A stretch of DNA of 64,000 nucleotides from Diphasiastrum complanatum. Its lineage: Eukaryota > Streptophyta > Lycopodiopsida > Lycopodiales > Lycopodiaceae. Below are positions 1-64,000 of this stretch, piece after piece. A program made the translations under genes and the position numbers. The stretch is from assembly GCA_029204225.1 (NCBI GenBank), contig CM055107.1:16960809-17024808 (forward strand), read 5' to 3'. Every line of letters starts with the position of its first letter. The first letter of the stretch is position 1. Below the pieces are notes generated by a model. It was given only the letters and a program-made list of their open reading frames with translations. It had not been told where the DNA came from and made no database searches.

Positions 1-716
1 AGCAAAGTATCCCCACGAGTCATCAAGAGGCGGCTGGCAGATATCATTTTTTGTGCAGACAATAAAAGACAATGAGTTGCAAGCACTGCCCGCCCTCCAA
101 CCACAACCAGAGTGGCGTCAACAGCTTTTTGAAAGAGACCCTACGGCCATCAGAGCCTACGTGACAAGTCCGCAACAACTACGGGTGGACGCGCACTTCC
201 TGCCATGCACACGACGATCCAAATGGTGGAATGAGGCACCCCTCTGGACAATATCACAATTCAAAATTTCAATTGGCTGAAAATTCCATCAGAGCACGGT
301 TGGGATACGGATGTAGATCTAGAAGGGCTCTCACTGCCAATAGATATTTCAATTGTCCTGATCCAACAATCTGCGCGGCAGCCACTTACGTCCGGGATTT
401 AGAGCATTTAATGGGGATTGAAACTAAATGGGACAATTTTACCTCCCCCATATTCTTTGATCCTAATAAGACGCTGGCTTTCGACAAAGTCGAAGATCAA
501 CTGCTAGTCGCTTGTGTGTATTATCGAGTTGCCTTCCTTAGCGATCCCTGGACGCGCAAATTCCAAGCGTGGGTTGACCATGACCGGCTGACAGGAGTCC
601 ACAAGTCCCTTCACACACCCAAGGACTTGAAGAAGCTGGACCACATTAATTTCATGGAAGGTGTCATGGGCTACCTGATTAACCAAAGACGGGCCAATAG
701 ATCCTTCTTGTACTAA
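1..716 (+). pseudogene. C-terminal part of an unknown retrotransposon-encoded protein (family F copy)
   Basis: The reading frame is open from the window edge (codons from position 2), shifts frame near 231-280 and ends at TAA 714-716. I do not recognise the family. It matches, segment by segment, the C-terminal part of the long minus-strand ORF at 58017-58750: both contain PHESSRGGW, then an LxxxPAL..PxW stretch, then a (Y/A)V.SP.QLRVD block, a KWD block, an FDPNK block followed by DQL, and end with RR.AN(R/K)S. It lies directly upstream of an LTR on the same strand, which is the position of an ORF between integrase and the 3' LTR. One frameshift and no upstream part in the window mean this copy is a relic. 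That it is element-encoded rather than a captured host gene is inferred from its recurrence beside two different LTR families. Confidence 0.6.
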
Positions 717-762
717 ACCGGTAGAGTGCCGAGGGACCGGCACTACTTCAGGCTGTGGGTCA

Positions 763-1326
763 TGTTGGGGGTATTCTTGACGAAGTAAATAAATAAAATC
801 GTCCAATAAAATGTGTTGCGAGGGAATGGCATCCTGCGCGTATAAGCCCATGGCCCAATGAGCACGCAAGATAAGTTGTAAATAAAATAATAGCTTGGGA
901 GCATTGTAAGTAAAATAAAACTTGAGGCCCAAAGTGAATTTTAAACTTAGAGATTATTTTTTTAGAGTTGGGTCCAATTTGGGACTCACATGAATCTTGT
1001 GAATTTCAATGTACTTTTTGTAGACCCTTGGATCAAGTTGGGTCCAAGATGAATGGATAGGATCAATGTAAATAGTAGCCAATAGGATTTTGGGGCAAGG
1101 GCCTTCCCCATTTTATAAAAAGGCACCATTTGTACTCTAATTTCATGCTTAATGAGAAGGAGTAAACTCTACCAAATTGGAGAGTCAAGCATCCTCATTT
1201 GTTAAACACTCATGCTAATGCTTTTTGTTGTGTGTTTATAATTGTTTCCATTTCTATGTTCTTGTTTTAATAGTTATGGTTTCTCCATTAGCATGCATCT
1301 TGAGCTTTTGAGCTAACCTCCCCCTC

Positions 1327-1417
<91 letters not shown>

Positions 1418-1603
1418 TATTCTATCCTTCCCCTTCACCAACAATCATGATGAAGTTAGTTAGGGGAGTAGAGTTAGTGTGAGTAGTGTTAGTGGAGGTA
1501 GAGATAGATAAAAAGTAGGGAACTAACTAAAATTAGCATCTGTGCATAGTTAGGTGCCTATCCGGTGAACTAACCCTTGTTGACAGGCGGAAGGGCTATT
1601 ACA
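763..1603 (+). repeat. 3' LTR of family F retrotransposon
   Basis: The segment begins TGTTGGGGG at 763 and can end ...TTACA at 1603, giving TG...CA ends. The left boundary is supported by an inverted copy (2981-3274) whose similarity stops at exactly the same TGTTGGGGG end. A TATAAAAA box lies at 1114-1121, and several AATAAA motifs lie at 784-812. The right boundary is less certain because it rests only on the CA end and on the start of B-type sequence soon after. A long CT microsatellite sits inside the LTR. Confidence 0.6.
1328..1415. repeat. (CT)n microsatellite
   Basis: About 44 uninterrupted CT dinucleotides lie in the putative transcribed part of the family F LTR, downstream of its TATA box. 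In the transcript this would be a long pyrimidine tract near the 5' end. Confidence 0.97.
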
Positions 1604-2148
1604 ACGTCAGATCAAAGACCCTATAGCAGTATACTATCGGGACCATTCGGTCCAGGAAGTGGCTGTCTTCATATCTGTTGTAGCTTGTGGTTCAGAGTGT
1701 TCCTTGCATGAATGTGGATGGGTTAAGCTCTTGGGAAATGGGGCTCTTACTTGTCGATTGAGCTGGATGGCTTGCTTGGGTGGAAGTTACCTGTTTATGG
1801 CTATCCAGTCTGGCATGGTGCCAGGTTGGTTTCCAGCGCTCATGACGAAGCTTTGAGTTGGTTGAGTCTGATGTAAGTCAGACGACTTGCTTGGAATGGA
1901 TGTTACTCGTTTGTAACGAAGCTTCGAGTTAGTTAAGTTCGGCTTGCTTGGAGGGAGGTCATCCACATTGGGACCCCCCATTTGGGATGGTGCCAGGTTG
2001 GATTTTAATGTTGGTTTCTGAACTTCAAGTTGGTTAAGTCTGATCATTGTTGGCGAGTTGGCTGCTTGTATGTCAAGTGGGTTTGGACGACAAGAGTTGA
2101 AATCTGGGAAGCTAAGTCGTGGTTCTTGGCTCCCTTTGGGATGCCTGC
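1604..2148 (+). repeat. B-family LTR fragment, 3' half
   Basis: The stretch reads like the U5-side half of the B LTR (compare 6870-7391), with the CGGGACC.TTCGGTCCAGG block near the start and GGGATGCCTGCGC at the end. The terminal ACA is lost (CAATAG instead of CTACA). It is more diverged than the other B LTRs in the window. The family F LTR lies immediately to its left, so F probably inserted into this older B LTR. Confidence 0.7.
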
Positions 2149-2602
2149 GCAATAGTACCTCTAATAGTTATTAGTTTTTTAAAAAATGAAGCCTTGTAAT
2201 CCTTGAGATTTGAATCCACATTTCTAAACTCATAAGACCAATCAGCAGAGGCGGTCCCAAAATTTGGACTGAATATTATATCATAATTTTGTCCTAAATT
2301 GTACTAGTGAAATAGGTTTCTCAACTATCATTTGAATCATTACTTTAAAAACCCTTCAAATTAAAAGTTGAATAATATCCAAGACAAAAGAAAAAGAAAA
2401 GATACCAATAAATTAAAAGGTGAATAACACTTTTACCTCCCTTTGATAGCTTTGGCTGCTAATCGTTTGATCTAAGCTTTAGACCCAACAACCTCCAATT
2501 AGACAATTTTTTCGAATGAGCCAGATATGAGGCTTTTACAAATAAAAAGACCGATGTTTCTCATTTGGGAAAAGATTCCGGTTCCTTCTACTCTGATGAT
2601 GT
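2149..2602. other. AT-rich stretch, no gene seen
   Basis: Where a B or A element would have its primer site and first 200 bp of leader, there is instead about 450 bp of AT-rich sequence without similarity to anything else in the window. I see no coding region, LTR end or RNA gene in it. Confidence 0.5.
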
Positions 2603-2980
2603 CGGTTGTCGTTTGCACGTAGGACAGATGAGGCAAAGTGCTACCTATGTAGGTGAAAGCACAGTCTGTGCCTTGTGGGGTGCGGGGTGACATATTCAAA
2701 TTGTACGGATTAACCATTGATACAGAGATGTTGCTCAAATTCGAGTGTAAAGCATGGGTGGTTAGCTGCCGGTGCGGGATAGCTTTCAATCGTTTAGCTA
2801 TAAGGGCTATTGGCCAGAGTTGATGAGACGTGACTGAGGAAATGTCCTCCTTAATGGTGAAAGCACAAATGGTTGGATGGATGTTTCTCGTGGGCTTATT
2901 CTGTGATAGATTTGTGTGGGCGCGGCTAGGCAAAGGTCCTACGTCCAGTCTCAAAAGAGATGTGGCTTGAAAGGGATCCT
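2603..2980 (+). repeat. A/B-type retrotransposon leader fragment
   Basis: This matches the common leader of the A and B elements (compare 7603-7960 and 10850-11225), including the GCAAAGTGCT...GTGAAAGCAC block and the stretch ending GAAAGGGATCCTCT. It stops abruptly against the inverted F LTR fragment. The closing GGGATCCTCT is the form found in A leaders, so this piece may come from an A element. Confidence 0.65.
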
Positions 2981-3274
2981 CTTTACATTGATCCTATCCA
3001 TTCATCTTGGACCCAACTTGATCCAAGGGTCCACAAAGTACATTGAAATTCACAAGATTCATGTGAGTCCCAAATTGGACCCAACTCTAAAAAGGTAATC
3101 TCTAAGTTTAAAATTGACTATGGGCCTCAAGTTTTATTTTACTTACAAAGGTTCTAGGCCTATTATTTTTATTATAATTTAGCTTGCGTGGGCCATGGGC
3201 TTATACGTGTAGGATGCCATGCCCTCGCAACACTTTTTATTGGATTATTTACTTCGTCGGGAATACCCCCAACA
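2981..3274 (-). repeat. Family F LTR fragment, inverted
   Basis: This is an inverted copy of 763-1066, starting (on the minus strand) with TGTTGGGGGTATTC at 3274 and breaking off near GGATCAATGTA. About 35 bp to the right (3275-3312) resemble B LTR sequence (CCGCTGGC...GACCGAATGGTCC). This suggests that it too inserted in a B LTR or was rearranged with it. Confidence 0.7.
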
Positions 3275-3312
3275 ACCGCTGGCATCCAAGACCGAATGGT
3301 CCTGACAACAGG

Positions 3313-4940
3313 TACATACCAAAGAGACGATGAAACCTAGAGAAAGATGAACTGAAAGGATCAACCAGATGATCGAACAGATCACGTCAGTGTCAAGAGG
3401 GTAGACTTGAAAAATGTTTTCTACCTATGGTCGACAAGACTCTCAAGTTGCATTAGATAATTTTCCAATACAATTCTCGTAGGCAAAAAGGCTTCACCCT
3501 CATGTCCATGCCTCGTGACAACAAAAAAAGAGAACATAGATGGATCCTCTATACGAACCACCCAACACACAAGACAAGAAGATAAGAATATGCTATCTAC
3601 ATATTAATTGGATCAAACATTGATGAATAAGTGGTCCATGCAATGGATGATCATCATACATTGCATGGACCACTAGCCAAAGTATTTGCATTCAACTCAT
3701 GTGCACAAATGTGCAAGAGATTGGAATTTTTCATAAACTTCACCTGATAAGTTGATAATGTAAACAATTGGAGCTTAGAAAATGCATAGATGTCGACTGA
3801 AGTTAAAGAGTCACAATAACCGATTTTGCATTAACTCATGTTTGCCAGCAATCAGTTGTCATGTCCCATCTAACCCATGCACCAATCATCATTTGAGCCT
3901 TGAAAGTCCAAGTATAGAATAGTTGACTTTTAAAACAAATGCTACAGAGCAAATGCAGTTGATTAAGCAAAGTCAATGTTTTGTTGCTCCATTTATCCAA
4001 CAACGCAGTCACAAAGATATCGAAGCCATCTTCAAATTTCTAAATTTGAGAGTTAATAGTGCCATGAAATACCATACAAGAGATATTCTTGATTTGTACT
4101 TGAAATAGCATCTCTGACTTTGTATCGCCAAGACTTGTGCGTTCTTACAAAAAATAATTGGTTTATGTGCGGTCCATTGTATCTCAACCTTCGACTTCTA
4201 CTATTGGACTCAATGCTATTATTGTCATTCGAACTAGGTGATAATCCATCATCCTTAAAATTAAACATACAACAAAGACAAGAGACGTAAAAAATAGTGA
4301 ACAATATATACAATTCAATGTCGAATAAGCAATGTGCAAATTGTACACTACTTAACAAGAGAAATTTTGCCACATTTAATTAGCATAAAAGTTTTTGCCA
4401 TCCACGACAACACAAATACAAATACAAATTCTCGTGCTTTAATACAAATTCTCGCTCCAAAACAAATTTATATATGATCCAGATGAAAGTTGGAAATTTA
4501 AATATTGTGGATGACATAGTTGCTTCAAGCAAAATCTAGGAGAAACTATTGTCTAATATGATAGCAGCCCTGAAGTCATCAAGCTATAGTCAGGCCATAA
4601 GTGCGTCTAATAGTTGTTCCTATATTATCAAATCATGTTTTTACGATCTATCTTAGTTGCATATTAAACTGAATAATACATGTTGTCATTATATGTATAT
4701 AGTACATTAATGTGCATTAATAAAATACGTGAATGACCCCTTAGTTATTCACCTTTCTACGACCTATCAACAAGGCATGGGTCTTAAGTGAAATTTTAAA
4801 TCTCATTCATGATTCTTGCATGCACAATAATTAGTTCTAATGACATAACCATTCTAGTCTGACATGATAACCAAATCCGTACATTGAAATTGACCACCAA
4901 ATCTATACATTGTAATTGATTGGTGTGAACTCAGAACAAG
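3313..4940. other. AT-rich intergenic sequence, no gene seen
   Basis: Only short open frames without recognisable domains occur on either strand. Codon quality is poor and none repeats elsewhere in the window. No LTR ends, primer sites or RNA genes were seen. It may be ancient, eroded transposon sequence, given the integrase relic immediately to the right. Confidence 0.5.
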
Positions 4941-4948
4941 AACTTACT

Positions 4949-5160
4949 TTAACTTACATTAAATCCCATAACTACCAATTTCGTAGATGCTTCCCTAGTG
5001 GCTCGGCGAACTTCAACCCAGTTCGTAGCATAATTTGTAGCCACTAAGATGTAACAAGACTTTGAGCCTCGTGCTGTAGGACTTATTCGTCCCACAAAAT
5101 TGATTTCCCATTTGTGCAATGCTTCACCTTCAGCGATGGGATGAAGTGGCATAAAATATG
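4949..5160 (-). pseudogene. Relic of a Ty3/gypsy integrase core
   Basis: The minus strand reads HKWEINFVGRI followed by YILVATNYATNWVEV. This is the start of the integrase catalytic core in gypsy elements of the Athila/Tat type (usual form W.IDFVGPI ... YILVATDYATKWVEA). The first catalytic aspartate (D in IDFVG) reads N here, and the D of ATDY is also N. Only about 65 codons remain and no LTR is attached. It is clearly a different lineage from the A, D and E integrases in this window. Confidence 0.75.
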
Positions 5161-5334
5161 CTCGTTGAGGAGTATTCGTTCATTGGCAAACAACGCAAGT
5201 CATAACATAAACATGTGTATCCTTGAACAACGTTGGCCCCACAATCCTGCTAGGAGTATCGTCTTATGATACTATCATGGACTAGGTTGCGAGAATATGT
5301 TCATGCCCATTGCCAGTACATACTACAAAGCTTA

Positions 5335-5475
5335 TGGCGCGGTTTCAGAAAAAAAAAAATTGGTTTTTTTTTTTTTTTTCAGTCGTTTCGAACACTGAAA
5401 CGGCGTTTTGAAACGAAGTCGTTTCGTACATCCCGTTTCGGAAGCGTTTCAGCGTTTCGAGAAAACACTGATAAT
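5335..5475. repeat. Low-complexity block with repeated GTTTCG/CGAAAC motifs
   Basis: After an A tract and a T tract (5350-5380), the sequence contains a cluster of short GTTTCG, TTTCGAA and GAAACG words on both strands, which can pair with one another. It has no coding character. Its origin is unknown; it resembles in style the TCGAG-rich block at 56350-57230. Confidence 0.6.
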
Positions 5476-5484
5476 GAGTTATAG

Positions 5485-5747
5485 ATGTTGCGCAGAAGCA
5501 TGTTCATATAGTTCCATCATTTTCTCGAATTTCAAAGTATGGCAGAGATTAATATCATGATGATTGATAGAATATTGCCCACATGAAGGGCACTAAAGTG
5601 TATAAGCCAATAGTTCCATTGCTCTACGAAGGGCATAAACTGTATAGACTCAAAATGGAGCAAAGAGCCGTGTGGTAAGAGAAAGATCCCTACACCATAG
5701 TGTTTTGCCTTCGATGTAATATATAAACCTAGAATAGCGAGCTCATG
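5485..5747. other. Intergenic sequence flanking the nested insertion
   Basis: This is the left host flank of the solo B LTR; the matching right flank begins at 17789. The last five bases (TCATG, 5743-5747) are the target-site duplication. No gene was recognised. Confidence 0.5.
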
Positions 5748-6173
5748 TGTAGCGCAGGCATCCCAAAGGGAGCCGGGAACCACGACTTAGCTTCCCAGCC
5801 TTCAACTCTTGCCATCCAAACCCACTTGACATACAAGCAGCCAACTCGCAAACAGCCATCGGACTTAACCAACTTGAAGTTCCGAGAACCAACATTGAGA
5901 TCCAACCTGGCGCCATGCCAGATCGGGGGTCCCGATGTCGGTGACTTCCCTCCAAGCAAGCCGCCCGACATACATCAAACTTGACCAACTCGAAGCTTCG
6001 TTACAAATGAGTAACATCCATTCCAAGCAAGCGGTCTGACTTACATCAGACTTAACCAACTGAAAGCTTCATCACGAGCGCTGGAAGCCAACCTGGCGCC
6101 ACGCTAGACTGGACAGCCATAAACAGGTAACATCCACCCAAGCAAGCCATCCAACTCAAGCCGACAAGTTAGA

Positions 6174-7391
6174 TGTTGTAAAGCTACCTTTACAAGCTTT
6201 ACTTCCGGGGCCATCGGCGCCAGCTATGTCCCCGGCACCAGCAGCGCCCCTGCGGGTCCCGGCACCACTGTGACCAAAATCCAACCGGCGCCAAGTTCCT
6301 ATGGCTGAAAATCTTTGATCGGTTCTAGCGGAGTCCAGAGAGCTCAGATCGATGTGCAATCACCTCACACGATCTAGGCATGATTAAAGGAAGCCTGGGT
6401 ATCAATAAAATCTAGAGAGAGAAAATGATTTTCTAGAAAGAGAAAATTCTAGAGAGAGAAAAACGTGCTTTACCAGCTTGGGTAGAGTGCTTGGTATGGG
6501 GGGGGGTGCCGAATCACACCAATACTATAAGGGAGTGCGGGTTGCGACTCAGGGCGAGCTCCAACCAAGTCTCAGCCTCCCTTGCGGGAATGTTGTCATG
6601 GCTCTCGCCTTGGCATGCTAGCGCCCCAGAGACTAGGGTCGGTCACACACTTGAAATGTAACCTTCTCAGATTTATCAATAAAGTGGGATTTTCCTCAAA
6701 CTGACTCTGATTACCTTCTGGGTTTCAGTGTTCGGTAAAAGCGCCAGTTGTAAGGCCGCTTTCAAAATTTTTAACTTGGCACATAGCTGAGGGTCGTATC
6801 CCGGGACGCCAACGGTATGCCGTCGGGACCATTCGGTCCGTGGCGCCAGCGGTATGCTGTCGGGACCGTTTGGTCCAGGAAGTGGTTGTTTCCATATCTG
6901 TCGCGGCTTGTGGTTCTGAGTGTTTCTTGCATGAACGTGAATGGGTTAAGCTCTTGGGGAACGGGCTCTAACCTGTCGGCTGAGTTGGATGGCTTGCTTG
7001 GGTGGATGTTACCTGTTTATGGCTGTCCAGTCTAGCATGGCGCCAGGTTGGCTTCCAACGCTCATGACGAAGCTTTCAGTTGGTTAAGTCTGATGTAAGT
7101 CAGACCGCTTGCTTGGAATGGATGTTACTCGTTTGTAACGAAGCTTCGAGTTGGTCAAGTTTGATGTATGTCGGGCGGCTTGCTTGGAGAGAAGTCACCG
7201 ACATCGGGACCCCCGATCTGGCATGGCGCCAGGTTGGATCTCAATGTTGGTTTTCGGAACTTCAAGTTGGTTAAGTCTGATCGTTGTTGGCGAGTTGGCC
7301 GCATGTATGTCAAGTGGGTTTGGATGGCAAGAGTTGAAGGCTGGGAAGCTAAGTCGTGGTTCCCGGCTCCCTTTGGGAGGCCTGCGCTACA
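6174..7391 (+). repeat. 5' LTR of B element
   Basis: The LTR runs from TGTTGTAAAGCTACC to CTGCGCTACA, 1218 bp. The U3 side has a block rich in GGCGCC words (6200-6290). An AATAAAG polyadenylation-type signal lies at about 6679 (TATCAATAAAGTGGG). A CT/AG-rich stretch of TCTAGAGAGAGAAAA words precedes GTGCTTTACCAGC. These fix the LTR orientation as plus. Confidence 0.88.
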
Positions 7392-7393
7392 TG

Positions 7394-7406
7394 TGGTATC
7401 AGAGCC
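7394..7406 (+). promoter_or_regulatory. Primer binding site (initiator tRNA-Met type), B element
   Basis: TGGTATCAGAGCC lies two bases after the LTR end. This is the classic plant retrotransposon site complementary to the 3' end of initiator tRNA-Met. It fixes the element strand as plus. Confidence 0.88.
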
Positions 7407-7990
7407 GACTGGCCGGTCAGCTATGCGGATCTCACGGAAATGGCCACGGTTTGGGGTTCATCAAGACAACTATTGTGCAAGGTGCTGCCCACAGTGTAAG
7501 CACGGGTGCGTCCACGGTCGGGGTGGTCGGCAGAACGGGGGACTTGATGAGACAAGGTGCTGCCCTTGAGGTGTAAGCACGGTCAGTTCTCGCGGTTCGG
7601 GCCTGGCGCTGTCTGCACGTAGGACAGATGAGGCAAAGTGCTGCCTAGGGAGGTGAAAGCACGGTCTATACCTTGTGGGGTGCGGGGCGACATATTCGAA
7701 CTGTACGGGTTAACCATTGATACAGAGATGTTGCTCGAATTCGGGTGTAAAGCACGGGTGGTTAGCTGCCGGTGCGAGATAGCTGCCGATCGTTTAGCTA
7801 TAAGGGCTATCGACCAAAAAGTGGTGGGGCATGACTGAGGCAATGTGCTGCTTAATGGTGAAAGCACGGATAGTTGGAGGGGTGTCTTATGTGGACTGAT
7901 TCTGTGATCAATTTGTATGGGCGCGGCCAGGCAAAGGTCCGTTGGCAAGAACATCTCAAAGGGGGACCTTGTCTTTGTTACTTGTTAGTA
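7407..7990 (+). other. B-element untranslated leader
   Basis: This leader is closely similar to the A1 leader (10649-11200) and the A2 leader (47044-47600). It carries a series of GTGCTGCC...(GTAAGCACGG or GTGAAAGCACGG) units that can each fold into a short hairpin, and one copy of a unit that is tandemly multiplied in other B copies (31010-31603). I see no coding potential. A packaging or dimerisation role is inferred only from its position and from sharing between families. Confidence 0.7.
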
Positions 7991-8146
7991 AACCTGCCTG
8001 AGTGTCTTACTTGTACGTATTCGTGGTGAGTCTTAATACTCATGCTTTGCCTAGTTTGCATGATTGCTTGTGATACAAGGAGCTGATGGCTCGAGAAGGA
8101 ACCTTTTCTTTTGAAGGCTGATACCATCAAACAAAGAGAACTACGA

Positions 8147-8650
8147 AATCTGTGGGGCGGATTTGCAGTTCAAGTACTCACACGTGAACGACAACGAAAC
8201 GACTCAATATTTGCAAAGGATGGATGGCTAGCCTGTTTCTTGGGTTAGTTTCATTTGCGACAACGCCCACCAGATGCAAGCAGGAAGTCAAAAGTTGGAA
8301 AGGGCCATTTTAGGGGAGATCTTCTATGGAGCAGTTGGTCTTCATTTTGGGACGGCCACCTTCGGAATTGAAACTCACTGAGCATGGGCGATATCCAGAA
8401 TCTGTGCGGCGGATTTGCAGTTCAAGTACTCGCACGTGAATGACAACGAAACACTCAATGTTTGCAAAGGATGGATGGCTAGCCTGTTTCTTGGGTTAGT
8501 TTCATTTGCGACAACGCCCATCGGACACAAGCAGGAAGTCAAAAGTTGGAAAGGGCAATTTTAGGGGAGATCTTCTATAGCAGTTGGCCTTCATTTTGGG
8601 ACGACCACCTTCGGAACTAAAACTCACTGAGCATGGGTGATATCCAGTAT
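8147..8650 (+). repeat. 252-bp direct duplication inside the B element
   Basis: Two adjacent copies (8147-8398 and 8399-8650) both begin AATCTGTG(G/C)GGCGGATTTG and end in GATATCCAG. They differ by a modest number of substitutions and small indels. The other B copies at 30480-30740 and 36350-36540 seem to have a single unit, so the duplication is private to this copy. Confidence 0.8.
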
Positions 8651-9713
8651 CAGTTGGGTTTTTCCTCAAAGGGGAAAAGACCAGGATCCTCTTCAGAGAT
8701 TGGCAACAAGTTGGATCGAGCCAAAATCCTAGCAGATGGGAAGCAAGGTGTTGGAAAGGCTTTTTGTCCGAAGAACTCTACTCTAAGTCCGATCAGCTGA
8801 TTTTATAAGTGGAGGAGAACTATCACACACACCTCTCTCTCGGGGCAAATTTTGAATGAAAGTTGATAAAAAATGGGGGCAAATTCAAGGTGACCTAGCC
8901 ATACTCACACAAGGAGACTGGTGAAATTTGGACCTAATAAGTTGACAAGCTTTTGTTGTGGAAAGGAAAGTTTGTTATAAGCTTTCTTTGGACCAGCAAT
9001 GATGAGGAAACATATGAGTACGCTGGCTTGTGTTATGTGTAAGGCAGCTGATCAATGAAGGAGCTGTGAAAGTTGAGTCTTGCATGAGAGACTTGGTATT
9101 TTGAACGGACGCTAAGGGACAGTTTGCGTTGAGATCGGATTAGTGCAAACTTTGGGTGCATGTTTCTGATTCAAAGAGAGCTACTTGAAGCCAAGCTCGA
9201 TGTACACTTCTTGTTTTGACTGTGAGGCAATCGACCAGTGATGGAATTGTGAAAGTCAAGTTTTGCGCGACATACATGGTGCTTCAAACAAATGCGAAGA
9301 GATAGTTCGGATGCGGATCAAACTGGTGCGACCCTTTGGCTTTCCACGAGGTCAATGGTTACATTTGGGCTGATTCAAAGAGCTACTTCAAGCTAAGTGA
9401 GAGGTGCATTGCGGAGTACTCAATCTTTGCCTACCTTAAAGAGCCAAGATGGAAAAGTATCAAGATCAAGGTGCAGAAGCAACAAGGCACGGATTGGACC
9501 ATAATGTGGACAATCAAACGATAAATCCTTCGGCTCTGGGAGCCTTGATACCTCTGCGGAAATGAACAAATCTGGAACTCAGGGAGCTCAACACAAAGTC
9601 CATCAAGGACAAATCAGGAACTCAAAGGAGTTCCAAAGTCGAAAGTCAGAAGTGACAGGGGCGAACATTTCAAAGAAAGGCCTCTGTCACCAGTTAATAA
9701 GGTTCTTGGGTTT
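8651..9713 (+). other. B-element internal region of unknown function
   Basis: The region is present in all longer B copies (29400-30480, 35280-36350 and 43870-45000). Fragments of frame survive, for example a stretch containing GYIWADSKSY near 9350-9420, but each copy is broken by stops and no known domain is visible. Two segments (9039-9221 and 9222-9425) are diverged copies of one another. It may be relic coding sequence, possibly captured host DNA; I cannot assign a function. Confidence 0.5.
9039..9425 (+). repeat. Diverged tandem duplication of about 183 bp in the B internal region
   Basis: Unit 1 starts GTAAGGCAGCTGATC at 9039 and unit 2 starts GTGAGGCAATCGACC at 9222. Both then read (G/A)TGAAGG/GTGATGG...GTGAAAGT(T/C)(G/A)AG and later share a CTGATTCAAAGAG...GCTACTT block. 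The same pair is seen in the other B copies, so the duplication predates the family's spread. Confidence 0.65.
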
Positions 9714-10633
9714 TGTTGTAAAGCTGACTTGGGTGCACCCAGCGTGCCCTGTAAGACTCAAAGAGGTGACACTCCCTAAGGTCCCAGAGCAAGTTAGAAT
9801 GTCAAGGACTGAGCCTCCGACCTGTGGTGAGCCAGTCAAGTAGTCACAAAGTCATGAGCTAGCTCTGGAGCTCGAGTCATGGCCTAGTCAGGAAAGCAGG
9901 TTGATTCGGCCGCCGGGACGGCTCCCGGGACCCATGTCCGGGAGCCAGACTGATTCTGCCAGGCTTGCCAGGCCTAATCAGCAAAATAAAAACTAAGTCC
10001 TAAAAAGCGTGCTTTACCAGAAAGCACTATGTTTCAAACCAGAGGGGGTGCGCCGAATCACAGCAGAACTATAGGGAGAGTCCGGCAGACAGAAACTTGG
10101 GCAGCTCAACCAGCGCCAGGAATCCAGTCGCTAGGTCTCAGCTCCCTCTACCAGCACGAGCCAGGCACAATGCCCAGCACGTGTTGGTGGCCCCGAGACC
10201 GGTCAGTCTATGTATGAATGTAACCTCTTCCAAATCTAATAAAGTTGATCCTTGGGGATGATTACCATTTCGGTTTCGCCTCCAGGACTGGTCCAAGTGG
10301 AAGGACCCTTACTACAACCTTTTTGCGTCGCTGGCGCCTAAGGGTCCCTGTCATCGACATGGGGCTTGCCGCTATGCCAATTGGTCAGTTTGGCGACCAC
10401 TATGCCTTGGGTTTCATGTGTGGCTTGTCTTTGCCTTTGGTTACCTTTTGGGGACGGATTCTGAGTTGGCTTTCGGGTTGGTTGGGATTTCAGTTTTCTT
10501 AAGTCTGAATGGTTAAGCTTGTTACGATTCTGAGTTGGCTTTTACGTAAGTGCATGATGGATGAATATTAGACTTAAGCGCGTGTTGGGAAAACCGCTCA
10601 AGTCCCAGCGCCCTTTGAGGCGCCGGCGCAACA
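9714..10633 (+). repeat. 5' LTR of A1
   Basis: The LTR runs from TGTTGTAAAGCTGACT to GGCGCCGGCGCAACA, 920 bp. A perfect hairpin, GTGCTTTACCAGAAAGCAC, lies at 10009-10027, shortly after an AAAATAAAAAC stretch that could act as a TATA-like element. AATAAAG lies at about 10229. The first 12 bases are the same as the B LTR, after which the two families differ. Confidence 0.88.
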
Positions 10634-10635
10634 TG

Positions 10636-10648
10636 TCGTATCATAGCC
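10636..10648 (+). promoter_or_regulatory. Primer binding site of A1, with two mismatches
   Basis: The site reads TCGTATCATAGCC where the other A and B elements have TGGTATCAGAGCC. Position and spacing (two bases after the LTR) are conserved. The two changes probably arose after insertion. Confidence 0.75.
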
Positions 10649-11315
10649 GACTAGCCGATCAGCTACGCAAGTCTCACAGGGATGGCCACGTTTTTGGGAT
10701 TTGTCAGGACAACCGTTGCGCAAGGTGCTGCCCACAGTGTAAGCACGGGTGCGTCCACGGTCGGGGTGGTCGGCAGAACGGGGGACTTGATGAGTCAAAG
10801 TGCTGCCCTCGAGGTGTAAGCACGGTCAGTTCTCGCGGTTCGGGCCTGGCGCTGTCTGCACGTAGGACGGATGAGGCAAAGTGCTGCCTAGGTAGGTGAA
10901 AGCACGGTCTGTACCTTGTGGGGTGCGGGGCGACATATTCGAACTGTACGGGTTAACCATTGATACAGAGATGCTGCTCGAATTCGGGTTTAAAGCATGG
11001 GTGGTTAGCTGCCGGTGCGGGATAGCTGCCGATCGTTTAGCTATAAGGGCTATCGACCAAAAAGTGGTGGGGCGTGACTGAGGCAATGTGCTGCTTAATG
11101 GTGAAAGCACCGGATGGTTGGATGGATGTTTCCCCGTGGGCTAATTCTGTGATAGATTTGTGTGGGCGCGGCTAGGCAAAGGTCCTACGTCCGGTCTCAG
11201 GGAGGGTTTGTGGCTTGAGAGGGATCCTCTGTGTTTGCTTTGGTTGGTATGTTCCGTTTGTCGTGTGCTTGCTTGGACACAAATGACCTGGTTCCTACTT
11301 GGCTCTCAGGTGATG
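10649..11315 (+). other. A1 untranslated leader with hairpin units
   Basis: Four GTGCTG...AAGCAC pairs lie at 10725/10741, 10800/10818, 10881/10900 and 11088/11105. The leader matches those of A2 and B along most of its length. Near its end the A1 and A2 leaders diverge, then both show a pyrimidine-rich tract followed by CAG|GTGAT (A1 near 11310), after which the coding modules differ completely. Confidence 0.7.
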
Positions 11316-11468
11316 TGGGCGTGCTAAGTTTGAGGAAGGGATATTTTCATTGAAGTTGATTTAATAAAGAAGAAAAGAGAGCTGTGAGGCCCGGCTGACA
11401 GAAGGGAGAGCTTCAAATATAAAAAAGGATTGAGGCGATAATCTGTTGAAAGTACACCTCTGACTATA

Positions 11469-13319
11469 ATGGAGGACCATCTTGAAGAGTTACGAGCACT
11501 AACGGACGGAGAAGAGCTGACTCGAGAATACAGCTCTCGCATGCATCGATATGGCACCAGGTCCAAGTCGAGAAAGAAAGAGCGTATGCACTCCATAGTG
11601 GCGCCCCTCCATGAAGAGATGAGTGGCCCTTCTGAACCTACACCAAGAGATGAACCCTTGCCAGAGGCACAACAGGACCTCTTTGAAGTGAAGATGCGGC
11701 AATACTTATCAAGCGCAATGACAGCTATGCTTAGCGAGGTGAAGAAGGATAGAGAAACCGAAAGGAAAGAATGGCAAACATCCTTGCGAGCCATGAATCT
11801 TACCCAAATTAACCTTGCTAGAGAAATGAGAGATGGGCTAACACAGCTCGAAGCCAGGTTTGAAGAGTTGGAAGCAACTAGGGAGAATGCAGTGGCGCCT
11901 CCTCCACAGATACCAAGAGAACCACGAGCGCGAACCACGGAGGGCCCAAGAAAGACTGCCAAAGTGAAAGCGCCACCTACTTTCAAAGGAGAGCGTGACA
12001 TTCGAGATGTGGAAGATTGGTTGTTTCACATGGACCATTACTTCCGTCTAATGAACACTCCTGAGGAAGAAAGAACTGACTTGGCATTAGCATATTTTGA
12101 GGGCTACACTACAAATTGGTACCAGATGGCAGGAATGCATTTTCAAACATTGGACGCATTCAAAGCCGCGTTACGAGAGGAGTTCATACCGAAGGATTCA
12201 CACATGAGATTGAGGACAGAATTATCGGGGCTCAAACAGAAAGGGTCATTGCGAGAGTACCTCAATAGATTCAGACAGAGTGTATGGGTTATTGAAGATA
12301 TGTCCGAGGCGGACAAAACTCATTACCTATTGTCTGGAATGCAATCCTGGACCCGACGTGCGATAGACAGCTACATGCCCCATGATTTCAATTCAACTAT
12401 TCGAGCGGCTGAAATGGTTTGTGATTATGAGAGCACATTGGCACCAGCTGCTCCCGCAACCTCAACAAGAGTATTTAGTGGATCCAGACCGAGTCCGAGC
12501 TTCTTTTCAAGGGGGGACTCAGCTCCAAATGGCAACCAAGCCTTGAGTAGCGTGAATAAATTCCCAACAAAAACAGGGTTTGGCAACCAAGGCAACAATG
12601 GAGGGAACATGTTCCAGAGAAGAAACAATGTTGGACCTTCAACTAGTCACAGCAACAACTCACCAACAGTGGGCAGTTCCATGCGTTGCTTCAACTGTCA
12701 TCAGCAAGGTCACTCTTGGAGATCATGCCCCAAACCATTGAATAAGCAAATCATGGCTGCCATTGAAGGATTTGATAGGATGGAGAGAGAGGCATTTGAT
12801 CAAGAAGATGGTGAACAAGATGATGAAGAGGACCCAGAAACGGATTTGACGGAGTCTGACCTGAATGCCTTGCAACAGATAGGGGCACTTGCAGCTTATC
12901 ATGAACATCTTATGGCGACTCCTGCGAGAGGATCCAAGTTATTGTACCTGAAAGGCTGTATTCAAGGCAGGATCATTTACTTCATGGTAGACCTGGGGGC
13001 GTCACATAACTACTTGTCAGAAAAACTGACAGGAGAATTGGACATCCAATGTGAAGAAAATGTGACTCCTATTTGTGTGGAGACCGCGAAAGGTACAATG
13101 ACCACTTGTATATTGGCAACCAGCTTACCAATCTCTCTGGGAGCCTGGAAGAATCGACTAACGTTCACAATCTTGAAGATGGATGCCTTCGACGCTATTT
13201 TGGGATTAAGCTGGTTTAACGAACATGTGGTGGCCTTCTTGGCAAAAGGGGTTAACCTTGTGTATTATATAATGGCAGGAGACCTTGTGTTGTCAGAGCT
13301 GTGCCAGGGGACCAACTAG
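11469..13319 (+). CDS. Gag polyprotein with C-terminal protease-like domain (A1)
   Basis: The protein has 616 residues and starts at the first ATG after the leader. Residues 1-160 are charged with a probable helical or coiled segment. Residues about 165-310 are a retrotransposon Gag (capsid) domain, with VEDWLFHMDHYF, an LREEFIP block and LREYLNRFRQS. A serine/asparagine-rich linker leads to a CCHC zinc knuckle, CFNCHQQGHSWRSC, at 407-420. An acidic stretch follows, then a retropepsin-like domain with DLGAS at 508-512 and an ILGLSWF motif. The usual DSG/DTG is DLG here, so protease activity is doubtful. Gag forms the particle and binds RNA. The frame is fully open, unlike every pol in the window, consistent with a recent and perhaps functional copy. 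Confidence 0.88.
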   Translation: MEDHLEELRALTDGEELTREYSSRMHRYGTRSKSRKKERMHSIVAPLHEEMSGPSEPTPRDEPLPEAQQDLFEVKMRQYLSSAMTAMLSEVKKDRETERKEWQTSLRAMNLTQINLAREMRDGLTQLEARFEELEATRENAVAPPPQIPREPRARTTEGPRKTAKVKAPPTFKGERDIRDVEDWLFHMDHYFRLMNTPEEERTDLALAYFEGYTTNWYQMAGMHFQTLDAFKAALREEFIPKDSHMRLRTELSGLKQKGSLREYLNRFRQSVWVIEDMSEADKTHYLLSGMQSWTRRAIDSYMPHDFNSTIRAAEMVCDYESTLAPAAPATSTRVFSGSRPSPSFFSRGDSAPNGNQALSSVNKFPTKTGFGNQGNNGGNMFQRRNNVGPSTSHSNNSPTVGSSMRCFNCHQQGHSWRSCPKPLNKQIMAAIEGFDRMEREAFDQEDGEQDDEEDPETDLTESDLNALQQIGALAAYHEHLMATPARGSKLLYLKGCIQGRIIYFMVDLGASHNYLSEKLTGELDIQCEENVTPICVETAKGTMTTCILATSLPISLGAWKNRLTFTILKMDAFDAILGLSWFNEHVVAFLAKGVNLVYYIMAGDLVLSELCQGTN

Positions 13320-13681
13320 AAAAGAACGACACAAATGAACCTGAGCCAACCATTCCTCCCAATCTCATTCACCTATTTAACGAAGGACAACCAACAGTGA
13401 CAGACCAGCTGACGCGAGAACAAATGGAGCCAAAATTGCCTATAGTCTCTACATCAAAGGTGAATTCAAGTGCCGATGCAGAGCTCAAGGAGCTCACCTT
13501 GTGTGACCAAGCAAAAACTCACCTTTTTAATGAAAGACATCCAACAGTGACAAACCAGCTGACGCGAGGTCAAATGGAGCCAACATTGCCTGCAATTTCT
13601 ACGTCAAAGGTGAATCTAAGTGCCGATGCAGAGCTCAAGGAGCTCAACCTGGACGACCAAACGAAATATCTAGAGTCCTAG
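13301..13681 (+). pseudogene. Short repetitive ORF downstream of A1 Gag
   Basis: This frame overlaps the end of the Gag-protease ORF by about 19 bases in another frame, and has no good start of its own (GTG at 13301). It encodes 126 residues that are mostly two copies of a 50-residue unit. It could be a frameshifted continuation of the polyprotein that once led into RT, or simply filler left after pol was lost. No domain is recognised. Confidence 0.5.
13370..13669 (+). repeat. Two tandem 150-bp units
   Basis: The units begin at 13370 and 13520, each with HLFNE in the readable frame, and share QLTR.QMEP, STSKVN and SADAELKEL. The period of 150 bp keeps the frame. The copies differ at several codons, so the duplication is not very recent. 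Confidence 0.85.
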
Positions 13682-14048
13682 GGGACTCATCCAGATGTGC
13701 GACGACAACGACATATCTGAGGCTTAAGGGAGCCGTGAGTACCTTTTTCTTTCATGCTAATAAAGTAAGCCGCATTTTTCATTGAGGAGTGAGCTTCAGT
13801 TTGATGTCTAAGTGCAGCAGCTTCACACAGGGTTTACGTAAGTGAACTAGATCCACACTTTTCCTGTGCTGGGTGTACAACACAATATCATTACTCTGCT
13901 TTACAGTTGGTTTCCTTTGGCCGGTGAATCAAGCCCGTGCCCTTGTATATGTGACTAAAGTCTGGCCGGTGAATTAAGCCCGTGCCATGAGTCTTAGGTT
14001 CTAGTTTGGCCCTGATGAGGACATCAGCTTTCTCAAATGAGGGGAGGA
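13682..14048 (+). other. A1 3' UTR and polypurine tract
   Basis: From about 13828 this matches the 3' UTR of A2 (51259-51427): CAGCTT.ACACAGG, TTTACGTAAGTGAAC, TTTTCCTGTGCT and GGCCGGTGAAT(T/C)AAGCCCGTGCC, repeated here at 13918 and 13965. It ends in the polypurine tract AAATGAGGGGAGGA (14035-14048) directly before the LTR. A1 and A2 therefore share the 3' as well as the 5' cis signals. Confidence 0.75.
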
Positions 14049-14968
14049 TGTTGTAAAGCTGACTTGGGTGCACCCAGCGTGCCCTGTAAGACTCAAAGGG
14101 GTGACACTCCCTAAGGTCCCAGAGCAAGTTAGAATGTCAAGGACTGAGCCTCCGACCTGTGGTGAGCCAGTCAAGTAGTCACAAAGTCATGAGCTAGCTC
14201 TGGAGCTCGAGTCATGGCCTAGTCAGGAAAGCAGGTTGATTCGGCCGCCGGGACGGCTCCCGGGACCCATGTCCGGGAGCCAGACTGATTCTGCCAGGCT
14301 TGCCAGGCTTAATCAGCAAAATAAAAACTAAGTCCTAAAAAGCGTGCTTTACCAGAAAGCACTATGTTTCAAACCAGAGGGGGTGCGCCGAATCACAGCA
14401 GAACTATAGGGGGAGTCCGGCAGACAAAAACTTGGGCAGCTCAACCAGCGCCAGGAATCCAGTCGCCAGGTCTCAGCTCCCTCTACCAGCACGAGCCAGG
14501 CACAATGCCCAGCACGTGTTGGTGGCGCCGAGACCGGTCAGTCTATGTATGAATGTAACCTCTTCCAAATCTAATAAAGTTGATCCTTGGGGATAATTAC
14601 CATTTCGGTTTCGCCTCCGGGACTGGTCCAAGTGGAAGGACCCTTACTACAACCTTTTTGCGTCGCTGGCGCCTAAGGGTCCCTGTCATTGACATGGGGC
14701 TTGCCGCTATGCCAATTGGTCAGTTTGGCGACCACTATGCCTTGGGTTTCATGTGTGGCTTGTCTTTGCCTTTGGTTACCTTTTGGGGACGGATTCTGAG
14801 TTGGCTTTCGGGTTGGTTGGAATTCCAATTTTCTTAAGTCTGAATGGTTAAGCTTGTTACGATTCTGAGTTGGCTTTTACGTAAGTGCATGATGGATGAA
14901 TGTTAGACTTAAGCGCGTGTTGGGGAAACCGCTCAAGTCCCAGCGCCCTTTGAGGCGCCGACGCAACA
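14049..14968 (+). repeat. 3' LTR of A1
   Basis: This 920-bp LTR has the same length as the 5' LTR and is nearly identical to it. It ends GGCGCCGACGCAACA at 14968 and is followed by the GGTTT target duplication. Confidence 0.88.
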
Positions 14969-15217
14969 GGTTTTACGAAAGCGATATCAAATCTACGCTT
15001 TTCCCAGACAAAGATATATTTTCAAGTTATGTAATTTTTCAGTACAAAGAGCTGAGCCTCTGACTTGTGGTGTGCCAGCTTCAATGTTAATAAAAAGGGG
15101 CCAGTAAATTGAGTACTGTGCCAAGTAGCTTAAATGTATAGTTATTTTAATTGGGAGACACCTTTACTTTAATCTGACATCTGATGAGGACATCAGATTT
15201 TATAAAGGTGGGGTGGA
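14969..15217 (+). other. B-element 3' UTR and polypurine tract
   Basis: The B element resumes after the nested A1. The sequence matches 45000-45243 and, inverted, 29155-29400 and 35010-35280. The polypurine tract AAAGGTGGGGTGGA (15204-15217) abuts the 3' LTR. The GATGAGGACATCAG word upstream also occurs in the A 3' UTR (for example near 14015), another shared cis sequence. Confidence 0.75.
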
Positions 15218-16438
15218 TGTTGTAAAGCTACCTTTACAAGCTTTACTTCCGGCGCCGTCAGCGCCAGCTATGTTCCCGACGCCAGCAGCGCCCCTTTTGC
15301 TCCCGGTGCCACTGTGACCAGAATCCAGCCGGCGCCAAGTTCCTATGGCTGAAAATCTTTTATCGGTTCTAGCAGAGTCCAGAGAGCGCAGATCGATGTG
15401 CAATCACCTCACACGATCTAGGCATGATTAAAAGAAGCCTGGGGATCAATAACATCTAGAGAGAGAAAATGACTTTCTAGAAAGAGAAAATTCTAGAGAG
15501 AGAAAAATGTGCTTTACCAACTTGGGTAGAGTGCTTGGTATGAGGGGGGGGGGTGCCGAATCACACCAATACTATAGGCGAGTGCGGGTTGCGACTCAGG
15601 GCGAGCTCCAACCAAGTCTCAGCTTCCCTTGCTGGAATGTTGTCATGGCTCTCGCCTTGGCATGCTAGCGCCCCGAAGACTAGGGTCGGTCACACACTTG
15701 AAATGTAACCTTCTCAGATTTATCAATAAAGTGGGATTTTCCTCAAACTGACTCTGATTACCTTCTGGGTTTCAGCGTTCGGTAAAAGCGCCAGTTGTAA
15801 GGCCGCTTTCAAAATTTTGAACTTGGCACATAGCTGAGGGTCGTATCCCGGGACGCCAGCAGTATGCCGTCGAGACCATTCGGTCCGTGGCGCCAGCGGT
15901 ATGCTATCGGGACCGTTTGGTCCAGGAACTGGTTGTTTCCATATCTGTCGCAGCTTGTGGTTCTGAGTGTTCCTTGCATGAACGTGAATGGGTTAAGCTC
16001 TTGGGGAACGGGCTTTAACCTGTCGGCTGAGTTGGATGGCTTGCTTGGGTGGATGTTACCTGTTTATGGCTATCAAGTCTGGCGTGGCGCCAGGTTGGCT
16101 TTCAGCGCTCGTGACGAAGCTTTCAGTTGATTAAGTCTGATGTAAGTCAGACCACTTGCTTGGAATGGATGTTACTCGTTTGTAACGAAGTTTCGAGTTG
16201 GTTAAGTTTGATGTATGTCGGGCGGCTTGCTTGGAGGGAAGTCACCCACATCGGGACCCCCGATCTGGCATGGCGCCAAGTTGGATCTCAATGTTGGTTT
16301 TCGAAACTTCAAGTTGGTTAAGTCTGATCGTTGTTGGCGAGTTGGCCGCTTGTATGTCAAGTGGGTTTGGATGGCAAGAGTTGAAGGCTGGGAAGCTAAG
16401 TCGTGGTTCCCGGCTCCCTTTGGGATGCCTGCGCTATA
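15218..16438 (+). repeat. 3' LTR of B element
   Basis: This is 1221 bp, from TGTTGTAAAGCTACC to CTGCGCTATA, with the final ACA mutated to ATA. The TSD TTAGA follows at 16439-16443. An AATAAAG signal lies near 15727. Confidence 0.87.
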
Positions 16439-16528
16439 TTAGAGCCCGTTCCCCAAGAGCTTAACCCATTCACGTTCATGCAAGGAATACTCAGAACCAC
16501 AAGCTGCGACAGATATGGAAACAACACG

Positions 16529-17115
16529 AGCGTTGGGCATCATATAAAAACATCATATAAAAACTAAGTCGTAAAAAGCGTTGGGCAGCTCAACCAGCGC
16601 CAGGAATCCAGTCGCCAGGTCTCAGCTCCCTCTACCAGCACGAGCCAGGCACAATGCCCAGCACGTGTTGGTGGCCCCGAGACCGGTCAGTCTATGTATG
16701 AATGTAACCTCTTCCAAATCTAATAAAGTTGATCCTTGGGGATGTTTACCATTTCGGTTTCGCCTCCGGGACTGGTCCAAGTGGAAGGACCCTTACTACA
16801 ACCTTTTTGCGTCGTTGGCACCTAAGGGTCCCTGTCATCGACATGGGGCTTGCCGCTATGCCAAATGGTCAGTTTGGCGACCACTATGCCTTGGGTTTCA
16901 TGTGTGGCTTGTCTTTGCCTTTGGTTACCTTTTGGGGACGGATTCTGAGTTGGCTTTCGGGTTGGTTGGGATTCCAGTTTTCTTAAGTCTGAATGGTTAA
17001 GCTTGTTACGTTTCTGAGTTGGCTTTTACGTAACTGCATGATGGATGAATGTTAGACTTAAGCGCGTGTTGGGGAAACCACTCAAGTCCCAGCGCCCTTT
17101 GAGGCGCCGGCGCAA
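16529..17115 (+). repeat. A-family LTR fragment inside the solo B LTR
   Basis: From about 16546 this matches the second half of the A LTR, with an internal deletion that removes the GTGCTTT hairpin, and ends GGCGCCGGCGCAA at 17115 without the final CA. A short duplicated CATCATATAAAAA word lies at its left edge. B LTR sequence resumes at 17116. No target duplication is visible, so it may be a deletion-scarred solo LTR. Confidence 0.7.
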
Positions 17116-17788
17116 TAGCTGGCGTCCCGGGATGCGACCCTCAGCCATGTGCCAAGTTAAAAATTTTGACAGCGGCCTTACAACTGGCGCTTTTACCGAA
17201 CACTGAAACCCAGAAGGTAATCAGAGTCGGTTTGAGGAAAATCACACTTTATTGATAAATCTGAGAAGGTTACATTTCAAGTGTGTGACTGACCCTAGTC
17301 TCCGGGGCGCTAGCATGCCAAGGCGAGAGCCATGACAACATTCCAGCAAGGGAGGCTGAGACTTGATTGGAGCTCGCCCTGAGTCGCAACCTGCACTCCC
17401 CTATAGTATTGGTGTGATTCGGCACCCCCCCCCCCTCATACCAAGCACTTTACCCAAGCTGGTAAAGCACGTTTTTCTCTCTCTAAAATTTTCTCTTTCT
17501 AGAAAGTCATTTTCTCTCTCTAGATTTTATTGATCCCCAGGCTTCCTTTAATCATGCCTAGATCGTGTGAGGTGATTGCACATCGATCTGAGCTCTCTGG
17601 ACTCCGCTAGAACCAATCAAAGATTTTTAGCCATAGGAACTTGGCGCCGGCTGGATTCTGGTCACAATGGCGCCAGGAGCGGCGTCGGCGCCGTTGGCGC
17701 CGGGAGCAGCAGGGGCGCTGCTGGCGCCGTAGATATAGCTAGCGCCAATGGCGCCGGAAGTAAAGCTTGTAAAGGTAGCTTTACAACA

Positions 17789-19220
17789 TCATGCTTTTGA
17801 CACAAAACATACACCTTGATCAAAAGTCGAGTTTTATAAATGAAATATGTTAACCTTTTAATATAAGATTTGAGAAACAATTGATACCCACCATCTTTGC
17901 AAACAGCTTGAGTTAGATGCTTCACTAGATATAACACCAATTCTTTTGTACTTTGTGTCATTGTGGTAAATGCTAAATATGTGAAGGTGTTGAAAAGCAT
18001 CAGAACAATCGGTAGGTGAGCTCCTTGCCATTTCAAGTTGCTTTCTGTTTTATATTTGATGTCTTGCTAATTGTAGGCAAATATTGTTTTGAAGCTGACA
18101 TATGCAAATATGTAGTCAAAGAATTATTGTTTTTTGATATATTGAGTTCATTTCAATGACATTAAAGGCATACTATTTGTCTGAAAACGTCTTGTTGTAG
18201 CTAAAAAGAAGTTGCATTTTGAAATAGAATAGCAAACAACGAAATACAATAGCATAATCTATGTCTCTACTAAAGACAGAATTTTCATTGCCAAAGAGAG
18301 ACTGACAATCAAGTACTTGGTAATTACAAGAAATAGATGTTGATGTGTTCTGAAAAATTTTCAGAACACTCAAGACATTCGAGGTGAGCAATAATGTCCA
18401 AACTGAAATAGTTGACAATTGTTGATATCTTTTAGCTAATTTCGATTGCTAATGACAAGGTGGTTCATGTGAGTCTAAATGTTATTCTTGTTGAAGAAAT
18501 CATTTTGTTCATAAATATAGAATAAAAAAGCATTGAGCTTTGTAGAATAATTGAGATCTTCCCACAATGTTAGTGTTAGTTAAAAAAAGTCAGTTGTTAG
18601 AGAGCCATCTTTTTGATCAAATATGAAATGGCAAAAGAAGAGGTGGCGATTTCCCTCTCCTAATTATAAACTTGGAGATTCGCCTTTCTTGGATAATGCA
18701 GTATGAAAAATAAAATTCGAAGTTGTGATTTGCAAATTGCCATGAAACATCTCAAATAATGTACAAAGCTCACTCAGTGTTCTTTCGAATGACAGTTTTT
18801 TATTCGATTTTTTTGAAAAAAATCATTAGTATGGAAGCGTAGTAAATTGACAAATTTAGGTCATCTATGTACACAAATTTATGATAGGATAGCTAAACAA
18901 TCAACGATGACATTTTGTAAAGTCTACATTAAAAAGCCAAAGAAAGTGAAAGACAACATTGAAAATGAGAATGCTGCCGAAATATCTAGAGAGAAAGATG
19001 CAAGATCATTTAAAACATGGCAAGAGAATTCATGCATGATTGAATAGAAAACCTGTGATTAAAAATAACAAGTTCTTGAAAGACTTTTCAGTTGTAGGAA
19101 AATAGTCACTGAATATTGCTACATGCATGCTCTACATTGAAATAGACGTTTGCATAGAAGGGGATAGTTGGTAGATAAGCTTCAATTAGTCATACTTGCA
19201 TACAAGCTGATGTGTCTAGT
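17789..19220. other. AT-rich intergenic sequence, no gene seen
   Basis: This is the right flank of the nested insertion; its first five bases complete the TCATG duplication. Open frames are short, AT-driven and without domains. No LTR end belonging to the decayed D element is recognised here. Confidence 0.5.
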
Positions 19221-20191
19221 TTATTCACAAGTTGCTTGTACAATCTGAAAAACGATTGTCTCCCATTTCTCCAAAGCAGAATATCGATGATTGGCTACAT
19301 GGACTTGCATCAATTCTGACAAGAAATATACAAACCTAGTCGTTAACCAGTCTACGTTTAGGTCCTCTAAAAAGTTTTTGGCTGCTTCAACTTTTTCTTG
19401 TTTAAACCCTACAGCTGTGGGCGAGCGTGGCTGAAAACTGTACATCAGCATAAATGGGTTGTATCTCGTAGCTGAATGTTTGGTACTATTATAAGCAAAC
19501 TCTAATATTGAGAGATACTCCTCCCAATAAGTTTGCTTCTTGCTGACGTATGCACGAAGCATATCCTCCAACACTTGATTTACCCTCTCTGTTTGACTGT
19601 CCGTCTGTGGATGCTTTGAGGTACTCATATAAATTTAGTATGGAGACGATGGAATATTTCCCTCCAAAAATTTCCAGTAAACTTACTGTCCCGGTCGCTG
19701 ACTATGCCGGAAGGTAGACCGTACAATTTAAATAGCCCGTCTACAAACAACCTTGCTAACTCTGGAGCTTTAACGGTTGTTTTGGTCGAAATGAAAGGAG
19801 CCATTTTGGTCAGACGGTCAACTGTGACCCATATAGCGTCATTACTCTTTTGGGTTTTAGGCAGGCCTACTATAAAATCCATGGAGATACTCTCCCATTT
19901 ACTAGCTGGTATTTCTAAGGGATGCAACAACCCTCCTACCTTTAAACGCTCTACTTTCTTTACTTGACATTTCTGACAACTGGTTACATACTGGTGGACG
20001 TCCTTTTTCATACTGGGCCAGAAAAATTGCCTATGAAGAAGCTCATAGGTCTTTTGTATTCCTGGGTGTCCCGCACTAGGATTGTCATGACATTCATATA
20101 GGACCTGCTGCCTATAATCCTCTGAATTGGAGACACATACTCTATTTATATAGAACAAGTACTCATCCTGAATGAAAAATATTGTTTCCAT
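19221..20191 (-). pseudogene. Family D integrase relic
   Basis: The N-terminal HHCC zinc domain is present (AGHPGIQKTYELLH ... CQKCQ), followed by the catalytic core with SMDFIVGLP, IVSDRDSKF and HPQTD.QTERVN, giving the D, D and E catalytic positions. A frameshift near 19625-19628 separates the last part of the core. The C-terminal DNA-binding domain is missing or unreadable after 19221. This would insert the cDNA into the genome, but here it is dead. Confidence 0.85.
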
Positions 20192-20388
20192 TTGAATCCT
20201 TGAGTCAACTGACCCTCAACCACTGGGGTTTGCTTGGGTAATACAGGCTCAAAATCCTCAACGTCATCTGACGACGTATACTTGGACTCATCATCATCCT
20301 CAACGGAAGCTGTCGTATTCTTGGATGAGCTGGCACCAGCCCTGGGAACTGGTTTTGGAGTCTGTAAATGTCTGCTCTGGACTGAGTT

Positions 20389-21032
20389 CTAGATAGTAGA
20401 GAAGAATGCATCATGCTGGCATTTCCCTCTCAAGGACTCGAGTAACTCATTATGAATCCGAGTAAAATTCAGCTCGTTTATCATAGGCATTTTGGTAAGG
20501 GCATCTGCTACTGTATTGAATTTTCCACGTCTATATCTGATAGACATGTTAGACTCTTGCATCAACTCTGCCCAACGAGCTTTCCTACCTCTAAGCTCAG
20601 GTTGATTGCAAAGGTATCTGAGACTCTCATGGTCTGTCAGGACCTCAAAGTTGGCACCATACAAATAATGCCTCCAAGTCTTAAGGGCATGAACTATAGA
20701 AAAGAGTTCCTTTTCATAGGCACTGTACCTAGTCTGAACTGGCTCGAGTTTTTTACTCTCGGTCGTCCACCCTGAGTTAGCACAGCACCTACTGCAAAGT
20801 CGCTAGCATCTGTTTCAACCACAAATGGCTGATTGGGGTCGACGACCTTTAAAAGTGGTGTTGTAGCTAAGGCAATTTTGAGAGCATCAAAGCTCTCCTG
20901 CTGTGCGGACTCCCAAATGATCTCCTTACCCTTCCCCTTAAGAAGATTTGTCATAAGAACTGCTATCTGAACATATTCCTTGACAAATCGTTTATAATAT
21001 CCCGCCAAACCAAGAAAGATCTGAAGTTCCAA
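20389..21032 (-). pseudogene. Family D RNase H region
   Basis: 21032-20694 carries the RT/RNase H connection (FLGLAGYYKRFV) and the start of RNase H (VVETDASDFAVGAVLTQ). 20664-20389 carries its end (VLTDHESLRYL and FNTVADALTK), in another frame. The core D residues are present in the first piece. At least one frameshift lies near 20670-20694. Confidence 0.82.
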
Positions 21033-21038
21033 AATATT

Positions 21039-22574
21039 CTAAGGTCTCAGCCAACTGAGTATGGCTTTAATCTTATTTGGGTCCATCTTAATCCCATCTG
21101 AAGAGATAATGTGACCCAAATATGCTACTTCTTTAACGAAGAATTCACACTTGGATTGTTTAGCATAGAGCTTATGCTTCCTGAGCAGTCGAAACACCTT
21201 TCTGAGGTGTTTTAGACGTTCCTTCCTCGTTTTGCTGTAAACGAGGATGTCATCTAAAAATACGACTACAAACTTACCCAAGTATGGTCTGAGGACACTG
21301 TTCATCAAAGTCATAAAGGTAGCTGGAGCATTTGTGAGCCCAAATGGCATCACCTTAAACTCATAATGACCGTGACGAGTCCTAAAAGCTGTTTTCGAGA
21401 CATCTTCCGATTTTATACAGACTTGATGATTTTCCGATCTGAGGTCTATTTTGCTGAAAAACTTAGCCCCGTCGAGTTGGTCAAACAACTCGTCTGCCCG
21501 AGGCATAGGGTATTTATTCTTAATTGTGACTTTATTGAGGGCTCTGTAATCTATGCAAAGACGCATAGACCCCTCTTTCTTTTTCACCAATAGGACTGGT
21601 GAGGCCCATGGTGAGCTATTGGTCTGAATTTGGCCTTTCCCAAGATAATCTGTTAACTGCCTAGTTATTTCTTCATCCTCTGTTCGGCTGACCTGATACG
21701 GAGGTTTGAAAACAGGTGTTGTGCCTGGTACTAGGTTTATTACATGATCTACCTCTCTGCTAGGTGGTAAACCATGTGGCAAATCTTCAGGAAAAACATC
21801 TTTAAATTTAGACAATAAAATTTCTAATTTATTGATTTTCTGCTGAATAGAACTAGAAATAGAAACTTCAGGAATAAACTGAAAGTGACATAAGAATACC
21901 TGATGGTCTTCGTCTCCGATTAGCTGACAGAGCTCTGAACTGTAGGCCATAGGACTGTTGGGAACATCATGCTCCCCATGCAACTGGATCTCTCGGCCTT
22001 TATGTTGAAAGCTGAGGGTGTTCTTTTGATAGTTTCTGTGGAGGGAAGGTCCTAAACTGTAGAGCCAATCTCTCTCAAGAACAATATCTGTGCGATCCAG
22101 GTGCATTATCCGAAAGTTTATTTCATCTTGGTACCCCTGAATACCAAGATTCAACTTACTTGCCATAGTTTCCCATATTTTTTTATCTTCACCCTTAGCT
22201 AATGAAACTATGTATCTATGCTGACTAGGTACTTCTGGTAGTTTAAGCTTTTTAACCAGGGTGTAATTGATGAAATTATGGGTTGCCCCATCATCAACCA
22301 TAACTCTTACTGACTGGTTACCAACTTTCCCATGCATACGTACTAGGTCATGCGGCCCAAAGCTGAAGAGTCTCGCTAGCATTGCAGAGGTCAGCTGGCA
22401 ATAGTGTTCATGATCTTCATGATACACTTTGATCTCAGAAGCTGCCGAGTCACTGGGGAAACATACAGTCTGAACAAGATGAACTTCTTTTTTATCTTTC
22501 TTATCTTTTTTAGTGAAAGGCCCCTTGGGACACTGTCTGACTGTGTGTGCCTTGCCCATACACACACAGCACAA
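21039..22574 (-). pseudogene. Family D zinc knuckle, protease and reverse transcriptase
   Basis: This is 511 codons without a stop. A CCHC knuckle ([14 protein letters not shown]) comes first, then protease with VDDGATHNF in place of DSG, then RT with [22 protein letters not shown] and the catalytic box FLDD. The palm motif usually LRSGYHQ reads LRSENHQ. The frame is in register with Gag upstream and with RNase H downstream, so the ancestor made one Gag-Pol polyprotein. Confidence 0.88.
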
Positions 22575-23603
22575 ACGTTCTTGTTTGGCTTTCTCAGAAT
22601 CATCTGATTTTAAGGGCTATATGAGTGAAGGACGTTTATGAGGAGCTTCACCTTTAAATTTATCTCGGTTCTTTCTTTTTAAAAATTTCTTTTTAAATTG
22701 AAAGTCTTTCTGAGGAGGCTGCTCAGAAAGTGGCTGCTGTCTCGCCCTCTTCCTACCCACTGAATCATCATAGATTTGAGCATATCTGAGAGCTTGCTCA
22801 AGGGTAGTAGGCGAGTTTTTCTGGACCTCTACTTTATATTCATCTTTGAGGCCACGGACAAATCCCCTAATTTTCTGATAATCATCCATATTTTTAATTC
22901 TTAAAATTGCTTCTCGATACTGTGAGATATATTGGATGAGGGACTTGTCCAATACTGTTCTTTCCCAGGCTTCCCAGGCTCTATCAAGTTCATTTTCTGG
23001 TAGAAATTCTCTTAGGAAAGCTTCTTCAAAAGCTTTCCATGACCGGGGAGTTTGCCCAATCTCTTGGAGATTTAACCACCACTTATAGGCCATAGGCCCT
23101 AAGGAAAGACTGGCCTCAATAGCTTGCAAATGGTCAGGGGTCTGTTTAAGAGCATGAATGTTCTTTCATTTGTTGAGGAAGGTTTGTAGAATGTCTGCAT
23201 TTCTATCCTTCTCTTCCCTATTAAAAGTAGGAGGCTTTAAATCTTTAAAAACACTGGGGTGAGACCGTAAAGTCTCACCCAAAACTAATGGAAGTGGAGA
23301 AGGGGATAATTGAGAAGTAGAGGGAAGGCTTTCTTTCGTGGAACTCAAAATCAAGCTTTTGAGTTCAGCGATTGAGTCGTCCACACTGGACTTGAAATTG
23401 GCTAATGCAAACTTCAGTTCATCCACTTCTGTTACCAACTGGAGAAATTGCTCCTTGGTAACTAGTTCGTCAAGTTCTTCGGCGAATTGTTCATGTTCTT
23501 CCAATTCCATGGGTTCCTTCCCTTTACTGTAAGCCAAGGCTTCTGTTTCAAGTTCATCGAAGCCTCTCTCCGGGGGTTAATCAGGTCCTTCAGGAGTGGT
23601 CAT
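22575..23603 (-). pseudogene. Family D Gag
   Basis: The likely start is ATG at 23603, giving MTTPEGPD then a stop. The frame continues through a charged coiled N terminus, PPTFNREEKD, a capsid block (YKWWLNL ... FEEAFLREFLP ... YISQYREAILRI) and a lysine/arginine-rich tail. In-frame stops at about 23580, 23163 and 22614 break it. The domain order and the LPE block match retrotransposon Gag. Confidence 0.82.
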
Positions 23604-24123
23604 CTTCGGAACTGAAAGAGAGTTACCTTAACTTCTGAAGGAAAAAAAGTCTAAAAGACTAATTTGCAACTATACAAGGGAAGAAAACTTAGCTCTTTCT
23701 GAAAACTGTACTTCCATAGAGAGAATCAAGAAACACCCTTCTCAACTTCTTCCTCAATTTGATTTGAGGTTGAAAAAAGTTCAAAAAGATTTGAAACTTT
23801 TGCTATCCCCCCTCGCTGGTCTGACAGCATCTCAATTTGTCCACAAAATGGCAAATTTGAAGTCCAAAAACCCTTCTGAATTCTAAAATTTCAGAAGTCT
23901 CCTGCTTGCTGATCTGGTAGGAATCCTCTTGCTCCAAATCTCTGACGTTGGGGCCTAAAAACTTGTCCAAAAACCAGATTTTTAGAAGCACTTGCAGCGC
24001 TGGCCCTGCTCCTCCTTTTTCGCTTCAAACTTGCTGAGAACCAGTAAATTCGACCCTGCACAGAAGAATTATCCAACTCATGAGAGGAGTTGTATGCTAT
24101 TATCCACGCTTTGAAGACATGGA
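23604..24123. other. Leader side of element D, no LTR recognised
   Basis: This AT-rich stretch upstream of the D gag start is presumably its 5' UTR and part of its LTR, but I find no clear TG...CA end or primer site. It ends abruptly at the truncated A LTR at 24124. Confidence 0.4.
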
Positions 24124-24325
24124 TCTTTGGTTACCTTTTGGGGACGGATTCTGAGTTGGCTTTCGGGTTGGTTGGGATTCCAGTTTTTTTAAGTCTGAAT
24201 GGTTCAGCTTGTTACGTTTCTGAGTTGGCTTTTACGTAAGTGCATGATGGATGAATGTTAGACTTAAGCGCGTGTTGGGAAAACCGCTCAAGTCCCAGCG
24301 CCCTTTGAGGCGCCAGCGCAACATG

Positions 24326-24338
24326 TGGTATCAGAGCC
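24326..24338 (+). promoter_or_regulatory. Primer binding site of truncated A2
   Basis: TGGTATCAGAGCC lies two bases after the LTR end at 24323, as in the other A and B elements. Confidence 0.85.
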
Positions 24339-25054
24339 AACTAGCCGGTCAGCTACACAAGTCTCACAGGGATGGCCACGTTTTGGGATTTGTCAGGACA
24401 ACCGTTGCGCAAGGTGCTGCCCACAGTGTAAGCACAGGTGCGCCCACGGTCGGGGTGGTCGACAGAACGACAGACTTGATGAGTCAAAGTGCTGCCCTCG
24501 AGGTGTAAGCACGGTCAATTTCCGCGGTTCGGGCCTGGCACCGTCTGCACGTAGGACAGATGAGGCAATGTGTTGCCATTAGGTTGGTGAAAGCACGGTC
24601 TGTGCCTTATGGGGTGCGGGGTGACATATTCGAACTGTACGGGTTAACCATTGATACAGAGATGCTGCTCGAATTCGGGTGTAAAGCACGGGTGGTTAGC
24701 TGCCGGTGCGGGATAGCTGCCGATCGTTTAGCTATAAGGGCTATCGACCAAAAAGTGGTGGGGTGTGACTGAGGCAATGTGCTGCTTAATGGTGAAAGCA
24801 CGGATGGTTGGATGGATGTTTCCCCGTGGGCTAATTCTGTGATATATTTGTGTGGGCGCGGTTAGGCAAAGGTCCTACATCTGGTCTCAAGGGGAATGTG
24901 GCTTGAGAGGGATCCTCTGTGTTTGCTTTGGTTGGTATGTTCATTTGTGGTGTGCTTGTTTGGACCTGAATAAACGCTGGCTGCTTAACTTCTTCCAGGT
25001 GATCTGATCTAGTTGGGAGTTGAAGGAGGAATTTACATTTGTGTGTGGACGACA

Positions 25055-26366
25055 TACAAGTATGGAAAGGAGCTTCCATGGGGCAACCCCCAAGATTGGT
25101 TCAAGATTATTATTCCTATCCGGAAAGATCGCGGGGAGGAAGTCAGATTTCATGATCGACTCCGGAGCTTCACATAACTATATTTCAAGGTAGCGTAGTG
25201 GAACAGTTCAGCTTGCCGACCAGAAATGTAACATCAACGCTCAAGGTAGAAACAACAAAGGGAGCACTGGACGCAGACAAAGCGACATTGAACATCCCGA
25301 TGCAAATTGGGAGATGGAAGGCTAAACTTAGCTTTCTGATTTTGGAGATGGATGCCTTCGATGTAATTTTGGGCCTTCCCTGGCTAAATGAACATTGTAT
25401 TGCAGTTTTGGGTAGGAGCTCAAACTTGGTTCTCTTGGATTACAAGGGACAGATCTGTATGACAAAAGCTCTGCCTGGAGGGAACGCGAAGGGCACCGAT
25501 ATTGAACAAAATCTAGTTGCTGCATCTGTGATTAAAAGCATGGCCAAAGGGAAAAGGTCAAAGTGCATTCTTTGTATCTGCAGAGAGGTTCCAGAAGGGA
25601 AAAATGCACAACAGAAAAACTTGCCAAAGGAGGTGGCAGATTTGCTAGAGGAATTTAGCGATGTGTTTCCAGAAGAACTCCCAGCTAAGTTACCTCCTCG
25701 AAGACCAGTGGACCATAAGATTGAGTTGGTACCAGGAACAGAACCAACTTCACGAGCACCTTATAGGATGTCCCAAGAAGAGTTGGTGGAGCTAAAACGA
25801 CAACTTGGTGAATTGATAGAGAAAGGATTCATTAGACCCAGTGCTTTGCCTTTTGGAGCCCCTGTACTATTCGTGGAAAAGGCGGACAAGACACTATGGA
25901 TGTGTGTGGATTACCGCATGCTCAACAAGGGTACCATCAAGAACAAGTATCCCATGCCTAGAATTGATGACTTGTTCGACCAGCTCAAACATGCCAGATA
26001 TTTTAGCCGAATAGATCTTAGATCTGGATATCACCAAATTCGAATAGCTAAAGGCGATGAGCACAAAACGGCTTTTCGAACACGGTATGGGAGTCACGAA
26101 TTCAGGGTGATTCTGTTCGGTCTAACAAACGCACCAGCCACTTTTTGCACGTTGATGAACAACATTTTTCAAGACTGCTTAGATGAATTTGTCATTGTGT
26201 ACATCGATGACATCTTGGTGTTTAGTCGTAGCCTCAAAGATCACATTAAACATTTAAGGACTGTCCTTCAACGACTAAGGAAGAACAGCTTGTTCGCGAA
26301 AAGAGAAAAATGTGAATTTGTGGTAGAGGAAGTTGATTTCCTCGGACACGTTATAGGCTACGGATG
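25055..26366 (+). pseudogene. A2 protease and reverse transcriptase (copy at 24 kb)
   Basis: The start codon of other copies (ATG) reads GTG here. Protease DSGASHNY is present near 25157, with a one-base insertion soon after (near 25190). From 25198 the frame is open through the protease tail ([10 protein letters not shown]) and RT ([32 protein letters not shown] and YIDD). It ends at [10 protein letters not shown] deletion then removes the connection and most of RNase H, jumping to KPFKAFTDN at about 26380. Confidence 0.85.
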
Positions 26367-26379
26367 AATTTGGATGGAG

Positions 26380-27764
26380 AAAACCCTTTAAGGCGTTCAC
26401 TGATAATGTATCACTCAAGTACTTCTCATCCAAATGCGATGGCAAAACTTTCTCTCGAAATTCAATATAGACATCGTACACACGGCGGGAAAGAACAATG
26501 TGGTGGCGGACGCACTAAGTAGACAGGAACACTTGATGGCAACAGTGACAACTCAGGTGATTGACGTACTCCAAGAAATCAGGGAGAATTATGGTGCAGA
26601 TGTGTTGGCGAAGGACTTAATGATCGAATTCCAGCCAGCTGGGAAAGCCTCATAAACATTTCACTTGAAAAGATCAAATGGTTGTTTATAAACAACGCAG
26701 AGTATATGTCCCAGACAACATCAACCTGAGGAAGAAAGTCTTGCGAGAACATCATGACGTACTAGCCGCCGGACATCCAAGTGTGAATCGCATGTATGAA
26801 CTTCTCAAAAGAGGCTTCTATTGGCCACTAAGTGGGCAGACGTTGAATCCTATGTGCAAACATGCCCGACATGTCAACAAGTGAAGGTGGAACCGCTAGC
26901 TCCAGCAGGACTACTCCAACCATTACCGGTACCAACATACCCATGGGATTCGGTGAGCATGGATTTTATTGTTCAACTACCACGGTGCCAAGGCTTCGAC
27001 TCAATTTATGTGGTGGTTGACCGGTTTTCAAAGCAAGTTCATCTAGTACCAACTAAAAGTTCAGTGACAACTGAAGAAGTGGCAAGGTTATTTATCAAAT
27101 GTGTCTTCAAATACCACGGCCTGCCTAGAACGATTATTTCTGACCGAGACACCAAGTTCGTCGGGAAGTTTTGGACTTGTCTATTTCGCCTCGTGGGAAC
27201 TGGACTGAATTTCAGCACTGCATATCACCCTCAGACAGATGGGCAAACGGAACGAGTCAATCGACAGATTGAACAATATTTACGAAATTATGTCGCTTGG
27301 GACCAATCCAATTGGGTCAACTACTTGGATATTCTCGAGTTTGCACATAACAACCAAGTGAACATATCTACTTGAAGGGCACCCTTTGAGATAAGCAATG
27401 GTCGGCTACCGATTGTTCCAAGCTCTTTTCTTACAGGCGTGCAAGAAACACCAGTACCTACTGTAGAGGAATTCATCAATGAGTGGCACACAAAGCTGAC
27501 AGAGGTGAAGTCATTTCTAGAGTAGTCACAAAGGAGTATGGCAGCTGACGTAAACCCACATCGACGAGAACTGGAATTTGAGGAAGGTGATCGAGTATGG
27601 CTGAACACAAAGAACATTGCGTTACCAAAAGGTTTTTCTCATAAGTTCGTTCGACCTTATGCGGGACCATATTATGTCACCAAGAAGATCAACCCAGTGG
27701 CTTACAAATTGGCGCTACCATCCAGCTTGGATATACACAATGTGTTTCATATCTCATTACTCCC
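26380..27764 (+). pseudogene. A2 RNase H end and integrase (copy at 24 kb)
   Basis: The RNase H end is readable (NNVVADALSRQEH). It is followed by the integrase zinc domain (AGHPSVNRMYELL ... CPTCQQ) and core (SMDFIVQLP, IISDRDTKF and HPQTDGQTERVN). Frameshifts occur near 26640 and 26830 and stops near 27374 and 27523. The chromodomain, 3' UTR and 3' LTR are missing because of truncation. Confidence 0.83.
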
Positions 27765-27911
27765 CCGTTCTGCTGACCACCCCAACCATGGACGCACCCG
27801 TGCTTACACTGTGGGCAGCACCTTGCACAACAGTTGTCTTGATGAACCCCAAACAGTGGCCATTTCCGTGAGATCCGCATAGCTGACAGGCTAGTCGGCT
27901 TTGATACCAAA
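27765..27911 (-). other. B leader stub with primer site
   Basis: Reading leftwards from the LTR at 27912, the primer site (27897-27909, one mismatch: GGCTTTGATACCA on the plus strand) and about 130 bp of B leader are present. The sequence is then cut off against the A2 fragment. So the LTR at 27912-29154 acts as a 5' LTR for a lost element to its left. Confidence 0.75.
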
Positions 27912-29154
27912 TGTAGCGCAGGCATTCCAAAGGGAGCCGAGAATCATGACTTAGCTTCCCAGCCTTCAATTCTTGCCATCCAAACCCACTTGACATACAA
28001 GCAGCCAACTCGCCAACAACGATCAGACTTAACCAACTAGAAGTTCCGAAAACCAACATTGAGATCCAACCTGGCGCCATGCCATATCGGGGGTCCCGAT
28101 GTGGGTGACTTCCCTCCAAGCAAGCCGCCCGACATACATCAAACTTAACCAACTCGAAGCTTCGTTACAAATGAGTAACATCCATTCCAAGCAAGCGGTC
28201 TGACTTACATCAGACTTAACCAACTGAAAGCTTCGTCACGAGCGCTGGAAGCCAACCTGGCGCCACGCCAGACTGGACAGCCATAAACAGGTAACGTCCA
28301 CCCAAGTGAGCCATCCAACTCAGCCGACAGGTTAGAGCCCGTTCCCCAAGAGCTTAATCCATTCACGTTCATGCAAGGAACACTCATAACCACAAGCCGC
28401 GACAGATATGGAAACAACCAGTTCCTGGACCAAATGGTCTCGACAGCATACCGCTGGCGCCACGGACCGAATGGTCCCGACGGCATACCGCTGGCGTCCT
28501 GGGATACGACCCTCAACTATGTGCCAACTTAAAAATTTGAAAGCGGCCTTACAACTGGCGCTTTTACCGAACACTGAAACCCAGAAGGTAATCAGAGTCA
28601 TTTTGAGAAAAATCCCACTTTATTGATAAATCTGAGAAGGTTACATTTCAAGTGTGTGACCGACCCTAGTCTCCAGGGCGCTAGCATGCCAAGGCGCGAG
28701 CCATGACAACATTCCAGCAAGGGAGGCTGAGACTTGGTTGGAGCTCATCCTAAGTCGCAACCCGCACTCCCCTATAGTATTGGTGTGATTCGGCACCCCC
28801 CTCATACCAAGCACTCTACCCAAGCTGGTAAAGCACGTTTTTCTCTCTCTAGGATTTTCTCTTTCTAGGAAGTCATTTTTTCTCTGTAGATTTTATTGAT
28901 CCCCAGGCTTCTTTTAATCATGCCTAGATCGTGTGAGGTAATTGCACATCGATCCGGGCACTCTGGACTCCGCTAGAACCGATCAAAGATTTTCAACTAT
29001 AGGAACTTGGCGCCGACTGAATTCTGGTCACAATGGCGATGGGAGCGGCGCCGGCACCGTTGGGGCCGGGAGCAGCAGGGGCGCTGCTGGCGCCGGGGAC
29101 ATAGCTGGCGTCGATGGCGCCGGAAGTAAAGCTTGTAAAGGTAGCTTTACAACA
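27912..29154 (-). repeat. B LTR shared by two tandem elements
   Basis: This 1243-bp LTR has a primer site and leader on one side and a polypurine tract on the other. Its ends are TG...CA with the B-family terminal sequences. Confidence 0.85.
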
Positions 29155-31009
29155 TCCACCCCACCTTTATAAAATGTGATGTCCTCATCAGATGTCAGAT
29201 TAAAGTAAAGGTGTCTCCCAATGAAAATAACTATACATTTAAGCTACTTGGCACAGTACTCAATTTACTGGCCACTTTTTATTAACATTGAAGCTGGCAC
29301 ACCACAAGTCGGAGGCTCAGCTCTTTGTACTGAAAAATTACATAACTTGAAAATATATCTTTGTCTGGGAAAAGCGTAGATTTGATATCGCTTTCGTAAA
29401 ACCCGAGAACCTTATTAACTGGTGACAGAGGCCTTTCTTTGAAATGTACACCCCTGTCGCTTCTGACTTTCGACTTTGGAACTCCTTTGAGCTCCTGATT
29501 TGTCCTTGATGCACTTTGTGTTGAGCTCCCTGAGCTTCAAATTTGTTCAGTTCCGCACAGGTATCAAGGCTCCCTGAGCCGAAGGATTTATCGTTTGATT
29601 GCCCACTTTATGGTCCACTCCGTGCCTTGTTGCTTCTGCACCTTGATTTCTTTCCTTGTCCTAGCCTGATCTTGATACTTTCCCATCTTGGCTCTTTAAG
29701 GTAGGCAAAGATTGAGTACTCCGCAATGCACCTCTCACGTAGCTTGCAGTAGCTCTTTGAATCAGCCCAAATGTAACCACTGACCTCGTCGAAAGCCAAA
29801 GGGTCGCACCAGTTTGATCCGCATCCGAACTATCTCTTCGCGTTTGTTTGAAGCACCATGTCCGTCGCGCAAAACTTGACTTTCACAATTCCATCACTGG
29901 TCAGTTGCCTCACAGTCAAAACAAGAAGTGTACATCGAGCTTGGCTTCAAGTAGCTCTCTTTGAATCAGAAACAAGCACCCATAGTTTGCACTAATCCGA
30001 TCTCAACGCGAACTGTCCCTTAGCGTCCCTTCGAAATACCAAGTCTCTCATGCAAGACTCAACTTTCACAGTTCCTACATTGATCAGCTGCCTTACACAT
30101 AACACAGCGTACTCATATGTTTCCTCATCATTGCTGGTCCAGAGAAAGCCTATAACAAACTTTTCTTTCCACAACAAAAACTTGTCAACTTATTAGGTCC
30201 AAAGTTCGCCAGTCTCCTCGTGTGAGTATGGCTAGGTCACCTTGAATTTGCCCCCATTTTGATCAACTTTCATTCAAAATTTGCCCCAAGAGAGAGGTGT
30301 GTGTGATAGTTCCCCTCCACTTATAAAATCAGCTGATCGGACTTAGAGTAGAGTTCTTCGGACAAAAAGCCTTTCCAACACTTTGCTTCCCATCTGCGAG
30401 GATTATGGCTCGATCCAACTTGTTGCCAATCTCTGAAGAGGATCCTAGTCTTTTCCCCTTTGAGGAAAAACCCAACTGATAATGGATATCACCCATGCTT
30501 AGTGAGTTTCAGTCCTGAAGGTGGCCGTCCCAAAATGAAGACCAACTGCTATAGAAGATCTCCCCTGAAATTGCCCTTTCCAACTTTTGACTTCCTGCTT
30601 GCGTCTGGTGGGCGTTGTCGCATATGAAACTAACCCAAGAAACAGGCTAGCCATCCATCCTTTGCAAACATTGAGTCATTTCGTTGTCGTTCACGTGTGA
30701 GTACTTGAACTGCAAATCCGTCGCACAGATTCTGTAGTCCTCTTTGTTTGATGGTATCAGCCTTCAAAAGAAAAGGTTCCTTCTCGAGCCATTAGCTCCT
30801 TGTATCACAAGCAATCAAGCAAACCAGGCAAAGCACGAGTACTAAGACTCACCACGAATACATACAAGTAAGACACTCAGGCAGGTTTACTAACAAGTAA
30901 CAAAGACAAGGTCCCCCTTTTAGATGGTCCTGCCAACGGACCTTTGCCTGGCCGCGCCCATACAAATCGATCATAGAATTAGCCCACATAGGACACCCCT
31001 CCAACCATC
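29155..31009 (-). other. B-element 3' UTR and internal region
   Basis: This matches the plus-strand B copies at 14969-15217 with 8100-9713 and at 43694-45243. The longest open stretches (about 60 codons, for example 29608-29799 and 29992-30177) are broken relics without a known domain. No gag or pol motif was found on either strand. Confidence 0.6.
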
Positions 31010-31603
31010 CGTGCTTTCACCATTAAGAAGCACATTGCCTCAGTCACGCCCGACCACTTTTTGGTCGATAGCCCTTATAGCAAAACGATCGGCAGCTATC
31101 CTTCAATATACCACCCCCGTGGACGCACCGTGCTTTCACCATTAGGCAGCACATTGCCTCAGTAACGCCCCCACCAAATCTAGTCGATAGCCCTTATAGC
31201 TAAACGATCGGCAGCGTACCCCCCCAATCGTGGACGCACCCGTGCTTTCACCGTTTGGCAGCACATTGCCTCAGTAACGCCCCTACCAAATTTGGTCGAT
31301 AGCCCTTATAGCTAAACGAATGGCAGCTATCCTTGAATGTACCACCCCCATGGACGCACCCGTGCTTTCACCGTTAGGCAGCACATTTCCTCAGTAATGC
31401 CCCCACCAAATTTAGTCAATAGCCCTTATAGCTAAACGATCGGCAACATACCACCCAAATCGTGAACGCACCCGTGCTTTCACCGTTAGACAGCACATTG
31501 CCTCAGTAACGCCCCCATCAAATTTGGTCGATAGCCCTTATAGCTAAACGAACGGTGGCCATCGCGAATATGTCACCCCACACCCCACAAGGCACAGACC
31601 GTG
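31010..31603 (-). repeat. Tandem array of about five 113-128 bp leader units
   Basis: On the plus strand each unit starts GTGCTTTCACC(A/G)TT, continues GCAGCACATT.CCTCAGT(A/C)A.GCCC and TAGCCCTTATAGC, and ends ACGCACC or similar. Starts lie near 31011, 31129, 31242, 31362 and 31474, with a related half unit at 31602. The complete B copy at 6174 and the A leaders have one or two such units, so the copy number varies between elements. Confidence 0.85.
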
Positions 31604-31872
31604 CTTACACCAACCTAATGGCAGCACATTGCCTCATCTGTCCTACGTGCAAATGGCGCCAGGCCCGAACCGCGAAAACTGACCGCGCTTACACCTCAAG
31701 GGCAGCACTTTGACTCATCAAGCCACTGTCCTGCCAACCACCCCAACCGTGGACGCACCCGTGCTTACACTGTGGGCAGCACCTTGCACAACAGTTTTCT
31801 TGATGAACCCCAAACCGTGGCCATTCCCGTGAGATCCGCATAGCTGACCGGCCAGTCGGCTCTGATACCACA
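31604..31872 (-). other. B leader, promoter-proximal part, with primer site 31858-31870
   Basis: This holds GGCTCTGATACCA (the complement of the primer site), followed leftwards by the GTGCTG...AGCAC hairpin units, as in 7394-7650. Confidence 0.75.
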
Positions 31873-33059
31873 TGTAGCGCAGGCATCCCAAATGGAGCCG
31901 GGAACCACGACCTAGCTTCCCAACCTTCAACTCTTGCCATCCAAACCCACTTGACATACAAGCAGCCAACTCGCCAACAACGATCAGACTTAACCAACTT
32001 GAAGATTCAAAAACCAACATTGAGATCCAACCTGGCGCCATGCCAGATCGGGGGTCCCGATGTGGGTGACTTCCCTCCAAGCAAGCCGCCCGACATACAT
32101 CAAACTTAACCAACTCGAAGCTTCATTTGAAATGAGTAACATCCATTCCAAGCAAGCGGTCTGACTTACATCAGGCTTAACCAACTGAAAGCTTCGTCAC
32201 GAGCGCTAGAAGCCAACCTGGAGCCACGCCAGACTAGACAGCCATAAACAGGTAGCGTCCACCCAAGCGAGCCATCCAACTCAGCCGATAGGTTAGAGCC
32301 TGTTCCCCAAGAGCTTAACCCATTCACGTTAATGCAAGGAACACTCATAACCACAAGCCGCGACAGATAACCAACCAGTTCTTGGACCAAATGGTCCCGA
32401 CAGCATACCGCTGGCGTCCCGGGATACGACCCTCAGCTACGTGCCAACTTAAAAAAATGGAAGCGGCCTTACAACTGGCGCTTTTACCGAACACTGAAAC
32501 CCAGAAGGTAATCAAAGTCAGTTTGCGGAAAATCCCACTTTATTGATAAATCTGAGAAGGTTACATTTCAAGTGTGTGACCGACCCTAGTCTCCGGGGCG
32601 CTAGCATGCCAAGGCGAGAGCCATGACAACATTCCAGCAAGGGAGGCTGAGATTTGGCCGGAGCTCGCCCTGAGTCGTAACCCGCACTCCCCTAAAGTAT
32701 TGGTGTGATTCGGCACCCCCCTCATACCAAGCACTATACCCAAGCTCGTAAAGCACGTTCTTCTCTCTCTAGTGTTTTCTCTTTCTAGAAAGTCATTTTC
32801 TCTCTCTAGATTTTATTGATCCCCAGGCTTCCTTTAATCATGCCTAGATCGTGTGAGGTGATTGCACATCGATCTAGGCTCTCTAGACTCCGCTAGAACC
32901 GATCAAAGATTTTGAGCCATAGGAACTTGGCGCCGGCTGGATTCTGGTCACAGTGGCGTTGGGAGCGGCGCCGGGACCAAAAGGGGCGCTGCTGGCGCCG
33001 GGGACATAGCTGGCGCCGATGGCCCCGGAAGTAAAGCTTGTAAAGGTAGCTTTACAACA
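31873..33059 (-). repeat. 5' LTR of B element (minus)
   Basis: This is 1187 bp, reading on the minus strand from TGTTGTAAAGCTACC at 33059 to CTACA at 31873. The GGCGCC-rich block lies at about 32930-33030. Confidence 0.86.
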
Positions 33060-33822
33060 CTTTCCTCCAAGCAAGCCGCCCGACATACATCAAACTTAAC
33101 CAACTCGAAGCTTCGTTACAAACGAGTAACATCCATTCCAAGCAAGCGGTCTGACTTACATCAGACTTAACCAACTGAAAGCTTCGTCGCGAGTGCTAGA
33201 AGCCAACCTGGCGCCACGCCAGACTGGACAGCCATAAACAGGTAACTTCCACCCAAGCAAGCCATCCAACTCAGCCAACAGGTTAAGGCCCGTTCCCCAA
33301 GAGCTTAACCCATTCACGTTCATGCAAGAAACACTCAGAACCACAAGCCGCGACAGATATGGAAACAACCAGTTCCTGGACCAAACGGTCCCGACAGCAT
33401 ACCGCTGGCGCCACGGACCGAATGGTCCCGACGGCATACCGTTGGCGTCCCGGGATACGACCCTCAGCTATGTGCCAAGTTAAAAATTTTGAAAGCGGCC
33501 TTACAACTGGCGCTTTTACCGAACACTGAAATCCAGAAGGTAATCAGAGTCCAGTTTGACGAAAAGCCCACTTTACTGATAAATCTGAGAAGGTTACATT
33601 TCAAGTGTGTGATCGACCCTAGTCTTCGGGGCGCTAGCATGTCAAGGCGAGAGCCATGACAACATTCCAGAAAGGGAGGCTGAGACTTAGTTGGAGCTCG
33701 CCTTGAGACGCAACCCGCACTCCCCTATAGTATTGGTGTGATTCGGCACCCCCCTCATACCAAGCACTTTAACCAAGCTGGTCTCTCTCTAGGATTTTCT
33801 ATTTCTAGAAAGTCATTCCCAG
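33060..33822 (-). repeat. B LTR fragment, both ends missing
   Basis: This is an internal stretch of a B LTR starting TTTCCTCCAAGCAAGCC and breaking off at AGAAAGTCATTCCC. About 190 bp is missing from each end. It is probably the target, or the remains, of an older copy between two later B insertions. Confidence 0.7.
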
Positions 33823-35009
33823 TGTAGCGCAGGCATCATAAAGCGAGCCGGGAACCACGACTTAGCTTCTCAGCCTTCAACTCTTGCCATCCAAACCCAC
33901 TTGACATACAAGCAGCCAACTCGCCAACAACGATCAGACTTAACCCACTTGAAGTTCCGAAAACCAACATTGAGATCCAACCTGGCGCCATGCCAGATTG
34001 GGGGTCTCGATGTGGGTGACTTCCCATCAAACATCAAACTTAACCAACTCGAAGCTTCGATACAAACGAGTAACATCCATTCCAAGCAAGCGGTCTGACT
34101 TACATCAGACTTAACCAACTGAAAGTTTCGTCATGAGCGCTGGAAGCCAACTTGGCGCCACGCCAGACTGGACAACCATAAATAGGTAACATCCACCCAA
34201 GTAAGCCATCCAACTGAGCCGACAAATTACAACCCGTTCCCCAAGAGCTTAACCCATTCACGTTCATGCAAGGAACACTCAGAACCACAAGCCGCGACAG
34301 ATATGGAGACAACCAGTTCCTGGACCAAATGGTCCCGACAACATACCGTTGGCGCCACGGACCGAATGGTCCCGACGGCATACCGCTGGCGTACCGGGAT
34401 ACAACACTCAGCTATGTGCCAAGTTAAAAATTTTGAAAGCGGCATTACAACTGGCGCTTTTACCGAACACTGAAACCCAGAAGGTAATCAGAGTCAGTTT
34501 GAGGAAAATCCCACTTTATTGATAAATCTGAGAAGGTTACATTTCAAGTGTGTGACCGACCCTACTCTCCGGGGCGCTAGCATGCCAAGGCGAGAGCCAT
34601 GACAACATTCCAGCAAGGGGAGCTGAGACTTGGTCGGAGCTCGCCCTGAGTCGCAACCCGCACTCCGCTATAGTTTTTGTGTGATTCGACACCCCCCCTC
34701 ATACCAAGCACTCTACCCAAGATGGTAAAGCACTTTTTTCTCTCTCTAGGATTTTCTCTTTCTAGAAAGTCATTTTCTAGATCCCCAGGCTTCCTTTAAT
34801 CATGCCTAGATCGTGTGAGGTGATTGCACATCGATCTGAGCTCTCTGGACTCCGCTAGAACCGATCAAAGATTTTCAGCCATAGGAGTTTGGCGCCGGCT
34901 GGATTCTGGTCACAGTGGCGCCAGGGCCAACAGGGGCGCTACTGGCGCCGGGGACATAGCTGGCACCGATGGCACCGGAAGTAAAGCTTGTAAAGGTAGC
35001 TTTACAACA
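33823..35009 (-). repeat. 3' LTR of second minus-strand B element
   Basis: This is 1187 bp, with TG at 33823 and CA at 35009 on the plus strand (inverted element). A small deletion lies near 34025 relative to the other B LTRs. Confidence 0.84.
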
Positions 35010-36804
35010 TCCACCCCACCTTTATAAAATCTGATGTCCTCATCAGATGTCAGATTAAAGTAAAGGTGTCTCCCAATTAAAATGACTATACATTTAAGCT
35101 ACTTGGCACAGTACTCAATTTACTGGCCACTTTTTATTAACATTGAAGCTGGCACACCACAAGTCGGAGGCTCAGCTCTTTGTACTGAAAAATTACATAA
35201 CTTGAAAAAAAATATCTTTGTTTGGGAAAAGCGTAGATTTGATATCGCTTTCGTAAAACCCGAGAACCTTATTAACTGGTGACAGAGGCCTTTCTTTGAA
35301 ATGTACACCCCTGTCGCTTCTGACTTTCGACTTTGGAACTCCTTTGAGCTCCTGATTTGTCCTTGATGAATTTTGTGTTGAGCTCCCTGAGCTTCAGATT
35401 TGTTCAGTTCCGCACAGGTATCAAGGCTCCCTGAGCCGAAGGATTTATCGTTTGATTGCCCACTTTATGGTCCACTCCGTGCCTTATTGCTTCTGCACTT
35501 TGATTTCTCTCCTTGTCCTAGCCTGATCTTGATACTTTCCCATCTTGGCTCTTTAAGGTAGGCAAAGATTGAGTACTCCGCAATGCACCTCTCACGTAGC
35601 TTGCAGTAGCTCTTTGAATCAGCCCAAATGTAACCATTGACCTCGTCGAAAGCCAAAGGGTCGCACCAGTTTAATCCGCATCCGAACTATCTCTTCGCGT
35701 TTGTTTGAAGCACCATGCCCGTCGCGCAAAACTTGACTTTCACAATTCCATCACTGGTCAGTTGCCTCACAGTCAAAACAAGAAGTGTACATCGAGCTTG
35801 GCTTCAAGTAGCTCTCTCTGAATCAGACAGATGCACCCAGAGTTTGCACTAGTCCGATCTCAACGCGAACTGTCCCTTTGCGTCCGTTCGAAATACCAAG
35901 TCTCTCATGCAAGACTCGACTTTCACAGTTCCTTCATTGATCAGCTGCCTTACACATAACACAAGCCAGTGTACTCATATGTTTCCTCATCATTGCTGGT
36001 CCAGAGAAAGCTTATAGCAAACTTTCCTTTCCACAACAAAAACTTGTCAACTTATTAGGTCCAAAGTTCGCCAGTCTCCTCGTGTGAGTATGGCTAGGTC
36101 ATCTTGAATTTGCCCCCATTTTGATCAACTTTCATTCAAAATTTGCCCCAATAGAGAGGTGTGTGTGATAGTTCCCCTCCACTTATAAAATCAGCTGATC
36201 GGACTTAGAGTAGAGTTCTTCGGTCAAAAAGCCTTTCCAACACTTTGCTTCCCATCTGCTAGGATTATGGCTCAATCCAACATGTTGCCAATCTCTGAAG
36301 AGGATCCTAGTCTTTTTCCCCTTTGACGAAAAACCCAACTGATACTGGATATCACCCATGATCAGTGAGTTTCAGTTCCGAAGGTGGCCGTCCCAAAATG
36401 AAGACCAACTGCTCCATAGAAGAGCTCCCCTGAAATTGCCCTTTCCAACTTTTGACTTCCTGCTTGCGTCTGGTGGGCATTGTCGCAAATGAAACGTGTG
36501 AGTACTTGAACTGCAAATCCGCCGCACAGATTCTGTAGTCCTCTTTGTTTGATGGTATCAGCCTTCAAAAGAAAAGGTTCCTTCTCGAGCCATTAGCTCC
36601 TTGTATCACAAGCAATCAAGCAAACCAGGCAAAGCACGAGTACTAAGACTCACCACGAATACATACAAGTAAGACACTCAGGCAGGTTTACTAACAAGTA
36701 ACAAAGACAAGGTCCCCCTTTGAGATGGTCTTGCCAACGGACCTTTGCCTGGCCGCGCCAATACAAATCGATCACAGAATCTGCCCACATAGGACACCCC
36801 TCCA

Positions 36805-37110
36805 ACCATGTGTGCTTTCACCATTAAGCAGCACATTGCCTCAGTCACGCCCCACCACTTTTTGGTCGATAGCCCTTATAGTTAAACGATCGGCAGCATA
36901 CCCCCAATCGTGGACGCACCCGTGCTTTCACTGTTAGACAGCACATTGCCTCAGTAATGCCCCACCAAATTTGGTCGATAGCCCTTATAGCTAAATGAAC
37001 GCTGGCCATCGCGAATATGTCACCCCGCACCCCACAAGGCACAGACCGTACTTACACCAACCTAATGGCAGCACATTGCCTCATTTGTCCTACGTGCAAA
37101 CGGCACCAGG
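36805..37110 (-). repeat. Leader tandem units, two to three copies
   Basis: These are the same GTGCTTTCACC...TAGCCCTTATAG units as at 31010-31603, but only about two full and one partial copy, which shows copy-number variation of the array among B elements. Confidence 0.75.
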
Positions 37111-37319
37111 CCCGAACCGCGGAAACTGACCGTGCTTACACCTCAACGGCAGCACTTTGACTCATCAAGCCCCCGTCCTGCCAACCACCCCGACCGTGGA
37201 CGCACCCGTGCTTACACTGTGAGCAGCACCTTGCACAACAGTTGTCTTGATGAACCCCAAACCGTGGCCATTTCCGTGAGATCCGCATAGCTGACCGGCC
37301 ACTCGGCTCTGATACCACA

Positions 37320-37958
37320 TGTAGCGCATACATCCCAAAGGCAGACGGGAACCACGACGTAGCTTCCCAGGCTTCAACTCTTGCCATCCAAACCCACTTG
37401 ACATACAAGTAGCCAACTCGCCAACAACGATCAGACTTAACCAACTTGAAGTTCCGAAAACCAACATTGAGATCCAACCTGGCGCCATGCCAGATTGGGG
37501 GTCCCGATGTGGGTGATTTCCCTCCAAGCAAGCCGCCCGACATACATCAAACTTGACCAACTTGAAGCTTCGTTACAAACGAGTAACATCCATTCCAAGC
37601 AAGCCATCCAACTCAGCCGACAGGTTAGAGTCCGTTCCCCAAGAGCCTAACCCATTCACGTTCATGCAAGCAACACTCGGAACCACAAGCCGCGATAGAT
37701 ATGGAAACAACCAGTTCCTGGACCAAACGGTCCCGACAGCATACCGGTGGCGCCACGGACCGAATGGTCCCGACGGCATACCGCTGGCGTCCTGGGATAC
37801 GACACTCAGCTATGTGCCAAGTTAAAAATTTTGAAAGCGGCCTTACAACTGGCGCTTTTACCGAACATTGAAACCCAGAAGGTAATCAGAGTCAGTTTGA
37901 GAAAAATCCCACTTTATTGATAAATCTGAGAAGGTTACATTTCAAGTGTGTGACCGAC
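37320..37958 (-). repeat. 5' LTR part of second minus-strand B element
   Basis: This is the primer-proximal half of the B LTR, ending at GTGTGACCGAC where the A2 LTR starts. CCGAC (37954-37958) would be one copy of the A2 target duplication; the partner has been lost. Confidence 0.8.
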
Positions 37959-38867
37959 TGTTGCGCCGGCGCCTCAAACGGCGCTGGGACTTGAGCGGTT
38001 TCCCCAACATGCGCTTAAGTCTAACATTCATCCATCATGCAGTTATGTAAAAGCCAACTCAGAAACGTAACAAGTTTAACCATTCAGACTTAAGAAAACT
38101 GGAATCCCAACCAACCCGAAAGCCAACTCAGAATCCGTCCCCAAAAGGTAACCAAAGGCAAAGACAAGCCACACATGAAACCCAAGGGATAGTGGTCACC
38201 AAACTGACCAATTGGCATAGCGGCAAGCCCCATGTCGATGATAGGGACCCTTAGGCGCCAGCGACGCAAAAAGGTTGTAGTAAGGGTCCTTCCACTTGGA
38301 CCAGTCCCGGAGGCGAAACCGAAATGGTAATCATCCCCAAGGATCAACTTTATTAGATTTGGAAGAGGTTACATTCATACATAGACTGACCGGTCTTGGG
38401 GCCACCAACACGTGCTGGGCATTGTGCCTGGCTCGTGCTGGTAGAGGGAGCTGAGACCTGGTGACTAGATTCCTGGCACTGGTTGAGCTGCCCAAGTTTC
38501 TGTCTGCCGGACTCCCCCTATAGTTCTGTTGTGATTTGGCGCACCCCCTCTGTTCTGAAACATAGTGCTTTCTGGTAAAGCACGCTTTTTGGGACTTATT
38601 TTTTATTTTGCTGATTAAGCCTAGCAGAATCAGTCTGGCTCCCGGACATGGGTCCCAGGAGCCGTTTCGGTGGCAGAATCAACTTGCTTTCTAACTAGGC
38701 CATGACTCGAGCTCCAGAGCTAGCTCATGACTTGTGACTACTTGACTGGCTCACCACAGGTCGGAGGCTTAGTCCTTGACGTTCTAACTTGCTCTGGGAC
38801 CTTAGGGAGTGTCACCCCTTAGAGTCTTACAGGGCACGTTGGGTGCACCTGAGTCAGCTTTACAACA
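37959..38867 (-). repeat. 3' LTR of minus-strand A2
   Basis: On the minus strand this runs TGTTGTAAAGCTGACTC...GGCGCAACA. The GTGCTTT/AAAGCAC hairpin is at about 38564-38582. The polypurine tract is 38868-38881 (complement of AAACGAGGGGAGGA). Confidence 0.86.
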
Positions 38868-39108
38868 TCCTCCCCTCGTTTGAAAAAGCTGATGTCCTCA
38901 TCAGGGCCAAACTAGACCTAGGACGTATGGCACGGGCTTAATTCACCGACCTTAGCAACTTTGAATTACAAAATACATTGGCAGTAGCACAGGAAAAGTG
39001 TAGATAAAGTTCACTTACGTAAAATCTGTGTAAAGCTGCAAGTGATTTATTGGCAAACATAAGAAAAATACTGGAAAGTTCCTTGAACTTCAGAATGGCC
39101 ATGAATGT

Positions 39109-40005
39109 TTATGTAAGAGGCATGCCGCCAGGTAGTGCTTTGTGTGCCGATCTGGGAAAACGGCTATTGCGTTGGTTCTTCTGCAGATAATCTGCTAGTA
39201 CTTCAGGGGCTCCCTCCTTAAGTTTGTCTTTGTACTCCCAAGAAGCCTCATTAAGTGGAGCTCGTAGCCACTTCACTAGATATTCACGTTGAACGCCAGT
39301 TCGCTTTCTATGTGTCAATATTTGTTCTGGTACAAGCTGCCTCTTCGTTTCATCAAGTGTCGTTGGTGGGCGACGGAGTTCGTGTTGCCGATCAAATCGC
39401 TCATCTGGTTTGTACCGTTTGAGTAATGAGATATGAAACACATTGTGTATATCCAAGCTGGATGGCAGCGCTAATCGATAAGCCACTGGGTTGATCTTCT
39501 TGGTGACATAATATGGACCCGCATAAGGTCGAGCGAACTTATGAGAAAAACTTTTTGGTAACGCAATGTTCTTTGTGTTCAGCCATACTCGATCACCTTC
39601 CTCAAATTCCAGTTCTCGTAGATGTGGGTTTACATCAGCTGCCATACTCCTTTGTGATTGCTCTAAAAACGCCTTCACCTCGGTCAGCTTTGTGTGCCAC
39701 TCATTGATGAATTCCTCTACAGTGGGTACTGGTGTTTCCTGCACGCCTGTAAGAAAAGAGCTTGGAACAATCGGTAGCCGGCCATTGCTTATCTCGAAAG
39801 GTGCCCTTCCAGTAGATCTGTTCACTTGGTTGTTATGTGCAAACTCGAGAATATCCAAGTAGTTGACCCAATCGGATTGGTCCCAAGCAACATAATTTCG
39901 TAAATATTGTTCAATCTGTCGATTGACTCGCTCCGTTTGCCCATCTGTCTGAGGATGATATGCAGTACTGAAATTCAATCCGGTTCCCACGAGGCGAAAT
40001 AGACA
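39109..40005 (-). pseudogene. A2 integrase end and chromodomain (minus copy)
   Basis: From TGA 40006-40008 (a former TGG in FW.CLFR) the frame reads the end of the integrase core (HPQTDGQTERVN), the GPY-type C-terminal domain (FARPYAGPYYVTKKI), and a chromodomain (VPEQILTHRKRT, then EYLVKWLRAPLNEASWEYKD). Chromodomains tether chromovirus integrase to chromatin marks. The stop at 39106-39108 is at the normal end, so this part alone is intact. Confidence 0.87.
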
Positions 40006-40008
40006 AGT

Positions 40009-41220
40009 TCAAAACTTTCCAACGAACTTGGTGTCTCGGTCAGAAATAATCATTCTAGGCAGGCCGTGGTATTTGAAAACACATTTGAAAAATAACCTTG
40101 CCACTTCTTCAGCTGTCACTGAACTTTTAGTTGGTACTAGATGAACTTGCTTTGAAAAGCGGTCAACCACCACATAAATTGAGTCAAATCCTTGGCACCG
40201 TGGTAGTTGAACAATAAAATCCATGCTCACCGAATCCCATGGGTATGCTGGTACCGGTAATGGTTGGAGTAGTCCAGCCGGAGCTAGCGGTTCCACCTTC
40301 ACTTGTTGACATGTCGGGCATGTTTGTACATAGGATTCAACGTCTGCCCACATACTTGGCCAATAGAAGCCTCTTTTGAGAAGTTCATACATGCGATTCA
40401 CCCCTGGATGCCCGGCGGCTAGTATGTCATGATGTTCTCGCAAGACTTTCTTCCTCAGGTTGATGTTGTCTGGGACATATACTCTGCGTTGTTTATAAAC
40501 AACCATTTGATCTTTCCAAGTGAAATGTTTATGAGGCTTTCCCAGCTGGAATTCGATCATTAAGTCCTTCGCCAACGCATCTACACCATAATTCTCTCTG
40601 ATTTCTTGGAGTAGGCCAGTCACTGTTGCCATTAAGTGTTCCTGTCTACTTAGTGCGTCCGCCACCACATTGTTCTTTTCCGTCGTGTGTAAAATGTCTA
40701 TATTGAATCTTGAGAGAAAGTTTTGCCATCGCATTTGCTTTGGCGTGAGCACACCTTGGGATGAGAAGTACTTGAGTGATACATTATCAGTGAACGCCTT
40801 AAGGGGTTTTCCTACCACATAATGTTTCCAATGCTCCACTGCTTGGACTACTGCGACCATTTCTTTTTCATGAGTTGGCCATCGTCGCTCTACGTCACTC
40901 AATTTCTTTGAAAAATATGCAACAGGTTTACCGTCTTGCATCAGCACGGCCCCAATAGCAAAGTACGACGCATCCGTATGTATTTCAAAAGGTTTGCTAA
41001 AGTCTGGTAAGGCAAGGATGGGTTTTTGAGTGATTAGTCGTTTTAGTTCTTGGAACGCTGCTTTATATTCCGGTGTCCATGTCATCTTCAGATGAGTTTT
41101 GGTCTGCTCCAACAGTGGTGCCACAATTTTGCTAAATGCCTCAATGAATCTCCTGTAAAAGTTACATAAGCCCACAAAGGATTTGATGCCATGAACAGTT
41201 TTAGGTGCTAGCCAATCCAA
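40009..41220 (-). pseudogene. A2 RNase H and integrase core (minus copy)
   Basis: The frame opens at the RT/RNase H connection (IKSFVGLCNFYRRF), then RNase H (EIHTDASYFAIGAVLMQ ... NNVVADALSRQ), the integrase zinc domain (AGHPGVNRMYELL ... CPTCQQ) and the core up to DRDTKFVGKF. It is in the same frame as the chromodomain part and separated from it by one TGA. Upstream it is out of frame with RT because of the deletion at about 41220. Confidence 0.87.
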
Positions 41221-42551
41221 GATAGCCGTCCGTGGCCTATAACATGTCCAAGGAAGTCAACTTCCTCCACCACAAACTCACATTTCTCTCTTTTCGCGAA
41301 GAAGCAGTTCCTCCTCGGTCGTTGGAGAACTGTCCTTAAATGTTGAATGTGATCTTTAAGGTTCCGGCTAAATACTAATATGTCATCAATGTACACAATG
41401 ACAAATTCATCCAGGCAGTCTTGAAATATATTGTTCATCAACGTGCAAAAAGTGGCTGGTGCGTTTGTTAGACCGAATGGCATCACCAGGAACTCGTGAC
41501 TCCCGTATCGCGTTCGAAACGCCGTTTTGTGCTCATCACCTTTAGCTATTCAAATTTGATGATATCCAGATCTGAGATCTATTCGGCTAAAGTATTTGGC
41601 ATGTTTGAGTTGGTCGAATAGGTCATCAATTCTAGGCATGGGGTACTTGTTCTTGATGATACTCTTGTTAAGCATGCGATAATCCACACACATTCGAAGA
41701 GTTTTGTCTGTCTTTTCCACGAACAACACTGGGGCTCCAAAAGGTGAAGCGCTAGATCTAATAAAACCTTTGTCTATTAATTCACCAAGTTGTCGTTTCA
41801 GTTCCGCCAACTCTTCTTGTGACATTCTGTAGGGTGCTCGTAAAGTTGGATCTGTTCCTGCTACCAACTCAATTTTATGGTCCACTGGTCTTCGAGGAGG
41901 TAGCTTAGCTGGGAGTTCCTCCGGGAACACATCGCTAAATTCTTCTAACAGATCTGCCACTTCTTTTGGCAAGTTTTCTTGTCGCACGCTTTTCCCTTCT
42001 GGGACTTCTCGACAGATGCAAAGAAAGCACTGTGACCTTTTCCCTTTCGCCATTCTTTTCATCACTAATGCTGCAACCAGATTTTGTTCAATATCGGTAT
42101 CCTTAGCATTTCCTCCGGGTAGGGCTTTTGTCACCCAAATTTGTCCCTTATAATCCAAGAGGACCAAGTTTGAGCTCCTACCCAAAACTGCGATACAGTG
42201 TTCATTTAACCAAGGGAGGCCCAAAATCACATCAAAGGCATCCATCTCTAAAGTCACAAAGCTAAGTTTAGCCTTCCATCTTCCAATCTGCACCGGGATG
42301 TTCAATGTCGCTTTGTCTGCATCTAGTGCTCCCTTCGCTGTTTCTACCTTGAGAGTAGATGTAACATTCCTGGTCGCCAAGCTGAGTTGTTCCACTACGC
42401 TCCTTGAGATATAGTTATGTGAAGCTCCGGAGTCGATCATGAAATCTGACTTCCTCCCCGCGATCTTTCCTGATAAGAATAACAATCTTGAACCAATCTT
42501 GGGGGTTGCCCCATGGAAGTTCCTTTTCATACTTGTGCGTCGTCCACTCAT
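41208..42551 (-). pseudogene. A2 protease and reverse transcriptase (minus copy)
   Basis: ATG at 42551 starts [14 protein letters not shown], and a retropepsin follows almost at once ([22 protein letters not shown]). There is no capsid domain or zinc knuckle before it. RT follows with [30 protein letters not shown] and YIDD. A TGA at 41547-41549 replaces the CGA of the other copies. The frame ends at [11 protein letters not shown] owing to the shared deletion. Confidence 0.88.
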
Positions 42552-43266
42552 AAATGTAAGCTCCTCTCACAACACCCAACTAGATCAGATCACCTGGATC
42601 AAAAGAAGTAGTCAAGGATAATTCAGGTCCAGGCAAGCACACCACAAACGAACATACCAACCAAAGCTAAACAGAGGATCCCTCTCAAGTCACATTCCCC
42701 TTGAGACCGGACGTAGGATCTTTGCCTAGCCGCGCCCACACAAATCTATCACAGAATTAGTCCACGGGGAAACATCCATCCATCCATCCGTGCTTTCACC
42801 ATTAAGCAGCACATTGCCTTAGTCACGCCCCACCACTTTTTGGTCTATAGCCCTTATAGCTAAACGATCGGCAGCTATCCTGCACCGGCAGCTAACCAAC
42901 CGTGCTTTACACCCGAATTCGAGCAGCATCTCTGTATCAATGGTTAACCTGTACAGTTTTAATATGTCGCCCCGCACCCCACAAGGTACAGACCGTGCTT
43001 TTACCTACCTAGGCAGCACTTTGCCTCATCCGTGCTACGTGCAGACAGCGCCAAGCCCGAACCGCGAGAACTGACTGTGCTTACACCTCGAGGGTAGCAC
43101 TTTGACTCATCAAGTCCCCCGTTCTGCCGACCACCCCGACCGTGGACGCACTCGTGCTTACACTGTGGGCAGCACCTTGCGCAACGGTTGTCCTGACAAA
43201 TCCTAAAAACATGGCCATCCCTGTGAGACTTGCGTAGCTTACCGGCTAGTCGGCTCTGATACCACA
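42552..43266 (-). other. A2 leader and primer site (minus copy)
   Basis: This has the same leader as in 24339-25050 and 47044-47732, with the primer site GGCTCTGATACCA (plus-strand view) at 43252-43264. A pyrimidine-rich tract and CAG|GTGATCTG lie near 42590. Confidence 0.8.
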
Positions 43267-43434
43267 TGTTGCGCCGGCGCCTCAAAGGGCGCTGGGACTT
43301 GAGCGGTTTCCCCAACACGCGCTTAAGTCTAACATTCATCCATCATGCAGTTACGTAAAAGCCAACTCAGAAACGTAACAAGCTTAACCATTCAGACTTA
43401 AGAAAACTGGAATCCCAACCAACCCGAAAGCCAA

Positions 43435-43693
43435 CAAGTAACATCCATTCCAAGCAAGCGGTCTGACTTACATCAGACTTAACCAACTGAAAGCTTCGTC
43501 ATGAGCGATGGAAGCCAACATGGCGCCATGCCAGTCTGGACAGCCATAAACAGGTAACATCCACCCAAGCAAGCCATCCAACTCAGCCGACAGGTTAGAG
43601 CCCGTTACTCAAGAGCTTAACCCATTCACGTTCATGCAAGGAACACTCAGAACCATGCGACAGATATGGAAACAACCAGTTCCTGGACCAAAC
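43435..43693 (-). repeat. B LTR fragment
   Basis: This reads as an internal B LTR stretch, AAGTAACATCC to CCTGGACCAAAC, and is joined at both sides by deletion junctions: to the truncated A2 LTR on the left and to B internal sequence of opposite strand on the right. Confidence 0.75.
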
Positions 43694-45243
43694 GTGAACG
43701 ACAACGAAACAACTCAATGTTTGCAAAGGATGGATGGCTAGCCTGTTTCTTGGGTTAGTTTCATTTGCCACAACGCCACCAGACGCAAGCAGGAAGTCAA
43801 AAGTTGGAAAGGGCAATTTCAGGGGAGATCTTCTATGGAGCAGTTGGTCTTCATTTTGGGACGGTCACCTTCGGAACTGAAACTCACTGAGCATGGGTGA
43901 TATCCAGTATCAGTTTGGTTTTTCCTCAAAGGGGAAGAGACTAGGATCCTCTTCAGAGATTGGCAACATGTTGGATCGAGCCATAATCCTAGCAGATGGG
44001 AAGCAAAGTGTTGGAAAGGCTTTTTGTCCGAAGAACTCTACTCTAAGTCCGATCAGCTGATTTTATAAGTGGAGGGGAAACTATCACACACACCTCTCTC
44101 TTGGGGCAAATTTTGAATGAAAGTTGATCAAAATGGGGGCAAATTCAAGGTGACCTAGCCATACTCACACGAGGAGACTGGCGAAACTTTGGACCTAATA
44201 AGTTGACAAGTTTTTGTTGTGGAAAGGAAAGTTTGCTATAAGGCTTTCTCTGGACCAGCAATGATGAGGAAACATATGAGTACGCTGGCTTGTGTTATGT
44301 GTAAGGCAGCTGATCATTGTAGGAACTGTGAAAGTCGAGTCTTGCATGAGAGACTTGGTATTTCGAACGGACGCTAAGGGACAGTTCGCGTTGAGATCGG
44401 ACTAGTGCAAACTATGGGTGCATCTGTTCTGATTCAAAGAGAGCTACTTGAAGCCAAGCTCGATGTACACTTCTTGTTTTGACTGTGAGGCAACTGACCA
44501 GTGATGGAATTGTGAAAGTCAAGTTTTGCGCGACGGACATGGTGCTTCAAACAAACGCGAAGAGATAGTTCGGATGCGGATCAAACTGGTGCGACCCTTT
44601 GGCTTTCGACGAGGTCAGTGGTTACATTTGGGCTGATTCAAAGAGCTACTGCAAGCTACGTGAGAGGTGCATTGCGGAGTACTCAATCTTTGCCTACCTT
44701 AAAGAGCCAAGATGGGAAAGTATCAAGATCAGGCTAGGACAAGGAAAGAAATCAAGGTGCAGAAGCAACAAGGCACGGAGTGGACCATAAAGTGGGCAAT
44801 CAAACGATAAATCCTTCGGCTCAGGGAGCCTTGATACCTGTGCGGAACTGAACAAATCTGGAGCTCAGGGAGCTCAACACAAAGTGCATCAAGCACAAAT
44901 CAGGAGCTCAAAGGAGTTCCAAAGTCGAAAGTCAGAAGCGACAGGGGCGAACATTTCAAAGAAAGGCCTCTGTCACCAGTTAATAAGGTTCTCGGGTTTT
45001 ACGAAAGCGATATCAAATCTACGCTTTTCCCAGACAAAGATATATTTTCAAGTTACGTAATTTTTCAGTACAAAGAGCCGAGCCTCCGACTTGTGGTGTG
45101 CCAGCTTCAATGTTAATAAAAAGTGGCCAGTAAATTGAATACTGTTCCAAGTAGCCTAAATGTATAGTTATTCTAATTGGGAGACACCTTTACTTTAATC
45201 TGACATCTGATGAGGACATCACATTTTATAAAGGTGGGGTGGA
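43694..45243 (+). other. B internal region and 3' UTR
   Basis: This is homologous to 8190-9713 plus 14969-15217. Short frames such as the one at 44599-44790 (GYIWADSKSYC, then IAEYSIFAYLKEPRW) recur in the other B copies, but stops break them in each. No gag or pol is present. The polypurine tract AAAGGTGGGGTGGA lies just before 45244. Confidence 0.65.
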
Positions 45244-46111
45244 TGTTGTAAAGCTACCTTTACAAGCTTTACTTCCGGCGCCATCTGCGCCAGCTATGTC
45301 CCCGGCGCCAGCAGCGCCCCTGCTGCTCTCGGCGCCAATGGCGCCGGCTCCGCTCTCGGCGCCACTATGACTAGAATCCAGCCGACACCAAGTTCCTATG
45401 GCTGAAAATCTTTGATCGGTTCTAGCGGAGTCCAGAGAGCTCAGATCGATTTGCAATCACCTCACACGATTTAGGCATGATTAAAGGAAGCCAGGGGATC
45501 AATCAGATCTAGAGAGAGAAAATGACTTTCTAGAAAGAGAAAATCCTAGAGAGAGAAAAACGTGCTTTACCAGCTTGGGTAGAGTGCTTGGTATGAGGGG
45601 GGGTGCCGAATCACACCAATACTATAGGGGAGTGCGGGTTGCGACTCAGGGCGAGCTCCAACCAAGTCTCAGCCTCCCTTGCTGGAATGTTGTCATGGCT
45701 CTCGCCTTGGCATGTTAGCGCCTCGGAGACTAGGGTCGGTCACACACTTGAAATGTAACCTTCTCAGATTTATCAATAAAGTGGGATTTTTTCTCAAACT
45801 GACTCTGATTACCTTCTGGGTTTCAGTGTTCGGTAAAAGCGCCAGTTGTAAGGCCGCTTTCAAAATTTTTAACTTGGCACATAGTTGAGGGTCGTATCCC
45901 GGGACGCCAGCGGTATGCCATCGGGACCATTCGGTCCGTGGCGCCAGCGGTATGCTATCGGGACCATTTGGTCCAGGAACTAGGTTGTTTCCATATCTGT
46001 CGCGGCTTGTGGTTCTGAGTGTTCCCTGCATGAATGTGAATGGGTTAAGCTCTTGGGGAACGGGCTCTAACCTGTCGGCTCAGTTGGATGGCTTGCTTGG
46101 GTGGATGTTAC

Positions 46112-47029
46112 TGTTGTAAAGCTGACTCAGGTGCACCCAACGTGCCCTATAAGACTCTAAGAGGTGACACTCCCTAAGGTCCCAGAGCAAGTTAGAACGT
46201 CAAGGACTGAGCGTCCGACCTGTGGTGAGCCAGTCAAGTAGTCACAAGTCATGAGCTAGCTCTGGAGCTCGAGTCATGGCCTAGTCAGAAAGCAAGTTGA
46301 TTCTGCCACCGGAACGGCTCCCGAGACCCATGTCCGGGAGCCAGACTGATTCTGCCAGGCTTGCCAGGCTTAATCAGCAAAATAAAAACTAAGTCTCAAA
46401 AAGCGTGCTTTACCAGAAAGCACTATGTTTCAGAACAGAGGGGGTGCGCCGAATCACAGCAGAACTATAGGGGGAGTCCGGCAGACAGAAACTTGGGCAG
46501 CTCAACCAACACCAGGAATCCAGTCGCCATGTCTCAGCTCCCTCTACCAGCACGAGCCAGGCACAATGCCCAGCACGTGTTGGTGGCCCCGAGACCGGTC
46601 AGTCTATGTATGAATGTAACCTCTTCCAAATCTAATAAAGTTGATCCTTGGGGATGATTACCATTTCAGTTTCGCCTCTGGGACTGGTCCAAGTGGAAGG
46701 ACCCTTACTACAACCTTTTTGCGTCGCTGGTGCCTAAGGGTCCATGTCATCGACATGGGGCTTGCCGCTATGCCAATTGGTCAGTTTGGCGACCACTATG
46801 CCTTGGGTTTCATGTGTGGCTTGTCTTTGCCTTTGGTTACCTTTTGGGGACGGATTCTGAGTTGGCTTTCGGGTTGGTTGGGATTCCAGTTTTCTTAAGT
46901 CTGAATGGTTAAGCTTGTTACGTTTCTGAGTTGGCTTTTACGTAACTGCATGATGGATGAATGTTAGACTTAAGCGCGTGTTGGGGAAACCGCTCAAGTC
47001 CCAGCGCCCTTTGAGGCGCCGGCGCAACA
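46112..47029 (+). repeat. 5' LTR of full-length A2
   Basis: The LTR runs from TGTTGTAAAGCTGACTC to GGCGCCGGCGCAACA. The GTGCTTT/AAAGCAC hairpin lies at about 46404-46422 and AATAAAG at about 46636. The primer site follows at 47032. Confidence 0.9.
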
Positions 47030-47031
47030 TG

Positions 47032-47043
47032 TGGTATCAGAGC
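47032..47043 (+). promoter_or_regulatory. Primer binding site of full-length A2
   Basis: TGGTATCAGAGC lies two bases after the LTR. The next bases (TGAC instead of CGAC) differ slightly from other copies. Confidence 0.88.
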
Positions 47044-47732
47044 TGACTAGCCAGTCAGCTACGCAAGTCTCACAGGGATGGCCACGTTTTGGGATTTGTC
47101 AGGACAACCCTTGCGCAAGGTGCTGCCCACAGTGTAAGCACGGGTGCGTCCATGGTCGGGGTGGTCGGCAGAACGGGGGACTTGATGAGTCAAAGTGCTG
47201 CCCTCGAGGTGTAAGTACGGTTAGTTCTCGCGGTTCGGGCCTGGCGCTGTCTGCACGTAAGACGGATGAGGCAAAGTGCTGCCTAGGTAGGTGAAAGCAC
47301 GATCTGTACCTTGTGGGGTGCGGGGCGACATATTCGAACTGTACGAGTTAACCATTGATACAAAGATGCTGCTCGAATTCGGGTGTAAAGCACGGGTGGT
47401 TAGCTGCCGGTGCGGGATAGCTGCCGATCGTTTAGTTATAAGGGCTATCGACCAAAAAGTGGTGGGGCGTGAATGAGGCAATGTTCTGCTTAATGGATGG
47501 ATGGATGGATGTTTCCCCGTGGGCTAATTTTGTGATAGATTTGTGTGGGCGCGGCTGGGCAAAGATCCTACGTCCGGTCTCAAGGGGAATGTGACTTGAG
47601 AGGGATCCTCTGTTTAGCTTTGGTTGGTATGTTCGTTTGTGGTGTGCTTGCCTGGACCTGAATTACCCCTGACTACTTGTTTTGATCCAGGTGATCTGAT
47701 CTAGTTGGGAGTTGTGAGAGGAGCTTACATTT
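47044..47732 (+). other. A2 leader, hairpin units and possible splice acceptor
   Basis: The GTGCTG...AGCAC units are present as in A1, although the last one is damaged (TTCTGCTTAATGGATGGATGG). The leader ends with TTGTTTTGATCCAG|GTGATCTG near 47690. No Gag-like frame is present. Confidence 0.75.
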
Positions 47733-49076
47733 ATGAGTGGACGACGCACAAGTATGGAAAGGAACTTCCATGGGGCAATCCCCAAGATTGGTTCAAGATT
47801 GTTATTCTTATCAGGAAAGATCGCGGGGAGGAAGTCAGATTTCATGACCGACTCCGGAGCTTCACATAACTATATCTCAAGGAGCGTGGTGGAACAATTC
47901 AGCTTGCCGACCAGGAATGTTACATCTACTCTCAGGGTAGAAACAGCGAAGGGAGCACTAGATGCAGACAAAGCGACATTGAACATCCCGGTGCAGATTG
48001 GAAGATGGAAGGCTAAACTTAGCTTTGTGATTTTAGAGATGAATGCCTTCGATGTGATTTTGGGCCTCCCTTGGTTAAATGAACACTGTATCGCAGTTTT
48101 GGGTAGGAGCTCAAACTTGGTCCTCTTGGATTATAAGGGACAAATCTGCGTGACAAAAGCCCTGCCCGGAGGAAATGCTAAGGATACCGATATTGAACAA
48201 AATTTGGTTGCAGCATTAGTGATGAAAAGAATGGCGAAAGGGAAAAGGTCACAGTGCTTTCTTTGCATCTGTCGAGAAGTCCCAGAAGGGAAAAGCGTGC
48301 GACAAGAAAACTTGCCAAAAGAAGTGGCAGATCTGTTAGAAGAATTTAGCGATGTGTTCCCGGAGGAACTCCCAGCTAAGCTACCTCCTCGAAGACCAGT
48401 GGACCATAAAATTGAGTTGGTAGCAGGAACAGATCCAACTTTACGAGCACCCTACAGAATGTCACAAGAAGAGTTGGCGGAACTGAAACGACAACTTGGT
48501 GAATTAATAGACAAAGGTTTTATTAGACCTAGCGCTTCACCTTTTGGAGCCCCAGTGTTGTTCGTGGAAAAGACAGACAAAACTCTTCGAATGTGTGTGG
48601 ATTATCGCATGCTTAACAAGAGTACCATCAAGAACAAGTACCCCATGCCTAGAATTGATGACCTATTCGACCAACTCAAACATGCCAAATACTTTAGCCG
48701 AATAGATCTCAGATCTGGATATCATGAAATTCGAATAGCTAAAGGTGATGAGCACAAAACGGCGTTTCGAACGCGATACGGGAGTCACGAGTTCCTGGTG
48801 ATGCCATTCGGTCTAACAAACGCACCAGCCACTTTTTGCACGTTGATGAACAATATATTTCAAGACTGCCTGGATGAATTTGTCATTGTGTACATTGATG
48901 ACATATTAGTATTTAGCCGGAACCTTAAAGATCACATTCAACATTTAAGGACAGTTCTCCAACGACTGAGGAGGAACTGCTTGTTCGCGAAAAGAGAGAA
49001 ATGTGAGTTTGTGGTGGAGGAAGTTGACTTCCTTGGACATGTTATAGGCCACGGACGGCTATCTTGGATTGGCTAG
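47733..49076 (+). pseudogene. A2 protease and reverse transcriptase (full-length copy)
   Basis: The start [12 protein letters not shown] is conserved with the minus copy. The retropepsin has D40-S-G-A-S and [12 protein letters not shown] has [10 protein letters not shown], a DLRSGYHEI block, [12 protein letters not shown] and the catalytic YIDD at 387-390. It ends [11 protein letters not shown] and a stop at 49076. About ten codons that join RT to RNase H in relatives are missing and the frame is lost at about 49052-49063. RT would copy the RNA into cDNA inside a particle, but this copy lacks its own Gag and a continuous Pol. Confidence 0.9.
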
Positions 49077-49375
49077 CACCTAAAACTGTTCATGGCATCA
49101 AATCCTTTGTGGGCTTATGTAACTTTTACAGGAGATTCATTGAGGCATTTAGCAAAATTGTGGCACCACTGTTGGGGCAGACCAAGACTCATCTGAAGAT
49201 GACATGGACACCGGAATGTGAAGCAGCGTTCCAAGAACTAAAACAACGGATCACTCAAGAACCCATCCTTGCCTTACCGGACTTTAGCAAACCTTTTGAA
49301 ATACATACAGATGCGTCGAACTTTGCTATTGGGGCCGTGCTGATGCAAGACGGAAAACCAATTGCATATTTTTAA
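49064..49375 (+). pseudogene. A2 RNase H, first part
   Basis: This is a second frame, starting at [18 protein letters not shown] without a proper ATG. It carries the connection domain and the start of RNase H (IHTDASNFAIGAVLMQ). A one-base deletion at 49373-49375 (TTTTTAAAG where the minus copy implies TTTTTCAAAG) makes the TAA stop. Confidence 0.85.
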
Positions 49376-49380
49376 AGAAA

Positions 49381-50598
49381 TTGAGTGACGTAGAGCGACG
49401 ATGGCCAACTCATGAAAAAGAAATGGTCGCAGTAGTTCAAGCAGTGGAGCATTGGAGACATTATGTGGCAGGAAAACCCTTTAAGGCGTTCACTGATAAT
49501 GTATCACTCAAGTACTTCTCATCCCAAGGTATGCTCACGCCAAAGCAAATGCGATGGCAAAACTCTCTCTCAAAATTCAATATAGACATTTTACACACGA
49601 CGGGAAAGAACAATGTGGTGGCGGATGCACTAAGTAGACATGAACACTTGATGGCAACAGTGACAACTCAGGTGACTGGCCTACTCCAAGAAATCAGGGA
49701 GAATTATGGTGTAGATGCGTTGGCGAAAGACTTAATGATCGAATTCCAGCTGGGAAAGCCTCATAAACATTTCACTTGGAAAGATCAAATGGTTGTTTAT
49801 AAACAACGCAGAGTATATGTCCCAGACAACGTCAACCTGAGGAAGAAAGTCTTGCGAGAACATCATGACGTACTAGCCGCCGGGCATCCAGGGGTGAATC
49901 GCATGTATGAACTTCTCAAAAGAGACTTCTATTGGCCAAGTATGTGGGCAGACGTTGAATCCTATGTGCAAACATGCCCGACATGTCAACAAGTGAAGGT
50001 GGAACCGCTAGCTCCGGCTGGACTACTCCAACCATTACCGGTACCAGCATACCCATGGGATTCGGTGAGCATGGATTTTATTGTTCAACTACCACGGTGC
50101 CAAGGATTCGACTCAATTTATGTGATGGTTGACCGGTTTTCAAAGCAAGTTCATCTAGTACCAACTAAAAGTTTAGTGACAGCTGAAGAAGTGGCAAGGT
50201 TATGTTTCAAATGTGTTTTCAAATACCACGGCCTGCCTAGAACGATTATTCCTGACCGAGATACCAAGTTCGTCGGAAAGTTTTGGACTTGTCTATTTCG
50301 CCTCGTGGGAACCGGATTGAATTTCAGTACTGCATATCACCCTCAGACAGATGGGCAAACGGAACGAGTCAATCGACAGATTGAACAATATATACGAAAT
50401 TATGTCGCTTGGGACCAATCCGATTGGGTCAACTACTTGGATATTCTCGAGTTTGCACATAACAACCAAGTGAACAGATCTACTGGAAGGGCACCCTTCG
50501 AGATAAGCAATGGTCAGCTACCGATTGTTCCAAGCTCTTTTCTTACAGGCATGCAGGAAACACCAGTACCCACTGTAGAGAAATTTATCAATGAGTAG
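49381..50598 (+). pseudogene. A2 RNase H end and integrase
   Basis: The frame covers RRWPTHEKEMVAVV, the RNase H end (NNVVADALSRH), the HHCC domain (AGHPGVNRMYELL ... CPTCQQ) and the catalytic core (SMDFIVQLP, DRDTKF and HPQTDGQTERVN), so D, D and E are all present. One oddity is IIPDRDTKF, where relatives have IISDRD. It ends at TAG 50596-50598, a former TGG tryptophan codon (FINEW in the minus copy). Confidence 0.88.
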
Positions 50599-51186
50599 CA
50601 CACAAAGCTGACAGAGGTGAAGGCATTTTTAGAGCAGTCACAAAGGAGTATGGCAGCTGACGTAAACCCACATCGACGAGAACTGGAATTTGAGGAAGGT
50701 GATCGAGTATGGCTGAACACAAAGAACATTGCGTTACCAAAAGGTTTTTCTCATAAGTTCGCTCGACCTTATGCGGGTCCATATTATGTCACCAAGAAGA
50801 TCAACCCAGTGGCTTACCGATTAGCGCTGCCATCCAGCTTGGATATACACAATGTGTTTCATATCTCATTACTCAAACGGTACAAACCAGATGAGCGATT
50901 TGATCGGCAACACGAACTCTGTCGCCCACCAACGACACTTGATGATACGAAGAGGCAGCTTGTACCAGAACAAATATTGACACATAGAAAGCGAACTGGC
51001 GTTCAACGTGAATATCTAGTGAAGTGGCTACGGGCTCCACTTATTGAGGCTTCTTGGGAGTACGAAGACAAACTTAAGGAGGGAGCCCCTGAAGTACTAG
51101 CAGATTATCTGCAGAAGAACCAACGCAATAGCCATTTTCCCAGATCGGCACACAAAGCACTACCTGGCAGCATGCCTCTTACATAA
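50599..51186 (+). pseudogene. A2 integrase C-terminal domain and chromodomain
   Basis: This is in the same frame as the integrase core, after its single stop. From the M codon at 50617, residues 20-70 form the GPY/F-type domain (GDRVWLN, then FARPYAGPYYV). Residues about 115-168 form a chromodomain (VPEQILTHRKRT, EYLVKWL, ASWEYED). This places A2 among the chromoviruses. It ends at the normal stop. Confidence 0.87.
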
Positions 51187-51427
51187 ACATTCATGGCCAT
51201 TCTGAAGTTCAAGGAACTTCCTGGTATTTTTCTTAAGTTTGCCAATAAATCACATGCAGCTTTACACAGGTTTTACGTAAGTGAACTTTATCTACACTTT
51301 TCCTGTGCTACTGCCAATGTATTTTGTGATTCAAAGTTGTTAAGGCCGGTGAATTAAGCCCGTGCCATACGTCCTAGGTCTAGTTTGGCCCTGATGAGGA
51401 TATCAGCTTTTTCAAACGAGGGGAGGA
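51187..51427 (+). other. A2 3' UTR and polypurine tract
   Basis: This shares TTACACAGG, TTTTACGTAAGTGAAC, GGCCGGTGAATTAAGCCC and CCCTGATGAGGA with the A1 3' UTR. The polypurine tract AAACGAGGGGAGGA ends at 51427, directly before the 3' LTR. Confidence 0.78.
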
Positions 51428-52345
51428 TGTTGTAAAGCTGACTCAGGTGCACCCAACGTGCCCTGTAAGACTCTAAGGGGTGACACTCCCTAAGGTCCCA
51501 GAGCAAGTTAGAACGTCAAGGACTAAGCCTCCGACCTGTGGTGAGCCAATCAAGTAGTCACAAGTCATGAGCTAGCTCTGGAGCTCGAGTCATGGCCTAG
51601 TCAGAAAGCAAGTTGATTCTGCCACCGGAACGGCTCCCGGGACCCATGTCCGGGAGCCAGACTGATTCTGCCAGGCTTGCCAGGCTTAATCAGCAAAATA
51701 AAAAATAAGTCCCAAAAAGCGTGCTTTACCAGAAAGCACTATGTTTCAGAACAGAGGGGGTGCGCCGAATCACAACAGAACTATAGGGGGAGTCCGGCAG
51801 ACAGAAACTTGGGCAGCTCAACCAACACCAGGAATCCAGTCGCCATGTCTCAGCTCCCTCTACCAGCACGAGCCAGGCATAATGCCCAGCACATGTTGGT
51901 GGCCCCGAGACCGGTCAGTCTATGTATGAATGTAACCTCTTCCAAATCTAATAAAGTTGATCCTTGGGGATGATTACCATTTCGGTTTCGCCTCCGGGAC
52001 TGGTCCAAGTGGAAGGACCCTTACTACAACCTTTTTGCGTCGCTGGCGCCTAAGGGTCCCTGTCATCGACATGGGGCTTGCCGCTATGCCAATTGGTCAG
52101 TTTGGCGACCACTATGCCTTGGGTTTCATGTGTGGCTTGTCTTTGCCTTTGGTTACCTTTTGGGGACGGATTCTGAGTTGGCTTTCGGGTTGGTTGGGAT
52201 TCCAGTTTTCTTAAGTCTGAATGGTTAAGCTTGTTACGTTTCTGAGTTGGCTTTTATGTAACTGCATGATGGATGAATGTTAGACTTAAGCGCGTGTTGG
52301 GAAAACCGCTCAAGTCCCAGCGCCCTTTGAGGCGCCGGCGCAACA
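51428..52345 (+). repeat. 3' LTR of full-length A2
   Basis: This is 918 bp, the same length as the 5' LTR, with scattered substitutions (for example CTGTAAG against CTATAAG, AGCCAATC against AGCCAGTC). It is followed by GTTAC. Confidence 0.9.
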
Positions 52346-52729
52346 GTTACCTGTTTATGGCTGTCCAGTCTGGCGTGGCGCCAGGTTGGCTTCTAGCGCT
52401 CGTGACGAAGCTTTCAGTTGGTTAAGTCTGATGTAAGTCAGACCGCTTGCTTGGAATGGATGTTACTCGTTTGTAACGAAGCTTCGAGTTGGTTAAGTTT
52501 GATGTATGTCGGGCGGCTTGCTTGGAGGGAAGTCACCCACATCGGGACCCCCGATCTGGCATGGCGCCAGGTTGGATCTCAATGTTGGTTTTCGGAATTT
52601 CAAGTTGGTTAAGTCTGATCGTTGTTGGCGAGTTGGCTGCTTGTATGTCAAGTGAGTTTGGATGGCAAGAGTTGAAGGCTGGGAAGCTAAGTCGTGGTTT
52701 CCGGCTCCCTTTGGGATGCCTGCGCTACA

Positions 52730-53558
52730 GCAAGCCATCCAACTCAGCCGCCAGTTTAGAGCCAGTTCCCCAAGAGCTTAACCCATTCATGTTCATGCAA
52801 GGAACATTCAAAACCACAAGCCGCGACAAATATGGAGACAACCAGTTCCTGGACCAAATGGTCCCGACAGCATACCGCTGGCGCCACGGACCGAATGGTC
52901 CCGACGGCATACCGCTGGCGTCCCGGGATACGACTCTCATCTATGTGCCAACATAAAAATTTGGAAGCGGCTTTACAACTGGCGCTTTTACCGAACACTG
53001 AAACCAAGAAGGGAATCAGAGTCAGTTTGAGGAAAATTCCACTTTATTGATAAATCTGAGAAGGTTACATTTCAAGTGTGTGACCGACCCTAGTCTCCGG
53101 GGCGCTAGCATGCCAAGGCGAGAGCCATGACAACATTCCAGCAAAGGAGGCTGAGACTTGGTTGGAACTCGCCCTGAGTCGGAACCCGCACTCCCCTATA
53201 GTATTGGTGTGATTCGGCACCCCCTCATACCAAGCACTCTACCAAGCTGGTAAAGCTCGTTTTTCTCTCTCTAGGATTTTCTCCTTCTAGAAAGTCATTT
53301 TCTTTCTCTAGATTTTATTGATCCTCAGTCTTCCTTTAATCATGCCTAGATCGTGTGAGGTGATTGCACATCGATCTGAGCTCTCTGGACTCCGCTAGAA
53401 CCGATCAAAGATTTTCAGCCATAGGAACTTAGCGCCGGCTGGATTTTGGTCACAGTGGTGCCGGGAGCGACGCGGGCGCCGTTGGCTCCGGGAGCAGCAG
53501 GGGCGCTGCTGGCGCCGATGACTACGGAAGTAAAGCTTGTAAAGGTAGCTTTACAACA
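52730..53558 (-). repeat. B LTR fragment (minus), primer-proximal part missing
   Basis: This starts inside the B LTR (GCAAGCCATCCAACTC) and runs to the terminal TTTACAACA at 53558. It directly follows the end of the plus-strand B LTR, so the two form a head-on junction. Confidence 0.78.
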
Positions 53559-53814
53559 CCCATGCTTCCTTTAATCATGCCTAGATCGTGTGAGGTGATT
53601 GCACATCGATCTGAGCTCTCTGGACTTCGCTAGAACCGATCAAAGATTTTTCAGCCATAGGAACTTGGTGCCGGCTGGATTCTGGTCACAGTGGCGCCGG
53701 GAGCGACGCCGACGCCGGGATCTGCAAGGGCGCTGCTGGCGCCGGGGACAACAAAGACGCTGCTCGCGTCGGGGACAATGCTGGCCAGTGGCTTATGAAG
53801 ATAGCTTTACAACA
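53559..53814 (-). repeat. Second B LTR end fragment (minus)
   Basis: This is a repeat of the last 250 bp of the B LTR (CATGCTTCCTTTAATCATGCC to GCTTTACAACA), with more changes in the GGCGCC block and a deletion near the end. It marks the right border of the retrotransposon cluster. Confidence 0.75.
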
Positions 53815-54132
53815 GTGAAGAATTGGCCGAAAGCACTATCCAGTTCATAGGAAGTGTTGCATCAAAAATGGGATTTCCAACTTCGACAACAAAGGTCTAA
53901 AATGTGCTTCTCTTGGACTATTATGAATTGAGCTTTTGTGCTAGGCTCTCCAAGCCAAGGAGTTGGTTTGCCCTTCATTCCATGTGCCATGCTAGCAAAC
54001 TTTTATTTTTATTCTCTCAAACTTTTTCGCACCAAAGGCCAAGTACGTGTAATCCCTTCTCTTATCTTCTTCTCCCCCTCCACTCTTTGTTCTTCTTCTT
54101 CTTCCAGCTACAGCAGGAGAGGATCGCCAGCT
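53815..54132 (+). promoter_or_regulatory. Upstream region and 5' UTR of the plastid gene
   Basis: This unique sequence lies between the transposon border and the start codon. A pyrimidine-rich TTC/CTT stretch (54050-54110) precedes the start, as in many plant leaders. No clear TATA box was identified. The gene's promoter must lie in these 320 bp or extend into B LTR sequence. There is an in-frame upstream ATG at 53989. Confidence 0.5.
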
Positions 54133-54675
54133 ATGGCGTCGGCACCATCACTTTACTTGCGCGTTGCAGCTTCTCCCTCATCTTTCATGTCTTCATGCAG
54201 TCACGTATCTGCAGCGACCACAAGGCGCGTACTCTCACCAATTCGTTCTTCACATCGAGCGGATGAATCCCACTCACAAGGCATTCAGCAAAAGGGTTTT
54301 TGTAGCAGAAGGCAGACCGCCACAGCTTCAATGCTGGCAGCCCTGTCTTTGATGCTTGCCTTTGGAGGTGGGGATGCGCAGGCCAGAGATATTCCCATAT
54401 TTGGAATCAGGAAGGTGCAGAAAGTGGAGCAGGAGGTTGTGCAGGAAGTAAAGGAGCTTGTGAAGGAAGGTGTGTCAGAGGCGAAGGAGTTTGAAGAAGC
54501 TGTCAAGGAAACTGTTGCAAATCTGAGCTCATTGCCATCGAATAAGCCAGCTGCTGCTAAAGATTCAGTGCTTTCTCCGGCTTTGCAAGCAGGTATTGTA
54601 GCAGGAGCAGGGGTGGTTGCTTCTCTGGTGGCATCGTCTGTGGTGGATAATCTTGTCAGCAAACCCTCGAAGTAA
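54133..54675 (+). CDS. Small plastid-targeted protein with thylakoid-type signal
   Basis: The protein has 180 residues in a single exon. Residues 1-45 are rich in Ser/Ala/Arg with no acidic residue before 44, typical of a chloroplast transit peptide. R59-R60 followed by a hydrophobic run (64-80) and AQA at 82-84 looks like a twin-arginine thylakoid signal with cleavage before R85. The mature part begins DIPIFGIRK, then an acidic/lysine-rich helix (95-130, heptad-like V/E/K pattern) and a hydrophobic segment at 150-171 that could span a membrane. I do not recognise the family with certainty and assign no function. The start was chosen for good context (GCTATGG) and for the transit peptide; ATG 53989 in the same frame would add 48 residues. 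It is the only plausible cellular gene in the window. Confidence 0.8.
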   Translation: MASAPSLYLRVAASPSSFMSSCSHVSAATTRRVLSPIRSSHRADESHSQGIQQKGFCSRRQTATASMLAALSLMLAFGGGDAQARDIPIFGIRKVQKVEQEVVQEVKELVKEGVSEAKEFEEAVKETVANLSSLPSNKPAAAKDSVLSPALQAGIVAGAGVVASLVASSVVDNLVSKPSK

Positions 54676-56340
54676 TATTGGAGCTGTGTGTAAATATTTT
54701 CTGTTAGAGTTTGCTTGCATTCAAAGCTAGTCATTGTTGTGGAGGTGCTCTGTTGGAACTTGCTCGAGTTCAAAGCTTCAACAAAAGCTACACATTGTTA
54801 TTTTCAGGTAAAAGATAGGTTTCATAGTATCCAGTCTATTTAGAGGCTGCAGACATGGAATTTTTTTATTCTATAATCGTCAGTATTCATAATGGAATAT
54901 TGCTGATGATTTGATAAAATGCCAAAATGTGCTCTTCTATATGAGTAATGGACAAGAAATTTTTTAGCAGATGCATATTGCTATTTGAAAATTTTCAAAA
55001 TCCTTTGGAACAATAGGGAAGAGTAGTATGATTGTGTTTGGGCACCAGATGTTAAGCCAATAATATGATGAGGCAGTTTCGAAAGTCTAGACAACCATTT
55101 GAATCAATTTCATCACGCTGAAAGATGGACGCTAGGATGCATGTTTTTGTCATATGTATACCTGAACAATCATGTATGACAAACAACTCTTCAAACCAAT
55201 CATTGAGATGATTAAGAAATATATTGCCGCTTGTTTGAAGTATGAATCCATTTGTCACATGGTCAGCCGTGTGCACTTGAAAATGTACATAGTGCACTGT
55301 GTTCAGTTATTGCTTATCTTTCTCCTTTTAGCTAATGACAAAGACGTTAAATTTGAGATTCTTTGATTGTTTAAAGTTTGCTGATCAAACTTGCAGCTGA
55401 TTGATCCGATGCTTTCTATAAGGTCCTAAGTCTAGGCTGGAGATGAGAGCATGAAGGCATGTACATATGATATTTTAGCACATGACTGAAATAACTAAAA
55501 CCCTTTGAACACAGGACATTCAACACCTACCCAAGCAAAAGACCACAAACCCGTGATCACCCCTGAGGCTGTGTGACAACATTGTCATCGTCGATAGATT
55601 CAGTAAGTAGTTGCTATGGCATCCCATACTGCCATGGCTCACTCGATGGGGATGAAGCTGACCTAGTTAGGAAAATCAATAGAAGCTCTCATTAGTTGAA
55701 GGCCTAATAAATTTAAATGTTACTATCTCTTACTTGTATAGCCATAGCCTTGATATTCTCCCTTTAAAAGAACTGTTAAGTTTTTTAATAAATGAAAATA
55801 ATTATATTTTGTTTATAAGATTTAAGCTTGGACTGACAATTCTACACTTGCAAAGCTTTCTTTCATCAATAACTTCATTTTCTTCCAAATTCGGCCAAAT
55901 CTACTTGGCCCAATTCGACCAATTTGACCAATTTTTGAACGAAGCTCGAATATTTCAAGACTCGAATTTTCGGGTCCTTATTTATTTTCCAATTGAAATA
56001 GTTAGAACAACTATTCGCACGGTGAAATTGAAGATTCAACAATTTTAACATAATCTGGTGATGTAATTTTCACTCGATTTTTGCCAATTTTGTTCAATGA
56101 CCATTTACCTACAAATACATACACATAGATGTACATTTACATATATACGTCTACGTGTATGTGTATCTTAAGATTAACTAACAATGCATCTTAAGTTGAG
56201 AATAGATACTGAGGATATTGTGATTTTGGGGCTACCGCTTATCAACTGTAGGACAACTTGCTCAAAAACTGTCTACTATTACAATGTTCACCTAATTTTC
56301 ATCCATCAAATTGTGAATTCTTTTTGAAATCCAGTTGCCA
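54676..56340. other. Downstream intergenic region, no gene seen
   Basis: This AT-rich sequence follows the plastid gene. It must contain the gene's 3' UTR and polyadenylation site, which I cannot place exactly. Short frames have no recognisable domain. Around 55890-55960 the words AATTCGGCCAAAT, TTCGACCAATTTGACCAATTTTT begin a more repetitive style that leads into the next block. Confidence 0.5.
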
Positions 56341-56349
56341 TATCAAGGG

Positions 56350-57230
56350 GGCAAAGTTCAACTCGAAACTGTCGCGAACGAGTCTGAAACTGTCGAGATC
56401 AAAATCGAAATTGTCGCGAACATGACGCTCGAAACTCAACACTCGAAACTATCGCGAAACTCGACACTCGAAACTGTCGCAAAACTGTCATGAACAATTT
56501 TTGGAGTCTCCAAATTTTCGAGACTCAATTTTTGGAGTCTACAAATTGTCGAAACTTAATTAGTGGAGGAACAAATTTTTGGAGACTCAAGACACAAAAT
56601 TTTGGAGATATTTTCGAGGTATTTCTCGAGGTATATTTCGAGGTTTCAATTTTTGGAGACACGAAATTTTCGAGACTCGAAACTCGAATTTTTGGAGTGT
56701 CTCCAAATTTTCGGGACACAATTTGTGGAGAGACGAAATTTTGTGGAGACTCAAGACACGAATTTTTGGAGGTATTTAAGAGGTACATTTCGAGGTATTT
56801 TTGAGGTACATTTCAAGTTACTTTCGATGTATTTTCGAGGGTCAGTGTCTCAATTTTTCGAGGTATTTTTGAGGTACTTTTGAAGGTGAGTTTCTCAAAC
56901 TTTTGAGGTATTTCGAGGTACGTTTCAAGGTAATTTTTGAAGACTCAAGACACGATTTTTGGAGATATTTTCGAGGTACATTTTGAGGTACTTTCGAGGT
57001 ATTTTCGAGGGTCAGTGTCTCAATTTTTCGAGGTATTTTTGAGGGTCAGTGTCTCAATGTTCGAGGTATTTCGAGGTATTTTTCGAGGTATTTTTGAGGT
57101 TTTGAGTCTCGAAATTTTGAGACACGAAATTTTCGAGACTGAAACTTGAATTTTTGGAGTCTCCAAATTTTCGAGACACTAATATTTCGAGATATTTCGC
57201 GAAAGCTTCAGTGATTTTTGTGAAATTTTC
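56350..57230. repeat. Degenerate tandem repeat rich in TTTTCGAG(AC/GTA)
   Basis: The left part repeats CGAAACTGTCGCGAA-like words (56365-56490). The rest repeats TTTTTGGAGACTC, AAATTTTCGAGAC and TTTCGAGGTATTT units of about 10-13 bp, with larger blocks repeating at about 150-250 bp (for example AGACTCAAGACACGA at about 56580, 56745 and 56939). Reading frames across it give only repetitive peptides on both strands, so it is not coding. Confidence 0.85.
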
Positions 57231-57233
57231 GCG

Positions 57234-57966
57234 TGTAGTGGGTTTCTTTCCTTGCCTAACCTGAATCCAAGATCTAGTCAATTTAGCATCAAAGAGACGG
57301 AGTTAGTTGTCACGCGGAGGTTCGTTCCCATGGGAGCGATAGTATAGTTCAGATTTCAACATGAATGGAGGATCTAACACGAACATCCATTAACACTAAG
57401 CATTAACACTACATCCATTAACCCTAAATCCACAACAATGATAGAAACTTACTCTTTTCTCTCTCACAAAAGGCATAAGAAATAGCAATCCCAATAATGA
57501 TCAAATCCAACAATTAGCAAATACAAAGGAAGCATGAGAAATGGAGGAAAAGAGAGGAAGAGCAAGGACATTCATCAATCCATTTCTAAAGAGAACCAAT
57601 CTGCTTTTATTGAAATGAGAAAATGAACATCAGGAGCAACTCGAGTTGGTCCCTTTTTATAGTAGAGAGGAGGACCCCGGCCTCTGAATCCTATTGGTCC
57701 AGTTTTGCCTCTCTTTTTATTCAAATTTAAAAAAGTGTGGGAACCATCAAAATTGGAGGGAAACCCAACTTTATTCACTAACTTGACATTTAGGCCCTAC
57801 GACATTAAAAGTCCCGCAAAAAGGCCTAAAGTCCTTTATTAACTTTTAACTAATCAATCAAATAACTATGTGATCATCGGGTTGGACTTACACACGCAGG
57901 GTGCCAAATCCCTCTCACTTATTAACTAGGGTTAGGGTTGCCTTGGGATCCGCAAACCCTCCAACA
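57234..57966 (-). repeat. 3' LTR of element E
   Basis: This is 733 bp. On the minus strand it starts TGTTGGAGGGTTTGCGG at 57966 and ends ...CACTACA at 57234. TATAAAAAGGG lies at 57661-57651. It matches 63529-64000 closely, with a few substitutions and a small insertion near 63720-63785. Confidence 0.87.
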
Positions 57967-57978
57967 GTATCCCCCACC
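57967..57978 (-). promoter_or_regulatory. Polypurine tract of element E
   Basis: On the minus strand GGTGGGGGATAC lies directly before the 3' LTR, the usual site for second-strand priming. Confidence 0.75.
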
Positions 57979-58016
57979 AAAACTGGTGGCGGTCCCACGA
58001 CACCTAAAATATGCAG

Positions 58017-58750
58017 TTATTGGGGACTTTTATTGGCTTCGCGCCGAATCTTAATTAAATGATTCTGCACCTTCTCCGTAAAGTCGAGACGTGCAGTATT
58101 GAAATCCAAATTGTGTGATAGGAAACAACGGTGGGCTCCGACAATCCATTTGGAAGTTGTCCACGAGGTGAAGCGGGATTCCCAAGAGCCTCCCATCATA
58201 GCCGCACGAAAATAGAGACGAGCAATCGGCAGCTGATCTTTGATTTGCTCTGAGGCCATCGGCTTATTTGGATCGAATCCAGGGTAGGAAGACAATCGTC
58301 CCATTTGGTTGCCACTGACGCCAACAGAGTTAGATCTTTAGCAAACATTGCCGATTGTCGCACCGCTGGATCTGGAGAGTGGACATACTCTCTCTAATAT
58401 GCTTGTAAAGCACGGTGGAAGTCCATTGAAATGGTCCAGCTGTAAGGCTGATGGCTGATTGCCCAATTGGGCGTATGGATGGTGATTTTGTCCATAGCCA
58501 ACCCCAAATCTTTCCATTTATTTCTTCGCGGCATTGGCACGTAATAGGGATCTACCCGTAACTGGCGAGGGCTGGCGACGTAACTCCTAATTGATTTCGG
58601 AGTTTTCTCAAAAACCGTGATTCTCCATGCCGGCTGCTCTCTCAGTGCAGGTATTTTATCCAACTCTTTGCCGGCCTCAATCTCGGAGGTATTAAATTTC
58701 AGAACCCATCCACCACGCGAGGACTCATGCGGATGTTGATTTAAGAAGGT
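58017..58750 (-). pseudogene. C-terminal part of the large ORF of element E
   Basis: This continues in frame from the upstream part after one TAG at about 58750. It reads PHESSRGGWVL, then ELDKIPALREQPAW, SPRQLRVDPYY and an IHTPNWAISH region, has a TAG near 58391, and shifts frame near 58300 to GFDPNKP and DQLPIARLYFRA, ending at 58017. It is homologous over its whole length to 1-716. No known domain is recognised. Conserved tryptophans and the FDPNK and RQLRVD blocks suggest a folded globular domain. Confidence 0.7.
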
Positions 58751-60391
58751 CTAGATCTGGTCCTCGACGCTGATGGGCCTTCTGAATAGAGGTCTTGTCC
58801 TTGATGAGAATGGACCCGCTTGTACTGCTGGTATGGTTGGCGGTTGATTTGATATATCTGGAGCTCCCCCCTGGTCCATGCTCGAATCAATCCCTATATC
58901 CATTGTTACAGCTTCTTGGCACGAAGGGGAGAATTGCGGCATGACCGGGACAAGGATTTGTGGTCCGGCTTCCAACACTTGAGCGACTGCTTTCTCATAG
59001 GCGGTGATGGTCTCTTTTGCCTTTGCCAACTCGACTGAAGCTGCTCCTTTGAACATATCAAAGCGGCCTTGGAATCCCTGAAGGGCCACTTTGTATGTCT
59101 CCACTTTTTTGAATAAATACGCAATCTCCGTCGGTGTGACCGGATGATCGGGTATTTGTGTTTGCAGATAGGCATCACGCTCAAGGGTGGTCGCATCCAA
59201 TTCACCTTGAAGTCGTGTGTGATCTTGTTCGGCCATCTGTAATTGCCCCTTCAGCAGCTGCACCTGTTGCTTGGCATCTTGCACTGCCTTATCTACCTGA
59301 TCATGTGCGGTTGTCAAGGTGTTTTGCAGGGAGCTGATGTAATTTTCCAAGCGACCCGCTTGTTGCTGGGCCAACTTCTTTTCGCTTTCAGCCTTATCTT
59401 CATGTTGTTTGGCTATCTTTAACTCTCAATCCAGCTGGACAATTTTCTGGCTGATCAGAGTGTTTTCGGATCCTAGATCAGAGATTCTCTGCTCCATTTC
59501 CTTCTTTTTATCCAACATAGACTGGATCACTTGCCCAAGGCTTGAAACCAACCCTAGAGCATCACCAGAATTGACGGTCGTGGCAGCAGCAGCAGCAGGA
59601 GGACCTGATGGTATTGTCCTTGGTTGGCGTGGAATAGGTGCCACGGTCTCTTCTTCTTCAAAAATATCCTCCTCTTCAAACCCTTCAGGCACTGTGGCGT
59701 CGAACTGTTTTGGTGATTTTATAGTTGTGTTGACCCGAAGTGTGGCTGGACTACCTTGTGTGTGGGGTTGCTGGCTGGCATCTTCGACACCAATAGTAGA
59801 TTCATGGATATGTCCGAATCCTCTTCCAGGAGATTGGGGTTCAAAGGGCGCTGGGCTCTGGGGCATTTCAAATATTTCAGTGGCCCCAAGGGGGTCGGAA
59901 TCATCGAACATATCCATAAAGAACTGTGTGTTGGGTGAGGTGGCTTCGGTGTGTGGGCCTGAGGCGGCCTGGGCAGCTGTGATGGGAATGGTAGGCCCAA
60001 TGGTCATAGACTGTCTTTGTATGGGAGCAGAGGCGAGGGAAGCATAAGAGGCTAGGGGGATGGGAAGTTCAGTGCGAACAGCAGCAGGGGGTGGAAGAGC
60101 AGCTGACGAGGTATGCCTAGTGCGACGTCGTGACACGAAAGACGAGTCAGGAATTACGATCTTGCTACGTGGACGACGACGACTATGAGAGCTTGAGGCC
60201 TGATGGGATGATTCTGCCGGTGCTTCTTCGTAAACCGAAAGCACATAATCCAGGTGGAAGCCATGGATTCTGTTTTCTAAGTGAGAAGCGGCTAAGAGGG
60301 ACAATAAAGAGCCAGCAACGAACTGCTGCTTAGTATTGGCCTTAATAGCTCGCTTGAGCTCATCGGAAACAGTCTTGAACCAATTGGGCAC
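58751..60391 (-). pseudogene. Middle part of the large ORF of element E: low-complexity linker and coiled coil
   Basis: The first 75 residues (WFKTVSDELKRAI onward) are helical. A long Ser/Pro/acidic low-complexity region follows (about 59950-59600). A coiled coil begins before and runs past an in-frame TGA at 59423-59425, with strong heptads in 59374-59130 (AQQQAGRLENYISSL, LLKGQLQMAEQD). The TGA probably comes from CGA by C-to-T change. The part ends with RPISVEDQI and a TAG. Coiled coil plus a charged linker is compatible with a structural or Gag-like role, but that is a guess. Confidence 0.65.
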
Positions 60392-60930
60392 AACTTAGTG
60401 TGGGATTTCACTATCTTGTGAAGGATTTGAGATGTGATGCGGTCTTTCTTGAGGTTGCCAACCATCAGGAAATTATTCAATAGCTGGGCAGCTGCATGGA
60501 TGGAAGGCTCAGTGATGGCTTCCAAAAGGTAGCCATCATTGGTCCAGTGCAGATCATTGGTGAGGTCAATAAATGGCTTGATGGCTTGTTTGGCGTGCTT
60601 GTGATTGGGTGAGGCCTGCATACTAGATGATATTCCTATAGCTGCAAGTGCGGCCTCAATGACGTGCACTTTGTGTGTGGCTCCCTGGAAAGTGATATAG
60701 AATTTGGATTTCTCTTCCTTCCACGTATTGAAGGCAAGAGTGATGAAATCCATATTGATGCGACCCGAAAAGGCTCTCTCATGAATACCCATTGCAGTGA
60801 GCAAAGGCTCCGCAAGGGTCATCCACTGCGTGACCATGCTTGTGCTAGGAAGAATCATGATGTCCATTGCAAATGAGACATCACGATGGATAGTATAGCG
60901 CGGAGACTGGAAAGTATCGGTAGAAGACAT
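60292..60930 (-). pseudogene. N-terminal part of the large ORF of element E
   Basis: The likely start is the second in-frame ATG (60930, MSSTDTFQSPRY). About 180 residues read smoothly (FAMDIMILPSTSMVTQWM, INMDFITLAFNTWKEEKSKFY, HWTNDGYLLEAI). Near 60395 a one-base change shifts the frame into the middle part, so 60395-60292 in this frame is not real coding. No domain is recognised; it is predicted mostly helical from composition. Confidence 0.65.
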
Positions 60931-61008
60931 GATGATCAGAAAAGAATTATAAATGCGTGAAAGTGTATCAGAAGGCAATGCAAGAAATTTGGAAGGCTTT
61001 GGTCGCAA

Positions 61009-61740
61009 GAAAAATTTGCAAGAGCTTCACTAGCACAAGTGAGGAATGAATCGAATTCAGCCAACTTATAGGTGAATTTGGTGGGTCTATTACACTGAAT
61101 AGTAATTTAGCTGATCAGTTTTGAACAAAAATTTGCAGGCATGTGCAGTATTGTAAAAATAGGCTATAAAAATCTCGGCGAAGGTTTCTAGGGATCTGAA
61201 CCTATCAGACGAACGTTTTCCAGGGCTGGCGAAGGATGAACCTTCATCCAGGTACTGTCATAAATGCATTTTTTCACAATCTGAACCTATGGAAAACCTA
61301 ATTTTGACATTTTAAGATCATCTAGCAGGTCGGCAAAGGTTCATAATGAGGTTATGATGCTCGGCGAAGGTTTCCAAAATGGCATATCACTGAACATTCG
61401 CCTGTCTCAAAAATTGGATTTTCTCTTATCAGGAACCTTCGCCCACCTCAATTTAGATAAATCAAGGGTGGATGTACAGTCTGAGAGCTCAGCGAAGTTT
61501 CCTGATACTGTATTGGCCAAATCTGCCCAAATCAGTGATTTTCTAAGTCATTGTCCATAAAAAATATTGTGTTTCCTTTTCCTTATGCTGATGACTTCTT
61601 GACTTTTGCTCATCAGTCTTTTCTTATTTTTTTGCTTTTCTTTTTGTTTGTTTTTTTTTTAACTGTCTTTTTCCAAAAAACTTAGCAAATTAAATACTGA
61701 AAACAAAAAATTGAAAAACAAATAAAATTAAAAAATATAT
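61009..61740. other. Non-coding spacer of element E with GGCGAAGG words
   Basis: This AT-rich spacer between the integrase relic and the large ORF carries scattered C(T/G)GGCGAAGGTT(T/C) words (about 61169, 61223, 61330 and 61361) and their complement (61434). No coding region was seen. Confidence 0.55.
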
Positions 61741-62330
61741 TGAGATCAGGCTTGCTGAATTGGCGGAGCAGGGTGCCAAAACTTGCGTAATCGGCTGCCA
61801 TTTACAGGAGTATCAAATCGTTTTCCATCCAAGTGCTCAAGAATTACTGCGCCATAGTTCAGGATTTCCTTCACTTTATATGGGCCTTCCTCAGAAAACT
61901 TCAACTTACCCTTGATCAGCTTGGTTTTGTACATCAATGCACAATCTCCTACTTTCAGATCTTTCTTGTGCAAACGACGATCGTGCCATGCCTTGTGGCG
62001 GGCTTTCTCTGCTGCTAAGACATGAACGACCATCAATCGGGTTTCACATAATTTGTGCAACGCTTCATGACGGAGTTGTAAGGACATATCATCATTTAGT
62101 CGTTTCGTTGCTGCTATGCGTAAAGATGGGATTAAAAATTCAATTGGCATAACAACATCTTGACCATAAACCAGTTGAAAAGGTGTTTGATTTGTACTAT
62201 TTTTGTAAGCGGTTCAGAATGCCCATAATGCTGCATACAATTTATGTTCCCAATCGGACCGACTTGCTTCAACTGTCTTTGTCATAATGGTGCAGAGAAT
62301 CTTATTGGAAGATTACGCTTGGCCATGATC
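61741..62330 (-). pseudogene. Integrase C-terminal relic of element E
   Basis: The minus strand reads GQA-stop-SSNKIL, KTVEASRSDWEHKLYAALWAF, a TGA stop, TAYKNSTNQTPFQLVYG, then a helical stretch, DRRLHKKDLKVGDCALMY and EEGPYKVKEI, ending after HPAPPIQQA. This is the end of the integrase core and the GPY-type DNA-binding domain of a gypsy element. The glutamate expected after GQA (the catalytic E of DDE) is replaced by the stop. Sequence upstream of 62330 shows no pol, so the rest was deleted. Confidence 0.85.
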
Positions 62331-63507
62331 AAATAGATAATGAGATTGGATCTAGATTTTTCCAAAAAAACTGTCTCAGATTAGATCTGCTAGATCTATT
62401 CCACTTTTCAAGAATCTGATTCTATACGATGAAAACCTTTCGGAAATTCGATCAATCGATACTTCTCAAAAATGATAAATATCTCAGAATCCAATTCAGA
62501 ATATATCAGATTTGATCCAAATTTTGATAGACTTGATCTGGAAAATCAAAAACTAAAAATAGGACTGGCAAAGGTTCACTAGGCGAAGGTTGGCTTGGCG
62601 AAGTTTAAACAGTGCTATGTTGGGAAAAAACTCTCTAAACACTTTTCTGGCAATTTCTTGGAAAATAACATTTGCCGACTTCTCAAATGAAAGATGTGAC
62701 ACAGATAAATCTATGGAAAACCTGACGAAGGTTTCTGACACAAGGAAATACAGTTTTCGTAATTTGGCGAGGGTAAAAATCAAAATTTTTTGTGATTTGA
62801 TTAAGAAGAATCTTTGTCGAGCTCAAAAAATAGTATTTTTCTATAAATAGAATGTTTTGGAAACTCGGCGAAGGGTCGAGTAATACTGATAATTTTGCAA
62901 AAAAGTGACTTTTTTGAAAAATATGACAATATGACAACTGATCCTGTGAAACCCTTTCTAGTTTTGGTATTATTCTTCGCCGACCTGGCAGTAGATAGAT
63001 CTGAATCACATCTTAGCACAGTAAATCGGACGAAGGTTCTTTTTCTGTATCTTTTAGGGTTTTAATAATTTTTAGTGTTTTTTGGCAATTTTTTTGATGT
63101 TTTTGGAAATTTGCTGGGAATCAATCTTCGCCCTTCAAACTAAAGGTTTTGTAAACAAAACCGAAGGTGTCTGTAACTCGGCGAAGGTTTCCTGAAAGAG
63201 GGTAAAAAGTTTTGAGCTCTGATGACGTTTTTTGTCTCTTTTTGACCAAATCTGACAGATTTGACCGATTTTTGTTATTTTCTCTGATATCTCAGATCCA
63301 AATGGATCTTAAGACTGGTGATCTGAATAGCTTTTCCTGTTTAATAATCAGATTAGATTTCAAACAAGAAAATCCACTCAAATCAAGCAAAATCAATCCC
63401 AAACTAACCTTAAAATGCAGATCAAACACTATTCATGCCACGACAAGATGCCTAATGCAAGCTAACCATCAACCAAACATGTTGCAAACTGAAAAATTGG
63501 CATAGCT
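62331..63507. other. Leader-side region of element E, no gene seen
   Basis: This is AT-rich, with GATCT/AGATC words (62345-62540) and many GGCGAAGGTT-like words. Where a complete element would carry gag, protease and RT there is no recognisable coding sequence. Confidence 0.55.
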
Positions 63508-63524
63508 CCCCGGCAACGGCGCCA
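63508..63524 (-). promoter_or_regulatory. Primer binding site of element E (tRNA-Asp type)
   Basis: The minus strand reads TGGCGCCGTTGCCGGGG four bases inside the LTR end. As I recall, this 17-mer is the site complementary to the 3' end of plant tRNA-Asp used by Athila-type elements. It differs from the initiator-Met site of families A and B. Confidence 0.87.
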
Positions 63525-63528
63525 AAAT

Positions 63529-64000
63529 TGTAATGGGTTTCTTTCTTTGCCTAACCTGAATCCAAGATCTAGTCAATCTAGCATCAAAGAGACGGAGTTA
63601 GTTGTCACGCGGGGGTTCGTTCCTATGGGAGCGATAATATAGTTCAAATTTTAACATGAATGGAGGATCTAACACTAACATCCATTAAGACTAAGCATTA
63701 ACACTACGTCCATTAACCCTACTTCCATTAACCCTAAATACACAACAATGATAGAAACTTACTCTTCTCTCTCTCATTTTCTCTCTCACAAAAAGCATAA
63801 GAAATAGCAATCCCAATAATGATCAAATCCAACAATTAGCAAATACAAAGGAAGCATGAGAAATGGAGGAAAAGAGAGGAAGATCAAGGACATTTATCAA
63901 TCCATTTATAAAGAGAACCAATCTGCTTTTATTGAAATGAGAAAATGAATATCAGGAGCAACTCGAGTTGGTCCCTTTTTATAGTAGAGAGGAGGACCCT
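63529..64000 (-). repeat. 5' LTR of element E, cut by the window end
   Basis: On the plus strand it starts TGTAATGGGTTTC at 63529 and follows 57234 onward to the edge. A TATAAAAAGGG box (complement) lies near 63975-63985. The outer end of the element is outside the window. Confidence 0.86.

What the first reader, a model, noticed from the sequence alone, without database searches (positions are those of the whole stretch)
9714..52345. Complementary Gag-only (A1) and Pol-only (A2) elements share one set of cis signals
Seen: A1 (9714-14968) has LTRs, primer site, leader, Gag-protease ORF, 3' UTR, polypurine tract and a perfect TSD, but no RT or integrase. A2 (46112-52345) has the same family of LTR, leader, 3' UTR and polypurine tract and a perfect TSD, but starts coding at protease and has no gag. 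Three A2 copies (24 kb, 38-43 kb and 46-52 kb) show the same leader-to-protease junction, so lack of gag is a lineage trait. Known: gag-defective BARE-2 and TR-GAG elements exist in plants, each as one-sided parasites. Inference: here the two halves may form a mutually dependent, two-component retrotransposon.
Basis: partly seen in the sequence, partly recalled or inferred. Interest (0 to 1): 0.87.

Follow-up and report, generated by a model that had tools for sequence, protein, structure and literature searches.

The report
Jumping gene split into two halves
A jumping element in this large genome appears to exist as two separate, complementary kinds, one making only the shell protein and the other only the copying enzymes, so that neither could move without a partner.

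Summary
A1 (9714-14968) is a Gag-protease-only Ty3/Gypsy element and A2 (46112-52345) a Pol-only chromodomain element. Both have perfect 5-bp target duplications and share LTR, leader and polypurine tract, but their coding DNA shows no match (proteases 41% identical). In the source genome (1.74 Gb) both kinds are multicopy and young, with intact frames in most copies read. Gag-only: 14 of 18 copies carry the same 737-aa frame, and 8 of 13 LTR pairs have no substitution. Pol-only: 4 of 5 copies read in full carry one 1160-aa frame from its own ATG, and LTR pairs differ at 0-4 sites. None of 36 informative Pol copies, from two lineages (dS 0.57, dN/dS 0.07 in protease-RT), has gag. None of 39 Gag copies leads into RT in the stretch read. 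Each kind is found inserted in the other. The Gag copies' protease site reads DLG/DMG; Pol-only copies keep DSG. Best reading: a two-component retrotransposon, Gag from one element and all enzymes from the other, with shared packaging signals and a non-coding rider (B). Published relatives lack one half beside a proposed complete partner. A rare complete copy or outside helper is not excluded: each search scored only 40 candidates, and function was not tested.

The parts
9714..10633 (+). A1 (Gag-only) 5' LTR, preceded by TSD GGTTT (9709-9713)
   Evidence: sequence; self-comparison; LTR pair 15/920 differences
10634..11468 (+). A1 primer-binding site (tRNA-iMet type, name recalled) and leader with repeated GTGCTGC...AAGCAC hairpins (4 in A1, 2 in window A2, 4 in B1); possible 3' splice site CAG|GTGAT near 11309
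11469..13319 (+). A1 Gag - zinc knuckle - protease ORF (616 aa here; 737 aa in 14 of 18 sampled genome copies); protease site reads DLG
13320..14048 (+). A1 tail, 3' UTR and polypurine tract; 13964 onward shared with A2
14049..14968 (+). A1 3' LTR, followed by TSD GGTTT (14969-14973)
46112..47029 (+). A2 (Pol-only) 5' LTR, preceded by TSD GTTAC (46107-46111)
47030..47732 (+). A2 primer-binding site and leader; runs directly to the Pol start, no gag
47733..51186 (+). A2 Pol: protease (DSG), RT, RNase H, integrase, SH3, chromodomain; frame broken in this copy, one 1160-aa frame in 4 of 5 fully read genome copies
51187..51427 (+). A2 3' UTR and polypurine tract
51428..52345 (+). A2 3' LTR, followed by TSD GTTAC (52346-52350)
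37957..43435 (-). A3: second Pol-only copy, truncated in its 5' LTR, 96.5% identical to A2; frame broken
24125..27762 (+). A4: third Pol-only copy, truncated and deleted; protease-RT half from an older lineage (dS 0.57), 3' half close to A2 (mosaic)
16581..17118 (+). A-type LTR fragment
6174..16438 (+). B1: LTR element with no long reading frame in the part tested, A1 nested inside; LTRs 6174-7391 and 15218-16438, TSD TTAGA; shares the LTR start, primer site and leader hairpins with A1/A2

Best explanation
This is a split (two-component) Ty3/Gypsy chromodomain retrotransposon family. Gag-only elements (A1 type) supply the particle protein. Pol-only elements (A2 type, and an older sister lineage, A4 type) supply protease, RT, RNase H and integrase from their own start codon, not as a Gag-Pol fusion. 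Shown: both kinds are multicopy, and the copies read are young, mostly with intact frames, with the same LTR termini, primer site and PPT core and nearly identical LTR and leader. Inferred: both RNAs enter the same Gag particles through the shared leader; the Pol-only protease processes Gag, because the Gag element's own protease site has lost the usual D-S/T-G; one RT and integrase copy and insert both; template switching in mixed particles keeps the control regions alike while coding regions stay apart. A third element without long reading frames (B), with the same leader, probably rides along.
For: Gag-only copies young and intact: 18 of 20 long loci around the best A1-LTR hits hold the Gag-only element; 14 of those 18 have the same 737-aa frame; of 13 LTR pairs measured 8 show no substitution (one of these with 9 gap columns) and the others 1, 2, 2, 2 and 6; 10 of 13 TSDs are perfect, 3 have one mismatch. 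Pol-only copies young and intact: 4 of 5 read in full have one 1160-aa frame; the four LTR pairs measured differ at 0, 0, 2 and 4 sites, all with perfect TSDs. No complete form in the samples: 0 of 36 informative Pol copies with gag, 0 of 39 Gag copies with RT in the stretch read. Insertion both ways: a Gag-only element in the leader of a Pol-only one on C22; a Gag-type LTR in the protease of another Pol-only one; a Pol-only element with TSD GATGA inside an A-type LTR that, by the spacing to the gag hit beside it, is the 3' LTR of a Gag-only element. Long gag-less history: A2 and A4 protease-RT differ by dS 0.57 but dN 0.041, and both lineages share the gag-less junction (19 of 20 and 11 of 12 contiguous). 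Gag in use: in the Gag part of 14 frames 13 of 29 variants change the protein against 19.8 expected (P 0.008); in protease plus tail 23 of 34 against 23.9. Protease site DLG (16) or DMG (1) in 17 readable of 18 Gag copies, DSG in 19 of 19 Pol-only copies. The A1 and A2 proteases are each other's best match among 120 relatives. LTRs of the two kinds differ at only 15 of 909 sites plus 3 gaps.
Against: No expression, particle or mobility data. Each genome search scored only 40 of 962-1871 candidates, so rare complete copies or a helper in another LTR family could be missed. The selection signal in Gag is modest (whole frame: 36 changes against 43.7, P 0.023), and the frames tested were chosen for being intact. 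The same test on the first 172 Pol codons showed no deficit (15 against 15.5), and between the broken window copies A2 and A3 dN/dS is 0.44 overall and 0.78 in protease-RT. Some loci may be segmental duplicates (two pairs of Gag frames are identical). All three Pol copies in the window itself are broken. Without fusion to Gag, how Pol enters particles is unexplained. A DLG site is only likely, not proven, to inactivate the protease.
Confidence: 0.66

Rival explanations
1. A complete (Gag-Pol) helper, rare or of another LTR family, mobilises both A1 and A2, which are two semi-autonomous dependants, as proposed for Wilma/Sabrina/WHAM and Cereba/Quinta in wheat.
For: In both published wheat systems read here a complete partner is proposed. 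The searches scored only 40 candidates each. An ordinary, degenerate Gypsy element C with gag and pol lies in this window.
Against: No complete A-type copy among 36 informative Pol and 39 Gag copies. Protease-RT kept under purifying selection between two gag-less lineages and Pol intact in 4 of 5 young copies, which a helper's full protein set would make needless. C's protease-RT is only about 42% identical to A2, and (pieces of 150 bases or more) C matches A elements only in an RT stretch of about 230 bases.
Confidence: 0.25
2. A1 and A2 are deletion derivatives of one recent complete A element, moved together by leftover complete copies.
For: They share LTR, leader, 3' UTR and PPT at 95-96%.
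Against: Coding DNA shows no blastn match; both carry a protease, 41% identical; 38 of 39 Gag copies share one layout behind the protease and 36 of 36 informative Pol copies lack gag; the Pol-only layout appears to predate a split of dS 0.57.
Confidence: 0.05
3. The Pol-only lineage borrows Gag from other families, and A1 is a parasite on it that happens to keep a Gag frame.
For: Gag-less Tos17 is active in rice and is thought to borrow Gag from Lullaby (PMC3977881).
Against: A1 is the only Gag source seen with the same LTR and leader; its Gag part is short of amino-acid changes; its frame is intact in 14 of 18 copies.
Confidence: 0.04

Closest known systems
Wilma / Sabrina_SA / WHAM 'cooperative complex' of wheat (Gypsy; PMC9744471, passages seen)
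   Same: Gag-protease-only elements, thought to supply Gag; multicopy.
   Different: There the enzymes come from a complete element (Wilma) and homology between partners is reduced to a few motifs; here the enzyme partner itself lacks gag and LTR/leader are nearly identical.
RLG_Cereba / RLG_Quinta of Triticeae (Gypsy; PMC11302176, abstract and passages seen)
   Same: Gag-only partner sharing primer site, LTR ends and PPT with an enzyme-coding partner; Gag coding DNA diverged while flanks stay alike, put down to recombination.
   Different: Cereba is described as autonomous (all proteins), so dependence is one-sided.
Tos17 of rice (Copia; PMC3977881, abstract and results section read)
   Same: Active element with a Pol frame and clean loss of gag.
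   Different: Copia; two copies in the rice reference; its proposed Gag donor Lullaby is a complete element, similar only in the internal sequence; no Gag-only partner described there.
BARE-2 of barley and TR-GAG elements (BARE-2 mentioned in PMC9744471 passages; both named in a PMC6696364 passage; otherwise recalled)
   Same: Gag-defective and Gag-only layouts respectively.
   Different: As far as seen or recalled, each is described singly; BARE-2 presumably uses Gag of BARE-1; not two halves of one family.
Bipartite endogenous florendoviruses (Caulimoviridae; PMC4241990, passages seen)
   Same: Two components with complementary protein sets and nearly identical control (intergenic) regions; compound insertions.
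   Different: Relatives of plant pararetroviruses, not LTR elements (recalled); here LTRs, target duplications and very young copies.

Membership tests
LTR retrotransposon, Ty3/Gypsy, chromodomain group | LTRs with TSD, primer site, PPT | tested here: met
LTR retrotransposon, Ty3/Gypsy, chromodomain group | Order protease-RT-RNase H-integrase, chromodomain at the C end | tested here: met
   (A2, A3)
LTR retrotransposon, Ty3/Gypsy, chromodomain group | Gag and Pol on one element | tested here: not met
   0 of 36 informative Pol copies with gag, 0 of 39 Gag copies with RT in the stretch read
TR-GAG | LTR element coding Gag but no Pol enzymes (definition recalled) | tested here: met
   A1 and 18 of 18 long genome copies: Gag with a protease domain (site altered), no RT or integrase inside
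BARE-2/Tos17-like (gag-less) | Pol intact, gag absent, gag taken from a complete relative | tested here: inconclusive
   Pol intact and gag absent: met. Complete relative as Gag donor: not found in samples
Autonomous / non-autonomous pair (wheat criteria, PMC11302176) | Same primer site and LTR termini, shared PPT | tested here: met
   (one young copy of each kind)
Autonomous / non-autonomous pair (wheat criteria, PMC11302176) | One partner codes all proteins | tested here: not met
   neither kind does in any sampled copy; census incomplete
Two-component (mutually dependent) retrotransposon | Both RNAs in one particle, proteins acting in trans | not testable with these tools
   needs RNA and particle data
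Two-component (mutually dependent) retrotransposon | Both kinds young, intact and inserting in the same period | tested here: met

The most novel reading that the evidence does not exclude
An obligate two-part LTR retrotransposon: the genome holds no working complete element, and Gag-only and Pol-only elements have persisted together (Pol part gag-less for a synonymous distance of about 0.57), each moving only in particles built and loaded by both, with Pol packaged without being fused to Gag and with its protease cutting Gag in trans.
Probability: 0.5. Interest if true: 0.9.

Novelty: new variant of a known kind. Interest (0 to 1): 0.82.

Why it matters
LTR retrotransposons and retroviruses normally keep gag and pol on one RNA, and Pol is usually carried into the particle as a Gag-Pol fusion (recalled). 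A successful family that keeps them on separate elements would be a natural test of how Pol can be packaged without fusion, of how segmented genomes arise in reverse-transcribing elements, and of how cooperation between selfish elements stays stable without a complete helper. Young copies of both halves make these questions testable in the living organism.

Tried and rejected
Protein homologues of A1 Gag: none at E 0.001 in two searches (whole ORF, 7996 candidates scored, residues 165-330, 329 candidates), so the Gag lineage could not be placed outside this genome. Relatives in viral contigs: none confirmed. Rfam: no match in the window at gathering scores. tRNA genes: none found. Recent deletion origin of A1 and A2: rejected. 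Leader structure: the alignment of five leaders is too alike to prove a fold (3 of 176 pairs with two-sided changes); the hairpins are conserved sequence, their packaging role is inference. A 3' splice site at the conserved CAG|GTGAT before the start codons was noted but cannot be tested without RNA. A genome-wide pattern count of gag was wanted to test co-location with RT fully; the pattern request did not complete. In its place the two 40-hit lists were compared: one pair within 15 kb, a Pol-only element nested in a Gag-type element's LTR. A first measurement of the Gag-only LTR pairs took the LTR one base too long, which added a false difference to most pairs; one search replaces it. Papers: none holds 'retrotransposon', 'gag-only' and 'pol-only' together; in the listings (titles and starts of abstracts) I saw no split LTR element with both halves. 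The library holds open-licence papers only.
Full report
What is in the window. A1 (9714-14968) is bounded by LTRs of 920 bp and the target duplication GGTTT. Its ORF 11469-13319 matches Retrotrans_gag, Ty3_capsid (below cut-off) and retroviral protease in Pfam, and tblastn finds no RT or integrase in it. A2 (46112-52345) is bounded by LTRs of 918 bp and GTTAC. It begins coding just before protease and carries RT, RNase H, integrase, SH3 and chromodomain. Its frame is broken in this copy, as are A3 and A4. All-against-all blastn (pieces of 150 bases or more) shows that A1 and A2 are alike only in LTR plus leader (94.9%, ending at 11278/47657) and in the 3' UTR, PPT and LTR (95.9%, from 13964/51344). 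Between these points there is only a protein match of the two proteases (41% identity over 134 residues). So the two elements share their control sequences and differ in what they code. A3 and A4 have the same leader-to-protease junction as A2.

Gag-only elements in the source genome. The window lies in a genome of 1.74 Gb. Of 42 listed matches of the A1 LTR, 40 are full-length at 99-100% and two are partial at 97-98%; several are paired at 4334-4335 bp, the A1 spacing. I fetched 20 long loci. Eighteen hold the Gag-only element; two (L021, L022) show the LTR but no gag. Fourteen of the 18 have one 737-aa Gag-protease frame; in L016, L019, L023 and L025 it is broken. L016 and the window share their break and nearly all sequence of A1, so L016 is probably a second copy of this region. 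Thirteen LTR pairs could be measured: eight show no substitution (L023, one of these, has 9 gap columns), the others 1, 2, 2, 2 and 6; ten have perfect 5-bp duplications and three have one mismatch (which corrects). The window's own A1 is older, 15 of 920. Of ten further LTR hits probed with two short stretches each, eight show gag, none pol, and two neither (one of these a leader, the other an LTR piece).

Pol-only elements in the source genome. The 40 scored hits of the A2 RT (of 1176 candidates) are 98-100% identical and lie on many contigs. For 20 of the 40 I fetched about 1.1 kb upstream. Nineteen run without a break into the A2 leader, with no gag. The twentieth (L033) has a Gag-type LTR inserted in its protease, so its own upstream side was not seen. 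Five copies were read in full: C22 (L009/L029), L050, L051, L052 and L053. Four have one open frame of 1160 codons from an ATG; L052 has its frame interrupted. In L050, L051 and L053 the open frame starts only five codons before that ATG. The four LTR pairs that could be measured differ at 0/909 (C22), 0/918 (L052), 4/918 (L051) and 2/917 (L053), all with perfect duplications. The three window copies are all broken.

An older gag-less lineage. A4's protease-RT differs from A2 by dS 0.57 and dN 0.041 (dN/dS 0.07; 114 synonymous and 41 other changes), while its RNase H-integrase half differs by only dS 0.08 (dN/dS 0.45). A4 is therefore a mosaic, as template switching makes. Between the broken copies A2 and A3, dN/dS is 0.44 overall and 0.78 in protease-RT, so constraint shows over the long span and not between these two. 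A4's protease-RT belongs to a multicopy lineage of its own (40 scored of 962 candidates, 97-98% except the window and C119 copies). Twelve of these were probed upstream: eleven show the same gag-less junction, and the twelfth (L094) has leader joined to protease by a deletion, again without gag. So Pol seems to have been kept by selection while gag-less for a long time. This assumes that the junction was inherited with the protease-RT segment; the junction region itself carries the lineage's own differences.

Search for a complete element. Counting distinct copies, 37 Pol copies were looked at (20, 12, C22, L051, and A2, A3, A4); 36 are informative (L033 is not) and none has gag. Gag copies chosen by gag sequence (40 scored of 1048 candidates) were probed with 401 bases behind the protease in 20 cases: 19 match the A1 tail, and one (L080) is unrelated DNA with no RT match. 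With the 18 and the window copy, 38 of 39 Gag copies run into the A1 tail and none into RT in the stretch read. This bounds complete copies among the most similar ones to roughly under a tenth; it says nothing about rarer or more diverged ones.

Signs that the halves work together. (a) Insertion both ways: a Gag-only element lies in the leader of the C22 Pol-only element with duplication GGCGC; a Gag-type LTR (98.5% to A1's, 96.9% to A2's) lies in another Pol-only protease; a Pol-only element on C1 (L053) with duplication GATGA lies in an A-type LTR, which by its exact spacing from the gag hit at C1:21984940 is the 3' LTR of a Gag-only element. (b) Same signals: LTR termini (TGTTGTAAAGCTGACT at the start, GGCGCCGGCGCAACA at the end), the 38 bases from the primer site on, and the PPT core are identical between a young Gag-only and a young Pol-only copy; their LTRs differ at 15 of 909 sites plus 3 gaps. 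The LTRs form two clades (support 0.999 on 12 LTRs). Control regions are thus far more alike than coding regions, which I read as exchange in mixed particles (inference). (c) Division of labour: the protease site is DLG in 16 and DMG in 1 of 17 readable Gag copies of 18, while 19 of 19 Pol-only copies keep DSG. That D-S/T-G is needed for activity is recalled knowledge. Among 14 Gag frames there are 63 variants; the Gag part shows 13 amino-acid changes of 29 variants against 19.8 expected (P 0.008), protease and tail 23 of 34 against 23.9 (P 0.42), the whole frame 36 against 43.7 (P 0.023) (one variant read as a stop because a two-base change was taken letter by letter). Results against: 172 Pol codons of 20 copies show no such deficit (15 against 15.5), and the 14 frames were chosen for being intact. 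(d) Kinship: each protease is the other's best match among 120 relatives of A2 protease-RT (the set was collected with A2 as query), so the halves probably descend from one older Gag-Pol lineage.

How it probably works. Both kinds are transcribed from near-identical LTRs. A1 makes Gag. A2 makes Pol from its own start codon; the conserved CAG|GTGAT shortly before the starts might be a splice acceptor that removes the leader from messengers (untested). Gag packages RNAs bearing the shared leader with its repeated GTGCTGC...AAGCAC hairpins. Pol must enter without Gag fusion; foamy viruses do this with separately made Pol (recalled), perhaps by binding packaged RNA. The Pol-only protease then cuts Gag and Pol, and RT and integrase copy and insert either RNA. 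All of these steps are inference. B1 (6174-16438, duplication TTAGA, longest open frame 133 codons in the part tested, 7392-9713) has the same LTR start, primer site and leader and is likely a passenger.

What is known. Seen: wheat Gag-only or Gag-protease-only elements with complete partners (PMC11302176 abstract and passages; PMC9744471 passages), gag-less active Tos17 (PMC3977881 abstract and results section), bipartite florendoviruses (PMC4241990 passages), a review naming TR-GAG and BARE-2 (PMC6696364 passage). In what I saw of these, a split of one LTR family into two intact, complementary, young halves without a complete partner is not described. My paper searches cover only open-licence papers, and I saw their listings only. 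I therefore call it a new variant of a known kind: each half has known parallels, the pairing does not in what I could read.

Noticed in passing
6174-16438: B1, an LTR element without long reading frames in the part tested (TSD TTAGA) that shares primer site and leader hairpins with A1/A2 but has its own LTR body; several more B pieces lie in the window.
   Followed up: partly
10634-11468 and 47030-47732: Leader carries GTGCTGC...AAGCAC hairpins (4 in A1 and B1, 2 in window A2), and in one B copy (31006-31592) a leader stretch is multiplied in tandem; candidate packaging signal.
   Followed up: partly
near 11309 and 47692: CAG|GTGAT after a pyrimidine-rich stretch is conserved just before the start codons of A1, A2 and A4 although the sequence before it has diverged; possible 3' splice site.
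   Followed up: no
L016 (contig C119) and window 9714-27762: Contig C119 holds near-identical copies of A1 and A4 at about the window's spacing; probably a second haplotype or duplicate of this region.
   Followed up: no
19221-23537: Element C, a degenerate ordinary Gypsy element with gag, protease, RT and integrase, minus strand; its protease-RT is about 42% identical to A2.
   Followed up: partly
L080: One gag copy of 20 runs, behind the protease, into DNA with no match in the window.
   Followed up: no
13320-13680: A1's tail behind the protease domain contains a duplicated stretch of about 150 bp, within the 737-aa frame of other copies; function unknown.
   Followed up: no
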